A stretch of 64,000 nucleotides of DNA. Origin: Apoda limacodes. Taxonomy: Eukaryota; Arthropoda; Insecta; Lepidoptera; Limacodidae. The position numbers were made by a program, and so were the translations under genes. Below, piece by piece: positions 1 through 64,000 of this stretch (its first letter is position 1; each line of letters begins with the position of its first letter). The DNA lies in assembly GCA_946406115.1 (NCBI GenBank), contig OX291542.1, positions 3,868,959 through 3,932,958 of the forward strand. Direction: 5' to 3'. Below the pieces are notes generated by a model that was given only the letters and a program-made list of their open reading frames with translations, had not been told where the DNA came from and did not search any database.

Positions 1-104
1 TGCTACTTAAGTCGTCGTCGTGTACACCGTAGCTGCTACTTAAGTCGTCGTCGTGTACACCGTAGCTGCTACTTAAGTCGTCGTCGTGTACACCGTAGCT
101 GCTA
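1..104. repeat. 33-bp tandem repeat, 3.2 copies, cut by window edge
   Basis: Three identical 33-bp units and the first 5 bases of a fourth run from the first base of the window. The unit contains GTCGTCGTCGTGTACACC. The array probably continues to the left. It lies just past the 3' end of gene D. Confidence 0.95.
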
Positions 105-196
105 AAATACATTTTTTTTTAAACTTCATCGTATGACGTAGTAATTTACAATAAGTACAAGAAAAAAAAAACTGACTCGTATTAAAACTGTTATAT

Positions 197-202
197 TTTA
201 TT
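197..202 (-). terminator. Poly(A) signal of gene D
   Basis: AATAAA on the minus strand starts 4 bases after the gene D stop codon. That is unusually close, so cleavage would give a very short 3' UTR. It is the only canonical signal I see before the tandem repeat at the window edge. Confidence 0.5.
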
Positions 203-206
203 ACTT

Positions 207-3200
207 TCAGGACTTTTTATTATTTGCCAAATCAACGACAGCTTTGACCACATCTGAAAAAAACATAAATAAATATATTAAGGTTAAAACTTTTTTTTTA
301 TACATAATGAACGTTTCCATCACTAAGTTTTACTTTATATTTTAATTAAAAAAAAAAATCAGAATTAAGCGGCGTTTTTGGATACATGAGATTTGGCAAT
401 AAATAAATCTACAATTTTTTTAATAATTTTCAATATCTTGCTGTATTTATATAACAATTTATGTATTAATTTTTTTATTTTAGATCGTGTACTAAGCCTG
501 CGCCGTCTGTCTGTCTGTCTGTTCAACGGTATAACTTTGCTGCCGAACTTTTCGTAGATTAAAATTTATAAAAAAAAAAATCATCTATACCGTTTAAATT
601 GCAAAATGATTGACTATTTTAGTAGGCGTTTTATTAATTTTGTATCATAAGATTTAGTTTTAAATGGTGCTACAGAGCTCTTAGTTCGCGATTCCGACTC
701 GAGCTTGCCTGTTTAAATCTAGATAAATCTTCGTTCACATTTTTTAATAGCTCTCTATGTTCGAATAGACAACTTTATAATGCTCTTTTTAACACTTTCT
801 GAATTATGCTATAGCTAATACTTCTGGGATTTAAGTCTCCAACCAATCCGAACAAGGCACACACTATGCTTAAATAAACTGTAGCCCAAATTGCCTTTGC
901 CCGGTGCTCTATAATACTATATTATACTATAATATAATCTTACTAATATTACAAATGCATTAGTTTGTGAGTTAGTATGTTTACAAATTAAACAACAACA
1001 ATTAAACCGATTTTGGTGAAATTTTAAATAAATTAACTTTAAAATAAACCTTAAAAAAAGGTTTAGGCTTTTATATTTTTCCGGAAAATTCACAAGGCCC
1101 CTCAGGAATATTTATAACCTGATTCATATAGCTAAAGCTATTTTCCTCACTATAATAAAGGTATTGGCGTAATATATAAATATATGCTCTATATATTTAA
1201 ATATTTTCACTTACCTCCATATGCGTAACCAAATACAGCCATCTGAAAGTTAAATGGAAAGGTAAGAAATTTCCTTTTTATTAGTTATCTGAAATCAAAG
1301 TCAAAGTCAAAGTCAAAATGGTTTATTCAAATAAGGATTTTACAATCACTTTTGAATCGTCAAAGTTATAAAATATTATTTTTTGAACCCTCCCACCTTC
1401 CCGCCGGTTCACAATGTTGTTGATTTCTACCGAGAAGAATCCGGCAAGAAACTCGATAGTTACTCTTTTAAAAACACTATCAATAATACAAATAAACTAA
1501 AATACAATTAATGTTTTAATCCTTATACAAATGTTGGTAACAAGATTACAAGGATAGGCAAGAAATTAGAAAATCGGCCAAGTGCGAGTTGGACTCGCGC
1601 ACGAAGGGTTTCGTACCATTATCTATATAAACGGCAAAAAAACTCACGTTCGTTGTATGGGAGCCCCCCTTAAATATTTGTTTTATTTCAATAAAAGTGA
1701 CTATACAGGAAGACTTTGAATTGAGGCTTCAAATTTCTTGAAGTTATTCTTTGTGTATACAAGATTATTCAGAGAACATCATATAATAAAATCAATAAAC
1801 TTTGTGATATTACTAAAAAAATATAAAACAATCAAAAGTATCAAATAAATAATTCTAAGTATCATCGTTACTTGTATGAATGAATAGGCAAATCGAAAGA
1901 AGCAAGCAGCCGGTGCGGGCCACTGACCTCACCCCGTGCTAAACAAGTGTTAAACGTAGTAGGCAGGTACTTTAATACCTACCTCAGTACCTACCTGCCT
2001 AGAAAATTTTTCATAACCAACTTTTCCTTCATACTTTACGGCTTAGGACGGTCAAAAATACGATAAGTAAAGTAAAATCCACTAATAAAGATTTAGGTAA
2101 TTAAAGTTTACTTATCATAAATATTTATGTACCTACCTATCGTATTTCTGGCGTCTTTAAAAAGTTTAAATCACAATATTTAAAAAATTGAATTCGGATT
2201 TAAAATAAGAAAAATAAACCAGTAAACTCACATTTGCATGTCCGTAAAAATTATGTGTATTTTAACAATTGCTTAAAATTACCACTTCCATTTTCCAAAC
2301 ACAACAAAGCACGACGTCGCAAATTTTTTTATAATTTTACGTAGCACAGCTGTTCGTGATTTAACCACTGCAAAAGCACTTACGATTTTGTCGTTTAATT
2401 TTTCAATTGGATTCACGTTTGTAAACAACCACAAATAAAAGTCTAGCGGGGTGAGATCTGGCGACCTTGCCGGCCATGATACGTGTCCACCTCGACCGAT
2501 CCACCGTTTGCCGAACTACCTGTGTTCGCACACACTTCACTGTAATAGTGAGCAAGGGCTCCGTCGTGTTGAGGGTGTATGTCGGCTAGATAGGACACTG
2601 GTACATCTTCCGACAATTCTGACACTATCGAGGATACCTTTCCCAGTTAACGTACGTACAACGTATGACGTAAGGCGGCGCGACACCGTGACCTGACTTT
2701 TGAGAACGTTTTCGGACGGCTGTTTAATTGTTTGTTTTGGTTTTTGCAAATGCGCGGGCGCGCTGGTGTGCGAGGGGAGGGTACAGGGTGGCCGGCCGGT
2801 AGAGACAATGCGGTGTGACAAAGTCGCAAAATTTTTAGGTACCTAAATTATTTAGATAAGCGAATGACCTAAAATACGCGTTGCCAATCTTCTTGCAAAA
2901 GTTCTATCTATGAGCATAAAATAGCTTGATACTTTAAATGTTTTATTTATTTTTTACAATTGTATTCATATTTAATTTTTATAAATTATTGATATTTTGA
3001 GTTTGCCTAAACACAATGAGTTGGTTTTTATCGTTTTAGTCGATAACGTCAGTTTTTTTTTTCATAATTTAAATTTGTGAATTAACCATTAAAAATTAAA
3101 GTACTTCTGATACAAAATCATATACAAAAATTTGAAGCCTCAATTCAAATTCATCCTGTATAGCTCAATATTCTGTCAATATTTTAAGCGTCTGCCGGTT

Positions 3201-6200
3201 GCCGTTAGCAATATCGAGCGTATACGTAAATCACGTTTGTTGTATGGGAGTCCGTTTAAATATTTATTTTATTCTGTGAAAATTTTAACTGTCTAACAAT
3301 CACGGTTCTTGAGATACAGCCTGGTAACAGACGGACAGCAAAGTCTTAGTAATAGCTAATCCCGCTAATTACCCTTTGGGTATGGAACCCTAATAAAACG
3401 GTGTGTCTGAACCAGTGGCGGCTCGTGACAATTTTATTGGGTGTTCATCAAAAAAGAACAAAAGAGATATTGCTCAAATGCTAACATATTTAGAGTTACA
3501 AAGGTTAGCATTTGAGCAATTTCTCTTTTGTTTTTTTTTTTGGTGAACACCCAATTAAATTGTCACGAGCCACCCCTGGTCTGAACTAGAACAATCATCG
3601 TTTCTGGCATTGACATAACAAGTGAATATATGGCTAAGTGAATGTTTGTGTTTTGGTGAAACATAGTGAGCACTAGCATTCAATTTTGATTAAATTTGAT
3701 CAACTAAACTATTAGTAAAAATTATCTTTGTAAAACTATTAGGCATTAATACGATAAAAGTTAATAGTTACACACAATGTATTTCATCACATTTACGAGA
3801 ATTTATAAATAAAAAGTTATGGCTGAAGTTTTAAAACTTGTAATTCTCCTTGTAAAGCCTCGGCTTGGGTTGTCGCTCTCGGGGGCGTCCCTTCCACCGG
3901 CGTGAGCCTCGAACCCTAAGGTGAGTCACCGCCAGGAGGGGAGTGTTAGTGGGGAGGCCTTATTAGGGGGGGAGGTCGTAAAGACTAATCTCGCTATCCG
4001 GACAGCGAGATCGTCATCTGGGGCCGTTAGTACGTGCCGAGGCCGCCTAACTAAGTTTTACGAACACGCCGAGGTCTGTCGGGGGGATGAAAACGTAGTT
4101 CATATTAGAACGTACTGTGCGTCATTACTGACCATGGGTTCTATTAACGCTTGCTTCGCCTTGATAAAAGTAAAATTTACAATGAAAGCTCCCGTGAGAG
4201 TAATTAAGGTCTTAGCACCCGCTTTACCTGCACGTAATGACACTGTTTACGAGTAGATAAGTGTGATGAAAAAGGTATTTATTAAATTTGTTCTTATTAA
4301 AAATGCAGAAGTTAATTAGAATAACAATTGAAAAGCTTGTTTATTTGAACATGTATGGTTTACACAAATACAATTGATCTGAAAAACTACACTGGCTGAA
4401 GCCATAAACATACTGGGTGCATCAACAAGGCAGCGATTGGAGGGATAGTACCCTAAATATTGACCCCAAATTTCACTGAAAGGAACCGTTCCTTTATCTT
4501 CCAAAATGAATATATTTATTTATTTTATTTATTTATTTAAACACTTTATTGCAATAAAATACAATAGGTGGACTTAATGCCTTAGGTTAATGCAGAAAGC
4601 TTAAGGTAGTTGTTTAAGTAGGAACGGTTATTATCTACTAACATAAACGTAACATACAGTATAGGATTTGAATACATAAATTAAATAAATACACAGATAC
4701 ATATATACGTAAATATATATCTAAATATACATACATACACATACATAAATGCGTATTTAAATATGTACATAGATAATTATAGATACTGCATATGATTCAT
4801 TGAAAAGAATTTATAAAGGTGAGCCTAAATAGTATTTGTATAGCGAATGCTTAAACTTATATCGGGAAGGCGTCTCTTTTTCTCTCTTTTAGGAAGCGCG
4901 TTCCAGAGTAGTGCTGCCTGAATAGTAAAAGAATTGGAAATAAAACCAGTACGATGTGAAGGTAAACGTAGCAGCATGTTAGAGGAAGAACGAAGGTCTC
5001 TGTCGTGTGAACAGTGAAGATATTGAAACATTTTCTTTAAATAGAGAGGAGATTGAGAATTATTTAAAATGGTGTAAAGAAAACATAGAATTCTAGCATA
5101 TCTGCGTTCCCGGATAGATAACCAGCCAAGCTGAGTACGGTATTGGGAAATGTGGTCAAATTTTCTTAAGTTGAAAATAAATCTTATACAAGAATTGAGG
5201 AGACGATCAAGTTTATTGAGATGATTTTGGGTGAAATCCAAATAACAAACATCAGCATAATCAATTATGGGAATGATTAGAGTTTGTACTAGCAAGATTT
5301 TGGTTTTTATTGGTAGAAAATGTTTGAATCGATAAAGCGATCGCAAAGCGTTGAACACTTTGCGACTAACTTCTGCGATTTGATCATGCCAACTAAAAGT
5401 ATTGTCTATATATAGACCCAGATCTTTTACGCTAGAGGTATAGGGTACTATAGTGTTTTCATAGTACTTAAGTCAATCCTACTTAGTAACCTTGAGCTAC
5501 CTACGATAATAGCTTGGCATTTGGACGGATTCACAGTCACCCCAAATCTGCGTGACCAATCGGAAATGTAACCAAGTTTGAAATTAACTTTATCAATGGC
5601 TTCTGTAATGTTTCCGATATAAGTGCTCGTGTAAAGTTGCAAGTCATCGCCATAAAGGTGGTAAGTACAAGAAAAAGTACAGCTGAGAAGGTTAGTTATA
5701 AAATTGATAAAAATAGAAAACAAAAGCGGGGAAAGGATAGCTCCTTGAGGAACTCCGGCAGAAAGATTGCGCCATTCAGATGAATTTTGATTTATGCGAA
5801 CAGACTGTTGGCGGCCATGAACCAGTTTAAAGCATTAGGACAAATATTAAGGTTAGTTAGAATAGATAGAAGTATATCTAATCAACGGTGTTGAACGCGT
5901 TTGTGAAGTCAACTAGTACTAATACAGTAACCTTAGTGTCTTCTATTGCCAGTCTAATATCTTCTGTGACCTTAAGAGGAGCTGAGCTAGTGCTACGGCC
6001 AGGGCGAAAACCAGATTGAAATTGATTCAGAATGTAGTTGTTGTAGATAAATCTGGACAACTGTCGATTCACGCACGCCTCCAACACTTTTGATAAAAAT
6101 GGCAAGATAGAAATTGGCCGAAAGTGGCAAGGAGAGGTAGGTTTGGAAATTTTAGGCAGGGAAATTGCATAAGCTTTTTGCCAAATGGAAGAAAATTTAC

Positions 6201-7990
6201 CAGTAAATAGTGAAAAATTTATAATGTGGGTAATAATAGGCGCAAGAGACTCCAGTATTGTAACAATCATATAACGAGTTATTTCATTCCATCGTACAGC
6301 TTTAGATTTGATGGAATGTATTATTTTGACTACATCTTCTTGATTAACAGGATTGAATTTAAATTTTTTTTGTGTCAGTATTCATGTTTGGAACCGACGT
6401 AAAATGATTATTTAGCTCATCAAGCGAAAAAGGAGTTAATTTTCTAAGCTAACATTTGGTTTTCCAGCTCCAATAGAACGTAGAAACTTCCATAAAGAAT
6501 TGGGCGTGGAATCAGATATATAACTATGTATGTATAGACCTTTAACTGTACGTATCATTACTCCATATTATTTCAGTGCGATCTTTTTTGAACTTACGAA
6601 AGGCACGATCTCTTTGGGACATAGCTATGCGAATGTCGTTAGTCATTCAAAGTGCTGAAGGGTGTTTCAGTTTAACTTTGTGCAATGGAGCATGTTTGTC
6701 ATAAAGTGCGATTACAGAATTATTTAATATCGCAACTTTCTCGTCAATATCATCAGCAACTAACACCGGAGTCCAGTCTATTTCGGCCGCGTCTATCACT
6801 AATTTTTCTACGTCCATTCGGGAAAAAGCACGAAGATATAAGACCTTTGGACAAGGCTTTGGAGGCTTAATATTGTAGGATAAGTATAGTAGGTTATGCC
6901 GAGAAAATCCAGGAGCTAAAAATTGTCCATATGAAGTAACGTGATCCTCAGAAGAGATAAGGATTAAGTCAATCCATGTGTCATCAGTGTCAATTTTATG
7001 ATGAGTAGGTGTTAGCGGAAGATTTGCAAAATTGACAGAGTCTATTATTAATAAAAGATGGCTAGAACGCAGCGATTTACTCTTGCACATATCAGTGTTA
7101 AAATCACCCATAATTATGTGATGGCTGTATTCAGAAGTAATGAATTCTAAGACCTTCTCGAAATCAGAGAAATAGTCAATTAAAGGCGGACAGTAAACTA
7201 TTCCAAGGAGGGCTTTAATGCCTTTGACAGTGATTTCAAGAATTATATACTTAGCCGAAGCCGAGTATGCTGAATTCGAAGATGTAATCTGTCGAAAAGA
7301 TATCTCACTACGTAAATAAATTGCTACACCTCCTCCACCTTTACCTATGCGGTCATTGCGAATTGCTACGAATCCAGGAAGAGAGAACATAGCGTTAGGT
7401 AGACACGGCTTACCACGTTTCCGATACCAACACGGCATGTACAGTAGTAGTGGAAAAAACTTCTAAGAATTCAGAGTAATGTTTAGGCAGGCATTTAATG
7501 AAACAAATAAATCATCAGTCAGCAACATGTTAATAAATAAAATGAATGGTAATATATATATATATGTAATTTATATTATACTTATTAATTTATTTTATAT
7601 TTAAAAAATATTAATTTGTCGAATGTTTTTCTGCATTATCTTTTAGATAAATTATCTGTTTGAGTCAGAAATAATTACTAAAAACTCAAGTAAATTACTA
7701 TCATACAACTATTTTCAGTATATTAGGATATTTTTTTCGATTGTTTCTCGATTAACAGTCATAGGAATAGTCCTTGATACTATATTTTTGCTAATTTACT
7801 TGAAACCCTACAATATGCTTTTTTATTTTGACACACTCGACAAGTGTCATTCAAATAAGAGCTGGTTACAGAAATCGTCATTTTAATTAAGTGGTGGTGG
7901 TGGATATACTTTTAAAGTTTAAAAAAAGTTGTTAAGTTGTGTTCCACTTACCAGCAAAAAGAAGCAAAACAGGAATAAAGAGGAGTTCAT
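207..7990 (-). CDS. Gene D: 37-aa secreted peptide precursor (3 exons)
   Basis: Exons are 7990-7952, 1242-1215 and 253-207. Exon 1 encodes MNSSLFLFCFFLL and ends in phase 0 before GTAAGT. Exon 2 encodes MAVFGYAYG and ends in phase 1 before GTAAGT. Exon 3, after TTTTTTTCAG, encodes DVVKAVVDLANNKKS and a stop. The first 22 residues form a signal peptide with an AYG cleavage-like end, leaving a mature peptide of about 15 residues with an amphipathic pattern. The gene is a clear paralog of gene E, with the same exon sizes, phases and near-identical residues. The gene is in three pieces because intron 1 is 6.7 kb and holds a mariner-like element, a hAT MITE and a LINE. Phase agreement across all three exons and the match to E make chance assembly very unlikely. 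Function is not known; secretion is inferred from the signal peptide. Confidence 0.85.
1296..1470. repeat. LINE-type 3' tail fragment with TCAAAG repeats
   Basis: A short run of AAAGTC repeats is followed by a block with CCGAGAAGAATCCGGCAAG. The same kind of block (antisense, cttgccgg...cttctc) recurs near 50010 and 40360. It looks like a truncated non-LTR retrotransposon 3' end. It lies in intron 1 of gene D. Confidence 0.55.
1704..3160. mobile_element. Degenerate mariner-like DNA transposon with 33-bp TIRs
   Basis: The element begins TACAGGAAGAC and ends with the inverted equivalent CCTGTA. The TIRs (1704-1736 and 3128-3160) match at 31 of 33 positions. A TA dinucleotide flanks each end (1702-1703 and 3161-3162), as expected of the Tc1/mariner superfamily. 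Inside, on the minus strand around 2660-2443, is a broken DDE-transposase segment with HDGALAHYY, followed out of frame by residues resembling RW(I)GRGG and ARSPDL-type blocks. It has frameshifts and no intact frame. It inserted into an older repeat within gene D intron 1. Confidence 0.8.
2443..2660 (-). pseudogene. Transposase remnant (DDE, mariner-like)
   Basis: The translation includes LSEDVPVSYLADIHPQHDG, then ALAHYY, matching the second catalytic Asp region of mariner-type transposases. After a frame change the GRW-type and PARSPDL-like positions can be followed. Only about a quarter of a transposase is recognisable, so it is inactive. Confidence 0.55.
3413..3578. mobile_element. hAT-type MITE (foldback, 166 bp) with 8-bp TSD
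   Basis: The element is almost one long hairpin. The left arm starts CAGTGGCGGCTCGTGACAAT and the right arm ends with GAGCCACCCCTG. It starts with CAG and ends with CTG. Both sides carry the exact 8-bp target duplication GTCTGAAC (3405-3412 and 3579-3586), which is the hAT signature. It has no coding capacity. Confidence 0.9.
3840..4260. other. GC-rich island of unknown origin
   Basis: This stretch is much richer in G and C than its surroundings and has a small hairpin near 3990-4010 (CTCGCTATCCGGACAGCGAG). An open frame of 111 codons crosses it, but it has no recognisable domain. The end (near 4205-4275) resembles 46606-46660, including GTAATGACA..GTTTA.GAGTA, so it is more likely a transposon 3' region than a gene. 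Confidence 0.4.
4507..7445 (-). mobile_element. Non-LTR retrotransposon (Jockey/CR1-like), degraded
   Basis: The element reads on the minus strand. Residues with GKGGGGVAIYL, then IIMGDFNTD (7438-6647), are an apurinic endonuclease domain. Reverse transcriptase blocks follow at 6270-5878 (FRPISILPFLSKVLE, FQSGFRPGRST, LVDFTNAFNTVD) and 5723-5448 (HLYGDDLQLY, the catalytic Asp pair in a YGDD variant of the usual YADD). The C-terminal conserved region lies at 5358-4825 (PIIDYADVCYLD). The minus-strand 3' end is an A-rich TAAA-repeat tail near 4507-4550. Several frameshifts and stops separate the blocks, so it cannot be active. Jockey versus CR1 clade is not settled from reading alone. It sits in intron 1 of gene D, in the same orientation as the gene. 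Confidence 0.85.
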
Positions 7991-8032
7991 TTTGTTGCAA
8001 ATGTATTTTCAAACAACTTAGGCGACGCTCGC

Positions 8033-8040
8033 TTTAAATA
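8033..8040 (-). promoter_or_regulatory. TATA-like box of gene D
   Basis: TATTTAAA lies about 43 bases upstream of the gene D start codon. A sequence AGTTGTTTGAA follows downstream, loosely like the start-site element of genes A-C. The spacing to the ATG is similar to that in the other family members. Confidence 0.45.
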
Positions 8041-8449
8041 TGATAACAAATATTTTGCGGTGAAAATTTATACTAAAAATTCAGTGACGTAAATTAGTAA
8101 GTATTATAAGTAAATAAAATAACATTATAGTACTAAGCCAATTTGTTAGGTTTAAACCTAACAAAATAAATTGAACTGACGTCGATACAGGTACTCTTTG
8201 AATGATATTTTTGTTCTCTTTCAAAAATATATTTCCATATGTGCCTATGAACAAATCAATGTTAAATTGGCGCTCATAATCTTTAGACTGTAATGCTTTT
8301 CTGTATAAGTAAATAAATGTGTTTTCACAATAAAGGTACAGTTCGAGTTTGAATTATAAATGACAATCCACATTCATTTGTGTGGAAAATATAAATTTAG
8401 AATAGTGTTCCAGTTGTTAAACGACTGGTGATGGATTTTCTAAAGTTTC

Positions 8450-8760
8450 AATACAACGATACGACAAGTAACGCTATTAATAGTTATTTATTATGCAAGG
8501 CTGGAAAATTGCTTTTTGGCGTAAGTGCCTTTATTGAATACCGAGCAAGCGAAGGATTCAAATATTTAACCCACGAGCGCTGCGAGTGGTTCAAAAATTG
8601 AATCCTGAGCAAAGCGAGGGATGCTAAGGCACGGAAACACAATTTTTCATCTCACTACAGCGAGAAAAATATATACAAGATACAAGAAAAACAACAATTA
8701 GTGTTTAATTACTTATGGATGGAACAAGTACCTTTACCTATTTTAAATAGTTTCATTAAG
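8450..8760. repeat. Dispersed repeat family, copy 1 (left part)
   Basis: It contains GCAAGGCTGG..TTGCTTTTTGGCG, then GAGCAAAGCGAGGGAT and CATCTCACTACAGCGAG. The same blocks occur inverted at 33960-34150 and partly at 20325-20490. In copy 1 the element continues through the 52-bp array to about 10520. Confidence 0.6.
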
Positions 8761-8821
8761 TATTGATAACATGATAACAACATACTTAAGTCTCTAAAAT
8801 AGGTTAAGCGCCTTTTGTTTA

Positions 8822-9178
8822 CCTGTATGTAGTCAACAAGTCGCACGCTCAGAGGTACTTACCTATTTGTATGTCTGCATGTAGTCAACAAGTCGCACGC
8901 TCAGAGGTACTTACCTATTTGTATGTCTGCATGTAGTCAACAAGTCGCACGCTCAGAGGTACTTACCTATTTGTATGTCTGCATGTAGTCAACAAGTCGC
9001 ACGCTCAGAGGTACTTACCTATTTGTATGTCTGCATGTAGTCAACAAGTCGCACGCTCAGAGGTACTTACCTATTTGTATGTCTGCATGTAGTCAACAAG
9101 TCGCACGCTCAGAGGTACTTACCTATTTGTATGTCTGTATGTAGTTTACAAGTCGCACGCTCTGAGAGAGGTACTTAC
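8822..9178. repeat. 52-bp minisatellite, about 6.8 copies
   Basis: The unit runs GTACTTACCTATTTGTATGT, then CTGCATGTAGTCAACAAGTC and GCACGCTCAGAG. Internal copies are nearly identical and the last one has diverged. A single-copy version is visible (inverted) near 33860-33910 within the same repeat family, so the array expanded here. Confidence 0.95.
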
Positions 9179-9180
9179 CC

Positions 9181-10217
9181 AAGGGCGTAGCCGGCTTTTA
9201 AGCTAAGGGGGGGCAGATCTGGTACAAAATGTTGTTTTCATAATGCAAATATGGTAAAAAGTGCCTAAACTTTTCGTCATTATGACAGTGCTAGAGCGTG
9301 CGGCTGCCATTTCAAAGGTGCCAGATTTGATTTCCGGTAAGAGGCAACCATAATGTTACAATAAAAATTTGCAATTCACACGTAAATCCCTGCAGGGATT
9401 AGTGTGCCGATGGTATTTCTTTCTTTTAAACTTCAACCAAAGGCGTAGAGTTCTTCTACTTTGCATTATAATCCTATTTTTCAAAAAGGGAGACAACATC
9501 CAGCTGATAAATTATCTCTCGATTTCGCTGAGCCACGTCTATAAGCAATTTTTGAGAGTTATTTATTACTAATAGATTGGTAATGTTCGAGCCTTTCTTA
9601 AATGAATTTCAACCACCTGGACAGGCCGGGTTTATGGCACCGTAGCCGATATCCAGACGGTGAGGCAGATAATACAGAAGACCAGGGAAGTGTAATAAGC
9701 CGAAGACTAATTAATTTTCTCATAGTCTACAAAGCCTTTGTAGACTATGAGAAAATTGATTGGCAATACGTCTAGGTGTTTGAGATTTCTGAATAGTAAT
9801 TACATAACGATGCTAATAGTATATTATGATGTTACAAAAAAGGCAAGCAAGACCTATCCAAACACAAAAAGGAGTGAAACAGGGGGATGTCATGTCACAT
9901 AAACTGTTTACAATCGCACTCAAAGATGTCTTTTTGGCTAGTCCATAAATTTAAAATAAGCGGACTAAAGTCAAAGTCAATTTTTCTCAATTCAAATTAG
10001 GTTTTTACAAACACTTTTGAATAGTTACTAAGAGCTATGCTCGGAGTTTCTCTTTTAGAGATTGGATCCTTAATCAGGCAATCTGACAGATACTAGGGTA
10101 ACCGACGTCTAAGAAAACTTAGTATGGAACGTCCGAGATGACGCGACGATATACGCAAAATTGCTAGAAGCGATCAGGTGCAAGCTGCCCCCCCTTCCCG
10201 TACCTGGCTACGCCCTT
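9181..10217. mobile_element. TIR-bounded insertion carrying an RTE reverse transcriptase fragment
   Basis: The ends are AAGGGCGTAGCC and its exact inverse GGCTACGCCCTT. The flanks CTTACCC and CTTACCT suggest a short target duplication inside the 52-bp array. The interior holds a broken RTE-type reverse transcriptase on the plus strand: around 9610 a QAGF-like motif, around 9740 VDYEK (first Asp block), around 9870 IQTQKGVKQGDVMS (IRRGVRQGD-type block), and near 10120 a residue run like RDDIRKIA typical of the RTE C-terminus. Many stops are present. Confidence 0.7.
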
Positions 10218-10430
10218 CTTACCTATTTATATGTCTGCATGTATTCAACAAGTCGCACGCTCAGAGGTACTTACCTATTTGTATACTGCATGTAGTCAAC
10301 AAGTCGCACGCTCAGAGGTACTAACCTATTTGTATACTGCATGTAGTCAACAAGTCGCACGCTCAGAGGTACTTACCTACTGCATGTAGTCAACAAGTCG
10401 CACGCTCCGAGGTACTTACCTATTTTTGCG
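10218..10430. repeat. 52-bp minisatellite, right part with shortened units
   Basis: The same unit as 8822-9178 resumes after the insertion, with about four copies of unequal length (missing GTCTG or the TATTTGTAT part). The two halves show that the insertion at 9181 split one array. Confidence 0.9.
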
Positions 10431-10535
10431 GGAAACTGACGAGCAGATATTTTACGTCACTGGTGGAGTTACTCATGTTTATTAATTATTAACTTTAAGT
10501 TTATTTAATAAAATAATATGTTTATAGTAAAAAAC

Positions 10536-10910
10536 CGGCCAAGTGCGAGTGGTACTCGCGCACCGAGGGTTCCGTACCTACCACCATTTACGTAATTTAC
10601 AAACACAAACAAAAAAAGTGTGCAGCTAAGCGGTCACCCATTCAAGTACTGACCAAGCCTGGCGTTGCTTCACTTTGAATATCGTTTCTAACAACCAAAT
10701 GTGTTACTGTTTTCACGATAAAACAACTATGTTATTAAGATTTTATAAACAGTGCCACATTTTTTGTTGGAAAAGATATTCAAAGCTAAGCAACGTCGGG
10801 CTTGGTTAGTTGTTGGTTGGGTGACCGCTTAGCGGCACACTTTTTGTTTTTGTTTGTGTTCGTAAATTATGTAAATAGTGGTGCGGAATCCACGGTGCGC
10901 TAGGTCGACT
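10536..10910. repeat. Large palindrome with two inverted 5S rRNA-like segments (SINE3-like)
   Basis: Plus strand 10781-10832 reads AAAGCTAAGCAACGTCGGGC, then TTGGTTAG and GGGTGACCGC. This closely matches the 3' half of 5S rRNA, including the internal promoter boxes A, IE and C. Minus strand 10682-10630 carries a second copy (GAAGCAACGCCAGGCTTGG, GTACTTGAATGGGTGACCGC). Outside these are inverted arms with CAAACACAAACAAAAA and GGCCAAGTGCGAGT / GCGCTAGGT-type ends. Neither copy has the 5' half of 5S RNA, so they are not functional rRNA genes. Confidence 0.7.
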
Positions 10911-11444
10911 AGCACTTGAACGATGTTAATATCACGCATGTAAATTTTTTATAGCAAAGGTGCAAGCAAAAGTATAACCCCGAACCAGGACTTGAACCTG
11001 CAACTCTTTAAATTCCGTGTAAGTGCTCTAACAATTGATCTATCGAGGCACAAGTTTGGCTGATGTAAATCCCAACTACATAATTATTTGCTCTGTAAAT
11101 ACGTTCGTTACTCACGTCCCATACAACTCTTAATTCATACATGGAATGTCATAGCACCTGACACACTACTACGTCTGCAACGTTTAATAAAGGATTTAAT
11201 ATGATTATATAAAAAGCACGGCTCGTTGGACTGGTGACTCCTCAACCTTTGGCCTGTTTTATAATAGACCTATTATGAACAATACTGAGTTTATGAAGGC
11301 CGTTTTTAAAGATTGAGTTAAAACACACCACATGATTCAATTTATTGAACTTTGTTTCGCTTCATTTTTTAATAAATGATTATTTTGTAACAAGTTTACT
11401 GGAATACAATTAATTCAACTTGTATTTAAAAATGAGCACTTGTC

Positions 11445-11990
11445 TACACTAATATTATAAAGAGAAAAGATTTGATTGTTTGTTTGTTTGTTTGTTTGTT
11501 TGTTTGTATTGAATAGGCTCCGAAACTACTGGACATTATCCCTGATGAACATAAGGTTTTTCTTACCGCGGGACAATGCTTAATTCCTACGGGAAAACGG
11601 GTAATAGGACAACGAGTGGTAAGAATTATCCTTTCGTACTTACCTTTTTCACATAACTTCTAAACGACTGAACTGATAGGGTTAAAATTTTATATGGGTA
11701 TTCCGATGGTTTCCTGGATGATTTAAAAATACAATTGGACCCGGTAGGTGTCGCTACTGTCGGTATGTCAACTACTAAACGGCTTGACCGATTGGGTTTA
11801 AAATTTGGTATGTGTATTTCCATGGTTTCACAGACACGAATGTATTATGCCTACCTAATATATCTTTTTATCTACACTAATATTATAAAGAGGAAAGATT
11901 TGATTATTTGTTTTTTTTCCATAATTGACAAATTGCCGTAAGAATCCTACGTCGGTAACCAAATTAAGGGCGGGCGAAGCCGCTAACAGA
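11445..11990. repeat. Lepidopteran-type dispersed repeat with TTTG microsatellite
   Basis: It starts with CACTAATATTATAAAGAG, then GAAAAGATTTGATTG and (TTTG)n at 11471-11510, and ends with GGGCGGGCGAAGCCGCTAAC. A second head (CACTAATATTATAAAGAGG) appears at 11876. Related copies occur at 27795-28090 and 37545-37700. No coding capacity is seen. Confidence 0.65.
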
Positions 11991-12429
11991 AGTTAGTAAA
12001 CTATAATTATAGTGGACGATGTAAAAACGTGACATAATTACAGCCGAACTTCACTTATAGGTAAGTTTGTTCGACTTTTTAATTACAGCAATTCGGTTTC
12101 AGCTTTGTGTAGGTTTGTCGAGTATTTATTTGACTAGTTTTAGGAATGTGTAGGTACTTATACGGGTTTAACTACGCGCTGCGACACGTAACTAACTAGT
12201 CGAGATTTATTTTCGGCAAACCTAAACGAAAGTGAAACCACATCCCTATAATTAAAAAAAAAATTGTGGTATTTTACAACAGAAATTTACAGTTATCTAG
12301 GCAAATTTTTCTGCATCATTAATATATTGTGCATAAACTATAAGTCCGCATTGGACTACAGGCAGCTAAAATAACTGTAATTCATTTTACTGTTCAACTG
12401 ACAGCATTATTAATTTGCTTATAAATTTA

Positions 12430-12700
12430 TTATCAAATAGCTTATAATCGCGGCTCCACCCACGCTTCGAATATAGGCGTGGGATTCCTACGGCTACTCC
12501 TTGATTATAGTAAGGAAGCAAGCTATAGATCATCCACGTGGAATTTGGTTGTAGTTATCCCTGGGGAAAATTTTAAATTTTCCGGGACTAAAACTAGCCC
12601 GTGCTCTTCTCCGTATATCCCTTTATCAAATTGGGTGCTCTTTTGCGACGCGAAGGTAGGACAAACAGACAGATTTACTTCCGCATGCTACTAATATTCC
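12430..12700. repeat. Dispersed repeat related to the AATATTATAA family
   Basis: Blocks such as GTTATCCCTGGGGAAAATTT and GGACAAACAGACAGATTTAC, then CTACTAATATTCC, match the body and end of widespread lepidopteran repeats. A similar end occurs at 35850-35900. An open frame of 71 codons across it has no recognisable domain. Confidence 0.5.
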
Positions 12701-13140
12701 TAGTGTTATACTAATATTACAGACTTTGTCAGTATTGTGGTTCTTAATTTAACATGATGTTGTCTCTATGTTAGGTATTTAATCGACATTCTAAAAATAT
12801 GTTCAAAACCCTCAACAAACATGCATTTTTAATGTAATTACTTCTAGATATTGTTTCATTTTTACGTATTTTTAATTGAAGTAAGTGTGTACAATTTAAA
12901 GTAATTTAAAGTAGTGTCGACACAGGTGTATCATTCCATTTATTGTTTGAGTTGTATTAAGAAAAATGTGTGAAAGACATTGTCAGATAAAAATCATTTG
13001 TTTCAAAAAATAATGCATAGCTTTTAAACGATTTAATAAGAAACATTAATACGCTTTTTCTAAGTGCTTATTGAAAATGTTATTGTGCAGTAAAGCAAAT
13101 ACGGTAAATAGACTATAGTAAGTTTGATGAAAACTCTTAG

Positions 13141-13146
13141 TATAAA
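13141..13146 (+). promoter_or_regulatory. TATA box of gene E
   Basis: AGTATAAATT lies about 80 bases upstream of the ATG. Transcription would be expected to start near 13170, giving a short 5' UTR. Confidence 0.6.
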
Positions 13147-13224
13147 TTGCCGATGTAATCCAAATCGAAATCAAATTTAAAACAACTATCGTCTTAAGTA
13201 CCTATTTCGAATATTTTTTGAAAA

Positions 13225-15743
13225 ATGAATTCATCGTTGTTTCTGTTTTGTTTGGTTGTGTTGGTAAGTTAATCAAGTGTTTAAGTCAATTAAGTTAGTC
13301 ATGTCATACTTAAATAATGACTACTACAGTTACGTACGTGACTTTAGCTGTAATGTAAATTTAATTTCTGGTAGAGTATTGGCGTAAAAAAATAAGAAGA
13401 AATAGTGTTAACTTTTGCCTTTTTACTTTTTAGTTTTGAGAGAGAAACGATTCGCGGCGCCTCGCAGCGTGCTTCATACAAATGGATTTCCCACTTGTTT
13501 TTGACATTTACTGATCAATTACTGTAAAAAATTTTAGACAGGATATCAAGCCGGCTGTATATGTCTGTGGTTATCCAAAATCGCAAAAAAATGTTTTCAT
13601 TAAGTTGTAATCTTATTTGAGACCATTTGTATGAAAAACTAGAATCTTGTAAAACTTTCAAATTATACAATTAAACAAAAAACTGTCACGATGCGATGCA
13701 CTAGATATTTATTCCTAGATCACTTGTTTAAAATTTTATGGTATTTGAATGGTAAGTGACAAAAATAAGTGGGAAATTAGTTTGTATGAAACACATTTAT
13801 ATTCATTTTCATTTAGAATAACGTACTATATAAAAAAGATTATTGAAACATATAAATCTGGGAGATATCTTTACAAGCATATTATTTAGTTAAAAATTGA
13901 AACCATTACTTAACTTAAACCCAAGCTTGTTATTTGTTAAATTCTAAAATAAAATATCATTAATAATTAAAATAAAAAGTTTTGTTTAAAATCAATCTCA
14001 CCTCATATTTTATTTTCAGATGGCCGTAGTCGGTTCCGCGTACGGAGGTAAGTAAAATTCTGCAACTAAGCAGACTACTACATTCCACATAGCATGGTGC
14101 AGATGATACGAGAGTTTTTACGAAATTGCACATTTGGCAAAGATTTAGGAAGGATGTAATGAACATTTCTGTTTGTTTTCAGTCCCAGTGTTTTCTGAAT
14201 TTTATATGTTTTCACAAAAAAAGGGTAATTTTTTTTTTAGAAAACACCGAGATTGAACAAACACAAATGATCATTACATTTAATTTTTGGTGCGAAAATC
14301 GAAACCGGGCTATCAGTTTCGGGGGCAGGATAACACTTAATTGAGCTACACAGCAGTCATAAACATATGATAACCTATCACTGCGATTTCGGGCAAAATC
14401 AAGTGGGAGTTGGTTTAAGTAATATATTGAATTCTATGCCGGCGAAACCGCAGGATTAAAATTAAGATTAACTTTATTTGGATCCTTTTAGTTTACTTTA
14501 TTATTAATCCATGTATATACTTGCGAAGTGTCTCGGTTTACTTTATTCTTATAACTTACAAGTATACATAGCCACTAGAAGCTCATCCCAGATTACTTTA
14601 TTATCTTATACAACTCCTAGTGACTTTTAAAGTCCCAGTACACAGAGAGAAAATATATTGTTCGAATTAAAAACCTGCGTAAATACTAAATTTTATTAAT
14701 TGCAACAATTTTTTTTTTCTGGATATTACAAAACAATATTATTTTAAGTACATTTTATTTATTCCATAAACTAATAACTACAAAATAGTTTTATTACTTT
14801 CCGAAAATAATAATTTGTACTTCGGATTACAAAATTTTACAAATCCTATAAAACTTTTCTCAAATTTATGAGTAGGGTAATTAATATCAACATATAAAGC
14901 TTACTAAAGATTACAAAAAGTTTTATTAAAGTGGAAATATTAAACAGTACTTGTATTTACAGTGAAAGCCAATTAACGTTTACAAACACCTTTCTAAGAA
15001 TTAGTGAAATTTACTAATAACCAAATATCATATCGTGCCGCAACGAATCAAGGTTGACGTCACGCGTCCTACATCACGCTATTAAAGTTTCCTCGGTAGT
15101 TCGTATATATACAAACCGAATCGCAAGTAAAGTGGACCAAAGCGTACTCCAGGCATAACTCCTGACCTGGCAGGGAATTCCTTATTACCGCCGCTTCACA
15201 GTTAGTGACCATAAGCTGAACAAATTTGACGCGTCTTCCGCGGCAGCCCTTCATCACTTCAGCCCAGGTACACGAACTAGGTGTCAACCGTACGCTTCGC
15301 ATCACAGAGGTTCATCAGGAGCTATCGGTGTAATTAACGCTTTAATTACACCGAATAAAGTGTGTTACGTTATTTCATTCCAATGAGTTTAACTTGCTTT
15401 TAGTAAACAACACTGTAATTCCAACAAAACTAGTTTCATTTCGGTTAGCAAATACAATAAGTAAAACTCATTGGTAACCGTCAGTGTTATTTACGTGTCC
15501 TCTGAGTTACTAATATTTTAGTGATTACTTTAGTATTATTTACTTGTGTCTACTAAAGTTTTTTTCTCCGTGTACATAAATCTTACAAACACACAAAATC
15601 CTCATATATAAAAAAATGCATATAGAATATCGGAAAGTTCATTTTGTATAAAAACAATGATGGAGTTTAAACTTAATACATACATTTTTGTTATTCCAGA
15701 TGTGGTGAAAGTCGTCGCCAACGCGTTAAATAATGGACACTAA
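13225..15743 (+). CDS. Gene E: 36-aa secreted peptide precursor (3 exons)
   Basis: Exons are 13225-13263, 14020-14047 and 15700-15743. Exon 1 encodes MNSSLFLFCLVVL and ends in phase 0 at TTG|GTAAGT. Exon 2, after TATTTTCAG, encodes MAVVGSAYG and ends in phase 1 before GTAAGT. Exon 3, after TTATTCCAG, encodes DVVKVVANALNNGH and TAA. The first 22 residues look like a signal peptide and the mature peptide would be only 14 residues (VV..VV..AL spacing, amphipathic). A TATA box lies upstream and AATAAA about 95 bases after the stop. The exon sizes, phases and sequence match gene D on the opposite strand, forming a head-to-head pair. Intron 2 holds a TIR element (14638-15575). I do not recognise the family; the peptide might be structural, antimicrobial or signalling. 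Confidence 0.88.
14638..15575. mobile_element. TIR element in gene E intron 2 (non-autonomous)
   Basis: The left end GTACACAGAGAGAAAATA and the inverted right end TTTTTTCTCCGTGTAC form imperfect terminal inverted repeats about 940 bp apart. Near 15329-15356 is a separate short perfect hairpin (CGGTGTAATTAA arms). No transposase is visible, so superfamily cannot be assigned. Confidence 0.5.
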
Positions 15744-15836
15744 AAGGAATGAAATATTAAGAGTTTTAATTTTATTCAGTTTTAAGTTTTAGATAAGGAA
15801 ACATCTATGACTTGTATTTATTGTAGGTAAATTATA

Positions 15837-15842
15837 AATAAA
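15837..15842 (+). terminator. Poly(A) signal of gene E
   Basis: AATAAA lies 94 bases after the stop codon, followed by a T-rich stretch near 15857. This gives a normal short 3' UTR. Confidence 0.7.
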
Positions 15843-15989
15843 CAAGTTAAAGAAAAATTATTTCTTTTTATTTTAGCAGTGTAATATATATTCAAGCTAA
15901 CTCCTTAACACCGGAGCTCAAAAAGTATTTTATTTTTATTTTCAGTCCAAGATACAATTACAGTTTGTCCATGCGGTAAAAAGGAAATC

Positions 15990-16145
15990 CCTTGAACGAC
16001 ACGTTTGGGTTGTGGAATGAGCGCCCTGCCATGGTTTTCTCTAAGGACTACAGTATAGGGTACAGAAAGAAATTATTAGATTTCTGAAGGGTCGGCAAGT
16101 GATACCGCTTACCATCAGGCGGACCGTAAGCTAGTTTGCCACCTT
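15990..16145. repeat. LINE 3'-end-like dispersed repeat
   Basis: It includes CCATGGTTTTCTCTAAGGAC, TACAGTATAGGG and ends GATACCGCTTACCATCAGGC, then GGACCGTAAGCTAGTTTGCC. The first half recurs at 29925-30010. This 3' block is common at the ends of lepidopteran non-LTR elements. Confidence 0.65.
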
Positions 16146-16609
16146 ACTGGTATGAAAAAAAAAAGTTGAAAAACATTCCCGGGTGGTAATATCTTTTATA
16201 ATGGAAAAGAATGTAACATAATAAATTACAGAACGCAATAAAATGTAATAAATGTCTCTGTTTCTCCAGCTAATCATAAGTTTTTATGTGGCACTCGCGG
16301 AAAAGTCTTTTCCCGTTAAAACACTTAACTGATACCTCTGTGCTAAAATTAAAGATAATTAAACACTAGAAAGACGAAGGTCTTACTAAGAACGACTACA
16401 ACGGGTCAAAAACTTAAAACTTGACGTAAGGCTCTTCTAAGAAAGCTCTCTTCAACAACCAAAGGAGTGAAGTTGGGGTTGAAACATGGTATGAAAATCC
16501 GTAAATTTTTAAGCAAAATGCGTAATAATTGGTATTTGGCCTTTAGATTAATTAATAAGATTGCGGCGTGTTTCACAGTTTTTAATAAATCATTCCCTAG
16601 GGGGCAATA

Positions 16610-16985
16610 CAGGTGATGGATGAAAGCACTGTGGGCGAGTAAACATTGACTCTGTGTTATGTGGGCGAGTAAATATTGACTCTGTATTTTGTGAGCGAGT
16701 TAACATTGGCTCTGTATTTTGTGGGCGTGTAAACATTGGCTCTGTATTTCATTGATTTTTAAAAATAAAAGAAACGCCAAGCTATGGTAATAATAACAGG
16801 ATCTTAAATCTTAAACATTGGCTATGGATTTTATTGATTTAAAAAAAAATATAAATGCCAAGTTATGGTAATAATAACGGAATCTTAAATCTTAAACATT
16901 GGCTCTGCATTTTATTGATTTTTAAAAATTATATAAATGCCAAGTTATAGTAATAATAACGGAATCTTAAATTTCCGCCTCCAAT
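16610..16985. repeat. Two adjacent tandem repeats (about 36 bp x4, then about 80 bp x3)
   Basis: The first array has units GTGGGCGAGTAAACATTG plus ACTCTGTATTTT. The second has longer units with CCAAGTTATGGTAATAATAA and CGGAATCTTAAATCTTAAAC, then ATTGGCTCTG. The longer unit includes the ATTGGCTCTGTATTT part of the shorter, so one grew from the other. Confidence 0.85.
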
Positions 16986-17112
16986 ACTCAAGTGAAAATG
17001 TTTTTTTGTGAAATAACAACAGTACACGATATCCTTTACAAGTGTTGTATAGAAAAACAAAACTGCGACAAATGTATCTCTAGACTTATCTTTTACGTCT
17101 ATTGCTTCAAGT

Positions 17113-17256
17113 ATGAGATGTCAAAGTTTACCTGATTTATCAACAGGGTTTGACTCCAATCAAGAAGAATTAAAAGGTGTAACATCTAATATTAAAATAC
17201 AATTAGAGTCTGCACATGCAGAAGTTGAAAACTTATTGAGTGAAAATGGAAATTAA
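17113..17256 (+). pseudogene. LINE ORF1-like coiled-coil fragment
   Basis: A 47-codon frame encodes MRCQSLPDLSTGFDSNQEE, then IKIQLESAHAEVENLLSEN before a stop. The heptad-like pattern resembles the coiled-coil start of ORF1 proteins of non-LTR elements. Ends are unclear and the TIR element at 17298 follows directly. It is a remnant, not a gene. Confidence 0.4.
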
Positions 17257-17297
17257 GAAAATATTATCATAAATCAAGAAACAGAAATTTATTTTAA

Positions 17298-17900
17298 AAT
17301 TGGACCGTGTTGTGCAAAAATGATCCAACCCACAAAATGATTGTTGTATATACTGAATGATAATAAACTCCTAATATTATAAGCTCTAAACTCCTAATAT
17401 TATAAGCTCTAAACTCCTAATATTATAAGCTCTTAACTCTTAATATTATAAGCTCTAAACTCCTAATATTATAAGCTCTAAACTCCTAAGGTTTGTCTTT
17501 ATTCTGATATATATATTATAAGCATTTTTGAATTTAATTTGCAAGTCGTTGATATCAGTGTGTATAAATGGCTTATGTTATAACATAATATTTGAGTATA
17601 TTTTATTATTAATTTAGGTTGGATCATTTCGGTAAATACATATAAAATAAATTTCAATATAATTTTTATTTAGCAGAAATGATCCAGGGGCTTTTTACCA
17701 AATTATTTCTAAATATGAAGGATTATTTTTAGAAACAACTAGTAAATCCAAAATCTATATTTAATTTGCTATAAAATGATATGCATTACATGTAATAAAA
17801 GGGTAACTGTTACACAAAAAATACATTCATCTTTCAAATTGTTATAACTTTTATCAATGCCTTTGTGGGTTGAAATATTTCTGCACAACACGGTCCAATT
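17298..17900. mobile_element. Non-autonomous TIR element, 603 bp
   Basis: The ends AATTGGACCGTGTTGTGCA (17298-17316) and its exact inverse (17882-17900) are 19-bp inverted repeats. Inner inverted matches include TGATCCAAC and GTTGGATCA. The interior has a 23-bp tandem array. No transposase is seen. Confidence 0.75.
17365..17495. repeat. 23-bp tandem repeat, about 6 copies
   Basis: Units CTCCTAATATTATAAGCTCT plus AAA repeat with few changes. The array is internal to the TIR element 17298-17900. Confidence 0.9.
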
Positions 17901-17969
17901 GTTCTACGGTCCAAGTGGCCAACATTTAGATTTTAAGTAACATTTGTACTACATTTTAAATTATGTACC

Positions 17970-18850
17970 CGAGTTCGGTACCTGTATACAGCAACACTTA
18001 AGTACGGTACCTGTATACTGCAACACTTTTGTTCGTTACCTTTATACAGCAACACTTAAGTTTGGTACCTGTATACAGCAACACTTAAGTTCGGTACCTG
18101 TATACCTATACCTATACAGCAACACTTAAGTTCGGTACCTGTATACAGCAACACTTAAGATCGGTACCTGTATACAGCAACACTTAAAATCGGTAATTGT
18201 ATACAGCAACACTTAAGTTCGGTACCTGTATACCTATACCTATACAGCAACACTTAAGTACGGTACCTGTATACAGCAACACTTAAGATCGGTAACTGTA
18301 TACAGCAACACTTAAGTACGGTACCTGTATACAGCAACACTTAAGATCGGTAACTGTATAAAGCAACACTTAAGTACGGTACCTGTATACCTATACCTAT
18401 ACAGCAACACTTAAGTTCGGTACCTGTATACCTATACCTATACAGCAACACTTAAGTACGGTACCTGTATACAGCAACACTTAAGATCGGTAACTGTATA
18501 CAGCAACACTTAAGTACGGTACCTGTATACAGCAACACTTAAGATCGGTAACTGTATACAGCAACACTTAAGTACGGTACCTGTATACCTATACCTATAC
18601 AGCAACACTTAAGTACGGTACCTGTATACCTATACCTATACAGCAACACTTAAGTACGGTACCTGTATACAGCAACACTTAAGATCGGTAACTGTATACA
18701 GCAACACTTAAGTACGGTACCTGTATACCTATACCTATACAGCAACACTTAAGTACGGTACCTGTATACAGCAACACTTAAGATCGGTACCTGTATACAA
18801 CAACACTTAAATTTGGTACCTGTATACAGCAACAGTTACATACAGCAACA
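17970..18850. repeat. 29-bp minisatellite, about 28-30 copies
   Basis: The unit is TACGGTACCTGTATACAGCA plus ACACTTAAG. Some units carry a 12-bp extension CCTATACCTATA. Variants alternate TACGG, TTCGG and ATCGG, forming a higher-order pattern. Units contain KpnI-like GGTACC and GTATAC palindromes. Open frames through it are artefacts of the period. Confidence 0.95.
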
Positions 18851-18887
18851 TACTAAATAGCGCTACCATTATGTGTATTTTTTTAAT

Positions 18888-19030
18888 TTGTTATCATCAT
18901 ATCAGCCCATTGACGTCCACTGCTGGACATAGGCCTCACCTAATCGACTCTGTGCCGCCTGTAACTAACGGCTCCCCGCTACGTTTAATGGGTCATCTGT
19001 CCATCTAGCGGGGGCCGTCCAACAGCGGGC
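18888..19030. repeat. Lepidopteran LINE 3'-end repeat
   Basis: It contains GTCCACTGCTGGACATAGGC followed by GGCTCCCCGCTACG and GTCCATCTAGCGGG. This block is a hallmark of 3' ends of common moth and butterfly non-LTR elements. Confidence 0.75.
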
Positions 19031-20244
19031 GTTTTCAAAAACTTATAGTTTCTAAAATAACACAAACCTTTGGCTAGAATGTTGATCTATGCTAATAGTG
19101 ATCACAAAAGAACTAATGTGTTTTGAAAACTTATTGATTAACCAGTTATTTTTAATATGTTTCGTGCTGGTACTGGTTAGCATAATATTATCGCAGCGCC
19201 TTAAACGGTATATACGATATATGCTCAAATGAACAAAGAGAACCTATGTATTTCCAAAATGATATTAACACTTGCCTATTGATGTTCCTTTAGTAAGAAA
19301 ACCCCTCCTTGCTTAAACTACCGATCTTAATGTAACTGGCTATAAATAAATATTTATCGCAAAATCAGTTATTTTATAGTAAGAAAAAATTATGATAATA
19401 TGAAAATTGAAATCTTGATAGTAATAAAATAATTTGTATGTAAGTGACCTGAGTTCTGCACGACTTGATCCATCGAGGTCATGTTCATATAACATATTCC
19501 GTTTTGTTGAGATGGTTATTAATAATTTTTTTGATCCGATAAGTGGTGCTGTAGGTAGTCAAGTTAATAACAGATTCTGTATTTATAAACAAGAATGTCT
19601 CATATTCACAGCATATCATAGTTCATTGCCAAAAGAAAATTCCAACCTGTGGTCGGCAGAAAACTGAAAAATCGACCTTAGGGAAAAACCTAGTAAAGTA
19701 ATTAAGTTTTAGTAAATGCTATTGTGCCTTTATAAATTAAACAAATGAGAATTAATATACGATTGCGTCTTTTATCGTCCTGATTTCAAGTACTTAAAGT
19801 AGGTAATTTTAAAACATAAACACACCAACATATTCAGTTGTTTTGAAGAATGTCGATAAATACATCAGTAGTTTATCGATATCCATAACATGTAAAGTAG
19901 GTTAACTATGGCAACATTATATGACAGGGATGGTACATAAGCGCCCAACCCCCCTCGTGGTGTTTAGGAGCTGAACTTATGCAGCCACAGAGTGTCGCAT
20001 CTGCCCGTCGGACATAATCTATGTGATTCGTGCACTTCATTCGCGACTCGGTGAGCTATGTTAACGACTATTGTTCTCTGCGGATCTCTTCGCGATCATG
20101 TTGGGAAAATCTCAGTACTTATAGCTCTTTCCATCGCCTGCTGAGTGACCTTGAGCTTTTTTACGAATCTCATTTCTAATATTAAATGATTTAATAGTTA
20201 TATTTTCCACTTATTAATTGTGTTTAATGCCATGCCACTCGTGG
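19031..20244. other. Non-coding stretch without recognised features
   Basis: The sequence is AT-rich. An open frame of 77 codons at 19434-19667 has no signal peptide, domain or splice context that I can support. A small palindromic ATCGATATC-type site lies near 19875. Confidence 0.5.
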
Positions 20245-20500
20245 CATGACTCATGTTTTATAATTAATAAATTTAAGTTTATTTAGTAAAAGTAATATGT
20301 TTATAGTAACAACAACCACAATAGGTGCATCTCTAGCGAAGTAGGCTAGAATCTCTCGCTACGCTAGTGATTTAAATACAAACAACTGAGCATAGCGAGG
20401 GATTTAAAGGCATGAGGCCGAAAAAATTTGCTCACGCGTCCAACATACAACTTTTCACTTCTACCAGCGAGAGAAATATTTTCACGTGACTTTCATGGTA
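20245..20500. repeat. Dispersed repeat family, copy 2
   Basis: It has ACTCATGTTTTATAATTAAT and TAATATGTTTATAGTAA, then CTCTCGCTACGCTAGTG and GAGCATAGCGAGGGATTT. These match both the right end of copy 1 (10480-10530) and the AGCGAGGGAT block of copies 1 and 3. The 52-bp unit is absent here. Confidence 0.6.
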
Positions 20501-21076
20501 AAATGTAGTTCGGCATTGGAAACTTGTTGTCTTAATTCTTGTGGTGTCAGAAAAATATCTTCGTAGCTTGTATCGCTCATTTTTTGAACAAAACAAAATT
20601 ATTGATTAAATAAACAATCTTATGTTCAGAAAACTAGCTCGCCGCCATTTTCCTTTTTTTTTTTTATAATTGAGGTTGCGTTCGGAATTGTACCTACTAC
20701 AACCTCTGCCATTGCTATCAAAACAACGTAAGATATTTTATATGCTGTATAAACTTTTAATAAAACTAATGATTTATAAAAACTCACTTAAAAACGAAAA
20801 AAATCAACAATCAACCAATCAACGAACAAGGTTAAGTATTTGTCCCGAAATTTGTTTCTGACCAGTCATTTTATTGTTTTTTTTTTTCATCATCGGGTTA
20901 ATTTCAAAAGTCAATAATTATTTGCCGTCGTACTCGCACAGATGCAATGATCGCTGTCATAGAGCGATTAATTGTTTTATTTTCAACCCACTAACTACTT
21001 AATGATATACTAATTTAATTAATGATAAATACAAAGGGGTTAAGTTAAAAAGTCTTCAAATAAAATCATTAATTAA

Positions 21077-21082
21077 TTTATT
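21077..21082 (-). terminator. Poly(A) signal for terminal exon 21111-21151
   Basis: AATAAA on the minus strand, 29 bases past the stop codon of the orphan exon. Its presence supports real 3' end use. Confidence 0.45.
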
Positions 21083-21110
21083 TCATAAATACACACAATG
21101 TTATAAGATC

Positions 21111-21151
21111 CTAAAAAAAATGTGTACATTTGAATCTTCTTGTGCAGGCAC
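21111..21151 (-). CDS. Orphan Arg/Cys-type terminal exon (possible alternative end of gene A)
   Basis: After TTAATTTCAG the exon reads, in the family's phase 1, (G)ACTRRFKCTHFF and a stop. It lies 1.9 kb past the gene A stop. The terminal exon of gene B, (I)AECYTRMCLY, has the same length class, entry phase and Cys/Arg character. The gene A microexons all end in phase 1, so they could splice to this exon instead of the one at 23125. It could equally be the last exon of a decayed neighbour, since I found no signal-peptide exon of its own between 21.2 and 23 kb. The 8-T run before the stop is slightly suspicious. Confidence 0.45.
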
Positions 21152-21377
21152 CTGAAATTAATATAAATAAATTAGATAAACTAATCTTTTAATAAGTTTT
21201 TGAATAAGAAAAGCTTCAAATTATTTAATTTATACATAGGTGTATAAATAGTATGCTGCATTGTTAGTTAGTCGATCTTTTTGTGTAAGCTAAGTACAAA
21301 ATTTCACTTCGTCGCAATCAATTCGTTTTCACAAACGTAGAAAACAACCCAAAGAAGCCACATAATTGCATTAATGA

Positions 21378-21379
21378 CG

Positions 21380-21409
<30 letters not shown>
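21378..21409. repeat. (TA)n microsatellite
   Basis: A simple alternating TA run. It lies inside a possible tRNA-like SINE end (GTTCGATTCTCGTGCAGGAC at 21416). Confidence 0.9.
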
Positions 21410-21411
<2 letters not shown>

Positions 21412-21908
21412 CGTAGGTTCGATTCTCGTGCAGGACAAACATTTGTGTAATGAATATTTGTGTTTTCTATGTATAATATGAATGTGTTTACAAAAAAGGG
21501 TATGTGTATTTGTATCCGTATAATATCCAAAAATATAAATTTATTCTTATTATTAATTTTACTTCTTCGTTTTTAATTCGTGTTTTTGCACTTGAATTTG
21601 AATTTGATTTTAGACATAAAAAGTTTTAGATATCTTTGCCAATCATAAAATATGTATCCTTTAGATAATTGTACATACTATAGAATGTAGGTGTCGCTTT
21701 TTTGATACATGTAAATATATGCTTTTTTTACTTTTGGCAGCTCTTAACTATCGAATATACTTAGTATATATAAAGCGCGTACCAGTTTTACGTTAAATGT
21801 CATAATGAATTTATGGAAAGTAAATGATTTGTTTTTGTTTTCAACAAAATTGTTCCATTTCGTTGAAAACTCTAATGGGAATATGTTTTAACAATAGATA
21901 TACTTTTT

Positions 21909-22692
21909 AACCGACTTCAAAAAAGGAGGAGGTTCTCAATTAGGATGTTAATATATTTTTGTTTTCTTTTTTATATGTATGTATAAAATAAAGTATGTTC
22001 GGAAATAACTTCGTCATAGGTATATAGACAGGTTTGCAAAATTCTTTTTTTATTTAAAAGGGTATACTTCCGAGGTGGAGTGATGGGTACTTGTATACTA
22101 ATGATTGTATACAATTTTGTTACGGATATGGATGTTATAAGTGTACAAAAAGAAGCAATTCGTTACTCAAAAGTAAGAAATAAAAACTTTTAACAATAAA
22201 AACAACCGGCTTAAAACGATGCACTGAAAAGGTAAAAATAATTACTTATTTCCAAAAATCTGATCTGAATTACAGTTTGTAGTTGGTGTCTATGTACCTA
22301 ACAGTTTATGACACACTTTGGCGAGGAGTGGCCAATGGTGATTAATGCGGCGAAGATAGGTTGGCAAGAGTGCAGAAAAACAGCGAATCATCATCAATCA
22401 TGAATGGTGTATTCAGAAGGAGCTGAATATAATAGGTATGCTTTCTGCAGTATGCTCTCGGTGAACGGGCACTAGCATCCAGAACTATCGCGCGGCGGTA
22501 TCTAGGTAGAAAATTAGGTACATCGGTGGCGTGTCATGCGTTGTGTAAGCTAAATCTTGTATCGTATGTGCGGTGTAGACCGCCATAACATTTTACTTAC
22601 ACGAAACCAACTTCAAACTGTAATTCAAATCAGATTTTTGGAAATAAGTAATTATTTTTATCATTTTATTGCGTCTTTTTGAAGCCTGTTGT
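21909..22692. mobile_element. CCGACTTCAAAAAAGG family element with internal inverted copy
   Basis: The left end AACCGACTTCAAAAAAGG and the right end (inverted AACAGGCTTCAAAAAGAC) bound about 780 bp. Inside, 22203-22290 and 22605-22690 are inverted copies of each other (TAATTACTTATTTCCAAAAA, then ATCTGA.CTGAATTACAGTTT). A second copy of the left end is at 42109. No transposase is visible. Confidence 0.65.
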
Positions 22693-23035
22693 TTTTTTTT
22701 GTGTTCAACTGTTAAAATGTCTCTGAACCTAAAACATTATGAATCTTGATTTTATCCTTCGATTGATATTCAGAATAAAAAACGAATTAAATAAGAGTAT
22801 GTGTACAAACAACTTTATACGTTTTATACACAGTTGTGTGTTGTGTTTTTAAAAGAGTCACACAGGTCAATTTTATCTTAACTGAAATTGTATGTAGGTA
22901 CTATGACTATAAATGTATTTTTAAATAATTAAATACATATCTTATATACTAATTAACATAACCCGTCATTGATTCAATATAATTAACTTATAAATAAATG
23001 AAATCAGAAATACTTTTTCTAAATTTGTTTGTTGT

Positions 23036-23041
23036 TTTATT
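23036..23041 (-). terminator. Poly(A) signal of gene A
   Basis: AATAAA on the minus strand, about 40 bases beyond the gene A stop codon. Confidence 0.65.
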
Positions 23042-23081
23042 GAAATAATGGTTTTTATACTTACTTCAATATATTAGTTTT

Positions 23082-26000
23082 TTATCTTCCTAGCCCCAGG
23101 GTTTCGGCGATTTTACCAAAAAAGTCTGTAAAGTAAAAACGTAATTATAAATTAAAATATTATTAATTGTAATCGCATGAAAGCGACACTTAATTGTGTA
23201 AGTTTAAGTTTTTATTGAATTAATCACAAAAAGTAAACAAAGAAATCGTTTGAATCGACATTATTTACCTTTTCCTGAATCTTTTGATCCACCTGAAATA
23301 AAAAAGCGTAAAATTATAAAAAAAGCTTTTCAATTTTGACAGAAACTCAGAAACTCTAAATGTTTTTGCTATACCACTTTAGCTATTGGTTTTCTAAAAA
23401 CGTTGCAAAAAGTTTGGTACTACATACATACAAAAATATCAGATATTCCAAACGAATTTGGCATACAAAGACGATATTCTTAATTTTCTATTTCATAGCC
23501 ATAGAGTATCATTTGTTACTTCAAAAATGACGGAATTTTATACTAACTTTTAACCTCTAATTGTATGATTATGGGAACACATGGTGCTTTGTACCGCAAC
23601 GGGGCCGCGCCTTACGCACAAAACAAACGCAACCTGTTTTTTGTTTTCTGGCAACACTCAACTCTGTGGTTTTCATTAGTCTACAGAATTAAAATAACTT
23701 ATTTTTCTCTCAGAAAAGTGTTTTGATTTTATACATTTAATTCAAAATTACGCTTGTATAAAAGTGTAAGTGCCAGTTACATTATAGTAAGGACAAAATT
23801 TTGGACTCAGGTTGTGTTTTTCTATTTGCATTATAATATTTTAGACAGATTGACTTGGTCCATAGAGATACAACAATAGTATTGAATTGAGGTAAGTAAA
23901 CTTGTTCCTTTCAATTGTACCTGTCATCATTTTTTCTAGCACAAAAGCGCTATACGTTACGGCACACTAAATTACCTTATATATTTTTTTTTTGCATCGC
24001 CCGTGTTCCTGCAGTCTTAGTGTGGTCTATACAGAGACAATAGAAAGAGACCTAATGCTTTGGTATGGGTTGTGACTTGTGTTGACACTTTTCTTTTTAA
24101 ATTCAGAATTCTTTGAACTTATATTATTATATGAGTCTTCGATATATATAACCATAAAGTCTAGTCTACTAATCCTGGAGCGGCTACCGAGGAAGGATAG
24201 CTGCGTAAGCGTCGCCAATATTCGTTTTTACTTAATTAGGGGGGGGGGGGCGCTTGTTGTGTGTTAGTCACCGACTTATTTTTGCTTCCGGTGACTTAAG
24301 GCAGTTTTTTCTTTGCTCAACGGTTTAGTTGAAGAGGTAACGGTACGTATGTAGATTGGACGAGGTATTTTTTTAAGAAGACAAATTGCCTTTTTGTGGC
24401 TTTTGGCATTTATTGGTTTAATTCAGCATTTATTTTTATTATCATTAATTTTAAAGGTACCTAGGTATTTTAATTTGGAGTAATACTTATTTATTAATCG
24501 ATTTAATTTTAGAAAACAAGAATCTTTCTTAATAATTCAATAATATAAAAAAATATCTCATATACAATAAGGTTTTATATAAGACTAACTTCAAATTAAA
24601 TAAATGAATGGTTGCAGAGGTTAGTCATCATCTGACAGTAAAAATTCTAAGCTAATTTAGGACGATAAAGGTGAATATAATATATATGTGTGTATGTGTG
24701 TATGTATCAACCCGATAGTTTAGCTCTAAATTAAATAGTATTGTTATTGTTGCAACATCTGCTTTACTTTCACTAATATTTTAAAAATAAAAACAAACCA
24801 AGTGCGAGTCGGACTCGAGCACCGACGGATCCCACAGAACTAACACTATTAGCGTTTTAAGTTTAAAGCTTGTATGTATTACCGTTTTTACGATAGACCA
24901 AAAACCACAACATTTTTCTTGTACGGAAACCCCTTAATTTTTTTTTATTATTTGTAAGGAATTCTGGTAAAGTAACAATACGTATTCTCTCAAAATGTCA
25001 AGCTTTTACCTACTTTAGCTTAAAAGATAGATTGCTCTTTAAAAGTCGAATAGACAGATAGCGTATCGAGACCTATTACCAAAGTAGGTCCTTTTAGTAC
25101 GGAGCCGTAAACGTTGGGTCCAATCAAGTTATGCGTCGCAAATAAAAAGAACACAAACCTGCTTTATCACCTCCACTTCCACCTATATAAAAATTCTCAG
25201 ATTAATTTAGTTTTTAAAAAAACCGGCCAAGTGCGAGTTGGACTCGCGCACCGAGGGTTCCGTACCTACCACCATTTATGTAATCTACAAACACAAACAG
25301 AAATATTTTTATATTTCAGTTGATTGAATGAAAGGTAAATTGCGGTTTACGATTTATGACGTTTTAGAAAAAAACTACTTACTAGATTAAACGAGTTCAA
25401 ACAAATTTTCGGTGGAAGGTTTTATAGTAATGTACATCATATATTTTTTTTAGTTTTATCATTCTCTTATTTTAGAAGTTACAGGGGGCGGGGACACACA
25501 TTTTACCACTTTGGAAGTTTAAAAAAATGTTTAGTTTGATGAAAAAAAAATTTTTGAGTTTCAGTTCTAAGTATGGGGAACCCCAAAAATTAATTGTTTT
25601 TTTTCTATTTTAGTGTGAAAATCTTAATGCGGTTCACAGAATACATTTACTTACCAAGTTTCAACAGTATAAGTCTTAGAGTTTCGGAAAAAAGTGGCTG
25701 TGACATACGGATGGACAGACAGACAGACACGACGAATCTATAAGGGTTCCGTTTTTTGCCATTTGGCTACGGAACCCTTAAAAAACGACTTATGTTGATT
25801 AAAAATTTAAAAAACTTAAAAGCATGTTTTCTTTATCACTTACATTAAAAAAAAAAATTAAATATGTAAAAATCGTACAAAAATAATAATTGAGATACAA
25901 AACGTAAGAATTGAAGTAACCAAACTATTACAAAAATAAAAAAATTTATACGTACCACCCTTGCCTTTGTCTTTATTGCCTGGAAAATAAAACCAAATTA

Positions 26001-28429
26001 AAATTATGCACCTAACTATATAGTTTCGAAAAACATAAAATAATACAAATCACAATAATAACTATAAGCAAATTCAATTTTATTTGTATTATGACATAGG
26101 ACTAAACTGGCGACCAAAACACCTATTTTGTTATTTGTCAGTGAATGCGATACACGACGTTATTCTTTGTGGAATTTGGTAATGCAATCAATTTTTTTTA
26201 ACCAATGGAATAAATTGGAAAATTACGGCTCGATGATATTTTTCGACAGTGTATCACTATCGAAGGCGGAGTAACTTTGTCGTAAGTACTTCAAAAACGG
26301 CCTTTAAGGTCATACGTCGGTCACCCACTTAAGAAAATTTAAAAGGTCGTTAACGACGTATCTAGGTACTTTAAGTTTGTTACCATTTATTTTACCTTAA
26401 CTTAGCTTTGTTAAGTTATATTGATATAAAATTCTCTGTTTTGTTTTCGGAATGAAAATTGTAGGTAGATTTATAATTTCTAAACAATTAAAAAAAAACT
26501 GTTAAAAAACCCAATGTTGTACTTCAGCGTGTGACCGGCGCGGCTGTACGTTACTTTTTACGTATATTTCTATCCCATTTGTGTATAAATAAATATCTTG
26601 CTTTACGTTAAACCTTATTTGTCAATTTCAATTACCCAATGGTAGGAGCCCGTCACCGTGGACATCGGTGACCATCACCAGCTAAAACAAAGAGAAAAGT
26701 AAATTAATTTAATATATTTAACAAGTTAAATTTATATATAACGACAAAATGGGCACGAAAAAAAATACAGTAAATGAAGAAATGTCACATATAATTCTTA
26801 CAATAAAAATAGGTTAAGGTAGCTGCCTATGTATATTCTATATATATTCTGGTTATATAGTTACGACTTATATATTGTTTAATTAAAAAAAATAAAGTAA
26901 CTATTAAAATAATTTAGTTTCATTTTCAATTTTTTCGGTCATCACCTTTTTTGTTTACATTACAATTTATTACAGTGTGACAATATATGTCACACCTATC
27001 CGCATTAAAAGATTTTTTTTGCGTGGGCCACGATTTAAATTGAACATTTATAAAAAAATATAAAATTCAACTCCGTCAATGGATAAACTTTATATATATC
27101 TACCTATATGTATGTATACATGATTACATGAATCTGGTAGTGAATACCTGGTGTAACCAAATAGGGGTACTAAGCGGGCATCTTCAGCATGTGTTATAAG
27201 TATGTAATCACTTAACACAGGCATTAGGTCCAAATTCTATAAATTAAAAAATACAATAACATGTTTTTTCTTTTTGAAATAGAAAAGTGACAACCCTATA
27301 ATCTCCTCCTCAGGTACATGTTCCGCGACAGAGTAATTTTCCATCGTCCTTTGTCTTGAATCATGTTGTAATGGCTTTTTCTAAATGCTTAGAATACCCT
27401 TAATTATCCCTAATCTGTCATGCCCCGTATTGTAATGCAAGAATGACCTCGACACATAATAACCTATTTTAACAAAACAAAATGTCCTTAACGCGAAATG
27501 TCCTAAATGCAAAATATCCTAAACCTAAAACATCTTAAATTCAGTTTCCTATACACGGAGCTTACTAAAACGTAATTTTATATAAATCAAGTCGGAAAAA
27601 AGGAAATACAATACCTTCACGTTGCAACAAGTCATTTAAACAAATTATATGACTTAATTCGACATTTGAAAAAATAAATAAATGTATGAACTCTATGATG
27701 AGGTTTTCGTTAGGTGATAAGATATATATAACAAATATAAAATTATAGGTATTTACGGAATACTCATATATTCACTTCGGTACACAATTTAAATCCTACT
27801 AATATTATAAATGTGAAAGTTTGTATGTCTGGATGGATGTTTGTTACTCAATCACGCTTCAACCACTGGACGGATCGGGATAAAACTTGGCATACATATA
27901 GGTTAGGACCTGAAATAGCATATATGCTACTTTTTATCCCTAAAAGTTCCTGCGGGAATAACTATAACATAGTTAAACGAACTATTGCTGCACGTATATC
28001 ATGCTATAGCAATTCATGCGTATAACTTATCAATTAATTAATTGGAGTTAATTAAGGAGTTCCACGCCGATAACCGAATTAAGGATGGGCGGTTTTAATA
28101 AATTTTTCAGAGCAACTATGATTCCAAGTGCAAACTTAAAAAGGTGAAGTAAAATCCCATAAATATGTCAATTTATTAAATTTAGCATAATCACTGTTAA
28201 CCCTAAGGTTAACTAAACTAGGGTTGTGCCGAGTACTATAGCAATCTTTAATTTCTAAATATTACGTCTAAAATAGTAGGTCCCTACGAAAAAAATGCAG
28301 AATTTAAATTTGTAGTAACAAAAAAAGTATCCGATTAAATAAAAAAAATTACACATAAAGATTCAAATTTCACACGTCAATACTTACCATTACGACAACA
28401 ATGCAAAATATCAAAGCAATTTTCAACAT
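23082..28429 (-). CDS. Gene A: 67-aa secreted Gly/Lys-rich protein with three 24-nt microexons
   Basis: Exons: 28429-28388 (MLKIALIFCIVVVM, phase 0), 26681-26636 (LVMVTDVHGDGLLPL, phase 1), 25979-25956, 25182-25159 and 23292-23269 (each exactly 24 nt, phase 1 to phase 1: GNKDKGKG, GGSGGDKA, GGSKDSGK), and 23125-23082 (DFFGKIAETLGLGR, stop). Residues 1-23 form a signal peptide ending DVHG. The middle is Gly/Ser/Lys/Asp-rich and disordered-looking; the end is a short amphipathic segment like the ends of genes C, D and E. All acceptors are good (TTTCAG, TTCCAG, ATATAG, TTTTAG). Donors are GTAAGT, GTAATT, GTACGT, GTTTGT and GTAAAT, so some are weak. The microexons look like tandem duplicates of one exon, each removable without frame change. 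Intron 3 contains a complete dispersed repeat (25215-25785). Further microexons may have been missed. Function is unknown; secretion is inferred. Confidence 0.75.
24785..25110. repeat. Partial GCCAAGTGCGAGT element
   Basis: It starts with AAACCAAGTGCGAGTCGGAC and has GGATCCCACAGAAC in place of the usual GGTTCCGTAC. It ends near ACGGAGCCGTAAACG. It is a diverged copy adjoining the complete one to its right, in intron 4 of gene A. Confidence 0.55.
25215..25785. repeat. GGCCAAGTGCGAGT dispersed element, complete copy
   Basis: It begins AACCGGCCAAGTGCGAGTTG and ends with ACGAATCTATAAGGGTTCCG, then GGCTACGGAACCCTTA. A (GACA)n run precedes the end. Partial copies are at 1573, 10536, 24797, 54410 (inverted) and 61020 (inverted). 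It sits in an intron of gene A. No coding capacity is apparent. Confidence 0.75.
27795..28090. repeat. CTACTAATATTATAA dispersed repeat
   Basis: It begins CTACTAATATTATAAATGTG, has CTTCAACCACTGGACGGATC and ends near CGCCGATAACCGAATTAAGG plus ATGGGCGG. These are the standard parts of a lepidopteran repeat family that is also at 11445. A 70-codon frame through it is incidental. It lies in intron 1 of gene A. Confidence 0.65.
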
Positions 28430-28440
28430 ATTTTTTTTTA

Positions 28441-28452
28441 TTTGAAACTGTA
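28441..28452 (-). promoter_or_regulatory. Start-site-like element of gene A
   Basis: TACAGTTTCAAA on the minus strand lies between the TATA box and the ATG, at the position where genes B and C have ACAGTTGAATTC. Only ACAGTT is shared exactly. Confidence 0.4.
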
Positions 28453-28479
28453 AGAATAGCCTCTAACTTCTGGCAACTA

Positions 28480-28485
28480 TTTATA
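28480..28485 (-). promoter_or_regulatory. TATA box of gene A
   Basis: AATATAAATAG on the minus strand, about 30 bases upstream of the start-site-like element and about 50 bases upstream of the ATG. Confidence 0.6.
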
Positions 28486-28499
28486 TTAAATGTGTATCA

Positions 28500-30850
28500 T
28501 TAGTTAGTGCCTACCGTTTTAATTCAAGACTAACTTAAGCTCGTGGTAATGCAAATAGATTTTTTTTCAATAGATAACTGCCTATCTATACCACCTTTTT
28601 TTGCTGCAGTTCTTGAGAGCAAATCTCAATTTATTTTTATTTAAAAACTGGTTAAGGTAACAAAAAAAAACCCACTCTCTTTTGTTCATGGTAGGGTAGG
28701 TTATAAATATTTTCTGATTCTGATATGAAGTATTATACAATAAAAAAGAATATTTAAATAATACAATAACCAAAATTGTTTTTATGTACTTATAATTTAC
28801 GAAAAATAAAAAAACAAGGTCAATTTTAACCCTTAAATAACTTCTAAATTATAGACAATACATATATATTACTTCATAAGTACCGGGGTAGCAGCTTTAA
28901 GTTGACATAGCTTTTTATTCTAGCGATGCGGTGGTAAAAAATAACACCGCGAGGCATGACCAACATGATCTCATTCAGTATACGCGAGTTCGTAATGTTT
29001 CTCATAGATTTAAAAAAAAACAGATGGCGCTGTTTTTGCTAGTATTGAAAATCTAAATTGTGAAAATTCTATATATCTATATCTATTTTTAATGGTTTTA
29101 GTATTTTTTGGACATTTCTTGAAACAAACAAACATAAACACCTACATCCTTTTTACATGATAAAAATTAAGTTTCGAAACAAGAACACGTTTATTGCTAA
29201 CATAACAATGAAAATGCACATTGTTGTATTTAATAAAGAACAAACACATACATAAAAGGTAAACGCGCACAGTAATGAATGTATGTATTGAATTGAAATG
29301 ATTACTTTACTACTTGTTAGTAAAAAGTGTATAACGCTATTTGTATAATAAAAGAAAGGAAACAATACAATAAAGGCAGGAAACAATATAATAAAAGTAC
29401 AAAAGAACGTGGTCGAGAATGGATTTAATACATAACTTATACTACAAATTAAATACATTGTTATGCTGTTAACATTAACTAAACCCAACTGTTAGCATTC
29501 AGATTTTAGATTATAAGGTGTGGCGATGAACTGACTGCTCCCCAGCAGCAATGCGATCACAGAAAATGGTCATGGGTAACTCTGTAAAGCAATGACCTAC
29601 TCAGTAGAATGTCATTCTTTTAATTAATTTAATAAAACACAAGCATTAGAATATAATTATCAAGGTGAAGTCTTCTATCGGTCTTGAACATAAAAACGCC
29701 GCTTTTGAGTTTGGACTTGACAACAATTCTGATAACTGCAGATAACTGGAAAAGGTCATGTCCTAAGTATGTGGAACTACACTAAATAGGGTTTCTATGC
29801 TCGTGAAACTCACAAATTTCTCTAATCCAAAATTGGATTGAAACCGGATCGAAGGTTTATTATATCCACTCGGAGTCATTAAAGAAATAGTGCGGTGTGG
29901 TTTCAGAAAAACTTCCTGCCGCGAACGCTTATGTTGTGGAAGAGCACCCTGCCAAGGTTTTCTCTAAGGACTACAGTATGGGGTTCTTGAAGAAGGTATT
30001 TATTAGATTTTTGAAGGGTTGGCAACGCGCATAAAGCCACGTTTTCATTCATTGTCAACTTTGGTTGAGCAATAGTTGATCCACATTGTACTGGATCAAC
30101 ATCAATGTGACTGAAACCATATCTAAATCAAACTCTCTGTCGTGTCAACACAGTCAGTCAGTTGAAAAATATTGTTCAAGGAAGTTCTGTTGTTGTGTTA
30201 TATGTCTTTTTGCTTTTGTAACTTATCAAATTATACCTATTATATTGGTGACCTACACTACGTATTAAAATGTATTTTTATTTCCATATATATTTTTTTT
30301 AGTTAGTTTTTTAGTTATTGTTTTTTAAAGCTTAATGCATAAATACTGGTGTTTACATTATTTTATCCTATACTAACTAAGATTAATGTGAAAGTATGTT
30401 TGTTTGCTTTTCCTTTGCGATCAAAGTTCACGTCACAACCAATCAGCAGGGTGACTTGGTTTTTATGGTTAATAACGGGACCCTATTACTAAGGCTCCGC
30501 CGTCCGTCCGTCTTTCTGTCCATCTGTCTCCAGGCTGTATCTCATAAACCATGATAGTTAGACAGTTGAAATTTTTACAAAAGATGTATTTCTGAATAAA
30601 ATAAATATTTAAGGGGGCTACTAAACAACAAACGTGGTTTTTTTCCTCATTTTTGCTTGATATTGATAACATCAACTAGAAGACGCTTGAACACTTTAAA
30701 AATAAATAAAACTTAATAAAAACAAAACAAATATTTAAGGGTGACTCTCATACAACAAATATTTAAGGGTGGCTCTCATAAAAACCTATTTTTTTTGCCA
30801 TTTTTGTAGATAATGGTAAGGAAACCTTCATGCGCGAGTCTGCAATTATT
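28500..30850. other. Intergenic stretch between genes A and B, mostly repeats
   Basis: No gene is supported. The 111-codon frame at 29153-29488 (minus) is hydrophobic, low-complexity AT-rich sequence without signal or splice context. A repeat related to 15990 lies at 29925-30010 (AAGGTTTTCTCTAAGGACTA), and a GTCCGTCCGT-type block at 30470-30640. A 28-bp duplication (ATATTTAAGGGTG, CTCTCATA) lies at 30733-30781. Confidence 0.5.
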
Positions 30851-30854
30851 TGGG

Positions 30855-31055
30855 CATTATATACAGCGCCATCTGGTCAAAAGTTAAGCAACGCTTGTAC
30901 TATAGGTACCAGACAAGGGATACAAATACATGCATACTTTTTTGTAAACATATATATAAAAAAACACCCAGACTCAACTTCAAGTCAAACACAAATTTCA
31001 TTACGTAAATATTTGCCCTGTACGGGAATTGAACCCAAGCTTTTCAACTAATTAA
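30855..31055 (-). repeat. SINE-like repeat with tRNA-type B box
   Basis: It contains CAGCGCCATCTGGTCA, then CACCCAGACTC and GGGAATTGAACCCAAG. On the minus strand the end reads GGGTTCAATTCCC, a pol III B-box-like motif. The same blocks flank the Tc1 element at 61425-61520 and 63418-63545. Confidence 0.6.
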
Positions 31056-31317
31056 TAAATTATTTTACTATCCACAGAGCCTCGGAGCCGCGAGGCTCGT
31101 TAGAAAAGAGAGGCACACGAAATAACGTAGACTTCTTTTTATTCCGGCTATTCAAGGAGTTCCTGAGTAGGAATCCCAAGTTGAACACCAAGTCTCGAGC
31201 TGGTAAAAGCCAGCTGATGGTATGTCATATTGTATTCGTGGTTTTTACTAAAACATCAATAACTATAGATCTAATATTTTTCATCACATAAAATAACTAG
31301 TAATGGTTTATAACGTT

Positions 31318-31323
31318 TTTATT
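31318..31323 (-). terminator. Poly(A) signal of gene B
   Basis: AATAAA on the minus strand, 24 bases after the stop codon. Confidence 0.65.
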
Positions 31324-31347
31324 TAAAAATATTTACATTTCATTATA

Positions 31348-34300
31348 TTAGTACAGGCACATCCTCGTGTAACACTCAGCTACTGTAAAAGAACATAATA
31401 AGACTTAAAAACTTATATAGGATATTTTTTGCGTAGTAAAATTATGAAACTTATAAGAGATTAAAAGTACTTAGTATTCTTTTATTAAAAAAAAACTTGC
31501 TATGCTAAACTATGCTCCTCTAAATCTTGAACAGATTAGCTCATTTAAGTTTACGTTACATCGAAAAGAGATAGACACAGCTGTTTCTGACTGTGACTTT
31601 TAGCATATGCATGATGCGAAGAGCCACAGCTTACCTTTAACTAATTATAATTATGGAAGTCATTTAAATGACAGTTAGTTTATCTACAAGTCAGCGCTTG
31701 CATATCTATTGCTTTTATACTCACATCCTCTATGTTCCGTGGTTAAGAAGGCGATAATGGTAATAAACAGAGACACTGTTTACGAAATAAATGTTTTTAT
31801 ACACACTTTTTCATATCAACAAGGTGGCAAACAAGCTGATACCACAAAATAAGAAATAGTACGGTCCGCGTTATGTTAAACAAGCATCGTATCCTAAAGA
31901 CGATTTTTGTTAAAGTATTACTAACTTACCAATTTTTATATGTTGATTCAAAGTTTGTAATCCTACCCATTCAGTAGCTTTGCAAAAACATTGATTAAAC
32001 TACCTGCAAATCACAAAAACGTTTTTTTTATAAATTTTGTTAAAATAGTTTCTAAGATTGAAACAAAACATTTTTGGCATGAATTTGATTAAGATTGCAG
32101 TTGCTGCTTAAATCATCTAAAACAGATCGAGTAAAATCATCAAATACGTGCCTATTGCAAACCATAACGGTTTCACTAGTTTACAAATAAAATTACTAGT
32201 TCAGCCTTTTCCAAAACTTTGTGAGCAAAGCTGGTGAAAAAGCTATTAAACTTTACCTAAACGGCCATTGCTAAACGTAGGCTTATATTATTTCTTTCTT
32301 CTGCAACGCTTTTTGCCTTTTTTGGGCACCGGGTGCAAATTCATAGTAATTGCCTAGTTAGTTAGGAAAGCGTGAATAGGTGCGTGAGTATAGGGGCCTG
32401 ATTCTCGTGCTAATAGAGATAATCTCAAATTCGAGATACGTTTAATTGATTTACTCACGGCTTGTTAATCACGGTGACTGTTTTAGTCATGCATGCATGC
32501 AGCAACAGCCATGAGTTAATCAATTAAACATATCTTGAATTCGAGATTATCTCTTTCAGCACTAGAATCAGGCCCCAGGACACAAGTCAGGAGAATACTG
32601 TTTAAGCACTACTGCTGGTATACCGTCAGGTCTACTCGACTTATGAACGCCCAAAAAAAGCAACTCCAGCCGGATATCCCGCTGTGTTATGGAGATTTCC
32701 GACATGGTTTGACCACACCACGCTAAAATAGGTGGTACGGCGTCTTCGACGTTCAAATTCTATTTTGAGGCAAAGAGTCAAAGGCACCATCGATTTTCCA
32801 TCGGTAACGACGACTGGCAAAATTTTTCTTCGGCAGCTTTAGCATGTGATCAGAAAGTGCGACTCCCTGAGTCCTTGCAAGTCGCCCAAAAAACTACAAC
32901 TATAGTAAAACTTATTAATATCCATACGAGTATAAACAACAAAAAGTTGATAGATTACAGTAAATTAATGTCTTTGAAATTGTTTTATGGTTTCGGCATT
33001 TTTCACTTATCCTTTAGTAAATAGTTTTTCATGTGTTATTGTACTTACTACCATGGCCTTTTCCAGAACCGTCAGAGCCTTTAGTACCGCCAGGGTTGAC
33101 AGTACTTCCAGGTGTTTCGGTGCTCTCAGGTGTTCCAGTGCTTTGTGGTGTTCCAGTGCTTTGAGGTGTTCCAGTGCCACCAGTGCTCTCAGTACAACAA
33201 TCGTCTACAGTACATAGAATAAACTAATTAGGAGTAACAATTAAACAAGTAGTTTAACTTTCTAACACTATTAAATACAATATTTTTTTACATTATGATG
33301 TCTTCCGCCATAAAGACTGTAATTCTACAAATTTTAGGGACTATCGCTAGAACGTGGTCAAGGGTCATCTGTAATAAGAACCACAATGTATTTTATCAAA
33401 TCTAAATAAAATATGATTTTAAATTCTGTAAAAACAAACATAATAAAACCGTCCGAAAGAAGGAACCGTCCTTCTTGCTATTTTATACATTAGTGATCCG
33501 TTAATGACACTTTAATTTAATTTTTGATAGTATTGCATTAAAGGTAATGTTTTGTTTAATGTTATTTAATAGGTAATTTATTGTAGTTTGTTAAATTATT
33601 AAATACAACAAGAATAAATAAGTTTTAAGTATAATTTTTGTTCTAAGAATTTTAAAATTGGCATGGTGCAAATTCGGAACGCACATTAAAAAAAAAGACG
33701 AAGAAAAGAAACATTTATTTGGAATTATGTAGTAGATACATAATTTTCGTTGTTTTTACTATAAAAGTATTAGCTTTACCAAATATAATTAAAGTTAATA
33801 ATTAGAAAACATGAGTAACTCCACCACCTACTTAAAATACCTAAGTGTACCAGCGAAAAATAGGTAAGTATCTCTGAGCGTGCGATTTGTTGAAAAGGCG
33901 CTGAACCTATTTCAGAGACTAAAGTTTGTTTTTATCATGTTATTAACACTTAATTAAACTATTTAAATATTTTCCTCACTGTAGTGAGATGAAATTGTGT
34001 TTCGCACGGCTTGAATTTTTTTTGGGATTCATGTCTTAGAATCTCTCGCTTTGCTCGTGGGTTCAATCTTTAAAACCTTCAATTCAATATAGGCACTCAC
34101 GCTAAAAAGCAACTTTCTAGCCTTGCATAACAAATAACAATTTTTGACCGATCTGATTGCCAGACAACTATTAATATATTTACTGTATATTAAAAAACCA
34201 GACGTGTCGCGGGACACTCAGTGAGAACGATGTTCTTTACATTATGCATACATTATGTACTAGCTCAGTAAAAAACCTGATAAAAAAATGCACTAATAGA

Positions 34301-36791
34301 ATAAGACTTACGCTTGACGTTTTTTAGAAACGATACAAAATGTTTTTATTTGGATATTCACATTTAGTAAACAACCTTCTGTGCGCCAGTTCGATTTAAA
34401 CTTGACGTTCTTCCATTACTAAGCATGCAAAGTAAGCGGCCTTCTCTAAGGTTATCCCCATTCAAATTTTTATTAAAATCGGCTTAGCGATTTAATCAAA
34501 TTCTTGTTGAACTTGACTCGCACTTGTCATTTTTAAAATAGCTATGTCATTTTCCTCTCTCATAATTTTTTTTTTATAATTGGTTTAGCAGTTCAACCCT
34601 ATGTGTGCTAATTCAACTCACACTATTGATGCATTTAAGCTATTTGTTGCTACTAAGCAAGTAGTTGCTATTAATTAAGCTATTTTTAATTTATTTTTTA
34701 TTAAGTATGTTCAAGAAGGGTCAAAAATTTTAAGAAATATTCTATCAATAAAAAAACACACAGTATTGCTGCGACGTAAAAAAATCAGATACGTTTTATA
34801 GTCTAGTCTTCATTCGCCATTCGTCTAAACTGTAAAAAAAAAGGAACTTCGTTCCAAAAAATTTAACAAGAGTTTTAAATGTTAAAAGGAACAAATTTTT
34901 TAATATTCTGAAGCGAATAATTCGCTTACAGTCGCTCACCCATTCTACCAATAAATTCAAATTTAGCTAATAATTGTTACAATCTTTTTGTAGATTTATA
35001 ACAGTGAGTCACACGCGTTTTTAGTCTAATGCAAAGCAGGGTTTATCCAAATTCACCATTTTTTTATCCGTTATATTCGAAAAATTGCCGTTGAGCTATT
35101 TTTTGAAAAAAGGCCATGGTTGGCTTATTTCGAGTGAAGACCACCTATACCAATGTGATATGCAAGGGTGATACGGACCTGCAAAGTGGCTGAGAATTAG
35201 CTGTTTTTTATCCGTTGGTCAGACGTAAAGAAAAAGAATATGCCGTTGAGCCAGTTTTTAAAAAAAGGCTATGGTTGGCTTATTTCGTAAACTGATTTTA
35301 GGAATAAAAAAAAGAATATTATTATTATTTATTATTTCGAGGGAAGTTAGCCGGCCACCTATGCAAAATGTGATATGCAAGGTAGATACAGACCTGCAAA
35401 GTGGCTGAGAATTTGTCGTTTTTTATACGTTGTTCATACGTAATGTTTAAAAAATAGATAATAAGCTATTTTTTTAAAAAATGCTATTGTCGGCTAACTT
35501 CGAGGAAAGTTAGCCGGCCTTCCATGCAAAATACAATGGGCAAGGGTCATAGAGACCTGCGAAGTGGCTGCTAATTTGCCGTTTTTATTCGTTAGTCATA
35601 CGTTATCTTAATAAAAATTGCCGTTGAGCTAGTTTTTAAAAAACTCCGTATCAGCATTGAATATTTGCGTAGATGGCCGGCTGACTTTCTTCGATGTTAT
35701 AGCTGACCATGCCCTTTTTTTAAAGAATTACTCAATAGCAAATTGAACTAACTTCGAAAAAAATAGCTCAAAGGCAAATTTTTGATTATAACGGATAAAA
35801 AACGGCATACGGTATGCTAACTAGAGTAAGTAGAGTAAGAGTAACAGTAACAGACAGACAAACAGACAGAGTTACTTTCGCATTTATGATATTATTATGG
35901 ATTTTTAAACAAGGTTTAATCACTTACCACATTTACAGTAGATATTACTGACTAAGGCCAACTGAAAACAAATGTAAATGTTTTGTCATAAAAATTCATA
36001 TTGAAGAGTGTCGTCGATTAAAATTATATCATTGATTTACAAATATTACCACAATTCGATTTATGTCATCTTTGTTTCGATAAACAGGCTTATTTTTAAA
36101 ACTGTTACATATTATATATAATTATAATAAGAACGTCCTAAACTAAATAAATTATACAGCATGCTTTATCGCTTTATAATACTTTATTTATTTAAAAGGT
36201 CCAAAAACAATATATAATAATAGGGAAAATGTCTCGCTCTAAAAAATATGAAACAAAAAAATATTCTTTTTAGAATTTCAGACGAGTTCATTTACCATCT
36301 AGAATATAAAAGTGAGTATTTAACCACTAGAATGACAACACAGACCAGCAGACCGTAAAGGTAGATGTACAAAAGTGGACTACAAACTAACTGCTAAATA
36401 TGTTAAAATTAACTATACTATAATACAAACTATTATTAATGTTTTATAAGAAAAATTTAAACAAACATCCCCAGAGTATAAAACTCTAGGCTTTTACTTT
36501 GTCTTTTTTAATTTATTTGGTTGTACATTACCTTTCTTTGACTTAACGAAATAATTGTTACCAAGGTAATTTATGATGTACATCGATATCTATATCATAC
36601 AAGATTTTCGTTAGCAAATTAAAAACAGATACAAATGAGTATAAACTACTAATAATATGTATTACTGTATATTGTTACATGCACATTTTACTTTTTTTTC
36701 CTAAAACTTAGCTAAGTATTCCAAATAATCATAAAATAAAGTATTTCCTCACCAAGAAAACAGCACAAAGTAAAAATCTAATATTGACCAT
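31348..36791 (-). CDS. Gene B: 87-aa secreted Thr/Pro-rich, Cys-flanked protein
   Basis: Exons: 36791-36753 (MVNIRFLLCAVFL, phase 0, donor GTGAGG), 35961-35928 (LALVSNIYCKC, phase 1, GTAAGT), 33204-33049 (52 residues, phase 1, GTAAGT) and 31382-31348 ((I)AECYTRMCLY, stop). The first ~21 residues are a signal peptide. The mature protein begins near YCKCD, continues with DCCTE, then an STGTPQ/STGTPE-type repeat that is mucin-like and rich in possible O-glycosylation sites, a GTKGSDGSGKG linker, and a C-terminal Cys pair. Six cysteines, four before and two after the Thr/Pro repeat, could join the ends. The 18-bp coding repeat (STGTPQ) is itself a small minisatellite. An alternative donor 3 bases earlier in exon 3 keeps the frame. 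The plan matches genes A, C, D and E. A possible extra cassette exon lies at 31930-31977. Function is unknown. Confidence 0.8.
31930..31977 (-). CDS. Possible 48-nt cassette exon of gene B
   Basis: Between TTTTTGCAAAG and GTAAGTTAG is a 48-nt segment open in the gene B frame (phase 1 to phase 1) that would encode TTEWVGLQTLNQHIKI. The donor is strong and the acceptor weak. It could be a helical segment inserted before the final exon. This rests on splice-site reading only. Confidence 0.25.
32393..32576. mobile_element. Foldback MITE, 184 bp
   Basis: The arms GGGGCCTGATTCT / AGAATCAGGCCCC continue inwards with GAGATAATCTC on both sides. The middle has CATGCATGCATGC. No clear target duplication. 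It lies in intron 3 of gene B. Open frames across it are not genes. Confidence 0.8.
33820..34150. repeat. Dispersed repeat family, copy 3 (inverted)
   Basis: Read inverted it matches copy 1: GGTGGAGTTACTC, one unit of the 52-bp sequence (TCTGAGCGTGCGATTTGTTG), the CTGTAGTGAGATGAAA block and AAAAAGCAACTTTCTAGCCT. It shows that the element normally has one 52-bp unit. It lies in intron 2 of gene B. Confidence 0.65.
35030..35815. repeat. Degenerate tandem repeat, about 190 bp x4
   Basis: Recurring blocks are TTTTTTATCCGTT, GCCGTTGAGCTA, GGCTATGGTTGGCTTATTTC, GTTAGCCGGCC and CAAGGGTGATACGGACCTGC, then AAAGTGGCTGAGAATT. The last copy (35630-35815) is partly inverted. Open-frame evidence is absent. 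It lies in intron 2 of gene B. Confidence 0.75.
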
Positions 36792-36833
36792 TTTAAACTA
36801 TTTATTATTTAATTCTTTATTTCTTTAGTGAGC

Positions 36834-36845
36834 GAATTCAACTGT
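36834..36845 (-). promoter_or_regulatory. Start-site element ACAGTTGAATTC of gene B
   Basis: The minus strand reads ACAGTTGAATTCGCTCAC. The first 12 bases are identical in gene C at the same distance from TATA and ATG. It is likely the initiator region. Confidence 0.6.
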
Positions 36846-36867
36846 TTTAAAACTATTGTTACTCGAC

Positions 36868-36874
36868 TTTTATA
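36868..36874 (-). promoter_or_regulatory. TATA box of gene B
   Basis: CATATAAAAG on the minus strand, 23 bases upstream of the ACAGTTGAATTC element. Confidence 0.7.
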
Positions 36875-37426
36875 TGGAAAATAAACAGAGCGAAGTATCA
36901 TTATGTTTACCAAAATTAAAAGAAAAGCTAATAAAGCATTTTGCGTAGTTTTTTTCCTAAAGGAATATTTCAATTTAAAATACAATAGAACAATGGTTTG
37001 AACAATTGTGCATAGTTTGTTTATATTTAGAACTTTATAATATTTCTAGGAACTACACATTATGTCTTTTATACTTTACCGATACATTGAAACAAAACAC
37101 TCAACGCTCAATAAAATTGGTACGGCAGCCACTACCGCAAGAGCAAGTTCTTTGTTTGTCTTGATATCAAAGAATATTAAAATAATAAAAAATAGACTCT
37201 ATTTTCACACACACACAAACCATCATACACACACACACACATCACTCTGAAAATAGCCGCAGATGATTCCCCAGGTCTCAAAACGTAAGTAAAGAAAATA
37301 TATATTCAGCAATTTTATGTATTTCGGAACGATTTATTAGAGAAGATTATAAATACCCGCATATTTACAAATGTCGGCCCCGTTTCACTTATCTGAAAAC
37401 GTCGAACTATCGATTGTTTTTCTACT

Positions 37427-39028
37427 AAAGGTTCGACCGCACTAGAGCAGCGCTGCGCGTCGCTTCACGATACCTATCGCTCTAGAGCAGCACTGCGCGT
37501 CGTGTTTTACCCGGTTGCGGCGAAGCCTAAAAGGAGGGTTATGTGTTTGACCTGTATGTATGTGTCCGTTCCTATGTCCGCTCTTTACTACTAAACGCCT
37601 CAACCGATTTTGATAAATTATACGTCACTAGATTCATCTTCGTGGCGCGAGGGTCACTGACTAAAAAAGCGTTTTCTATGCGCTTTATTGTGTGGGATAA
37701 ATAATTTTTATATTTAAAAACCTGGTAAGTACACATTACTAGAGGAGTTAAGCTGTCTCATAAGAACACTGATTATTCATCTACATAAATTAAGATGTAT
37801 GCAGTTTGTGTATTAGTATTAGTTTATCTTTTATTTTATTTCTATGTTTGTGTATTAGTTTTATTTAATATTTATTCATTGAGTTATACTTTTGTTTATA
37901 TTATTATATTTCATATTGTTAGGTTTTGATCCGTTACTAATATTTACTCAGTTAGCACATACTACTCAAATTTTCTATAAAGTGTCCTCTACTCAAAGGT
38001 TGTCTGGAAGAGATCGCTTATTAGCGATAAGGCCGCCAATTTGTTATCTTGTTGCTTATTTTAATAATATGTTCTATATTTTTTTATTTTGTTATTGTTA
38101 TTATTTTTTGTCAAGACCCTCAAGTAGGGTATTAAAATAAAGGGGTTTGAAAACAGTTTGGAGTAAAAAATCGTAGAAAAAAACTACACTGAGTAAATGG
38201 TGGTAGTTTTTTTAATCTGTATTCAACAAGTGACAGAAACGTAGACATAAAACAGTCCTTTAAACGTATCAAATTTAAAATCGGCCAATTTATAATGTTA
38301 ATAGTTAATAGAAGGTAATGTTTGACGCACGCACGTGTGTATGAATGTCTGTTCCATTGTGACCTTCTGTGGCCTGAACTGCTGAACTAATTTCGATGAA
38401 TGAGACTCAAATGAAAGGTCAGGTAAAATAGTCAAGCGCGAGTCAAAAAAAGAGCTGTAAATAAAAATAAATAAAAACTTCAACCGGAAAAGCATTAAGA
38501 ACTAAAAAGAAAAAAACAAGTGCTCCTAAAACATGCCAAATATTTAACTGTAAGCAAACGGGACTCATGTCAATGCAAGAACGTACAGATTGCTCAAACA
38601 GTTTTCGCTATTTAGTTTTTTTTATTCAATTATTTATTTTTTGCTCATTCGTCTGCAAGCCGCACAAGGAGATGGAGGTAAATGATGAGGATCTAAATGT
38701 GAAATCTTTATGTGCAAAAAAAATAACGAATCTTGAAATAAAAAAACCATTTCCATTTTTGTACCACATAGAGCGCCACGTTTAATTTCAATAATTAAAT
38801 TCAACAATTCAACATTGCTATACCGCACTAGCCTCGCGTCACAGCGCGTCGCGTCGCTGAGCTTCAGGATATTCTTTCGGAGGCAACTATAACGCGACGC
38901 GCAGTGCAGCAAAGCGCCACGCAACCTAATTGCGGTATGCTCTATAGAAAATGCTGAAAACAATATATTGACGCGTCATGACGTAAAGCTCCGCTACGCG
39001 CAGCGCTGCTCTAGTGCGGTTCAACCTT
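37427..39028. mobile_element. TIR element with GCGCTGCGCG-rich ends, 1.6 kb
   Basis: The left arm AAAGGTTCGACCGCACTAGA plus GCAGCGCTGCGCG (37427-37459) is matched inverted at 38996-39028 with two mismatches. A second shorter inverted pair (TACCGCACTAG and TTGCGGTA, 38820-38939) is nested near the right end and also rich in GCGTCGCGTCGC. No transposase frame is seen. Part of the interior (37545-37700) is a lepidopteran repeat. Confidence 0.65.
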
Positions 39029-40300
39029 TAAGGTCGTTTGATATTTATTTCCAACATGGGGGGGGAATATCAAAGAGGTAGAGTGCTAAGTTTTAGCTTA
39101 AGGGTAAACGCCTTTGCTTTTTATACAAAATTGATTTGCCATAATCTTCGAAGTTCCGTGAATTACACTTTGTATTTTAATTTTAAATAATATAGTTTTC
39201 AGTACGTATCTTAATGTTAAATCTTACTTCATGTCGCCAAACTAAATGGATGGAAGATGAAAACATCAAATTTTTAGATGGATCTTGTTTATTTTATAAT
39301 AATTTTTGATACCATTGGATCTCGTCAAGCAGTTTCAGGATCAATAATCAGTATTTCGATATCGTACACGATATACTGGTTTAGTAGTAATCAATTGAGC
39401 TTACTTAGCGTTTCCACCTATTGCGAGTATGTGTGTGTGAATAAGATCGATGAACTCTGATATCGCTACAGCACATAGGCCAGAACAACGTCTGCTGGAT
39501 CAGCTAGTATCTATATATATTTATTATCTAAGGTAATATTTGGTAGGTTAACAATATTGCATATCAGCTTCAAGCTATCGTGTATTTGCAGATATATATT
39601 TTTTCTTATTTTACTCAGCTTTTTATTAATAAAAAGAAGTCAGAAAATGCTATTCGGTTAAAATAAGCTTACCGACTAACCATAAAAAAGTGTTTGTTAA
39701 CGGATTCGATGTCTGGCTGGAGAGCCATCTTTTTATCTTATTTTATCTCATGTGCATATGAAATTATCAGCTTCTCTACGCCGGGTACCACGGTGCTTTA
39801 CCTTGGGCGCAATGCATCAGTCGCTTTAGGGGTATATTTTCCTTATATTACACATTAATTAATGGGCAACCACATACCTTTTCGCAAAAACTGTATATTA
39901 AATAGTTAATAAATAGCACTTACCTAGCTCTAATTCTTTAATAGTAATGTTGACGTTAATGTATTTTATGATAAGATTAAAGTCAGTAATTTCAAATCAC
40001 TTTTAAAATCCTATAGGTTGAGCGAAGCGATGGCTGATTCATGTGTCATACTCGTGAACGGGTGCCGCCTGTGGAGGCTGGTCTGCTCTTGCAAACTTCT
40101 TTGTATTCTTAGTATTTAGTCTTACTTTTTTGTATTGTATATCAATACTGTTAGACATTGATTATTTCTAAGTGATGAATACGTACATAAACTGTCTTTT
40201 TTTATATTTTGCAATTACATACTTTTTTATGTTGTGCTTGTGCATTTTATGTTTTTTATGTTTGTAATGGAAAGTGTCCTTCTATGATAGGGAGGGGATG
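39029..40300. other. Non-coding stretch, no supported feature
   Basis: AT-rich intergenic DNA. The small open frame at 39278-39460 has no domain. I see no signal-peptide exon or satellite here. Confidence 0.4.
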
Positions 40301-40309
40301 TTCCAATAT

Positions 40310-40475
40310 TTTAAGTGGACGCTGTAAGAGAAAGGTAGAAAAGAAATGCCCTTGCTGAGTTTCTTGCGGTTCTTCTCAGTACAAGGTCTCCCGCCCTATA
40401 GACTTACGAACCGATGGCGTAGTGACATTCATAAGTGCTCAATTATTGTAGTCTAAATTGAATAAATGATTTTGA
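40310..40475. repeat. LINE 3'-tail-like block
   Basis: It contains GAGTTTCTTGCGGTTCTTCTC followed by CAGTACAAGGTCTCCCGCCC and an AATAAATGATTTTGATTT end. It is the complement-type partner of the blocks at 1400 and 50010. Confidence 0.6.
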
Positions 40476-40915
40476 TTTGTTTTGAAACCACAATAATTTC
40501 CGACCTATGTTAATACAACTCAGACGCAGTTAAATTTTCGAAAAAATATGCTTAATTATGTGTATTGGATGCCATTTCCGAGTAAGTATTTAAGCAACTT
40601 ACATTATAATAAAGAGTTTGGCTTCACGATGCCCGTTCTACAACCATTGCAGCCGCACTATTGAAAAATATATTCGAAGAAGAATTTTGCAATTTTTCTA
40701 AGGATTTTGAATGTGTTCAACCTTACAAACCGAGTAGTGAAGTTCAAGTAACAATAATAAAGAGAGACACTTTTCAAAATCCTTTTTTGTTCCTTTACCT
40801 ACATCATAACAGAAAGCTCGGCTCGAATTTTCGAGTCTCTTAACACAAAACAGGAATTCTAATAAAAAATAATCAGTCCTATTGCGCGCTGTAGGGGATG
40901 ATTTTCTAACAACGG

Positions 40916-40997
40916 TAAAATATGGCATAGCACAAAAATATGGCATAGCACAAAAATATGGCATAGCACAAAAATAAGGCATAGCACAAAAATATTG
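40916..40997. repeat. 18-bp tandem repeat, about 4.5 copies
   Basis: Unit TATGGCATAGCACAAAAA. The repeated CAMPYF-like frame on the minus strand is only a by-product of the 18-bp period. Confidence 0.9.
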
Positions 40998-42108
40998 GAA
41001 TTCTCAAACAAATTTTCATCTCGTTTTGACCGCTAGGGGACGATTTTCTAAAATCAATAAAGCACTTAATTTTCAACTTTTAAACCTCAAGATCAAATAC
41101 TGTTTTAGGGGATGATTCTTAAAAAAACGATGAAAGAGGAACTTCCAAACCCTTTTTTCTCCATTTAGGGGAAAATGCGCGCTTACGTAATAACAGGATC
41201 CTTTATGCATAATTTCAAGTCTCTAGGTCTAGTAGTTTAGGCCCGTGCGTTGTTATAGCAGTCAGTCAGTTTATTCTATAGCGATTTATATATAGTATAG
41301 ATTTAGATATGTTATTACAAAAAGTAGTATATTGGCAACGATTTGTGTCAGTTGTCTGACCCATACAAGCTCTGCTTTGTTTGTCATCAGATGGCGCTGT
41401 GTATGATGTCGCAGACTATGTAATGCTAGACTGTAATGTCTAATATTAGGTATTTATATTATTGTTTGTGCCTTGATAAAATAAATAGCACTTACTGACT
41501 TTGATGTTCATTATATTATGTTATTACATTTGCGTCAAAATTTTATTCCAAGGAAAAATATACAAATCGCGTAAAGAGTGGTAGTCAGTCGGTGCGGTGT
41601 CGTTGGTGTAGTTTTAAAACTGGTTCACGAGCAGTATGAGGTCTGGCGTTAACATGGAGCAATAATGTTGAAGACTGGAAATGAATCAATATTGTGGGTA
41701 TGCAAATGCCAAAACATGCAATTAATTTTTTCGTAGTTTGACAGGGATAAGCTTCCATCATCACCGTTAATTTATCGTTATTTACCTTAGTAGCTGGTCT
41801 ACCTCATGGTTTATTCTTCTAGTCGAGGTTTCCACTACGAAAGCGGCATTTATTGCTGCATTAGTCACATGTCGGAACTCCTATTCAAATATTACTCTGA
41901 TTTTTGCTGTAGCCATCTTTAGGGCTGCGACATACATTTATATATATAGATGCCATGTCGCTAATGATTTAAAAAAATATATAATAATAAACATATAATA
42001 GGCATAACTACCTGAATTCTTTCTCTAAAACTCCTATAAAATCTAATTAATTTTGAGTCGAAACTACGACGAGCTCTAGTTTATAGTATAGTTGTATATT
42101 AGTGTTTT

Positions 42109-42510
42109 AACCGACTTCAAAAAAGGAAGAGGTTCTCCATGCGGATGATTGTATTTATTTTTGGATGTTCGGCCATAACTCCGTCATATATAGACTGATT
42201 TTCAAAATTTTTTTTTTTATTAAAAAGGGTATATTTCCGAGGTAGGTCCCGTATTAATGTAGTGAATTTAAAACTTAAATTATTGGTCGAAAAAAATAAT
42301 TCGTGTTAACTTGGAACTGGTGAAACGCCTATTATGTTGATGATTGTATAATATTTTGTTACGAGTATCGATGATTTTAGTGTACGAGAAAAAAGCAATT
42401 CGTAAGTCAAAAGTACAAAATAAAAAGAAAGGAGCAGGTTAGTTCAGTGGTATACTAGACGGTTACCAAACATATTGCTCAGAGTTCGATCCTTGGCTTG
42501 GATACATAAT
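42109..42510 (+). repeat. CCGACTTC family left end followed by a tRNA-like SINE head
   Basis: AACCGACTTCAAAAAAGGAA at 42109 matches the element at 21909. At 42430 a sequence with an A-box-like TTAGTTCAGTGGTA and B-box-like AGTTCGATCCT begins, separated by about 35 bases. Acceptor-stem pairing is not possible, so it is a tRNA-derived SINE head, not a tRNA gene. Confidence 0.5.
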
Positions 42511-43950
42511 TATTAATTATACAGAATATATTTTAATACTTATATTCTTTCAGTTTTTTTTTGTTTTTAATTTTCTATTAATGGCTACTGATTTAAAAAT
42601 AAAATAGTTTTATTTTAGACAAAAACTAAATGTACCTTCCACCTAACTAATATGGATTTTTGTGCGTGTTATCTAGGTACCTCAAGTACGGTATTTTGAG
42701 ACCAGTTTAGATAATGTTTAGTTATCCATTCGTACCAAAACCGACAAAATAGGAACTCCTTCAAATACATAAAGGAATCGTCTCATTTACCTTTACAAGG
42801 AGCTCATATACCTTCAATATATCTCTGCATGGCAAATATCGCTGAATCTACATCTAGTGATACTTTATGTAATTGCTGTTTAAGATTCCGTACTCATTAA
42901 GCAGAAACTACACCTTTATAAAATCGTGCACTAGCGTCACACGCAGTAGGCATAAGTAATAGCAGCAAGCGTTGTCTGCCCGGAACTCACACATGCCAGC
43001 TTGAAGCCTATTGCGAAAAATCTGGAGGATCTCAGAATTCAAGGACTTCAGATTCAGAAGTAAAATGTATGCGAGTACTTTCACGGGTCATGTGGTTGGA
43101 CTTGCTTGTATACGTTTATTTCTCGAATTCCCGAGTCCGGAGAGACTGTTCGCAATAAGCTCCCTTTTTTAGTCTCGAGACGCAAGATGTATCTACTTCC
43201 ATACATTTCAATAGGTACATACAACGCACAACTTGACCATTCCAGACTTTTCCGCAATAAACCCCCTGATCCAGCATCCGACGAAAATTACTATACCTAC
43301 CTACCTAGCTAGCTTTTTGTAATTTTTTTAAGTATATAAAACTTATCACTAAAATAACTAGCTAGTTAAATCAGTTTTCGTTGATTTCAGTTAAAAAATG
43401 TAGGTAGGTATTCAAAATCATCATTTGAACCGTGTTCTATTACATAAAATAGGATTATACTAAATTACAAATAAATAAAACTTAAACATTTATTAACTCA
43501 ATTAGTAGGTAATTTAGTTTTGTATTATGGTAGTTACAAAAAAAAACAGATAAAAATGCGATGTTCTACATAATCGAAATCAAGTAAAAGATGAGAGGGA
43601 TGGGATTGAACTTAGAGCACCGGCAGTCGTAGTAGAGCATACAAGAAATAGCTGTAAAAAGTGCCAAAAACTTACATCAAGGTTAAATTTTTAAATAATA
43701 TACACTCAAGGATAAGAAAATTCACATAATCCAAACACAAGAGCAATCACAATTAAGATATAATATATGGCTTTGGGTGAAATAAAGCTGTCTTTTTTGA
43801 CCACATATGGACCTTTCTTTTACGGATTGTGCACCTTAAATTATTATGAGTGTGTGTGACTAAAGCGTGTTAAAATGTGTCTTTGTGTGCTACCACTACA
43901 AATATATTTTAGAGCAAAGTTAATTAACATTGTAAATTCACTAAAAAAAA
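42511..43950. other. Non-coding stretch without recognised features
   Basis: AT-rich DNA. The open frame at 43106-43312 lacks domain, signal or splice context. Short TACCTACC runs occur near 43300. Confidence 0.4.
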
Positions 43951-44312
43951 AACGGGTTGCACTCCGGGAGTGCCGGCAGAAGTGAAAACATACTCGCTAT
44001 TTACTTCCCATCACTTTTTATCCATATTTATTTATTAAAATTAAAAACTTTTGTTTCTTTACTTTTTTGACGTTGTATATTTGACAGCTCAATCTGTCAT
44101 AGAATTAAAATCCCATATCCAACCTCCCTGTACTACTCATAATCGCCATATACTAAAAATAAAAACTAACCTAATGTAAATAAAGGTCACGTGTCCTAAC
44201 GCGAGTGACATCTTACGAATAGTCGATCAGGACACGTGACCTGACGCGAGTTTAACAGTTTTTACCCAGCACAAAAAAAGTGCACAGCGCCGCTAAAGAA
44301 GTTTTCACTTCA
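43951..44312. mobile_element. Non-autonomous element with AGAAGTGAAAAC inverted ends
   Basis: The left part GGGTTGCACTCCGGGAGTGC, then CGGCAGAAGTGAAAAC, and the right part AGCGCCGCTAAAGAAGTTTT plus CACTTC give inverted AGAAGTGAAAAC near both ends. Two copies of GACACGTGACCT / CACGTGTCCTAACGCGAG are inside (44190-44255). This block is common in Lepidoptera. Confidence 0.55.
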
Positions 44313-45108
44313 AAATAATTTTATAAAACCAAAAACGGCAAGTTATTGATTTTTGTTCTTTTTTTGAACTTAAAATTATACGTAAAGTTATGAACTTCTG
44401 AGATTATGGCAAAAGAATTTTGTATGAAAACTCTGCCCGGAAAATCACCTTAAAAGCTAAATGTAAGAACAATTTTATTGTAAGTCAAACATCAACTGCG
44501 TGTCATTTTTAGATGTTAGTTTTTGTGAGAAATAGTTTTATTTTGAAATCTGACACTTTGCATTTATTTGCTTTAATTTTTATTCACAGAGGCTAATGCG
44601 TTAAAACGGTAATTTTGTATTTAGTCCCCTTTTATGTACGTACGTTCACTTGTATGTATGCATGTATGTATATTTTAATATATTTTTGTATGTTTGTCAA
44701 CGTATTTCTCAGTAAGTAGTAGTGGCGTGGTGTGAAAAATATATTAGGTAAAGCCGGAGCATAAGAATCCTACAATGTCGTACTTTATCCTCCTGAAATT
44801 CAGAAAGTCTTAATTCTTTTGCTTCTAAATTCATACAATTATATACAAATCTGCGTGCGTTTTTCACTTCAAACATTTTTTCTGGCTGAATAAGTCGGAT
44901 TAAATTTATGTCGACAATTATAGTTACTTGTATCCCGACAATATTTGCATCCCGACACTAGTTAAGGACATTAAAATAATAGAGGTACAATATAATTACT
45001 GTCCTTATGTTGTGTCCGGGTACAATCAAAGAAGACAAAAACCGTAAAAAACATTGAATTAAAAATCAATTTTCTTTCGAAACATGATTAGACATTGGAA
45101 ATGCCCAT

Positions 45109-45173
45109 TAGCCTAGCATAAATTGTAGAACCTTCTCGGCCCGGATGAGGTTCTACAATCATATACTAGGCTT
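45109..45173. repeat. Hairpin, about 24-bp arms
   Basis: TAGCCTAGCAT..ATTGTAGAACC pairs with GGTTCTACAAT..ATACTAGGCTTA around a GC-rich loop (CTCGGCCCGGATG). It may be a small foldback element. Confidence 0.6.
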
Positions 45174-45272
45174 ATAAAAATGGCGGGCTTTATACTAAAT
45201 TATGGAGTGCGTAGTTACTTGCAGTATAATCGCCATTTATCCTCTTATTAGCGTTCTATTTATAATTCTTAA

Positions 45273-45621
45273 GGGGCTAACATGAGTGAAAGTAGCGCCC
45301 TCACTACATTTTTTTAATTTCCATTAAATACAAACTCATTTTCAAAAAGTGCTCAAATTAAAAGTTTTATGTACAAGTAAGCAATTTTTAGAAAGTATTA
45401 TTTGCTAGATATCATTGACGTGCGGGCTAGAAAGTTCATTTATGCTAAAAGTGGCCACTTTCTAGCCTACACATGCATAATATATAGCGACTAAAACTTT
45501 CTAAAAATAGCTTAGGTGTTTGTACTTTAAACTTTTAATTTGAGCACTTTTACAAAATTCCTTATGTGATGATTACAAATTAATCTAATATTCGGGCGCC
45601 ACTTTCACTTATGTTAGCCCC
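45273..45621. mobile_element. piggyBac-like MITE with TTAA target duplication, 349 bp
   Basis: The arms GGGGCTAACATGAGTGAAAG and CTTTCACTTATGTTAGCCCC are terminal inverted repeats with one mismatch. Both ends are flanked by TTAA (45269-45272 and 45622-45625). A second inner inverted pair (CTAGAAAGTTCATTTATGCT, and GGCCACTTTCTAGCC) makes nearly the whole element fold. No transposase. Confidence 0.85.
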
Positions 45622-46019
45622 TTAACAGCTCTTCGTTAGGCTCCATGTAGGTATTATTATAGTATATAGTTTATAGGAATTTATTATAGAGGTCGGTGTA
45701 CAACGACAATTTTTGAAATTATATTTTCAGAAACCTATCATGACGGGGGCTTATCAAAATAAAGGGCTTCATAAGCCGGATCTAAAAATATACTACACTA
45801 TTACCTTCCGGCCACTTGTTTTCTGAAAATCCAAAAAGTAATTTCAAGTTTGGGCTTCTCCAGGTAGACGATACAGCTGAATTTTTTTATTATAAAATGG
45901 CATCTCAAATGATAGGTAATAATAATATCTGCGTATCGAACCATAAGAAATAAAATTTTAAAAATATATAAAAAAAAAAATATAATTTTACAATGTAAGA
46001 GTATTTTACGAGACATATC

Positions 46020-46195
46020 TTGCCAGCCTTCACACGTCCCCACTGTTGGGGCACGGCCTACCCTCATAAGCGAAGGTGATTTGGGCCATAGTCAACAAGC
46101 GGGCCCAGTGCGGATTGTGGACTACACATACGTCTTTTTTTTTGACGTATGCCGGTTTCCTTACGATATTTTCCAACACCAAAAAACTAGTGGTG
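46020..46195. repeat. Lepidopteran dispersed repeat
   Basis: It includes CCCCACTGTTGGGGCACGGC, GAAGGTGATTTGGGCCATAG and GTATGCCGGTTTCCTTACGA, then TATTTTCCAAC. These segments belong to a common lepidopteran repeat, also related to the tail of the SINE at 56165. Confidence 0.65.
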
Positions 46196-46258
46196 TAAAT
46201 AAATAAATAAAAAAGGTATTGAAAATAAACTCTTAGTTTAAATTTTATGTTTAATGCC

Positions 46259-46264
46259 TTTATT
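46259..46264 (-). terminator. Poly(A) signal for terminal exon 46289-46323
   Basis: AATAAAGGC on the minus strand, 25 bases after the stop. The same AATAAAGG is conserved at 63612-63617 after the related exon. Confidence 0.45.
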
Positions 46265-46288
46265 AAAAAAATATAATAAATAACAACA

Positions 46289-46323
46289 TTAAATTAACAG
46301 CATTCTTCTGCAGAAAGTGGCAT
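46289..46323 (-). CDS. Orphan Arg/Cys-type terminal exon downstream of gene C
   Basis: After TTGTTTCACAG, the family's phase 1 gives (D)ATFCRRMLLI and a stop, 35 nt as in gene B's last exon. It lies 2.0 kb beyond the gene C stop, about the same offset as the orphan exon after gene A. The exon and about 800 bp of its upstream region are duplicated at 63605-64000. It could be an alternative 3' end of gene C or a remnant of another copy. Confidence 0.4.
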
Positions 46324-46339
46324 CTGTGAAACAAAACAT

Positions 46340-47170
46340 TTTAAATTAAAAAGTTGAATTATTGTACTCCTGATGAGGCTGTAAACGGCACATTTTCATC
46401 GACACAATGTTGCCAATTTTTTTTTTTTAAATTTGAGTAAAACTAATAAACTAATATTACTCAACGCCTTTTAGATCATAATGTAATATAAATAATGAAT
46501 TAATGTTTTTCTGTTCCTTATCTTTCGTAATTTATTGATTTTCCGGTAACTCAGTATACAATAGTGGTAAGATAAAATAAAATTTACAAAAAGTCCGTGA
46601 GACTAATTAGGGTCTTAGTACTTTCTTATACTTTACGTAATGACATTGTTTATGAGTAAGTGTGATGAAAACATATTTTTTTTAAATCTTGGTTCCACGA
46701 TCATAAGTTGACACTAAAACGTTTATTACCATAAGAAACTTAAAAAAAATTAGACCTCAATTTCGATTACGGACCAGGAAAAAATCAAAAAATAACATTA
46801 CCTAATGTCCGTTGAACTTTCGTATTACTGAGTAACCGCCTAAAATCACATTAACATTAACATTAGGCGGCAATTATTGCTACCGGCAAAATGAAGATCT
46901 TCTTAAATCTTGGCCGAAATTGTAACATTCTACGTTTTTCTTTAAATTTCTTTTCTCGCAAAACTCCCAAATAGTATCGGTAAAAAAGTTGATTCAGTCT
47001 TTTAACGAAAAGTCCGGCCTTATAATAAGTCTGCCATTTTGTACAATCCTGATCCCCAGTATGCTGCAAATGCCGCCAAAAATGAATAAATCGTTTCGCA
47101 GTGACTTTTTTTCTCTTGTGTGTATTTAGCGAGTACCACAGCTTAAAAAAAGGAGTAGAGTTTGATAAAT
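46340..47170. repeat. Segment duplicated at the right edge of the window (63700-64000)
   Basis: Shared landmarks are CTGATGAGGCT (46371 and 63740), CAGTATGCTGCAAATG / AAAGTATGCAACACAT, AAATCGTTTC.CAGTGACTTT and GATAAATTCGCTAACGA / AATAAATACGTTAGCGA. The copies are diverged and differ in indels. The 68-codon frame at 46863-47069 (minus) is interrupted in the other copy, so I do not call a gene. Confidence 0.55.
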
Positions 47171-47514
47171 TCGCTAACGAAAACTTGTTTTAATCAAAAT
47201 CTTAAAACAAAGGTATCAGATATCCATTCTTGAAAGTCTTTTGCTGCATTGATGAAGTGTCCTAGTGAACAAAACATATATGTTTTTGGCTCTACTCTTC
47301 CAAATTTATAAACTAGTAACATAGTCTATTTATAGAGTTATGAAAAAAATACCCTCTTTGTAAACAATATGACAATTAAACCTATCCGGCATTGTTCCCA
47401 TAATCAGCAAATAGCGCTCGGTTGCGTGTAAGATCAGACTTTCCCGAGAATTTGTTCTCTTTGTTTATTGAAACTGTTAACGCCAATTATTCACTACTTA
47501 TTATGCGCAACAGC

Positions 47515-47560
47515 GTACAGCGTACAGATACAGCGTACAGCGTACAGCGTACAGCAGTGA
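47515..47560. repeat. CAGCGTACAG short tandem repeat
   Basis: Four or five units of 10 bases with one ATA interruption. Confidence 0.85.
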
Positions 47561-48325
47561 AATAAACTTGAGGGGAACTGGCAGAGCGCTAATGTTCTTT
47601 TTGGAGTTTGAGAATTTTTATTTTCTATGAAAGATTTTGAATATGAATCAAAGTTTCATCTCGCCGAAGTTCTTGAATATATGACACTTAATCGAATACT
47701 ATATTTTTTATACTATTTAAGACTAATTTAGCTATGAATTACAAAACAAGGGTTAAAAATATAGTGATTTTTTTAATTTTTTTTTCAATTAAATTTACTC
47801 AAATAATGTTTTTATTTCACCAACTAGATAATAGAACAAAAATATGAAAAAGATGTAAAGTATATAATATTGATGAATGTGCAGAGTGCTCAAAACTCAC
47901 AAAGGCTACAAGCCTTAGCCTTAAAGCCTTATAATACGGTAACTAACGCCACAATTACATGATTTTGATTTAAGTCTTTACATTATTAATTAAAAAAAAC
48001 CGGCTAAGTGAGTGACGTACATGCATTAAGTGTCGTTTCCGTAGAATAAGAATAATTGTGGATATCTACATAGCTTTTGAACCGGTTTTGTTCAAAGAAA
48101 TTTTGTTAGTAGTATTTATACTACTGTTATAAACCGTTACTAATATTTTAACATCTCGCGGTTAAAAAGTTAGAGGAAGGTCTCAATTCTTTTAAACTTT
48201 TAAAAATCTTCAGAAACTCAAATCCAATTTTAAAACCCTTTCCAATAATACCCCACATGATAGGTCTGTGAAAAATATTTATCCCTGTAGCAATAATTAA
48301 ATGAAGTCTTCAACTTACGTTTTGC

Positions 48326-51300
48326 TTATTTTGGGTGTCCTTTTAAAGCACTTAATATGGTGGCTTCAACATTGACAACACTACCTGAAAAATATAAAAA
48401 TAATTTAATTATAGAAGTATTCTTTGCTTCGTTTGAAATAAAAATATATTGATATCATAAAAACAGACTTAATCGAAATGCCTAGTTTTAGATGTGTTTT
48501 ATTAAATATAGACATTTTAACTGCCACCATTACCGGGTTGACCACCGTTCCCGGGCTGGCCACCGTTACTTGGTTGTCCACCATTACCGGGTTGACCACC
48601 GTTCCCGGGTTGACCACCGTTCCCGGGTTGTCCACCATTACCGGGTTGATCACCGTTCCCGGGCTGACCACCGTTACCTGGTTGTCCACTATTTCCGGGT
48701 TAACCTATTAAAATGGACTTAACATATATACGAGTATGTTACTGAAAACCGAAATGTTCCTTGATAGTTGGCTAAAGTTAATTAAAACCCAGTTCTGGCT
48801 GGGTAGACTTAATTGTAGCCGTATTTGGCTTTTAGCCGGTATGTATATAAATAATATTAAAATAGTTTATATTCGGTATATTAATAAAAAAATATTCGGT
48901 GGTTGGTTTGACTTGTGTGTTTTTGTTTGTCACGATTTAAACATGACCCGATTTTATTATTCGTTATTGTGCTTCAAAATTTAGTATACCATAATTCAAA
49001 GTTTAAAGCTAGTATGTACAATTCGAGCGAGTTAACATGACACTCTGGCTGCGTAAAGTCTATTCAATGAAGTGTGTGCAAAAAAATGGTTAGAGTAACT
49101 AAAAGGTGGAGCAAAGGATAATAACCGGACATGTTGGATAAATTTGTGGTGTCTCCATTACCATATATGTTGACGATAGGATAGGGTAGGGATAGAGTAT
49201 GTCATCGGCAGCAATGTTTGTACGGAGTACTCTTGACTGTGACCCTTCTCCGGACCCCTGGGAAGGTTCAAAATTTGGTTTAAAAGGGGTGTGTTCCAAT
49301 AACCTACCATTTTAATGATGCAAAACCGGTAGAGTGCATTGTCGCTAGCAACGTTTGTATAAAGCACTTTTCTCTGTGACCCCTCTCTAGACCCCTAAAT
49401 TTTTTTTTCAAAAGGGGGTGTGTCCCTGTTACCCCCCATTTTTGCCAGGAGCAACGTTTGCACGGCAATGTGTTCTATCGATACTCGTCAAAAGAATGGT
49501 TTTACAAACATAGGGACACACCTACTTATAAAAAAAAACAAATTCGATTTTTATTTGTGTTGTCTTAGAAACTTGATTATTATACAGTTCTAAGGCACAG
49601 TAGACCTTAGAATTTATTAATAATTTCAACTTAACCCTAGAATTCTATTCTAGTTTAGAGGTACATAAAGCTTTAACATACGTCTCGGAGCCGTACATAT
49701 ATAAATGACAATCTGTTGGCAAAAATATATTCAATCTTGTAACTATGCCCCAATAGAGGGGCCTTAGGACCATTTAGATATCCGAGGCACGTACTGATAG
49801 ATTCTGATGATGAAATAACCAGCAGGCTCAAAGCTCAAGCGCCTTCAGCGCTCGCGTCCGTAAACACAGATTATACAAATATATACAGAATACGTCGCAT
49901 TAGACAGTTTAGTTTTCACACACACACACACACACACTCGAGCGCGCGGGTATACTAGGTTCACTAATATACCCGGGCGCTTCGACTCGTTAGATTTAAA
50001 TAATAATAGGAGAGGGCTGAAGAGTTTCTTGCCGTTTCTTCTCTTCAGAACGCCTTTGCTATTTTCCGAAACGGCGGTAAATTTTAGTTAGATACGAATT
50101 TTAGTTTCTAAGAGCGGTTGCCTAAGCCGAGGTTCGTGTCTAGGACACCCTTGCGCAAACCGCCCCAACTTTTCGCTGAAGAGTGCAAGCAGTACCGCAG
50201 CAAAAGTTAGTCCGCGTGTAGTTGTAAAGGCCATCTGCGGCCAACAACAGTAGACAGTAGTTAGAAGAAGAGAGAAGGAAAAATATACTAACGTATATCC
50301 TATTTAAGTTTTGCATATTAACTAATAATAAATCCCATTTTTATCAATGAAAACTACAATCACAGTTATTTATTACAACAATATAAAAGAGCGTGCGTTC
50401 ATTAAAACTACAAAATCAATTCTCAGAAATCAACTAATATGTATATTTTAAGAGAAATCTTCACAGACACTTACTTTGTGCTCGCAACATACCTAATGTC
50501 TTTTCGCACTTATAACTTATAACATACTGATTTCGACATTATTTTTTTTGTAGAAACAAAAATTGCATTAGTTAAAAGTCACAGAAAGCGTAAACATACG
50601 TCTGGCAGGCGTGCTGCAAGTTAGTAAACATACGTCTGGCAGGCGTGCTGCAAGTTAGTAAACATACGTCTGGCAGGCGTGCTGCAAGTTAGTAAACATA
50701 CGTCTTGCACGCGTGCTGCAAGTTAGTAAACATACGTCTTGCACGCGTGCTGCAAGTTAGTAAACATACGTCTTGCACGCGTGCTGCAAGTTAGTAAACA
50801 TACGTCTTGCACGCGTGCTGCAAGTTAGTAAACATACGTCTTGCACGCGTGCTGCAAGTTAGTAAACATACGTCTTGCACGCGTGCTGCAAGTTAGTAAA
50901 CATACGTCTTGCACGCGTGCTGCAAGTTAGTTACTTAGTTGGGTAAATAGCGCGAGGTGCTTACTTCAAACGTCAGAAAGATATAAAAACTGTTCGAATG
51001 CGTGTAAGACTCGCAAGTGTAGACAAGGCTTTAGGGTTAATACTTCCACGAGTATCTAAGAAGTATCTGCGCGTATCTACTACACGCATAAACTTAGGGA
51101 TTATATAAGAAATATATGCGTGTACTTACTGCACGCATTAACTTAGGGTATATATAATAAGTATCTGCGTGTACCTACTGCACGCATTAACATAGGAAAT
51201 ATATAAGATGTATCTGCGTGAACCTACTGCACGCATTAACTTAGGGTAAATATATATAAGAAGTATCTGCGTGTACCTACTGCACGCATTAACTTAGGGT

Positions 51301-52173
51301 ATATATATATAAGAAGTATCTGCGTGTACCTACTGCACGCATTAACTTAGGGTATATATATAAGAAGTATCTGCGTGTACCTACTGCACTTTACATTTAT
51401 TTACAAAAAAAAATATATAAAAGTATTTGTATCAGTTGCAAAGCTTTGCTGAGTTTAGGACAGATGGCGCTGTGTGTAATGTAGGAATATTTTTTAAAAT
51501 AATTTTAAAATACATAAAAAATACCTTACCCTTATCTGAACCGTCGCAGTAGATTTCACTTACAAAAGCCACCTGAAACAAAAATATTTATTTAAACAAT
51601 AACTAGTTAAAATTGTGCTCTAAAAGCATGCGAAAATTAACTCCCAGCCGAGTTGTGCGTTTATAGGAAGTTAATAATATTCTACCCGAACATTGTTATA
51701 GATACAGCATAATAGAGTTAAAATCGTCTGTTTCAGTTAACAATAATATTAGTTAAAACTGCCAACAAACAGGTCAATAAACTTTTCTGAACGGTGGTCA
51801 AAAATTAAAAGAACAGTCGCCATATTATAAATAAATACTTATACAACACTAGCGACCTTACAATGGTACAGAAAAGTTTGTTGCACTGTAGTTAGACATA
51901 CTGGATATTGTCCTAGGTCCACTGAATATCTGTTAAAAACTTCTAAAACAGTGTTTCCAACTACAAACCCTATAGGTGCATCATTTGTGGTTCAAATGAT
52001 TTTTTTCCATATCCATTTTTGGGGTTCCGTAGCTATTTTTACAATTAGATGGATCTTTAGGCACAACTGACAGTCGCACAGAAAAACAACGTAATATAAA
52101 AAAAAACAAAAATTAAAAAAATATAACTACATACCAACAAAACGAAGGCAAAAAGTGATACAGCTTTGTACAT
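48326..52173 (-). CDS. Gene C: secreted GQPGNG-repeat protein, repeat exon with a stop codon
   Basis: Exons: 52173-52135 (MYKAVSLFAFVLL, phase 0, donor GTATGT), 51572-51530 (VAFVSEIYCDGSDK, phase 1, GTAAGG), 48704-48534 (repeat exon, phase 1 both sides) and 48384-48326 ((G)SVVNVEATILSALKGHPK, stop). The signal peptide spans both first exons and ends near EIYC. The repeat exon has about nine 18-bp units coding GQPGNG. Its second codon is TAA where the repeat would have CAA (48702-48700), so translation through it would stop at once. The exon is 171 nt, so skipping it joins exons 2 and 4 in frame to a 46-residue product. Either the repeat exon has died, or it is a sequence error or variant, or skipping is normal. 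No canonical AATAAA is seen after the stop. The C-terminal helix-like segment resembles genes D and E. Function is unknown. Confidence 0.72.
48522..48704 (-). repeat. 18-bp coding minisatellite in gene C
   Basis: On the minus strand, units read GGTCAACCCGGGAACGGT with variants (GGTGGACAACCCGGTAAT). Synonymous changes (GGG/GGT, AAC/AAT) alternate between units while GQPGNG is kept in this frame only, which argues for past selection on the protein. The other frames that stay open here (VNPGTV-type) are shadows. Confidence 0.85.
49050..49510. repeat. Degenerate tandem repeat, about 130 bp x3
   Basis: Repeated parts are GGTGTGTTCCAATAACCTAC, GCAACGTTTG and CTGTGACCC.TCTC..GACCCC. It lies in intron 2 of gene C. 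Open frames of about 66-69 codons here are not supported as genes. Confidence 0.6.
49915..50075. repeat. (CA)n, GC-rich hairpin and LINE tail
   Basis: A (CA)10 run at 49917-49936 is followed by a hairpin (AGCGCGCGGGTATA pairing with TATACCCGGGCGCT, 49940-49982) and then the AGTTTCTTGCCGTTTCTTCTC block typical of LINE 3' regions. Confidence 0.65.
50589..50930. repeat. 34-bp minisatellite, 10 copies, with GCACGCGTGC palindrome
   Basis: Unit GTAAACATACGTCTTGCACG plus CGTGCTGCAAGTTA. The first three copies have CTGGCAGGCGTGC, the other seven CTTGCACGCGTGC, so two variants spread as blocks. TTGCA(CG)CGTGCTGCAAG is nearly self-complementary. In gene C intron 2. Confidence 0.95.
51040..51392. repeat. 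About 52-60 bp tandem repeat, 7 copies
   Basis: Units contain AAGAAGTATCTGCGTGTACC, TACTGCACGCATTAACTTAG and GGTATATATA with variable TA length. In gene C intron 2, about 100 bases from the 34-bp array. Confidence 0.9.
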
Positions 52174-52210
52174 TTTTGATTTATTTGATGTATTTACGGC
52201 TTGTGTCAGT

Positions 52211-52222
52211 GAATTCAACTGT
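52211..52222 (-). promoter_or_regulatory. Start-site element ACAGTTGAATTC of gene C
   Basis: The minus strand reads ACAGTTGAATTCACTGAC. The first 12 bases are identical to gene B. It lies 38 bases before the ATG and 24 bases after TATA. Confidence 0.6.
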
Positions 52223-52245
52223 ACTAGAAACAGTTTTCCACAGGT

Positions 52246-52252
52246 TTTTATA
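52246..52252 (-). promoter_or_regulatory. TATA box of gene C
   Basis: TATATAAAAACC on the minus strand. Spacing to the start-site element equals that in gene B. Confidence 0.7.
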
Positions 52253-52259
52253 TAAAAAT

Positions 52260-53400
52260 CGAAAGATTTGTAAAAACCTGGCCCTGTATAAAAACATGAC
52301 GTACGTATTTTGTTAAAAATGCCTTTGTCTTCCTTGAGTAGCTTGAGTAAATCTTAAATTCAATACTTTATTGAATTCGATAATAATTAATATATTGTTG
52401 CTTTAAAAATCATAGACTGATAAATATATTTAATTGTTTTCTGTTATATTATTCATTTAACCTTCACTTTCTTGTAATGAATGTATTTTCTTTATTCATC
52501 AGTTCAAAGACAGACAATTTGCGAAGATATAGTTCATTATTGCCGCGGCCCGCAATTGCAGCATAACCGGCTGATCGTGAGTCAGCGGCTGAGGCGTAGC
52601 CGAGGCACGCAACACAGAGTCCGGCTATGCTAAGTTGTGACCAAAGCGTGTAAATAATTATAATAACATAATAACGTAAATTTATACATATAAAATGCTT
52701 TATCCTGAATGACTGACTGACGGATCAACGCACAGCCTAAGCAGCTGATCATAGAGACCTACAACTTGGAGGGTATATTCTTTGTATGACGTAGGCATTC
52801 GATAGGAAATTATTTCCGAAAGGGTCCAAGTGCGAGGCGGATAAAGGTAAACTTGCGCAATAAGGGTAAACCGAATGTAACGAAATTTTGGTAAGTTATT
52901 ATGTACACGCCGGGGGAGGTTTCTGAATTAGTACAGCCTTTCATAATATGTTGTTGCAGCAGTTGTTTTAAAAAAGAAACAACGTTCAAAGGTCAGCTAG
53001 TGTTTATAAAAAAAAAAACTAATTGAATTGCAACTGAATTGACAATAATAAAAATACTTTAGGTAATTTTACCGGTAATTCGCCGCGTTCAAAACGTCTA
53101 TTTCTTTTTACTCATTTGTCATTTAATGGCTCATTCTTTTGTTCTGCCAATCCAAAATTCAAATTAGCTAGTGCAAGATACAGTCGCATATCGTAGTGGA
53201 AAAAGGTAAGTTTTGTTTTTTTTATGGAATTGGAATGTCAAGTATCAAATTTATATTTATTGCTATTGCAAATATAAAAAATCCTGAGCGCCGTACCCGA
53301 GAGCGACGCCTCAATGAGGCCTAAAAAACTTTACCCCCGATGAATCGCAATCGCAAAAAAAAAACAGTACATATATTTTCGATCGAGTCGTCAATTTAGT
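52260..53400. other. Intergenic stretch, nothing firm
   Basis: A GC-richer repeat-like block with CGGCTGAGGCGTAGCCGAGG lies near 52585. A splice-donor-like GAAAAAGGTAAGTTTTG is at 53200, without a recognisable coding exon. No signal-peptide exon found. Confidence 0.4.
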
Positions 53401-53410
53401 AAGACCCGCA

Positions 53411-53830
53411 ATGAATATGTCGTTTTACCTAGCTGTATGTGTAAAGTATGATAAATATTTTGCGCACAGCAAGTACCCCGAGATCCTAAAAAAGGTAAAG
53501 GTGGTACCTATATACAAAGAAAAAGGCAGCAAGGTACTGTCTACCTACCGCCCTATTTCAATAGTTACTAGTATAGCTCTAAGTAAGACTTTTGAGGTCA
53601 GTCTCACTCACGGACTCTTGTCATTCCTGTGCGGGAAACAAATACTGTCAGAATGGCAGTACGTTTACAGGCCAGCCGCTCTATCGCCGATCTTGTGAGG
53701 GAGGTGATATGGCGTGTTATGAACACTCGGGAGAGCGGTAAGCACGCAGTATAAACTGCTGCGATCTCTCCCGCGCTTGCGATACCGCAGATAAGTCTGT
53801 AATTCGTCTGAAGCTGCAACACTACGGCAT
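53411..53830 (+). pseudogene. Non-LTR reverse transcriptase fragment (Jockey-like)
   Basis: The plus frame shows PEILKKVKVVPIYKEKGSK, then TYRPISIVTSIALSKTFE and QILSEWQYVYRPA, matching the N-terminal blocks of LINE reverse transcriptases (PIYKKG..NYRPIS, LS..QYGFR). After 53698 it continues in another frame (LVREV). The catalytic blocks are missing. Confidence 0.75.
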
Positions 53831-53869
53831 CAGTTTCCCGTGTATTCCCGTGAACTCAGGATCTTTTAA

Positions 53870-54400
53870 TTTTGTACGAAGCAAGGTCTTATAGCAAAAA
53901 TAAAGAAAAAATTGCGAAAACCGTAAATTTTTAGTTACATCATATAATAAAAATATTTTTAATAATTTTACAGTTACTACCCCTTCCCTCATGAACGCGT
54001 AGAGATATTAAATTGAAATTCATATCAAATACTCAGGCCTATAATACCTTTAAGCTGTAACAAAATCAAACTTATATGTCCATGCAATCAAGAGAAACAG
54101 CAATTTAAGCCGCATATTTTCAAACTTGCAACTATTCGCAATGGAATCAGAACCTAAAAGATACTTCCAGCCGATTTAGAATCTTAAAATTTGACATGAA
54201 GCAATGTTTTATAGCACATATAAAGAAAAAATTCCGAAAACTTTAAATTTTAAGTTACATCACATATTTTTTTAAGTAATTATAAACTTATTACCCTTTT
54301 CCTTATGAACGCGTAGAGATATCAAGTTGAAACTCGAATATCATAAATCTCATATCAAATACTTAGGTCTAATTGCCTTTAAACTTTTACTTATATACGT
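53870..54400. repeat. Diverged tandem duplication, about 320 bp apart
   Basis: Both halves contain AAAGAAAAAATT.CGAAAAC, AGTTACATCA and CTTATGAACGCGTAGAGATAT (or CTCATGAACGCG..). A GTCCGACTCGCACTTGGCCG block (inverted GGCCAAGTGCGAGT end) closes the region at about 54450. Confidence 0.6.
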
Positions 54401-54824
54401 ACAGGTTAGTTCGGAACCCTCGATGCGCGAGTCCGACTCGCACTTGGCCGGTTTTTTTTTCTTTATAGCAATTATGTTATTAGAGAAAAAAAGGTAAAAT
54501 TTTCCTGATTTTCCTTAGGGCCGAACATAAAATCATTCATAACACACTAATGTTTACTCTTAAAAATATATAATTTTTATACTTTATGTAGTAAAATGGG
54601 GTGAATAGATACAACTTTCAACTTCTACACTGGTTTTCTCATATAATTTCTATGCAAACTATTATTATTAAAACATTTTAATTTTGTGAGTCTTATAATT
54701 TACCACAAAATAATCCTTGAAACGCTAAAAAAATGCAAGTGCTTTGTTATTTATGAAAAAATAAGATGATTTCTATTTTTCTGGAAACTGGGGTCAAAAG
54801 ATACGACATATGGGGAGCCTGCCT

Positions 54825-54834
54825 GACTGCCTGA

Positions 54835-54871
<37 letters not shown>

Positions 54872-54885
54872 TGTCAGTCTATCTG
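54825..54885. repeat. (CTGC)n microsatellite
   Basis: About 12 GCCT units, then CTGTCTGTCAGTCTATCTGT. Confidence 0.9.
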
Positions 54886-55099
54886 TCCTTCAACATATAG
54901 GTACTTTATCTCAATTTAATAACATTCGATAAGTAATATTAAAATGTTTTAAAATGTATCAAAAATAGTATTTCTCTTTGATTAATAATATTTTTCTCGC
55001 TAGTACTTGCTACCATACCGTATGAGGCAGTCATACTAATTCCTCAGTACATTTTTGCTAGTCTAAAATCTTTCATCTTAATATTTTAGTTAAGCATTT

Positions 55100-55315
55100 T
55101 TTAGAATTTTATATACAACTAGATGACTGTGCAGACGTTGTCCTGCATGATACCGACTGCAGCGCCATCTACCGGGCTCATTTGTGAATCTAAACCATCC
55201 AGGGTACCACGTAAACGTATACAAAAAAAAAACATTCAAATCGGTCCAGCCGTTTAGGAGGAGTACAGTGACATACACACGCACGGTATAATTATATATA
55301 TAAAGATAAAATAAA
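55100..55315. repeat. Lepidopteran dispersed repeat end
   Basis: It has GCAGCGCCATCTACCGGG, CAAATCGGTCCAGCCGTTTA and CACACGCACGGTATAATTAT plus ATATATAAAGATA. These are standard ends of a moth repeat family. Confidence 0.65.
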
Positions 55316-56160
55316 ATATCCCATGAGACTTATTTATGAACAGCCTCATATCTAAATTTTTAAATAAATCTGATATTTTAAAATATAAAATTTATTTTAC
55401 ATTACAATGATTTTATTTGGCCTAAATGTAATCGTCAAAAGTGATAGGACTCGAAAACCGTTGTGTCAAATAATTAGATACGTTAGAGTATTATAACAAA
55501 CAATAGCAAACAAAAAAGAAGCATAAAACAACCATACCAAGAAAATTAATATCGTTACTATTAAATGTGCATTGTATCATAGAATATTTATGATGTGTAT
55601 TTTTACTGTTTATAATTTGCAACATAACTTTACTTTAACTTTCTTTAACACTACGACAAAACCTAAACAAAGAAAATACTCAAATATCTATAGATTAAGA
55701 AATAAGACACTAATATAAAGATTTCCCGTCATCTCATCGCAAAGGAACCCAATAGTCTAAACAAATTAAGCAAAAACGGCAAACCTCAAAATAAATAACC
55801 TAGTTTTGTTTTTTGGTATAAGTGGTTGTTAGGATCATAGATGTATCCCCTCCCCACCCCTAGTGTGCAAAAATTACGGATATTTTATGTGATTTTCTCA
55901 AAAACTGTTAGTGCTAAGAAAAACTTGTTAAAAGCAAAAAATAATTCTAATTAAAAACCTACAAAATGTTTTTAAGCTCATTTTGATAGGACTAATAGTT
56001 TTGATAGGACTAATAGTTTTGGAAATATGCTCACTTATTGTGCATGACAGAAATATTTTGCAAAAAGTTAACCATTGTAGGAAGCTGTGATAAAATGGTC
56101 TAGATACAAAATAAAATGATATACCTATTTATTAAAAAAAATAACATGTCATTTATTTTT
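55316..56160. other. Non-coding stretch without recognised features
   Basis: AT-rich. An 18-bp direct duplication (TTTTGATAGGACTAATAG) lies at 55981-56017. Confidence 0.4.
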
Positions 56161-56164
56161 ATAT

Positions 56165-56440
56165 TGTGACATATCGGTCGGTAGTGCCCGAGTGGTTACG
56201 GCGTCTGCCTCCCGTTCTCAGGGCCGGAGGTTCGAATCAACCGTGTAGCTACTAATAAGACTTTTTCCCAATTTCTCAAGTAAATTGAATATTCACACCA
56301 CTAGCTTTTAGGTGAAGGAACACATCGTGAGGAAACCTGCATACCTCAAAAAGAGGTAGGTATGTAAAGTGGGCCCCCATGTGGACTTTGGAAAAAATCG
56401 TCCTCGCCCACGGAGAGAGTAAACCTTCCCCCAGCAGTGG
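56165..56440 (+). mobile_element. SINE with tRNA-Ser-like head
   Basis: The head GTAGTGCCCGAGTGGTTACG, then GCGTCTGCCTCCCGTTCTCA and GGAGGTTCGAATCAACC, has the A-box and B-box layout of a class II (serine-like) tRNA. The body has GTGAAGGAACACATCGTGAG plus GAAACCTGCATACC, a widespread lepidopteran SINE body. It is not a tRNA gene because the acceptor stem does not pair. Confidence 0.75.
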
Positions 56441-57354
56441 GGACGCATAAGGCTACAAACATAAAAACCAGACTTGAAATCTTTTTCGAGTTAACAAAAA
56501 TGACCTTGACCCGTGTCCACAGGTTACATTGAAGATTCTCAAACATTTTTCATCAAATGAATAATTGCAATTTTTTTAAACAGCAGTTCAACATTAAATT
56601 CAGTGATGTAATGTGTTCAATACGATTTTGACTTTGCGATTCGATTGCTTTTCAATGATTATCTTGATTTCATGTCTTTGATAAACTTGCGTTTCGTAAC
56701 AATGATTGTTTTGACATGTTAAGTTTAGGAACAGTACATATTTAATTTAAATATACTAAGTCGGGTCTCCTGCTTGTGGTTAAAACTTTGTTATTGTTAA
56801 TGGAAACAATTTTTTTGCTTTCCACACTCGACGGAAAACTTCGTGTTCTAATACAACTATTAATCTAAAAACATCTGATCGATAGTCAATACTGCGCTTA
56901 TGGCTTTATTATATTTTCATTCAAGTTGACTAACTTTTTTGAGTAAGGTAATTGACGATAAGGTAATTATTTAGAAAGCGGATGGGAGAAAACATTAGAT
57001 GCGTCTCAAGTAGAATTATTTCCAAAATTATTTAAAATGAGATTGTAACGACTTTTTCAGGTATAAATAGCCAATATATTTTGAAGGCTTTTTATTTAAC
57101 AATATAATAATAAAATGTACATGGAAAATGTTGTTATTTATGGTGATTCAGGTTAGTAGTCTGGCAACACTACACACAAATTAAACATTGGGCTCATTTA
57201 GCTCATTCGTTACTTGTGTTTTGTACCTTGTAGTTGAATGCTTTCTACTTTATTAATTGTGTTTCTGGATTTATTTCTTGGATTTAGCTGGTTTTCCGGT
57301 TTTGCTGTAAAGTTTTTGTTGATAATATTATTATGCGAACGCTTGTTTTCCAAG

Positions 57355-58435
57355 ATGGCCGCTAACGCACCCGACCACCACCCTGTGCCTCGCCAACCTA
57401 GAGCACAATTATAAAGGGCAGAAGCCTTGTTGAATTACGCTTGATATATTTTTAGCTGATTCCAATATTTAGTTAAAATATTAAAATTTAAAATCAGCAA
57501 CCAGTGTGTGTTGCGATTATTGAAGTATGCTAGTTATGTACATGGTCTTGAAATCTTGGGCACATTCTATTGACATAGATACCTTGAAAAACACGACCTG
57601 GTCAGCGACCGTCAATATGGCTTTCGCCACGGTCGCTCGTATGGTGACCTTCTAGTGTATCTCACACACCGATAGGCACTAGCCATTAAGAGTCAGGGGG
57701 AGGCATTACCGTAGTTGACGGTTGTTGCTCTGATAGCATGGACATTTATGCTGGTGTCCCGCAAGGCTCTGTGCTGTCTCCTTTCTACTGCATATTAATA
57801 ACATGTTGGACATCAACAACATACATTGCTATGCAGATGATAGTTCTAGAGCCGATTATTACACGAGTCGTGCAAATATCCCTCGTTCCGTTGTGGAGGA
57901 AAATCGCGGAGTACTTGTGTCTCAAATCGAGACCACACTGTCCAAGGTCTCTGACTGGGGACGGGTAAACTTGGTCCAATTCAACCCTACAAAGACACAA
58001 GTCTGCGAGTTCACCGCTAAGAAAACCCCATGCACTGTAGTCCCACAATTCCAGAACACTCCCCTCTCCATCTCCAAGAGCATTGGGATCCTTGGTGTTG
58101 ACATCTCCAGCGATGTTAAGTTCCGGGATCATTTGCAAGACAACGTGAAGCTGGCGCCCAAAACAAGGTGTACTCAACAGAGCGAGGCAGTGCTTTACGT
58201 CGGGGCAGAGGTTGCTGCTTTACAAGTCGCAAGTTCGGCCCAATATGGAGTACTGCTGCCATCTCTGGGCGGCTGCACCCGGATACCAGCTTGGCCCTTT
58301 TGACTCGGTTCAATAATGGGCTGTGAGAATTGTCGACGATCCCAAACTCACTTGCCGTATCGAACACTTAAGCCTGAGGAGAGACTTGCATCGCACATTT
58401 TGTGATGCTATTTGAGATCATAGCTTTCAGCATGG
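57355..58435 (+). pseudogene. Non-LTR retrotransposon remnant with YADD reverse transcriptase
   Basis: At 57803-58303 the frame shows NNIHCYADDSS, the catalytic Asp pair, then KVSDWGRVNLVQFNPTKTQV and GILGVDISSDVKFRDHL, typical of a lepidopteran Jockey-type element. Upstream (57738) MDIYAGVPQGSVLSP is the preceding GVPQGS block in another frame. A short frame at 57356 (MAANAPDHHPVPRQPRAQL) could be an ORF1 start. Frameshifts and large deletions are present. Confidence 0.75.
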
Positions 58436-60460
58436 TCTAATTTACTTTTAGACTTTGTCGTTTCACACAGATAAAGTTTACTTGCTTATTATGCTTGTTT
58501 TTTGCATTGTAGGTTTTTGTTACCGTTGTATGTAGTTGAGTTTCGGAAGGTGCCATTCGAAGACTAAAGACCTCTAGACATATTGGTGTGAATAATTAAC
58601 AAAATTATGGGTATCTAAATAAAAGTAAAACAATAAAAATCGTTTTTTTTTATTTCATAGAACAAACATCATAGTTTGTTATTTCTATATTGTTGGTGAA
58701 TATTTACCACATTTCAAGTATGGCTTACAGTTATTGTTGGTGTCTTACAAAGGCGATGTTAGAAAATTACTAATATTATATATATAGGGTGTGATCCACA
58801 ACACAATGTAAATGTTGAAAAAGTAGTTTTGGTACGCCTGAATCATAAATTATTCAGCTGCTAAATTATTTTTTTATTAAGCCATGGATACGGTTGACAC
58901 GCCTGTCAATGTAAGCATTGTGTGTCAAACACACATTCAAAATGGTGGAAAAATTAACTTTACCAAGCGATAATCACACAGCAGAGAGTAGCAGTGAATT
59001 AATAAACTTATTAAGTTAGTTCAATTCATTCACAAATTGGAAAGTAGCTACAGGCTTAAACACATTATTGATCAGTTGAACTGATAGATAAATAAAGCTC
59101 AAATGCGTCTATGGTAGTGTCAAAACTTCAACTCTATCATCAAGATATACGCCTTGCGTTCTTTTGCCATCTAGGTAAAATTCTGTACTGTCTACCGAAT
59201 ACAAATATTCACTTTTAAGATGCCTCTTAATACACCGTCTCCGTCTTCAGTTTCATAATTTTATAACTTTGTTTAATGTTAACTGACTCTGATTATTGAT
59301 TTAACATAACCGTCAGCCAGAAGCACAACTTATATCTACGCTGTCACTAAGTATAGTTCTAGCACAGAAGTTTAAAGATACAAAAAGGGATGCAGAAGTT
59401 TAAAGATACAGAAAGGGGGAAGGGCAGATAAAATTGTCACTGTCATTATCCACAGAGGTTTCTTGAGATACAGTTATTTCTTGTGTTGTCACACATTTCT
59501 GCTTTCATCGTACGACTGTTCTGTTCATCATACATTTCTTAAATTGATTAGTCTGATGAGACCACTGCCTACAAATACAAAATATTAAAGCTACAATGTT
59601 GTGACCCTAACATCAGACTCAGAAACACTGTGGATTAAAAAAAAAACCTTTTGGCAAGTAAAACTAATTTCACATATTTTGCTATCTTAATTCAATGAAA
59701 CAGTGCCGTTTATAATTTCTATAATACAGAGAAGAAGAAAAAAACTGCATAATTCCTTAAGAAGAACCCTTTGGGTAGATACTTTGAATCATTGACATCT
59801 TACTTAACGACAGCATTAGTTCATCATTCGGAACTAAGTATTCATAGTATGGAGTAGTGCAGGTTATATAGGTATATATATAGGTCGCAAAAACTGTTTC
59901 ATAAAGCCACAGTTTTATCAATATCGAGAACTACAGAATTGAGAGAAGGCAAAACTCTCGAGTAATTCGAGAATGTTCCCAATAAGCCCCCTCACCACTC
60001 AAAGCAGTAGGTACGAGCCGTTTGCGTTCGAGTAATGTCAGATTCGGCATTACCAGAATAGCTCGACTTTATTTTCGTTCGACAAAAGTTCGAATTCGTA
60101 CTTTATTTCGAATTCGTGATCAATTCAAATACGTAAGAGTTGGCTCCAAAGACTTGGGCGCGCCTGGGCCCATAACCAGTTAAGCTGTAGCTGCAGTTGG
60201 AGCAAAATAATAAAATATGATAATGAAAAAGCCTTTTTATTTGAAAATAAACTAAACGTATAACTCTTATTATAACAGTGACACCTATATTTCACAAGTG
60301 TAAAACATACCATTGATAAAGTTATTGTTGTTGCATAGAAATATTCAACAGAACCCCCAAGTATTGACATGTTTTACACACAAAGTCCAAGTACCAACTA
60401 AAAATTTAAAAATTGAAAAAAATTACAGTCTTCGAAACCTCACCATTACCATTATTAAAA
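58436..60460. other. Non-coding stretch without recognised genes
   Basis: A 29-bp direct duplication with GAAGTTTAAAGATACA lies at 59356-59412. The 81-codon frame at 60125-60370 (minus) has no recognisable domain. Otherwise AT-rich unique-looking sequence. Confidence 0.4.
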
Positions 60461-60468
60461 AATAAACC

Positions 60469-60621
60469 TTACGCACGCATATATAATATTAAGCTAGGTG
60501 TTTTCAGCTTCTTGAAACCGAACGCCAAAAATTTATTGTTTCGTATCTTTGCTGCAAATTTTTGGCATTCGACTGCAAGAAGAAGAAAACACTTAGCTAG
60601 ATATTATACATGCGTGCGTAA
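60469..60621. mobile_element. Foldback MITE, 153 bp
   Basis: TTACGCACGCATATATAATA on the left pairs with ATATTATACATGCGTGCGTAA on the right; pairing continues with AGCTAGGTGTTTTC / AAAACACTTAGCT and CCAAAAATT / AATTTTTGG. No target duplication is obvious. Confidence 0.75.
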
Positions 60622-61791
60622 AGTTTAACTTCAAAAGCGGTATAATTCTTTAGGGTTTCGTACCCAGAAGGTGCCAACAGAGCCCTATTACTTAGCTTCC
60701 GTCCATTAAAAGGCTTTCTAGAAGTCTAAAATTTTCACAAAATATGTGTTATATTATGGCAGATAATCAAACAAATAATAAAATTTTCAAATGTATAAAT
60801 TTAAAGGGATCCCCAAACAAGGGACACGTTTTCGTAGTAATGCTCTATCGTAGAAACAGTAACTCAAATAAGCTTCAAACTTGTAGTGATATTAGTGGGA
60901 GTTCTAAAGTATAACAACAAATAATGAAAGCCGGGCCCGAGCCATTACCATCTTAAATTACCGTATCAGCGGCAACACATCATCTTATACGTGTATATAT
61001 TTGTATATATAATTACGTAAATGGTGGTACGGAACCTACGGTGCGCGAGTCCGATTCACACTTTACCAATTTTGATATTTTAGATAACTTTTTTATTTTT
61101 ATTTCTTTTTTACCTATCTTAACTATGTAGTATGCTAGGTAGTAACCGCATTGTGCTTACCATTTAATGCAAACAATGTCATAATCCGGACAAGTTAGAA
61201 ATACATAAAATTTGTATGACGGGAAAACAAATGCACATTATAATCCGACTATAGGAAATTAATTGGAAAACTGTCTGTAAAAACCTAGCTAAAATTTAAC
61301 TTTGTCTTTGAGTTTATTTTCATAATTAAATTTAAACTATACTATTTATTATTCTATAAACATTTTGTAAATGGATCAATATATACATACTCATTAATAA
61401 TAATAATATTTGGACATATCACACAGCGCCATCTGGTCACAAAATCTAAGCAAAGCTTGTATTATGAGAACCAGAAAAAGGATACAAATCAAATACCTAT
61501 ACACTTTTTTTTTGTAAATACGGTCGCGGTCAGAAAATGTTTACCAGTTTTGAAATTAGATTCTATATCACACTTTTTTCACTAAGTCTAAAATGCCATA
61601 TCAAGTTACTTATTACCTTTCAAAAGCTATTAAAATGACGCATCGAGAAAAACAACAAGAATTATTGATCACTCTTTGATAATGGAACTAATATCTTTAT
61701 TTGTTGAAATGACATTTATCAAAAAATATTGTTTAAACGTCGTTTTGACAAGAGTAAAATTTTACAAAAGATTTTTTCATAACGTAATAAA

Positions 61792-62768
61792 ATGGCAAGT
61801 TTAACTCTGGAGCAAAGGGCTGAAATAATATTTCTCTTCGAAGATGGACATAGTATTAGTGCTATATCACGAGAACTCAATATATCACGATTCACTGTGA
61901 GGTTTTGTATTAGGCGTCACAGCGAAGAAGGGCAAATAACAGATCATAGAAATAATTCAGGACGACGACCGATACTGACCGCCGCGCAAATAACAGAAAC
62001 ATTCGTCGTTTCGAAGAGAATGGTTTCACACAAACTAGTTATTTTGCTGCTTTATATGGTGTGAGTGCTCGGACGATCCGACGAGCTTTGCACAATGTTG
62101 GACTACACTACAGACACCATGCTATTAAAGTGGAGCTGAAACCTCATCACAAAACAGCCCGGCTTAACTTTCCGCGACGACATCTCGATTTTGATTGGTC
62201 GAATACTATATTTACCGATGAAAAAACTTTTAAATCAAGCCAAATCGGAAGATTAACTTTATGGCGCTACAATCGAACTCGGTATGATGAAGGTCATATT
62301 TTGCCTCAAAACGAGTCAGGTCGCATTACAGTAAACTTATGGGGGTGGATGAGCCTTGACGGTGTCGGAGAACTGGCGCCGTTAGAGAATAGGGCTACGG
62401 CCATTAATTATGTGTCGCTTTTGGAAGAAGTGATGCTGCCTACTGTGCGCGTAGTGTATCCTGCAACGGAATTCCCACACATTACTTACGTTCAAGATAA
62501 TGCACGGATACACACAGCCCGTGCTACTATGGCGTGGTTCAACCTGCACCGTGACATTCGTCCCATTCAATGGCCCGCTCGGTCTGCTGATTTAAACCCT
62601 ATTGAAAATTTATGGGGGCTTAGGGTTCAACGCTGGGACTGTCAAAATGAAAGAAACCCTCAAGCTCTTAGATCACACTGTGCTCAAGTATGGGATGATA
62701 TCAGAGGTACTGATCTATGCACGCGTCTTATTGCATCTATGCGAGATAGATTACGTGCCGTTAAATAA
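61792..62768 (+). pseudogene. Tc1/mariner transposase, DD35E, one frameshift
   Basis: The first part (61792 to about 61990) has the paired helix-turn-helix DNA-binding region (SAISRELNISRFTVRFCIRR, then a GRRPIL hook). Around 61988-61992 the reading moves to the frame that continues to 62768; a single lost base explains it, since both flanks align with the family in their own frames. The catalytic domain has IFTDEKTF (first Asp), VQDNARIHTA (second Asp) and LNPIENLWG (Glu). I count 35 residues between the second Asp and the Glu, so DD35E rather than the usual DD34E of Tc1. All three catalytic residues are present and only the frameshift and a nested insertion outside the frame mark decay, so the insertion is relatively young. 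A slipped or repaired relative elsewhere in the genome could still be active. Confidence 0.88.
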
Positions 62769-62867
62769 AGACTTTCCAAGTGTCTATTTTATTATTTCTT
62801 CATATTCTTATTTAAAAAATATATTAAATATATTAAAACTTGATAGTAGTCAGTCCATCTCCTAGAG

Positions 62868-63269
62868 CAGAGATGGCGAACCCATGGCAATTCGGGCACG
62901 CCAATCATTTATGAAATTTCTATTTTCACCTACGTATGCTTGCAAGTCATTTTTAGAAATGAACTCTAGTTTAGCTTCCATACTGCTTAGTAACAAAGTA
63001 CGAGCCTGCCCTAATGTGAGATTTTTAGCACCGATTTCGCAACAGCAGAAATCACTTTTTTTTTTTATTTGAATATAAATATTAAACATTTCGATTGCTG
63101 TAAACATTTCGAGCTGCAAGTATCTAAATAGCTTTAAGTTAACAGCAATTCGTTTAATTTTTCTCCATTGTTATTAAGTAACCCAGATTTTTTGACGGCA
63201 CGTCATAGGTACAGTATTGTTTTTTTCATAGAAAATGGCACATTCATTAATAAAGGTTCGCCATCCCTG
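62868..63269. mobile_element. hAT-type element nested in the Tc1 element, 402 bp
   Basis: The ends CAGAGATGGCGAACC and GGTTCGCCATCCCTG are 15-bp inverted repeats with one mismatch, with CAG..CTG termini. Both sides carry the 8-bp duplication TCCTAGAG (62860-62867 and 63270-63277). The minus strand keeps an 85-codon frame (63119-62862) that might be a scrap of the parent protein, but I see no hAT transposase motif in it. Confidence 0.88.
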
Positions 63270-63611
63270 TCCTAGAGCGATTGATTGTCATGTTAGATAA
63301 AAGATAATAATCTATGATCAATCAAATTATTATGAAATAGACATTTAGAACTTGTGAATTAAATGTGTGCATGCAATTGTGATCCTTAAGGTGGTAAACA
63401 TTTTCTGACCGCGACCATACATACCTACATATTATACATAAATACACCCAGACTCAAGACAAATTTCTATCACATAAATGTTTGTCTAGTGCGAGAATCG
63501 AATTCACGCCATCTGCACAGCAGCCGGCCGGCCACACTGCCAACTAGGTTGCGAGGGAGTCAATTATTGAAATAAAATTCTTTGTTTTAATTTTAATACT
63601 AGTTTTGTGCC

Positions 63612-63617
63612 TTTATT
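63612..63617 (-). terminator. Poly(A) signal for terminal exon 63636-63688
   Basis: AATAAAGG on the minus strand, 18 bases past the stop, conserved with 46259-46264. Confidence 0.4.
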
Positions 63618-63635
63618 AAAAAAAATGAAGTTTAG

Positions 63636-63688
63636 TCAGTAGGTTACATAATCATACTCTTTTTCATTTCTTCTGTTAAAAGTGGTAT
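63636..63688 (-). CDS. Terminal exon of a family member beyond the right edge (partial)
   Basis: After GCTTTACAG the phase-1 reading gives (D)TTFNRRNEKEYDYVTY and a stop. The start is alignable to the exon at 46289-46323 (ACCACTTTTAACAGAAGAA against GCCACTTTCTGCAGAAGAA), and the flanks are duplicated too. If it belongs to a gene, the signal-peptide exons are to the right of position 64000. The cysteine seen in the 46-kb copy is replaced by Asn. The call depends on that comparison, not on a full gene model. Confidence 0.35.
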
Positions 63689-64000
63689 CTGTAAAGCAGA
63701 AAAATAAAATTACAATTTTGAAATATTGTTGTGGGTGCTGATGAGGCTATGAAGGACACCATTTTACGAATAAGTCCGCCTTTTTTAACAATCCTAATAC
63801 CCAAAGTATGCAACACATAGAACGTCAAATATAATGAAATCGTTTCAAAGTCACTTTTGTTTTCCTTTGTGTACTTTGCAAGTACAAAAGCTTAAAAAAA
63901 ATTGTATAAACGTTTTCCAATATATTAGAAAATATGACTATAAGTTCATAATAGAGTTTAATAAATACGTTAGCGACAAGTTGTTTGCGTAAGTTAACGA

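Follow-up and report, generated by a model that had tools for sequence, protein, structure and literature searches.

A dispersed cluster of genes for putative small secreted proteins with split signal peptides in Apoda limacodes

Gene organization and the split signal peptide

The window, a stretch of 64,000 nucleotides from the moth Apoda limacodes, contains five loci (D, E, A, B and C) with a common start: a first coding exon of 13-14 codons in phase 0, followed by a second exon that ends in phase 1. All five split signal peptides were recovered by a splice scan run without the exon list of the preliminary description, and the two-exon signal peptide with the phases claimed there is present at all five loci. 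The outer limits given for the cluster (207..52173) fit as well, the D stop codon ending at 207 and the C ATG lying at 52173. Since the coding exons are short (24-156 nt as modelled), none of them is conspicuous in the list of open reading frames.

Features of D, A, B and C lie on the minus strand, those of E on the plus strand. First exons encode MNSSLFLFCFFLL in D (7952..7990, with phase 0 donor GTAAGT), MNSSLFLFCLVVL in E (13225..13263), MLKIALIFCIVVVM in A (28388..28429), MVNIRFLLCAVFL in B (36753..36791) and MYKAVSLFAFVLL in C (52135..52173). Second exons encode MAVFGYAYG in D (1215..1242), MAVVGSAYG in E (14020..14047), LVMVTDVHGDGLLPL in A (26636..26681), LALVSNIYCKC in B (35928..35961) and VAFVSEIYCDGSDK in C (51530..51572). 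In a scan of 21-75 nt exons ending in phase 1, these were the top candidates for C, B, E and D and the second-ranked one for A. The gene models were built with a home-made splice score, and splicing of the modelled exons is predicted from sequence.

Five members had been described; there are at least seven, as paralogs F and H adjoin the window just downstream. A weaker eighth member, G, whose first exon was traced by sequence match, is located upstream. F was modelled as MAKAISLFAFVLL, LAFVSEINCNAPNR, GQPETRNNG... and GHVVNIEAILLSTLGGHKN, with a spacer acceptor that scores only 3.9. H, which surfaced only under looser thresholds, was modelled as MAKTVYLFSFILL, VAFISDVYCATAYR, SGSGGSSGTTT... 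and DDGGNVIGIFAHLLNNS. In all seven models the first intron follows codon 13 or 14 in phase 0.

The family genes also share their promoter layout. A TATA box is found 56-84 bases before the ATG in seven of seven genes, at -76 to -84 in six of them and at -56 in A. It precedes the ATG by 82 bases in D (8066..8072), 84 in E (13141..13147), 56 in A (28479..28485) and 83 in B (36868..36874), and C has two overlapping matches (52246..52254) that start 81 and 79 bases before the ATG. As background, 904 of the 10816 ATGs of the region have a TATA box at -95 to -57.

Further, we examined the distribution of the common start in 334 kb of the chromosome. Strict pairs of exon 1 and exon 2 occur 11 times, compared to 0.35 on average (range 0-3) in 20 simulated order-2 Markov sequences of equal length; this excess is somewhat flattered, since the thresholds were set after the window genes were known. 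Nine pairs correspond to the five window genes, F, U1, U2 and U3. For the other two (-92891 and -46791), downstream exons could not be worked out. U1, U2 and U3 follow the same start grammar, are Asn/Gly-rich over certain stretches and have a GNAKGW end. N, likewise within these 334 kb and seen only under looser thresholds, has the same start grammar and is Asn-rich.

Coding constraint on D and E

D and E are 74% identical in exon 1 and 79% in exon 2; two 30-base samples of their first introns display 50% and 30% identity. When D was compared with E by blastn, three matches were obtained at E 0.01, with one exon inside each. In the coding frame, 15 synonymous changes per 23.3 sites are opposed to 12 non-synonymous ones per 78.7 sites (Fisher 7.7e-6). 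No synonymous excess was found in the other frames; it is confined to the proposed frame. Since D and E differ mostly synonymously, and in this frame only, they are coding sequences under constraint. Exons 1 and 2 revealed no significant constraint in the six pairs among B, C, F and H (lowest P 0.064), nor did exon 1 of U1 and U3 (P 0.39). Constraint is thus shown for D and E only.

It could be argued that visual inspection of AT-rich DNA had joined short hydrophobic stretches following an ATG to splice-like sites by chance. A tiny exon by itself is not very informative, and within 334 kb the terminal-exon scan on its own gives 1144 candidates. Such chance assembly is nevertheless highly improbable in view of the Markov controls, the exon-limited similarity of D and E and the frame-specific constraint, and for D and E it is contradicted.

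Both genes were modelled without a spacer exon between exon 2 and the last exon. A candidate spacer of E (14183-14224, phase 1, score 9.8) was left out of the model, as it has no counterpart in D; a spacer-free E is therefore a choice.

Related tails and variable spacers

We wondered if the family genes are also related at their 3' ends. In D, E, B, C, F and H, the peptides specified by the tiny last exon are related and some 12 residues long. Followed by the stop codon, this exon reads DVVKAVVDLANNKKS in D (207..253), DVVKVVANALNNGH in E (15700..15743), (S)SLINVFAKLLNG in B (31963..32003) and GSVVNVEATILSALKGHPK in C (48326..48384). Last exons were chosen, and thresholds for the splice score set, once candidates had been seen; a tail ranking and a leave-out test serve as the check on the tails. 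In the ranking, seeded with D, E, C and F, held-out H and B came next among 1093 candidates with scores of 20.0 and 18.25 (best other, 13.25). In the leave-out test, the last exons of E (D left out), B and H each outscored all 1136 non-family candidates, the close paralog being left out. Those of C (F left out), F and D (E left out) were equalled or beaten by 2, 5 and 23 of these candidates, respectively. The proposed last exon of A (DFFGKIAETLGLGR and stop, 23082..23125) fails this test: 253 of the 1136 score as well, it takes about rank 505 of 2284 in another ranking, and its homology to the other tails is unsupported.

The spacer varies between models. D and E have none, B, F and H have one, and A has two micro-exons in phase 1-1. 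These encode GNKDKGKG (25956..25979, top internal candidate) and GGSKDSGK (23269..23292, second internal candidate) and resemble each other. The B spacer (33049..33204, phase 1-1) is Thr/Pro-rich with 18-base GTPxST repeats.

According to the preliminary description, one secretory chassis had taken on different cargo exons. The chassis holds: family members are paralogs, and the common split-signal start together with phase-1 symmetric middle exons supports their prediction as one family of small secreted proteins. The cargo has to be redefined, as the tails are related in six of seven genes and it is the spacer that differs; unrelated cargo exons were rejected, since the tails are related. 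Taken as a whole, the observation of five split-signal loci is partly confirmed and its interpretation partly supported.

A more general, tentative reading is an exon-cassette system. Between a fixed signal and a fixed tail, phase-1 micro-exons would be inserted, duplicated and internally expanded, and the Asn/Gly-rich GNAKGW set 150-200 kb away would share this grammar. Such events might then be represented by the two micro-exons of A, the 18-base array of B and the GQPGNG array of C. The moth could tune the middle of the peptide gene by gene, perhaps even per transcript via spacer skipping, and the reading frame of the tail would not be put at risk. We regard such a system as conceivable rather than probable.

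The tail itself might also be the active part. The genes would then encode short linear defence peptides (membrane-active or signalling) that are released from a disposable propiece, the spacer. D, E and G would represent near-minimal precursors, and the peptides could enter the haemolymph, be deposited on silk or come from defensive glands. The tails are indeed short and largely hydrophobic, and the helical moment is above most shuffles in E (P 0.003), B (P 0.003) and A (P 0.032). Moreover, B ends with Gly and A with Gly-Arg, and a C-terminal Gly or Gly-Arg is a possible amidation signal. Of the seven tails, these three exceed shuffles at P<0.05, as might be expected for the amphipathic helix of antimicrobial peptides, and D (P 0.10), H (0.06), C (0.15) and F (0.46) do not. 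However, the clear positive charge of cationic amphipathic antimicrobial peptides is not found. The tail stretches tested carry a charge of 0 to +1, and the last exon of H puts two Asp in front. In none of the seven models is the tail preceded by a dibasic cleavage site. We regard a defence role as rather unlikely.

The GQPGNG array of gene C

GQPGNG repeats had been proposed as the mature part of C, which is now doubtful. Codon differences among the nine units of the array (48517..48704) comprise 15 synonymous and 2 non-synonymous ones, and the array was once coding. From the acceptor that is homologous to the one in F, a single codon can be read before a stop (GGT TAA), and the donor found in the F spacer is missing. 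The array was rejected as a plain internal exon on account of these two defects. Scores of alternative sites are 2.9 for an acceptor at 48677 and 2.2-3.1 for sequences within the array that resemble donors.

The stop and lost donor of C would be expected if the cluster consisted mostly of decaying relics, derived by duplication from one ancestor, with A, B, C, F and H unconstrained or broken and only D and E functional. Such decay would also agree with the comparison of C and F, where non-synonymous change equals synonymous (about 0.20 each), and with the lack of significant constraint in exons 1 and 2 of B, C, F and H. On the other hand, B, F, H and A retain open frames, splice sites and TATA boxes across the modelled exons, and even the array units of C differ almost only synonymously. 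Decay on this scale is unlikely.

A possible role in exocrine secretion

In the explanation that we favour, and to which we give about an even chance, the cluster encodes small secreted proteins that would make up a small part of an exocrine secretion, most probably a larval silk or labial-gland coating. Silk-coat genes of other moths are described as clustered and as encoding repetitive hydrophilic secreted proteins (PMC9745057, PMC9684489). From sequence features, we infer silk or labial gland as the tissue of the family and the following functions of spacer and tail.

Each gene would consist of a TATA promoter, a two-exon signal peptide, optional low-complexity phase-1 spacer exon(s) and a tiny last exon for a peptide that is short and mostly hydrophobic. 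With phase 1 at the junctions after exon 2, a spacer exon could be gained, lost, repeated or skipped and the conserved tail would still be read in frame. Once exported and freed of its signal peptide, the product would be a flexible chain of little length whose tail is sticky or seeks membranes. The spacer (Thr/Pro in B, Thr/Ser/Gly in H) may bind water or carry sugar chains, and through its tail the chain may be anchored to a surface or to other proteins.

The same logic applies to a structural or adhesive secretion of another gland, for example the female colleterial (egg glue) or male accessory gland. Fast-evolving tandem gene families are common in secretions of these glands. The Asn-rich, sericin-like neighbours weakly favour silk instead, and we consider another gland an improbable source.

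Genes in which all coding exons are under about 160 bases are nearly invisible to open reading frame scans and easily overlooked by automated annotation. Exon grammar together with the tail profile provides a means of finding such genes in other moth genomes.

Comparison with known systems

None of the eight proteins submitted to a Pfam search reached a cut-off. Weak matches to PF21827 (New_glue), whose curated gathering cut-off is 31, were obtained with B at 21.0 bits and with H at 18.1 bits; they concern the signal peptide and Thr-rich spacer only, the tail being outside the match. A search of solved structures, done for B only, returned three matches that are not meaningful (best E 0.18). 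No homologous protein was found at E 1 among 1915 word-sharing candidates from a protein collection that may hold few insects.

The likeness to fibroin heavy chain had been noted as limited to the short first exon, and it is superficial. The Yponomeuta H-fibroin gene is described as having two exons, the first coding for 10 residues and the second for 5753 (PMC9684489), whereas at least three small exons (24-156 nt) are found here; kinship was rejected. Lepidopteran sericins are secreted, hydrophilic, repetitive and partly clustered, and U1-U3 and N resemble Asn-rich sericin in composition. Four Yponomeuta sericins, of which sericin 4 is Asn-rich, have 731-1595 residues (PMC9684489); in contrast, the seven predicted family proteins have only 36-89. 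The CXCX motif described for sericin (PMC9745057) does not occur in the last exons, since none of the seven contains Cys. We found no names for landmark genes of sericin clusters in the main texts, and a DUF92 gene upstream could not be tied to them.

Small silk proteins offer further parallels. Yponomeuta SSP1, a short Gln-rich silk gland peptide compared here by size and exon layout, has 58 residues and 6 exons (PMC9684489), thus also being a very small protein spread over several tiny exons. Seroins are small modular silk proteins composed of signal module, variable linker and conserved blocks (modules A, B and C); their linkers contain Pro, the B modules are charged, and mature proteins have up to 250 residues (PMC6405961). 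The present family shares the signal module, variable linker and conserved part, and charged blocks of the seroin type were not spotted by eye.

By architecture only, the nearest analogue is the Drosophila glue genes Sgs3, Sgs7 and Sgs8. These form a tight cluster with shared N- and C-terminal parts, internal repeats being present in Sgs3 and absent from Sgs7 and Sgs8; a phase 1 intron splits the signal peptide, and the repeats evolve fast (PMC6352337). The moth genes are likewise clustered, with related ends, repeats in some members only (B, F, H) and an intron within the signal peptide. In this comparison of architectures, not sequences, the moth intron differs in being in phase 0 and is followed by a second one in phase 1. 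Sgs7 and Sgs8 have about 75 residues and a Cys content of 12-14% (PMC6352337), whereas spacer-free D and E have one Cys each, within the signal peptide, and moth tails are free of Cys. If the moth proteins are gland products, the family would represent an independent lepidopteran counterpart of fly glue genes, with conserved ends and freely evolving middles.

Reconstruction of the split-signal loci

The five loci D, E, A, B and C, proposed to encode small secreted proteins with a split signal peptide, were re-derived from that description alone, without exon list. A scan for first exons (ATG, then 9-19 codons with hydrophobic end and good donor) recovered all five among other candidates. Among downstream exon candidates with a length of 21-75 nt and a phase-1 end, the top-scoring one completes the signal peptide in D, E, B and C and the second-ranked one in A, which upholds the split signal peptide. 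Phase-1 terminal exons, sought in all five loci, encode DVVKAVVDLANNKKS in D, DVVKVVANALNNGH in E, DFFGKIAETLGLGR in A, (S)SLINVFAKLLNG in B and GSVVNVEATILSALKGHPK in C. Joined models translate without stop into 37 (D), 36 (E), 59 (A) and 89 (B) residues, and into 46 for C without its repeat array. A candidate middle exon of E (14183-14224) was excluded because D has no counterpart.

The flanks of the window were examined too, over 200 kb on the upstream side and 70 kb on the downstream side. Two paralogs, F and H, lie 0.9-11 kb beyond the right edge (window scale throughout; negative positions lie to the left). F has exons 67445-67407, 65816-65774, 65474-65394 and 64989-64931 and the product MAKAISLFAFVLLLAFVSEINCNAPNRGQPETRNNGAQPKNDVQTGKGGGSDGLGHVVNIEAILLSTLGGHKN; H, detected by a looser scan only, has exons 74775-74737, 72205-72163, 71099-70995 and 70690-70638 and encodes 79 residues.

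At fixed thresholds, set with the window genes in view, both strands of 334 kb contain 11 pairs of first and second exons; 20 order-2 Markov sequences of equal length contained 0, 1 or 3 (mean 0.35). Matched by scores, nine of the 11 belong to the five window genes, F and three upstream genes (U1, U2 and U3); two are left unassigned. A TATA box precedes every one of the seven family genes, at -56 in A and between -76 and -84 in the other six (B, C, D, E, F, H); such a box at -95 to -57 occurs before 904 of 10816 ATGs of the region (8.4%), and since C and F are recent copies, the seven genes are not independent.

Coding constraint in D and E

D and E lie in opposite orientation. Blastn aligns them in three stretches (E 0.01) with one exon inside each; identity is 69-79% in exons and 30-50% in four 30-base intron samples. 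Over 34 codons in the proposed frame, 15 of 23.3 synonymous sites and 12 of 78.7 non-synonymous sites have changed. This synonymous excess is frame-specific (Fisher P 7.7e-6, versus 0.79 and 0.91 in the two wrong frames) and shows that D and E code for protein under constraint. When B, C, F and H were compared pairwise in exons 1 and 2, none of the six comparisons gave significant constraint (lowest P 0.064), nor did exon 1 of U1/U3 (P 0.39).

The first intron of D (6.7 kb) contains a broken non-LTR retroelement (4828-7462, minus strand); in the pieces scanned, Pfam matched endonuclease (6650-7462) and reverse transcriptase (5881-6381).

Shared tail and varying spacer

Peptides of the last exons (tails) of D, E, C and F were used as seeds against 1093 terminal-exon candidates in 314 kb (acceptor score at least 4.4, 11-25 residues). 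The non-seed tails of H (20.0) and B (18.25) ranked next after the seeds, the best unrelated candidate scoring 13.25; the A tail fell outside the best 30 of the 1093. In a stricter test over 334 kb, each tail was compared with the supported set of six, leaving out the tail in question and any close paralog. Among 1136 non-family candidates, none reached the score of E, H or B, two reached that of C, five that of F, 23 that of D and 253 that of A. So these ranks show kinship of tails in six of the seven genes and do not support A. The tiny last exons of the preliminary description thus hold together in D, E, B and C, with no support for A.

Roughly, the tails show two bulky hydrophobic residues followed by Asn/Gly/Lys, in most cases one more hydrophobic residue, and then a second hydrophobic patch, often with Leu-Leu-Asn at the end. 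The D and E models have no low-complexity phase 1-1 exon between signal and tail (spacer); A has two, GNKDKGKG and GGSKDSGK, B has one of GTPxST repeats, F one with GQPETRNNG and H one with SGSGGSSGTTT. The mature parts had been taken for different cargo; instead, the tail is the common cargo in six of the seven genes, and the spacer is the varying part.

A possible eighth member, G, spans -17579 to -8655. It has a 13-codon first exon (MKQIMFLFCLVFL, at -8655) with TATA at -80, then VASIDD and DSLIGFLLGLLRIRVEDEK at -17521, with the tail SLIGFLLGLL. The score of its tail is reached by 70 of the 1136 non-family candidates, so G is only a lead.

The GQPGNG array of C

Nine full units of the C array differ from their consensus by 1, 1 and 15 changes at codon positions 1, 2 and 3. 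Fifteen codon differences are synonymous and two non-synonymous; the remaining two frames of the same strand give 0 and 1 synonymous. This pattern indicates that the array was translated in the past. In F, the homologous exon is open at its entry (GGT CAA); its acceptor is weak (3.9), its donor strong (5.9). C has GGT TAA at the homologous acceptor (4.1), a stop closes the C array, and the donor of F is absent. The GQPGNG exon described for C is thus former coding sequence, but its entry is now stopped and F's donor is missing. Either the array exon is skipped, giving the 46-residue protein, or the gene is damaged. Outside the array, synonymous and non-synonymous divergence between C and F are similar (about 0.20 each), in line with relaxed constraint.

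Intron 2 of C carries tandem arrays at 50590-50931 (34-base unit) and 51053-51389 (49-base unit). Further long arrays lie at 8823-9166 (52-base unit), 10218-10425 (51) and 17972-18838 (29-198).

Neighbouring genes

U1, U2 and U3 (-196031 to -193271, -175304 to -173604 and -149637 to -147841), 150-200 kb upstream, begin like the family. They have a 12-codon first exon, a second exon ending in AAQGWS or AASQGWS and a last exon with GNAKGW or GNAKGWY. In U1 and U2, their Asn/Gly-rich stretch was scored as a phase 1-1 exon, and in U3 it is seen as an open frame; it also contains Asp. U1 and U2 are nearly identical and inverted relative to each other. Another split-signal gene, N (-21856 to about -29800), has a similar beginning at -21.9 kb, followed by long Asn-rich exon candidates of sericin-like composition. 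TATA boxes of U1-U3 and N lie at -89 to -104.

An exon-like frame at -131865 to -131467 could complete a signal peptide (VVFLTFALAAYA) before a Gly/Gln-rich stretch; no first exon was found in the preceding 2.7 kb. An exon at -81239 to -80817 (124.9 bits) belongs to a gene for a DUF92 (TMEM19-type) membrane protein; being conserved, this gene can serve as synteny landmark. Within the window, a Tc1-type transposase occupies 61783-62765 (plus strand), with DDE_3 and HTH_Tnp_Tc3_2 matched within 61956-62765; its apparent start is an overlapping frame from 61783.

Likely function and analogues

Judged by small secreted products with flexible hydrophilic spacer and hydrophobic tail, and by clustered genes with TATA boxes and Asn-rich, repetitive secreted neighbours, the family most resembles exocrine coating or glue components. 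Defence peptides are kept as a rival reading, since the tails of E, B and A are amphipathic and B and A possibly amidated; tail charges of 0 to +1 are, however, unlike a classical antimicrobial peptide. As to coating or glue, Pfam New_glue matches B and H, both under cut-off.

According to PMC6352337, Drosophila Sgs3, Sgs7 and Sgs8 have both ends in common, with internal repeats in Sgs3 and none in Sgs7 and Sgs8, and their signal peptide is split by an intron. Common ends, repeats in some members and the split signal peptide recur in the moth family. In contrast, its signal-peptide intron is in phase 0, that of the Sgs genes in phase 1 (PMC6352337), and D and E have no Cys outside the signal peptide; both differences speak against membership. 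As a working analogy, the Sgs comparison stands.
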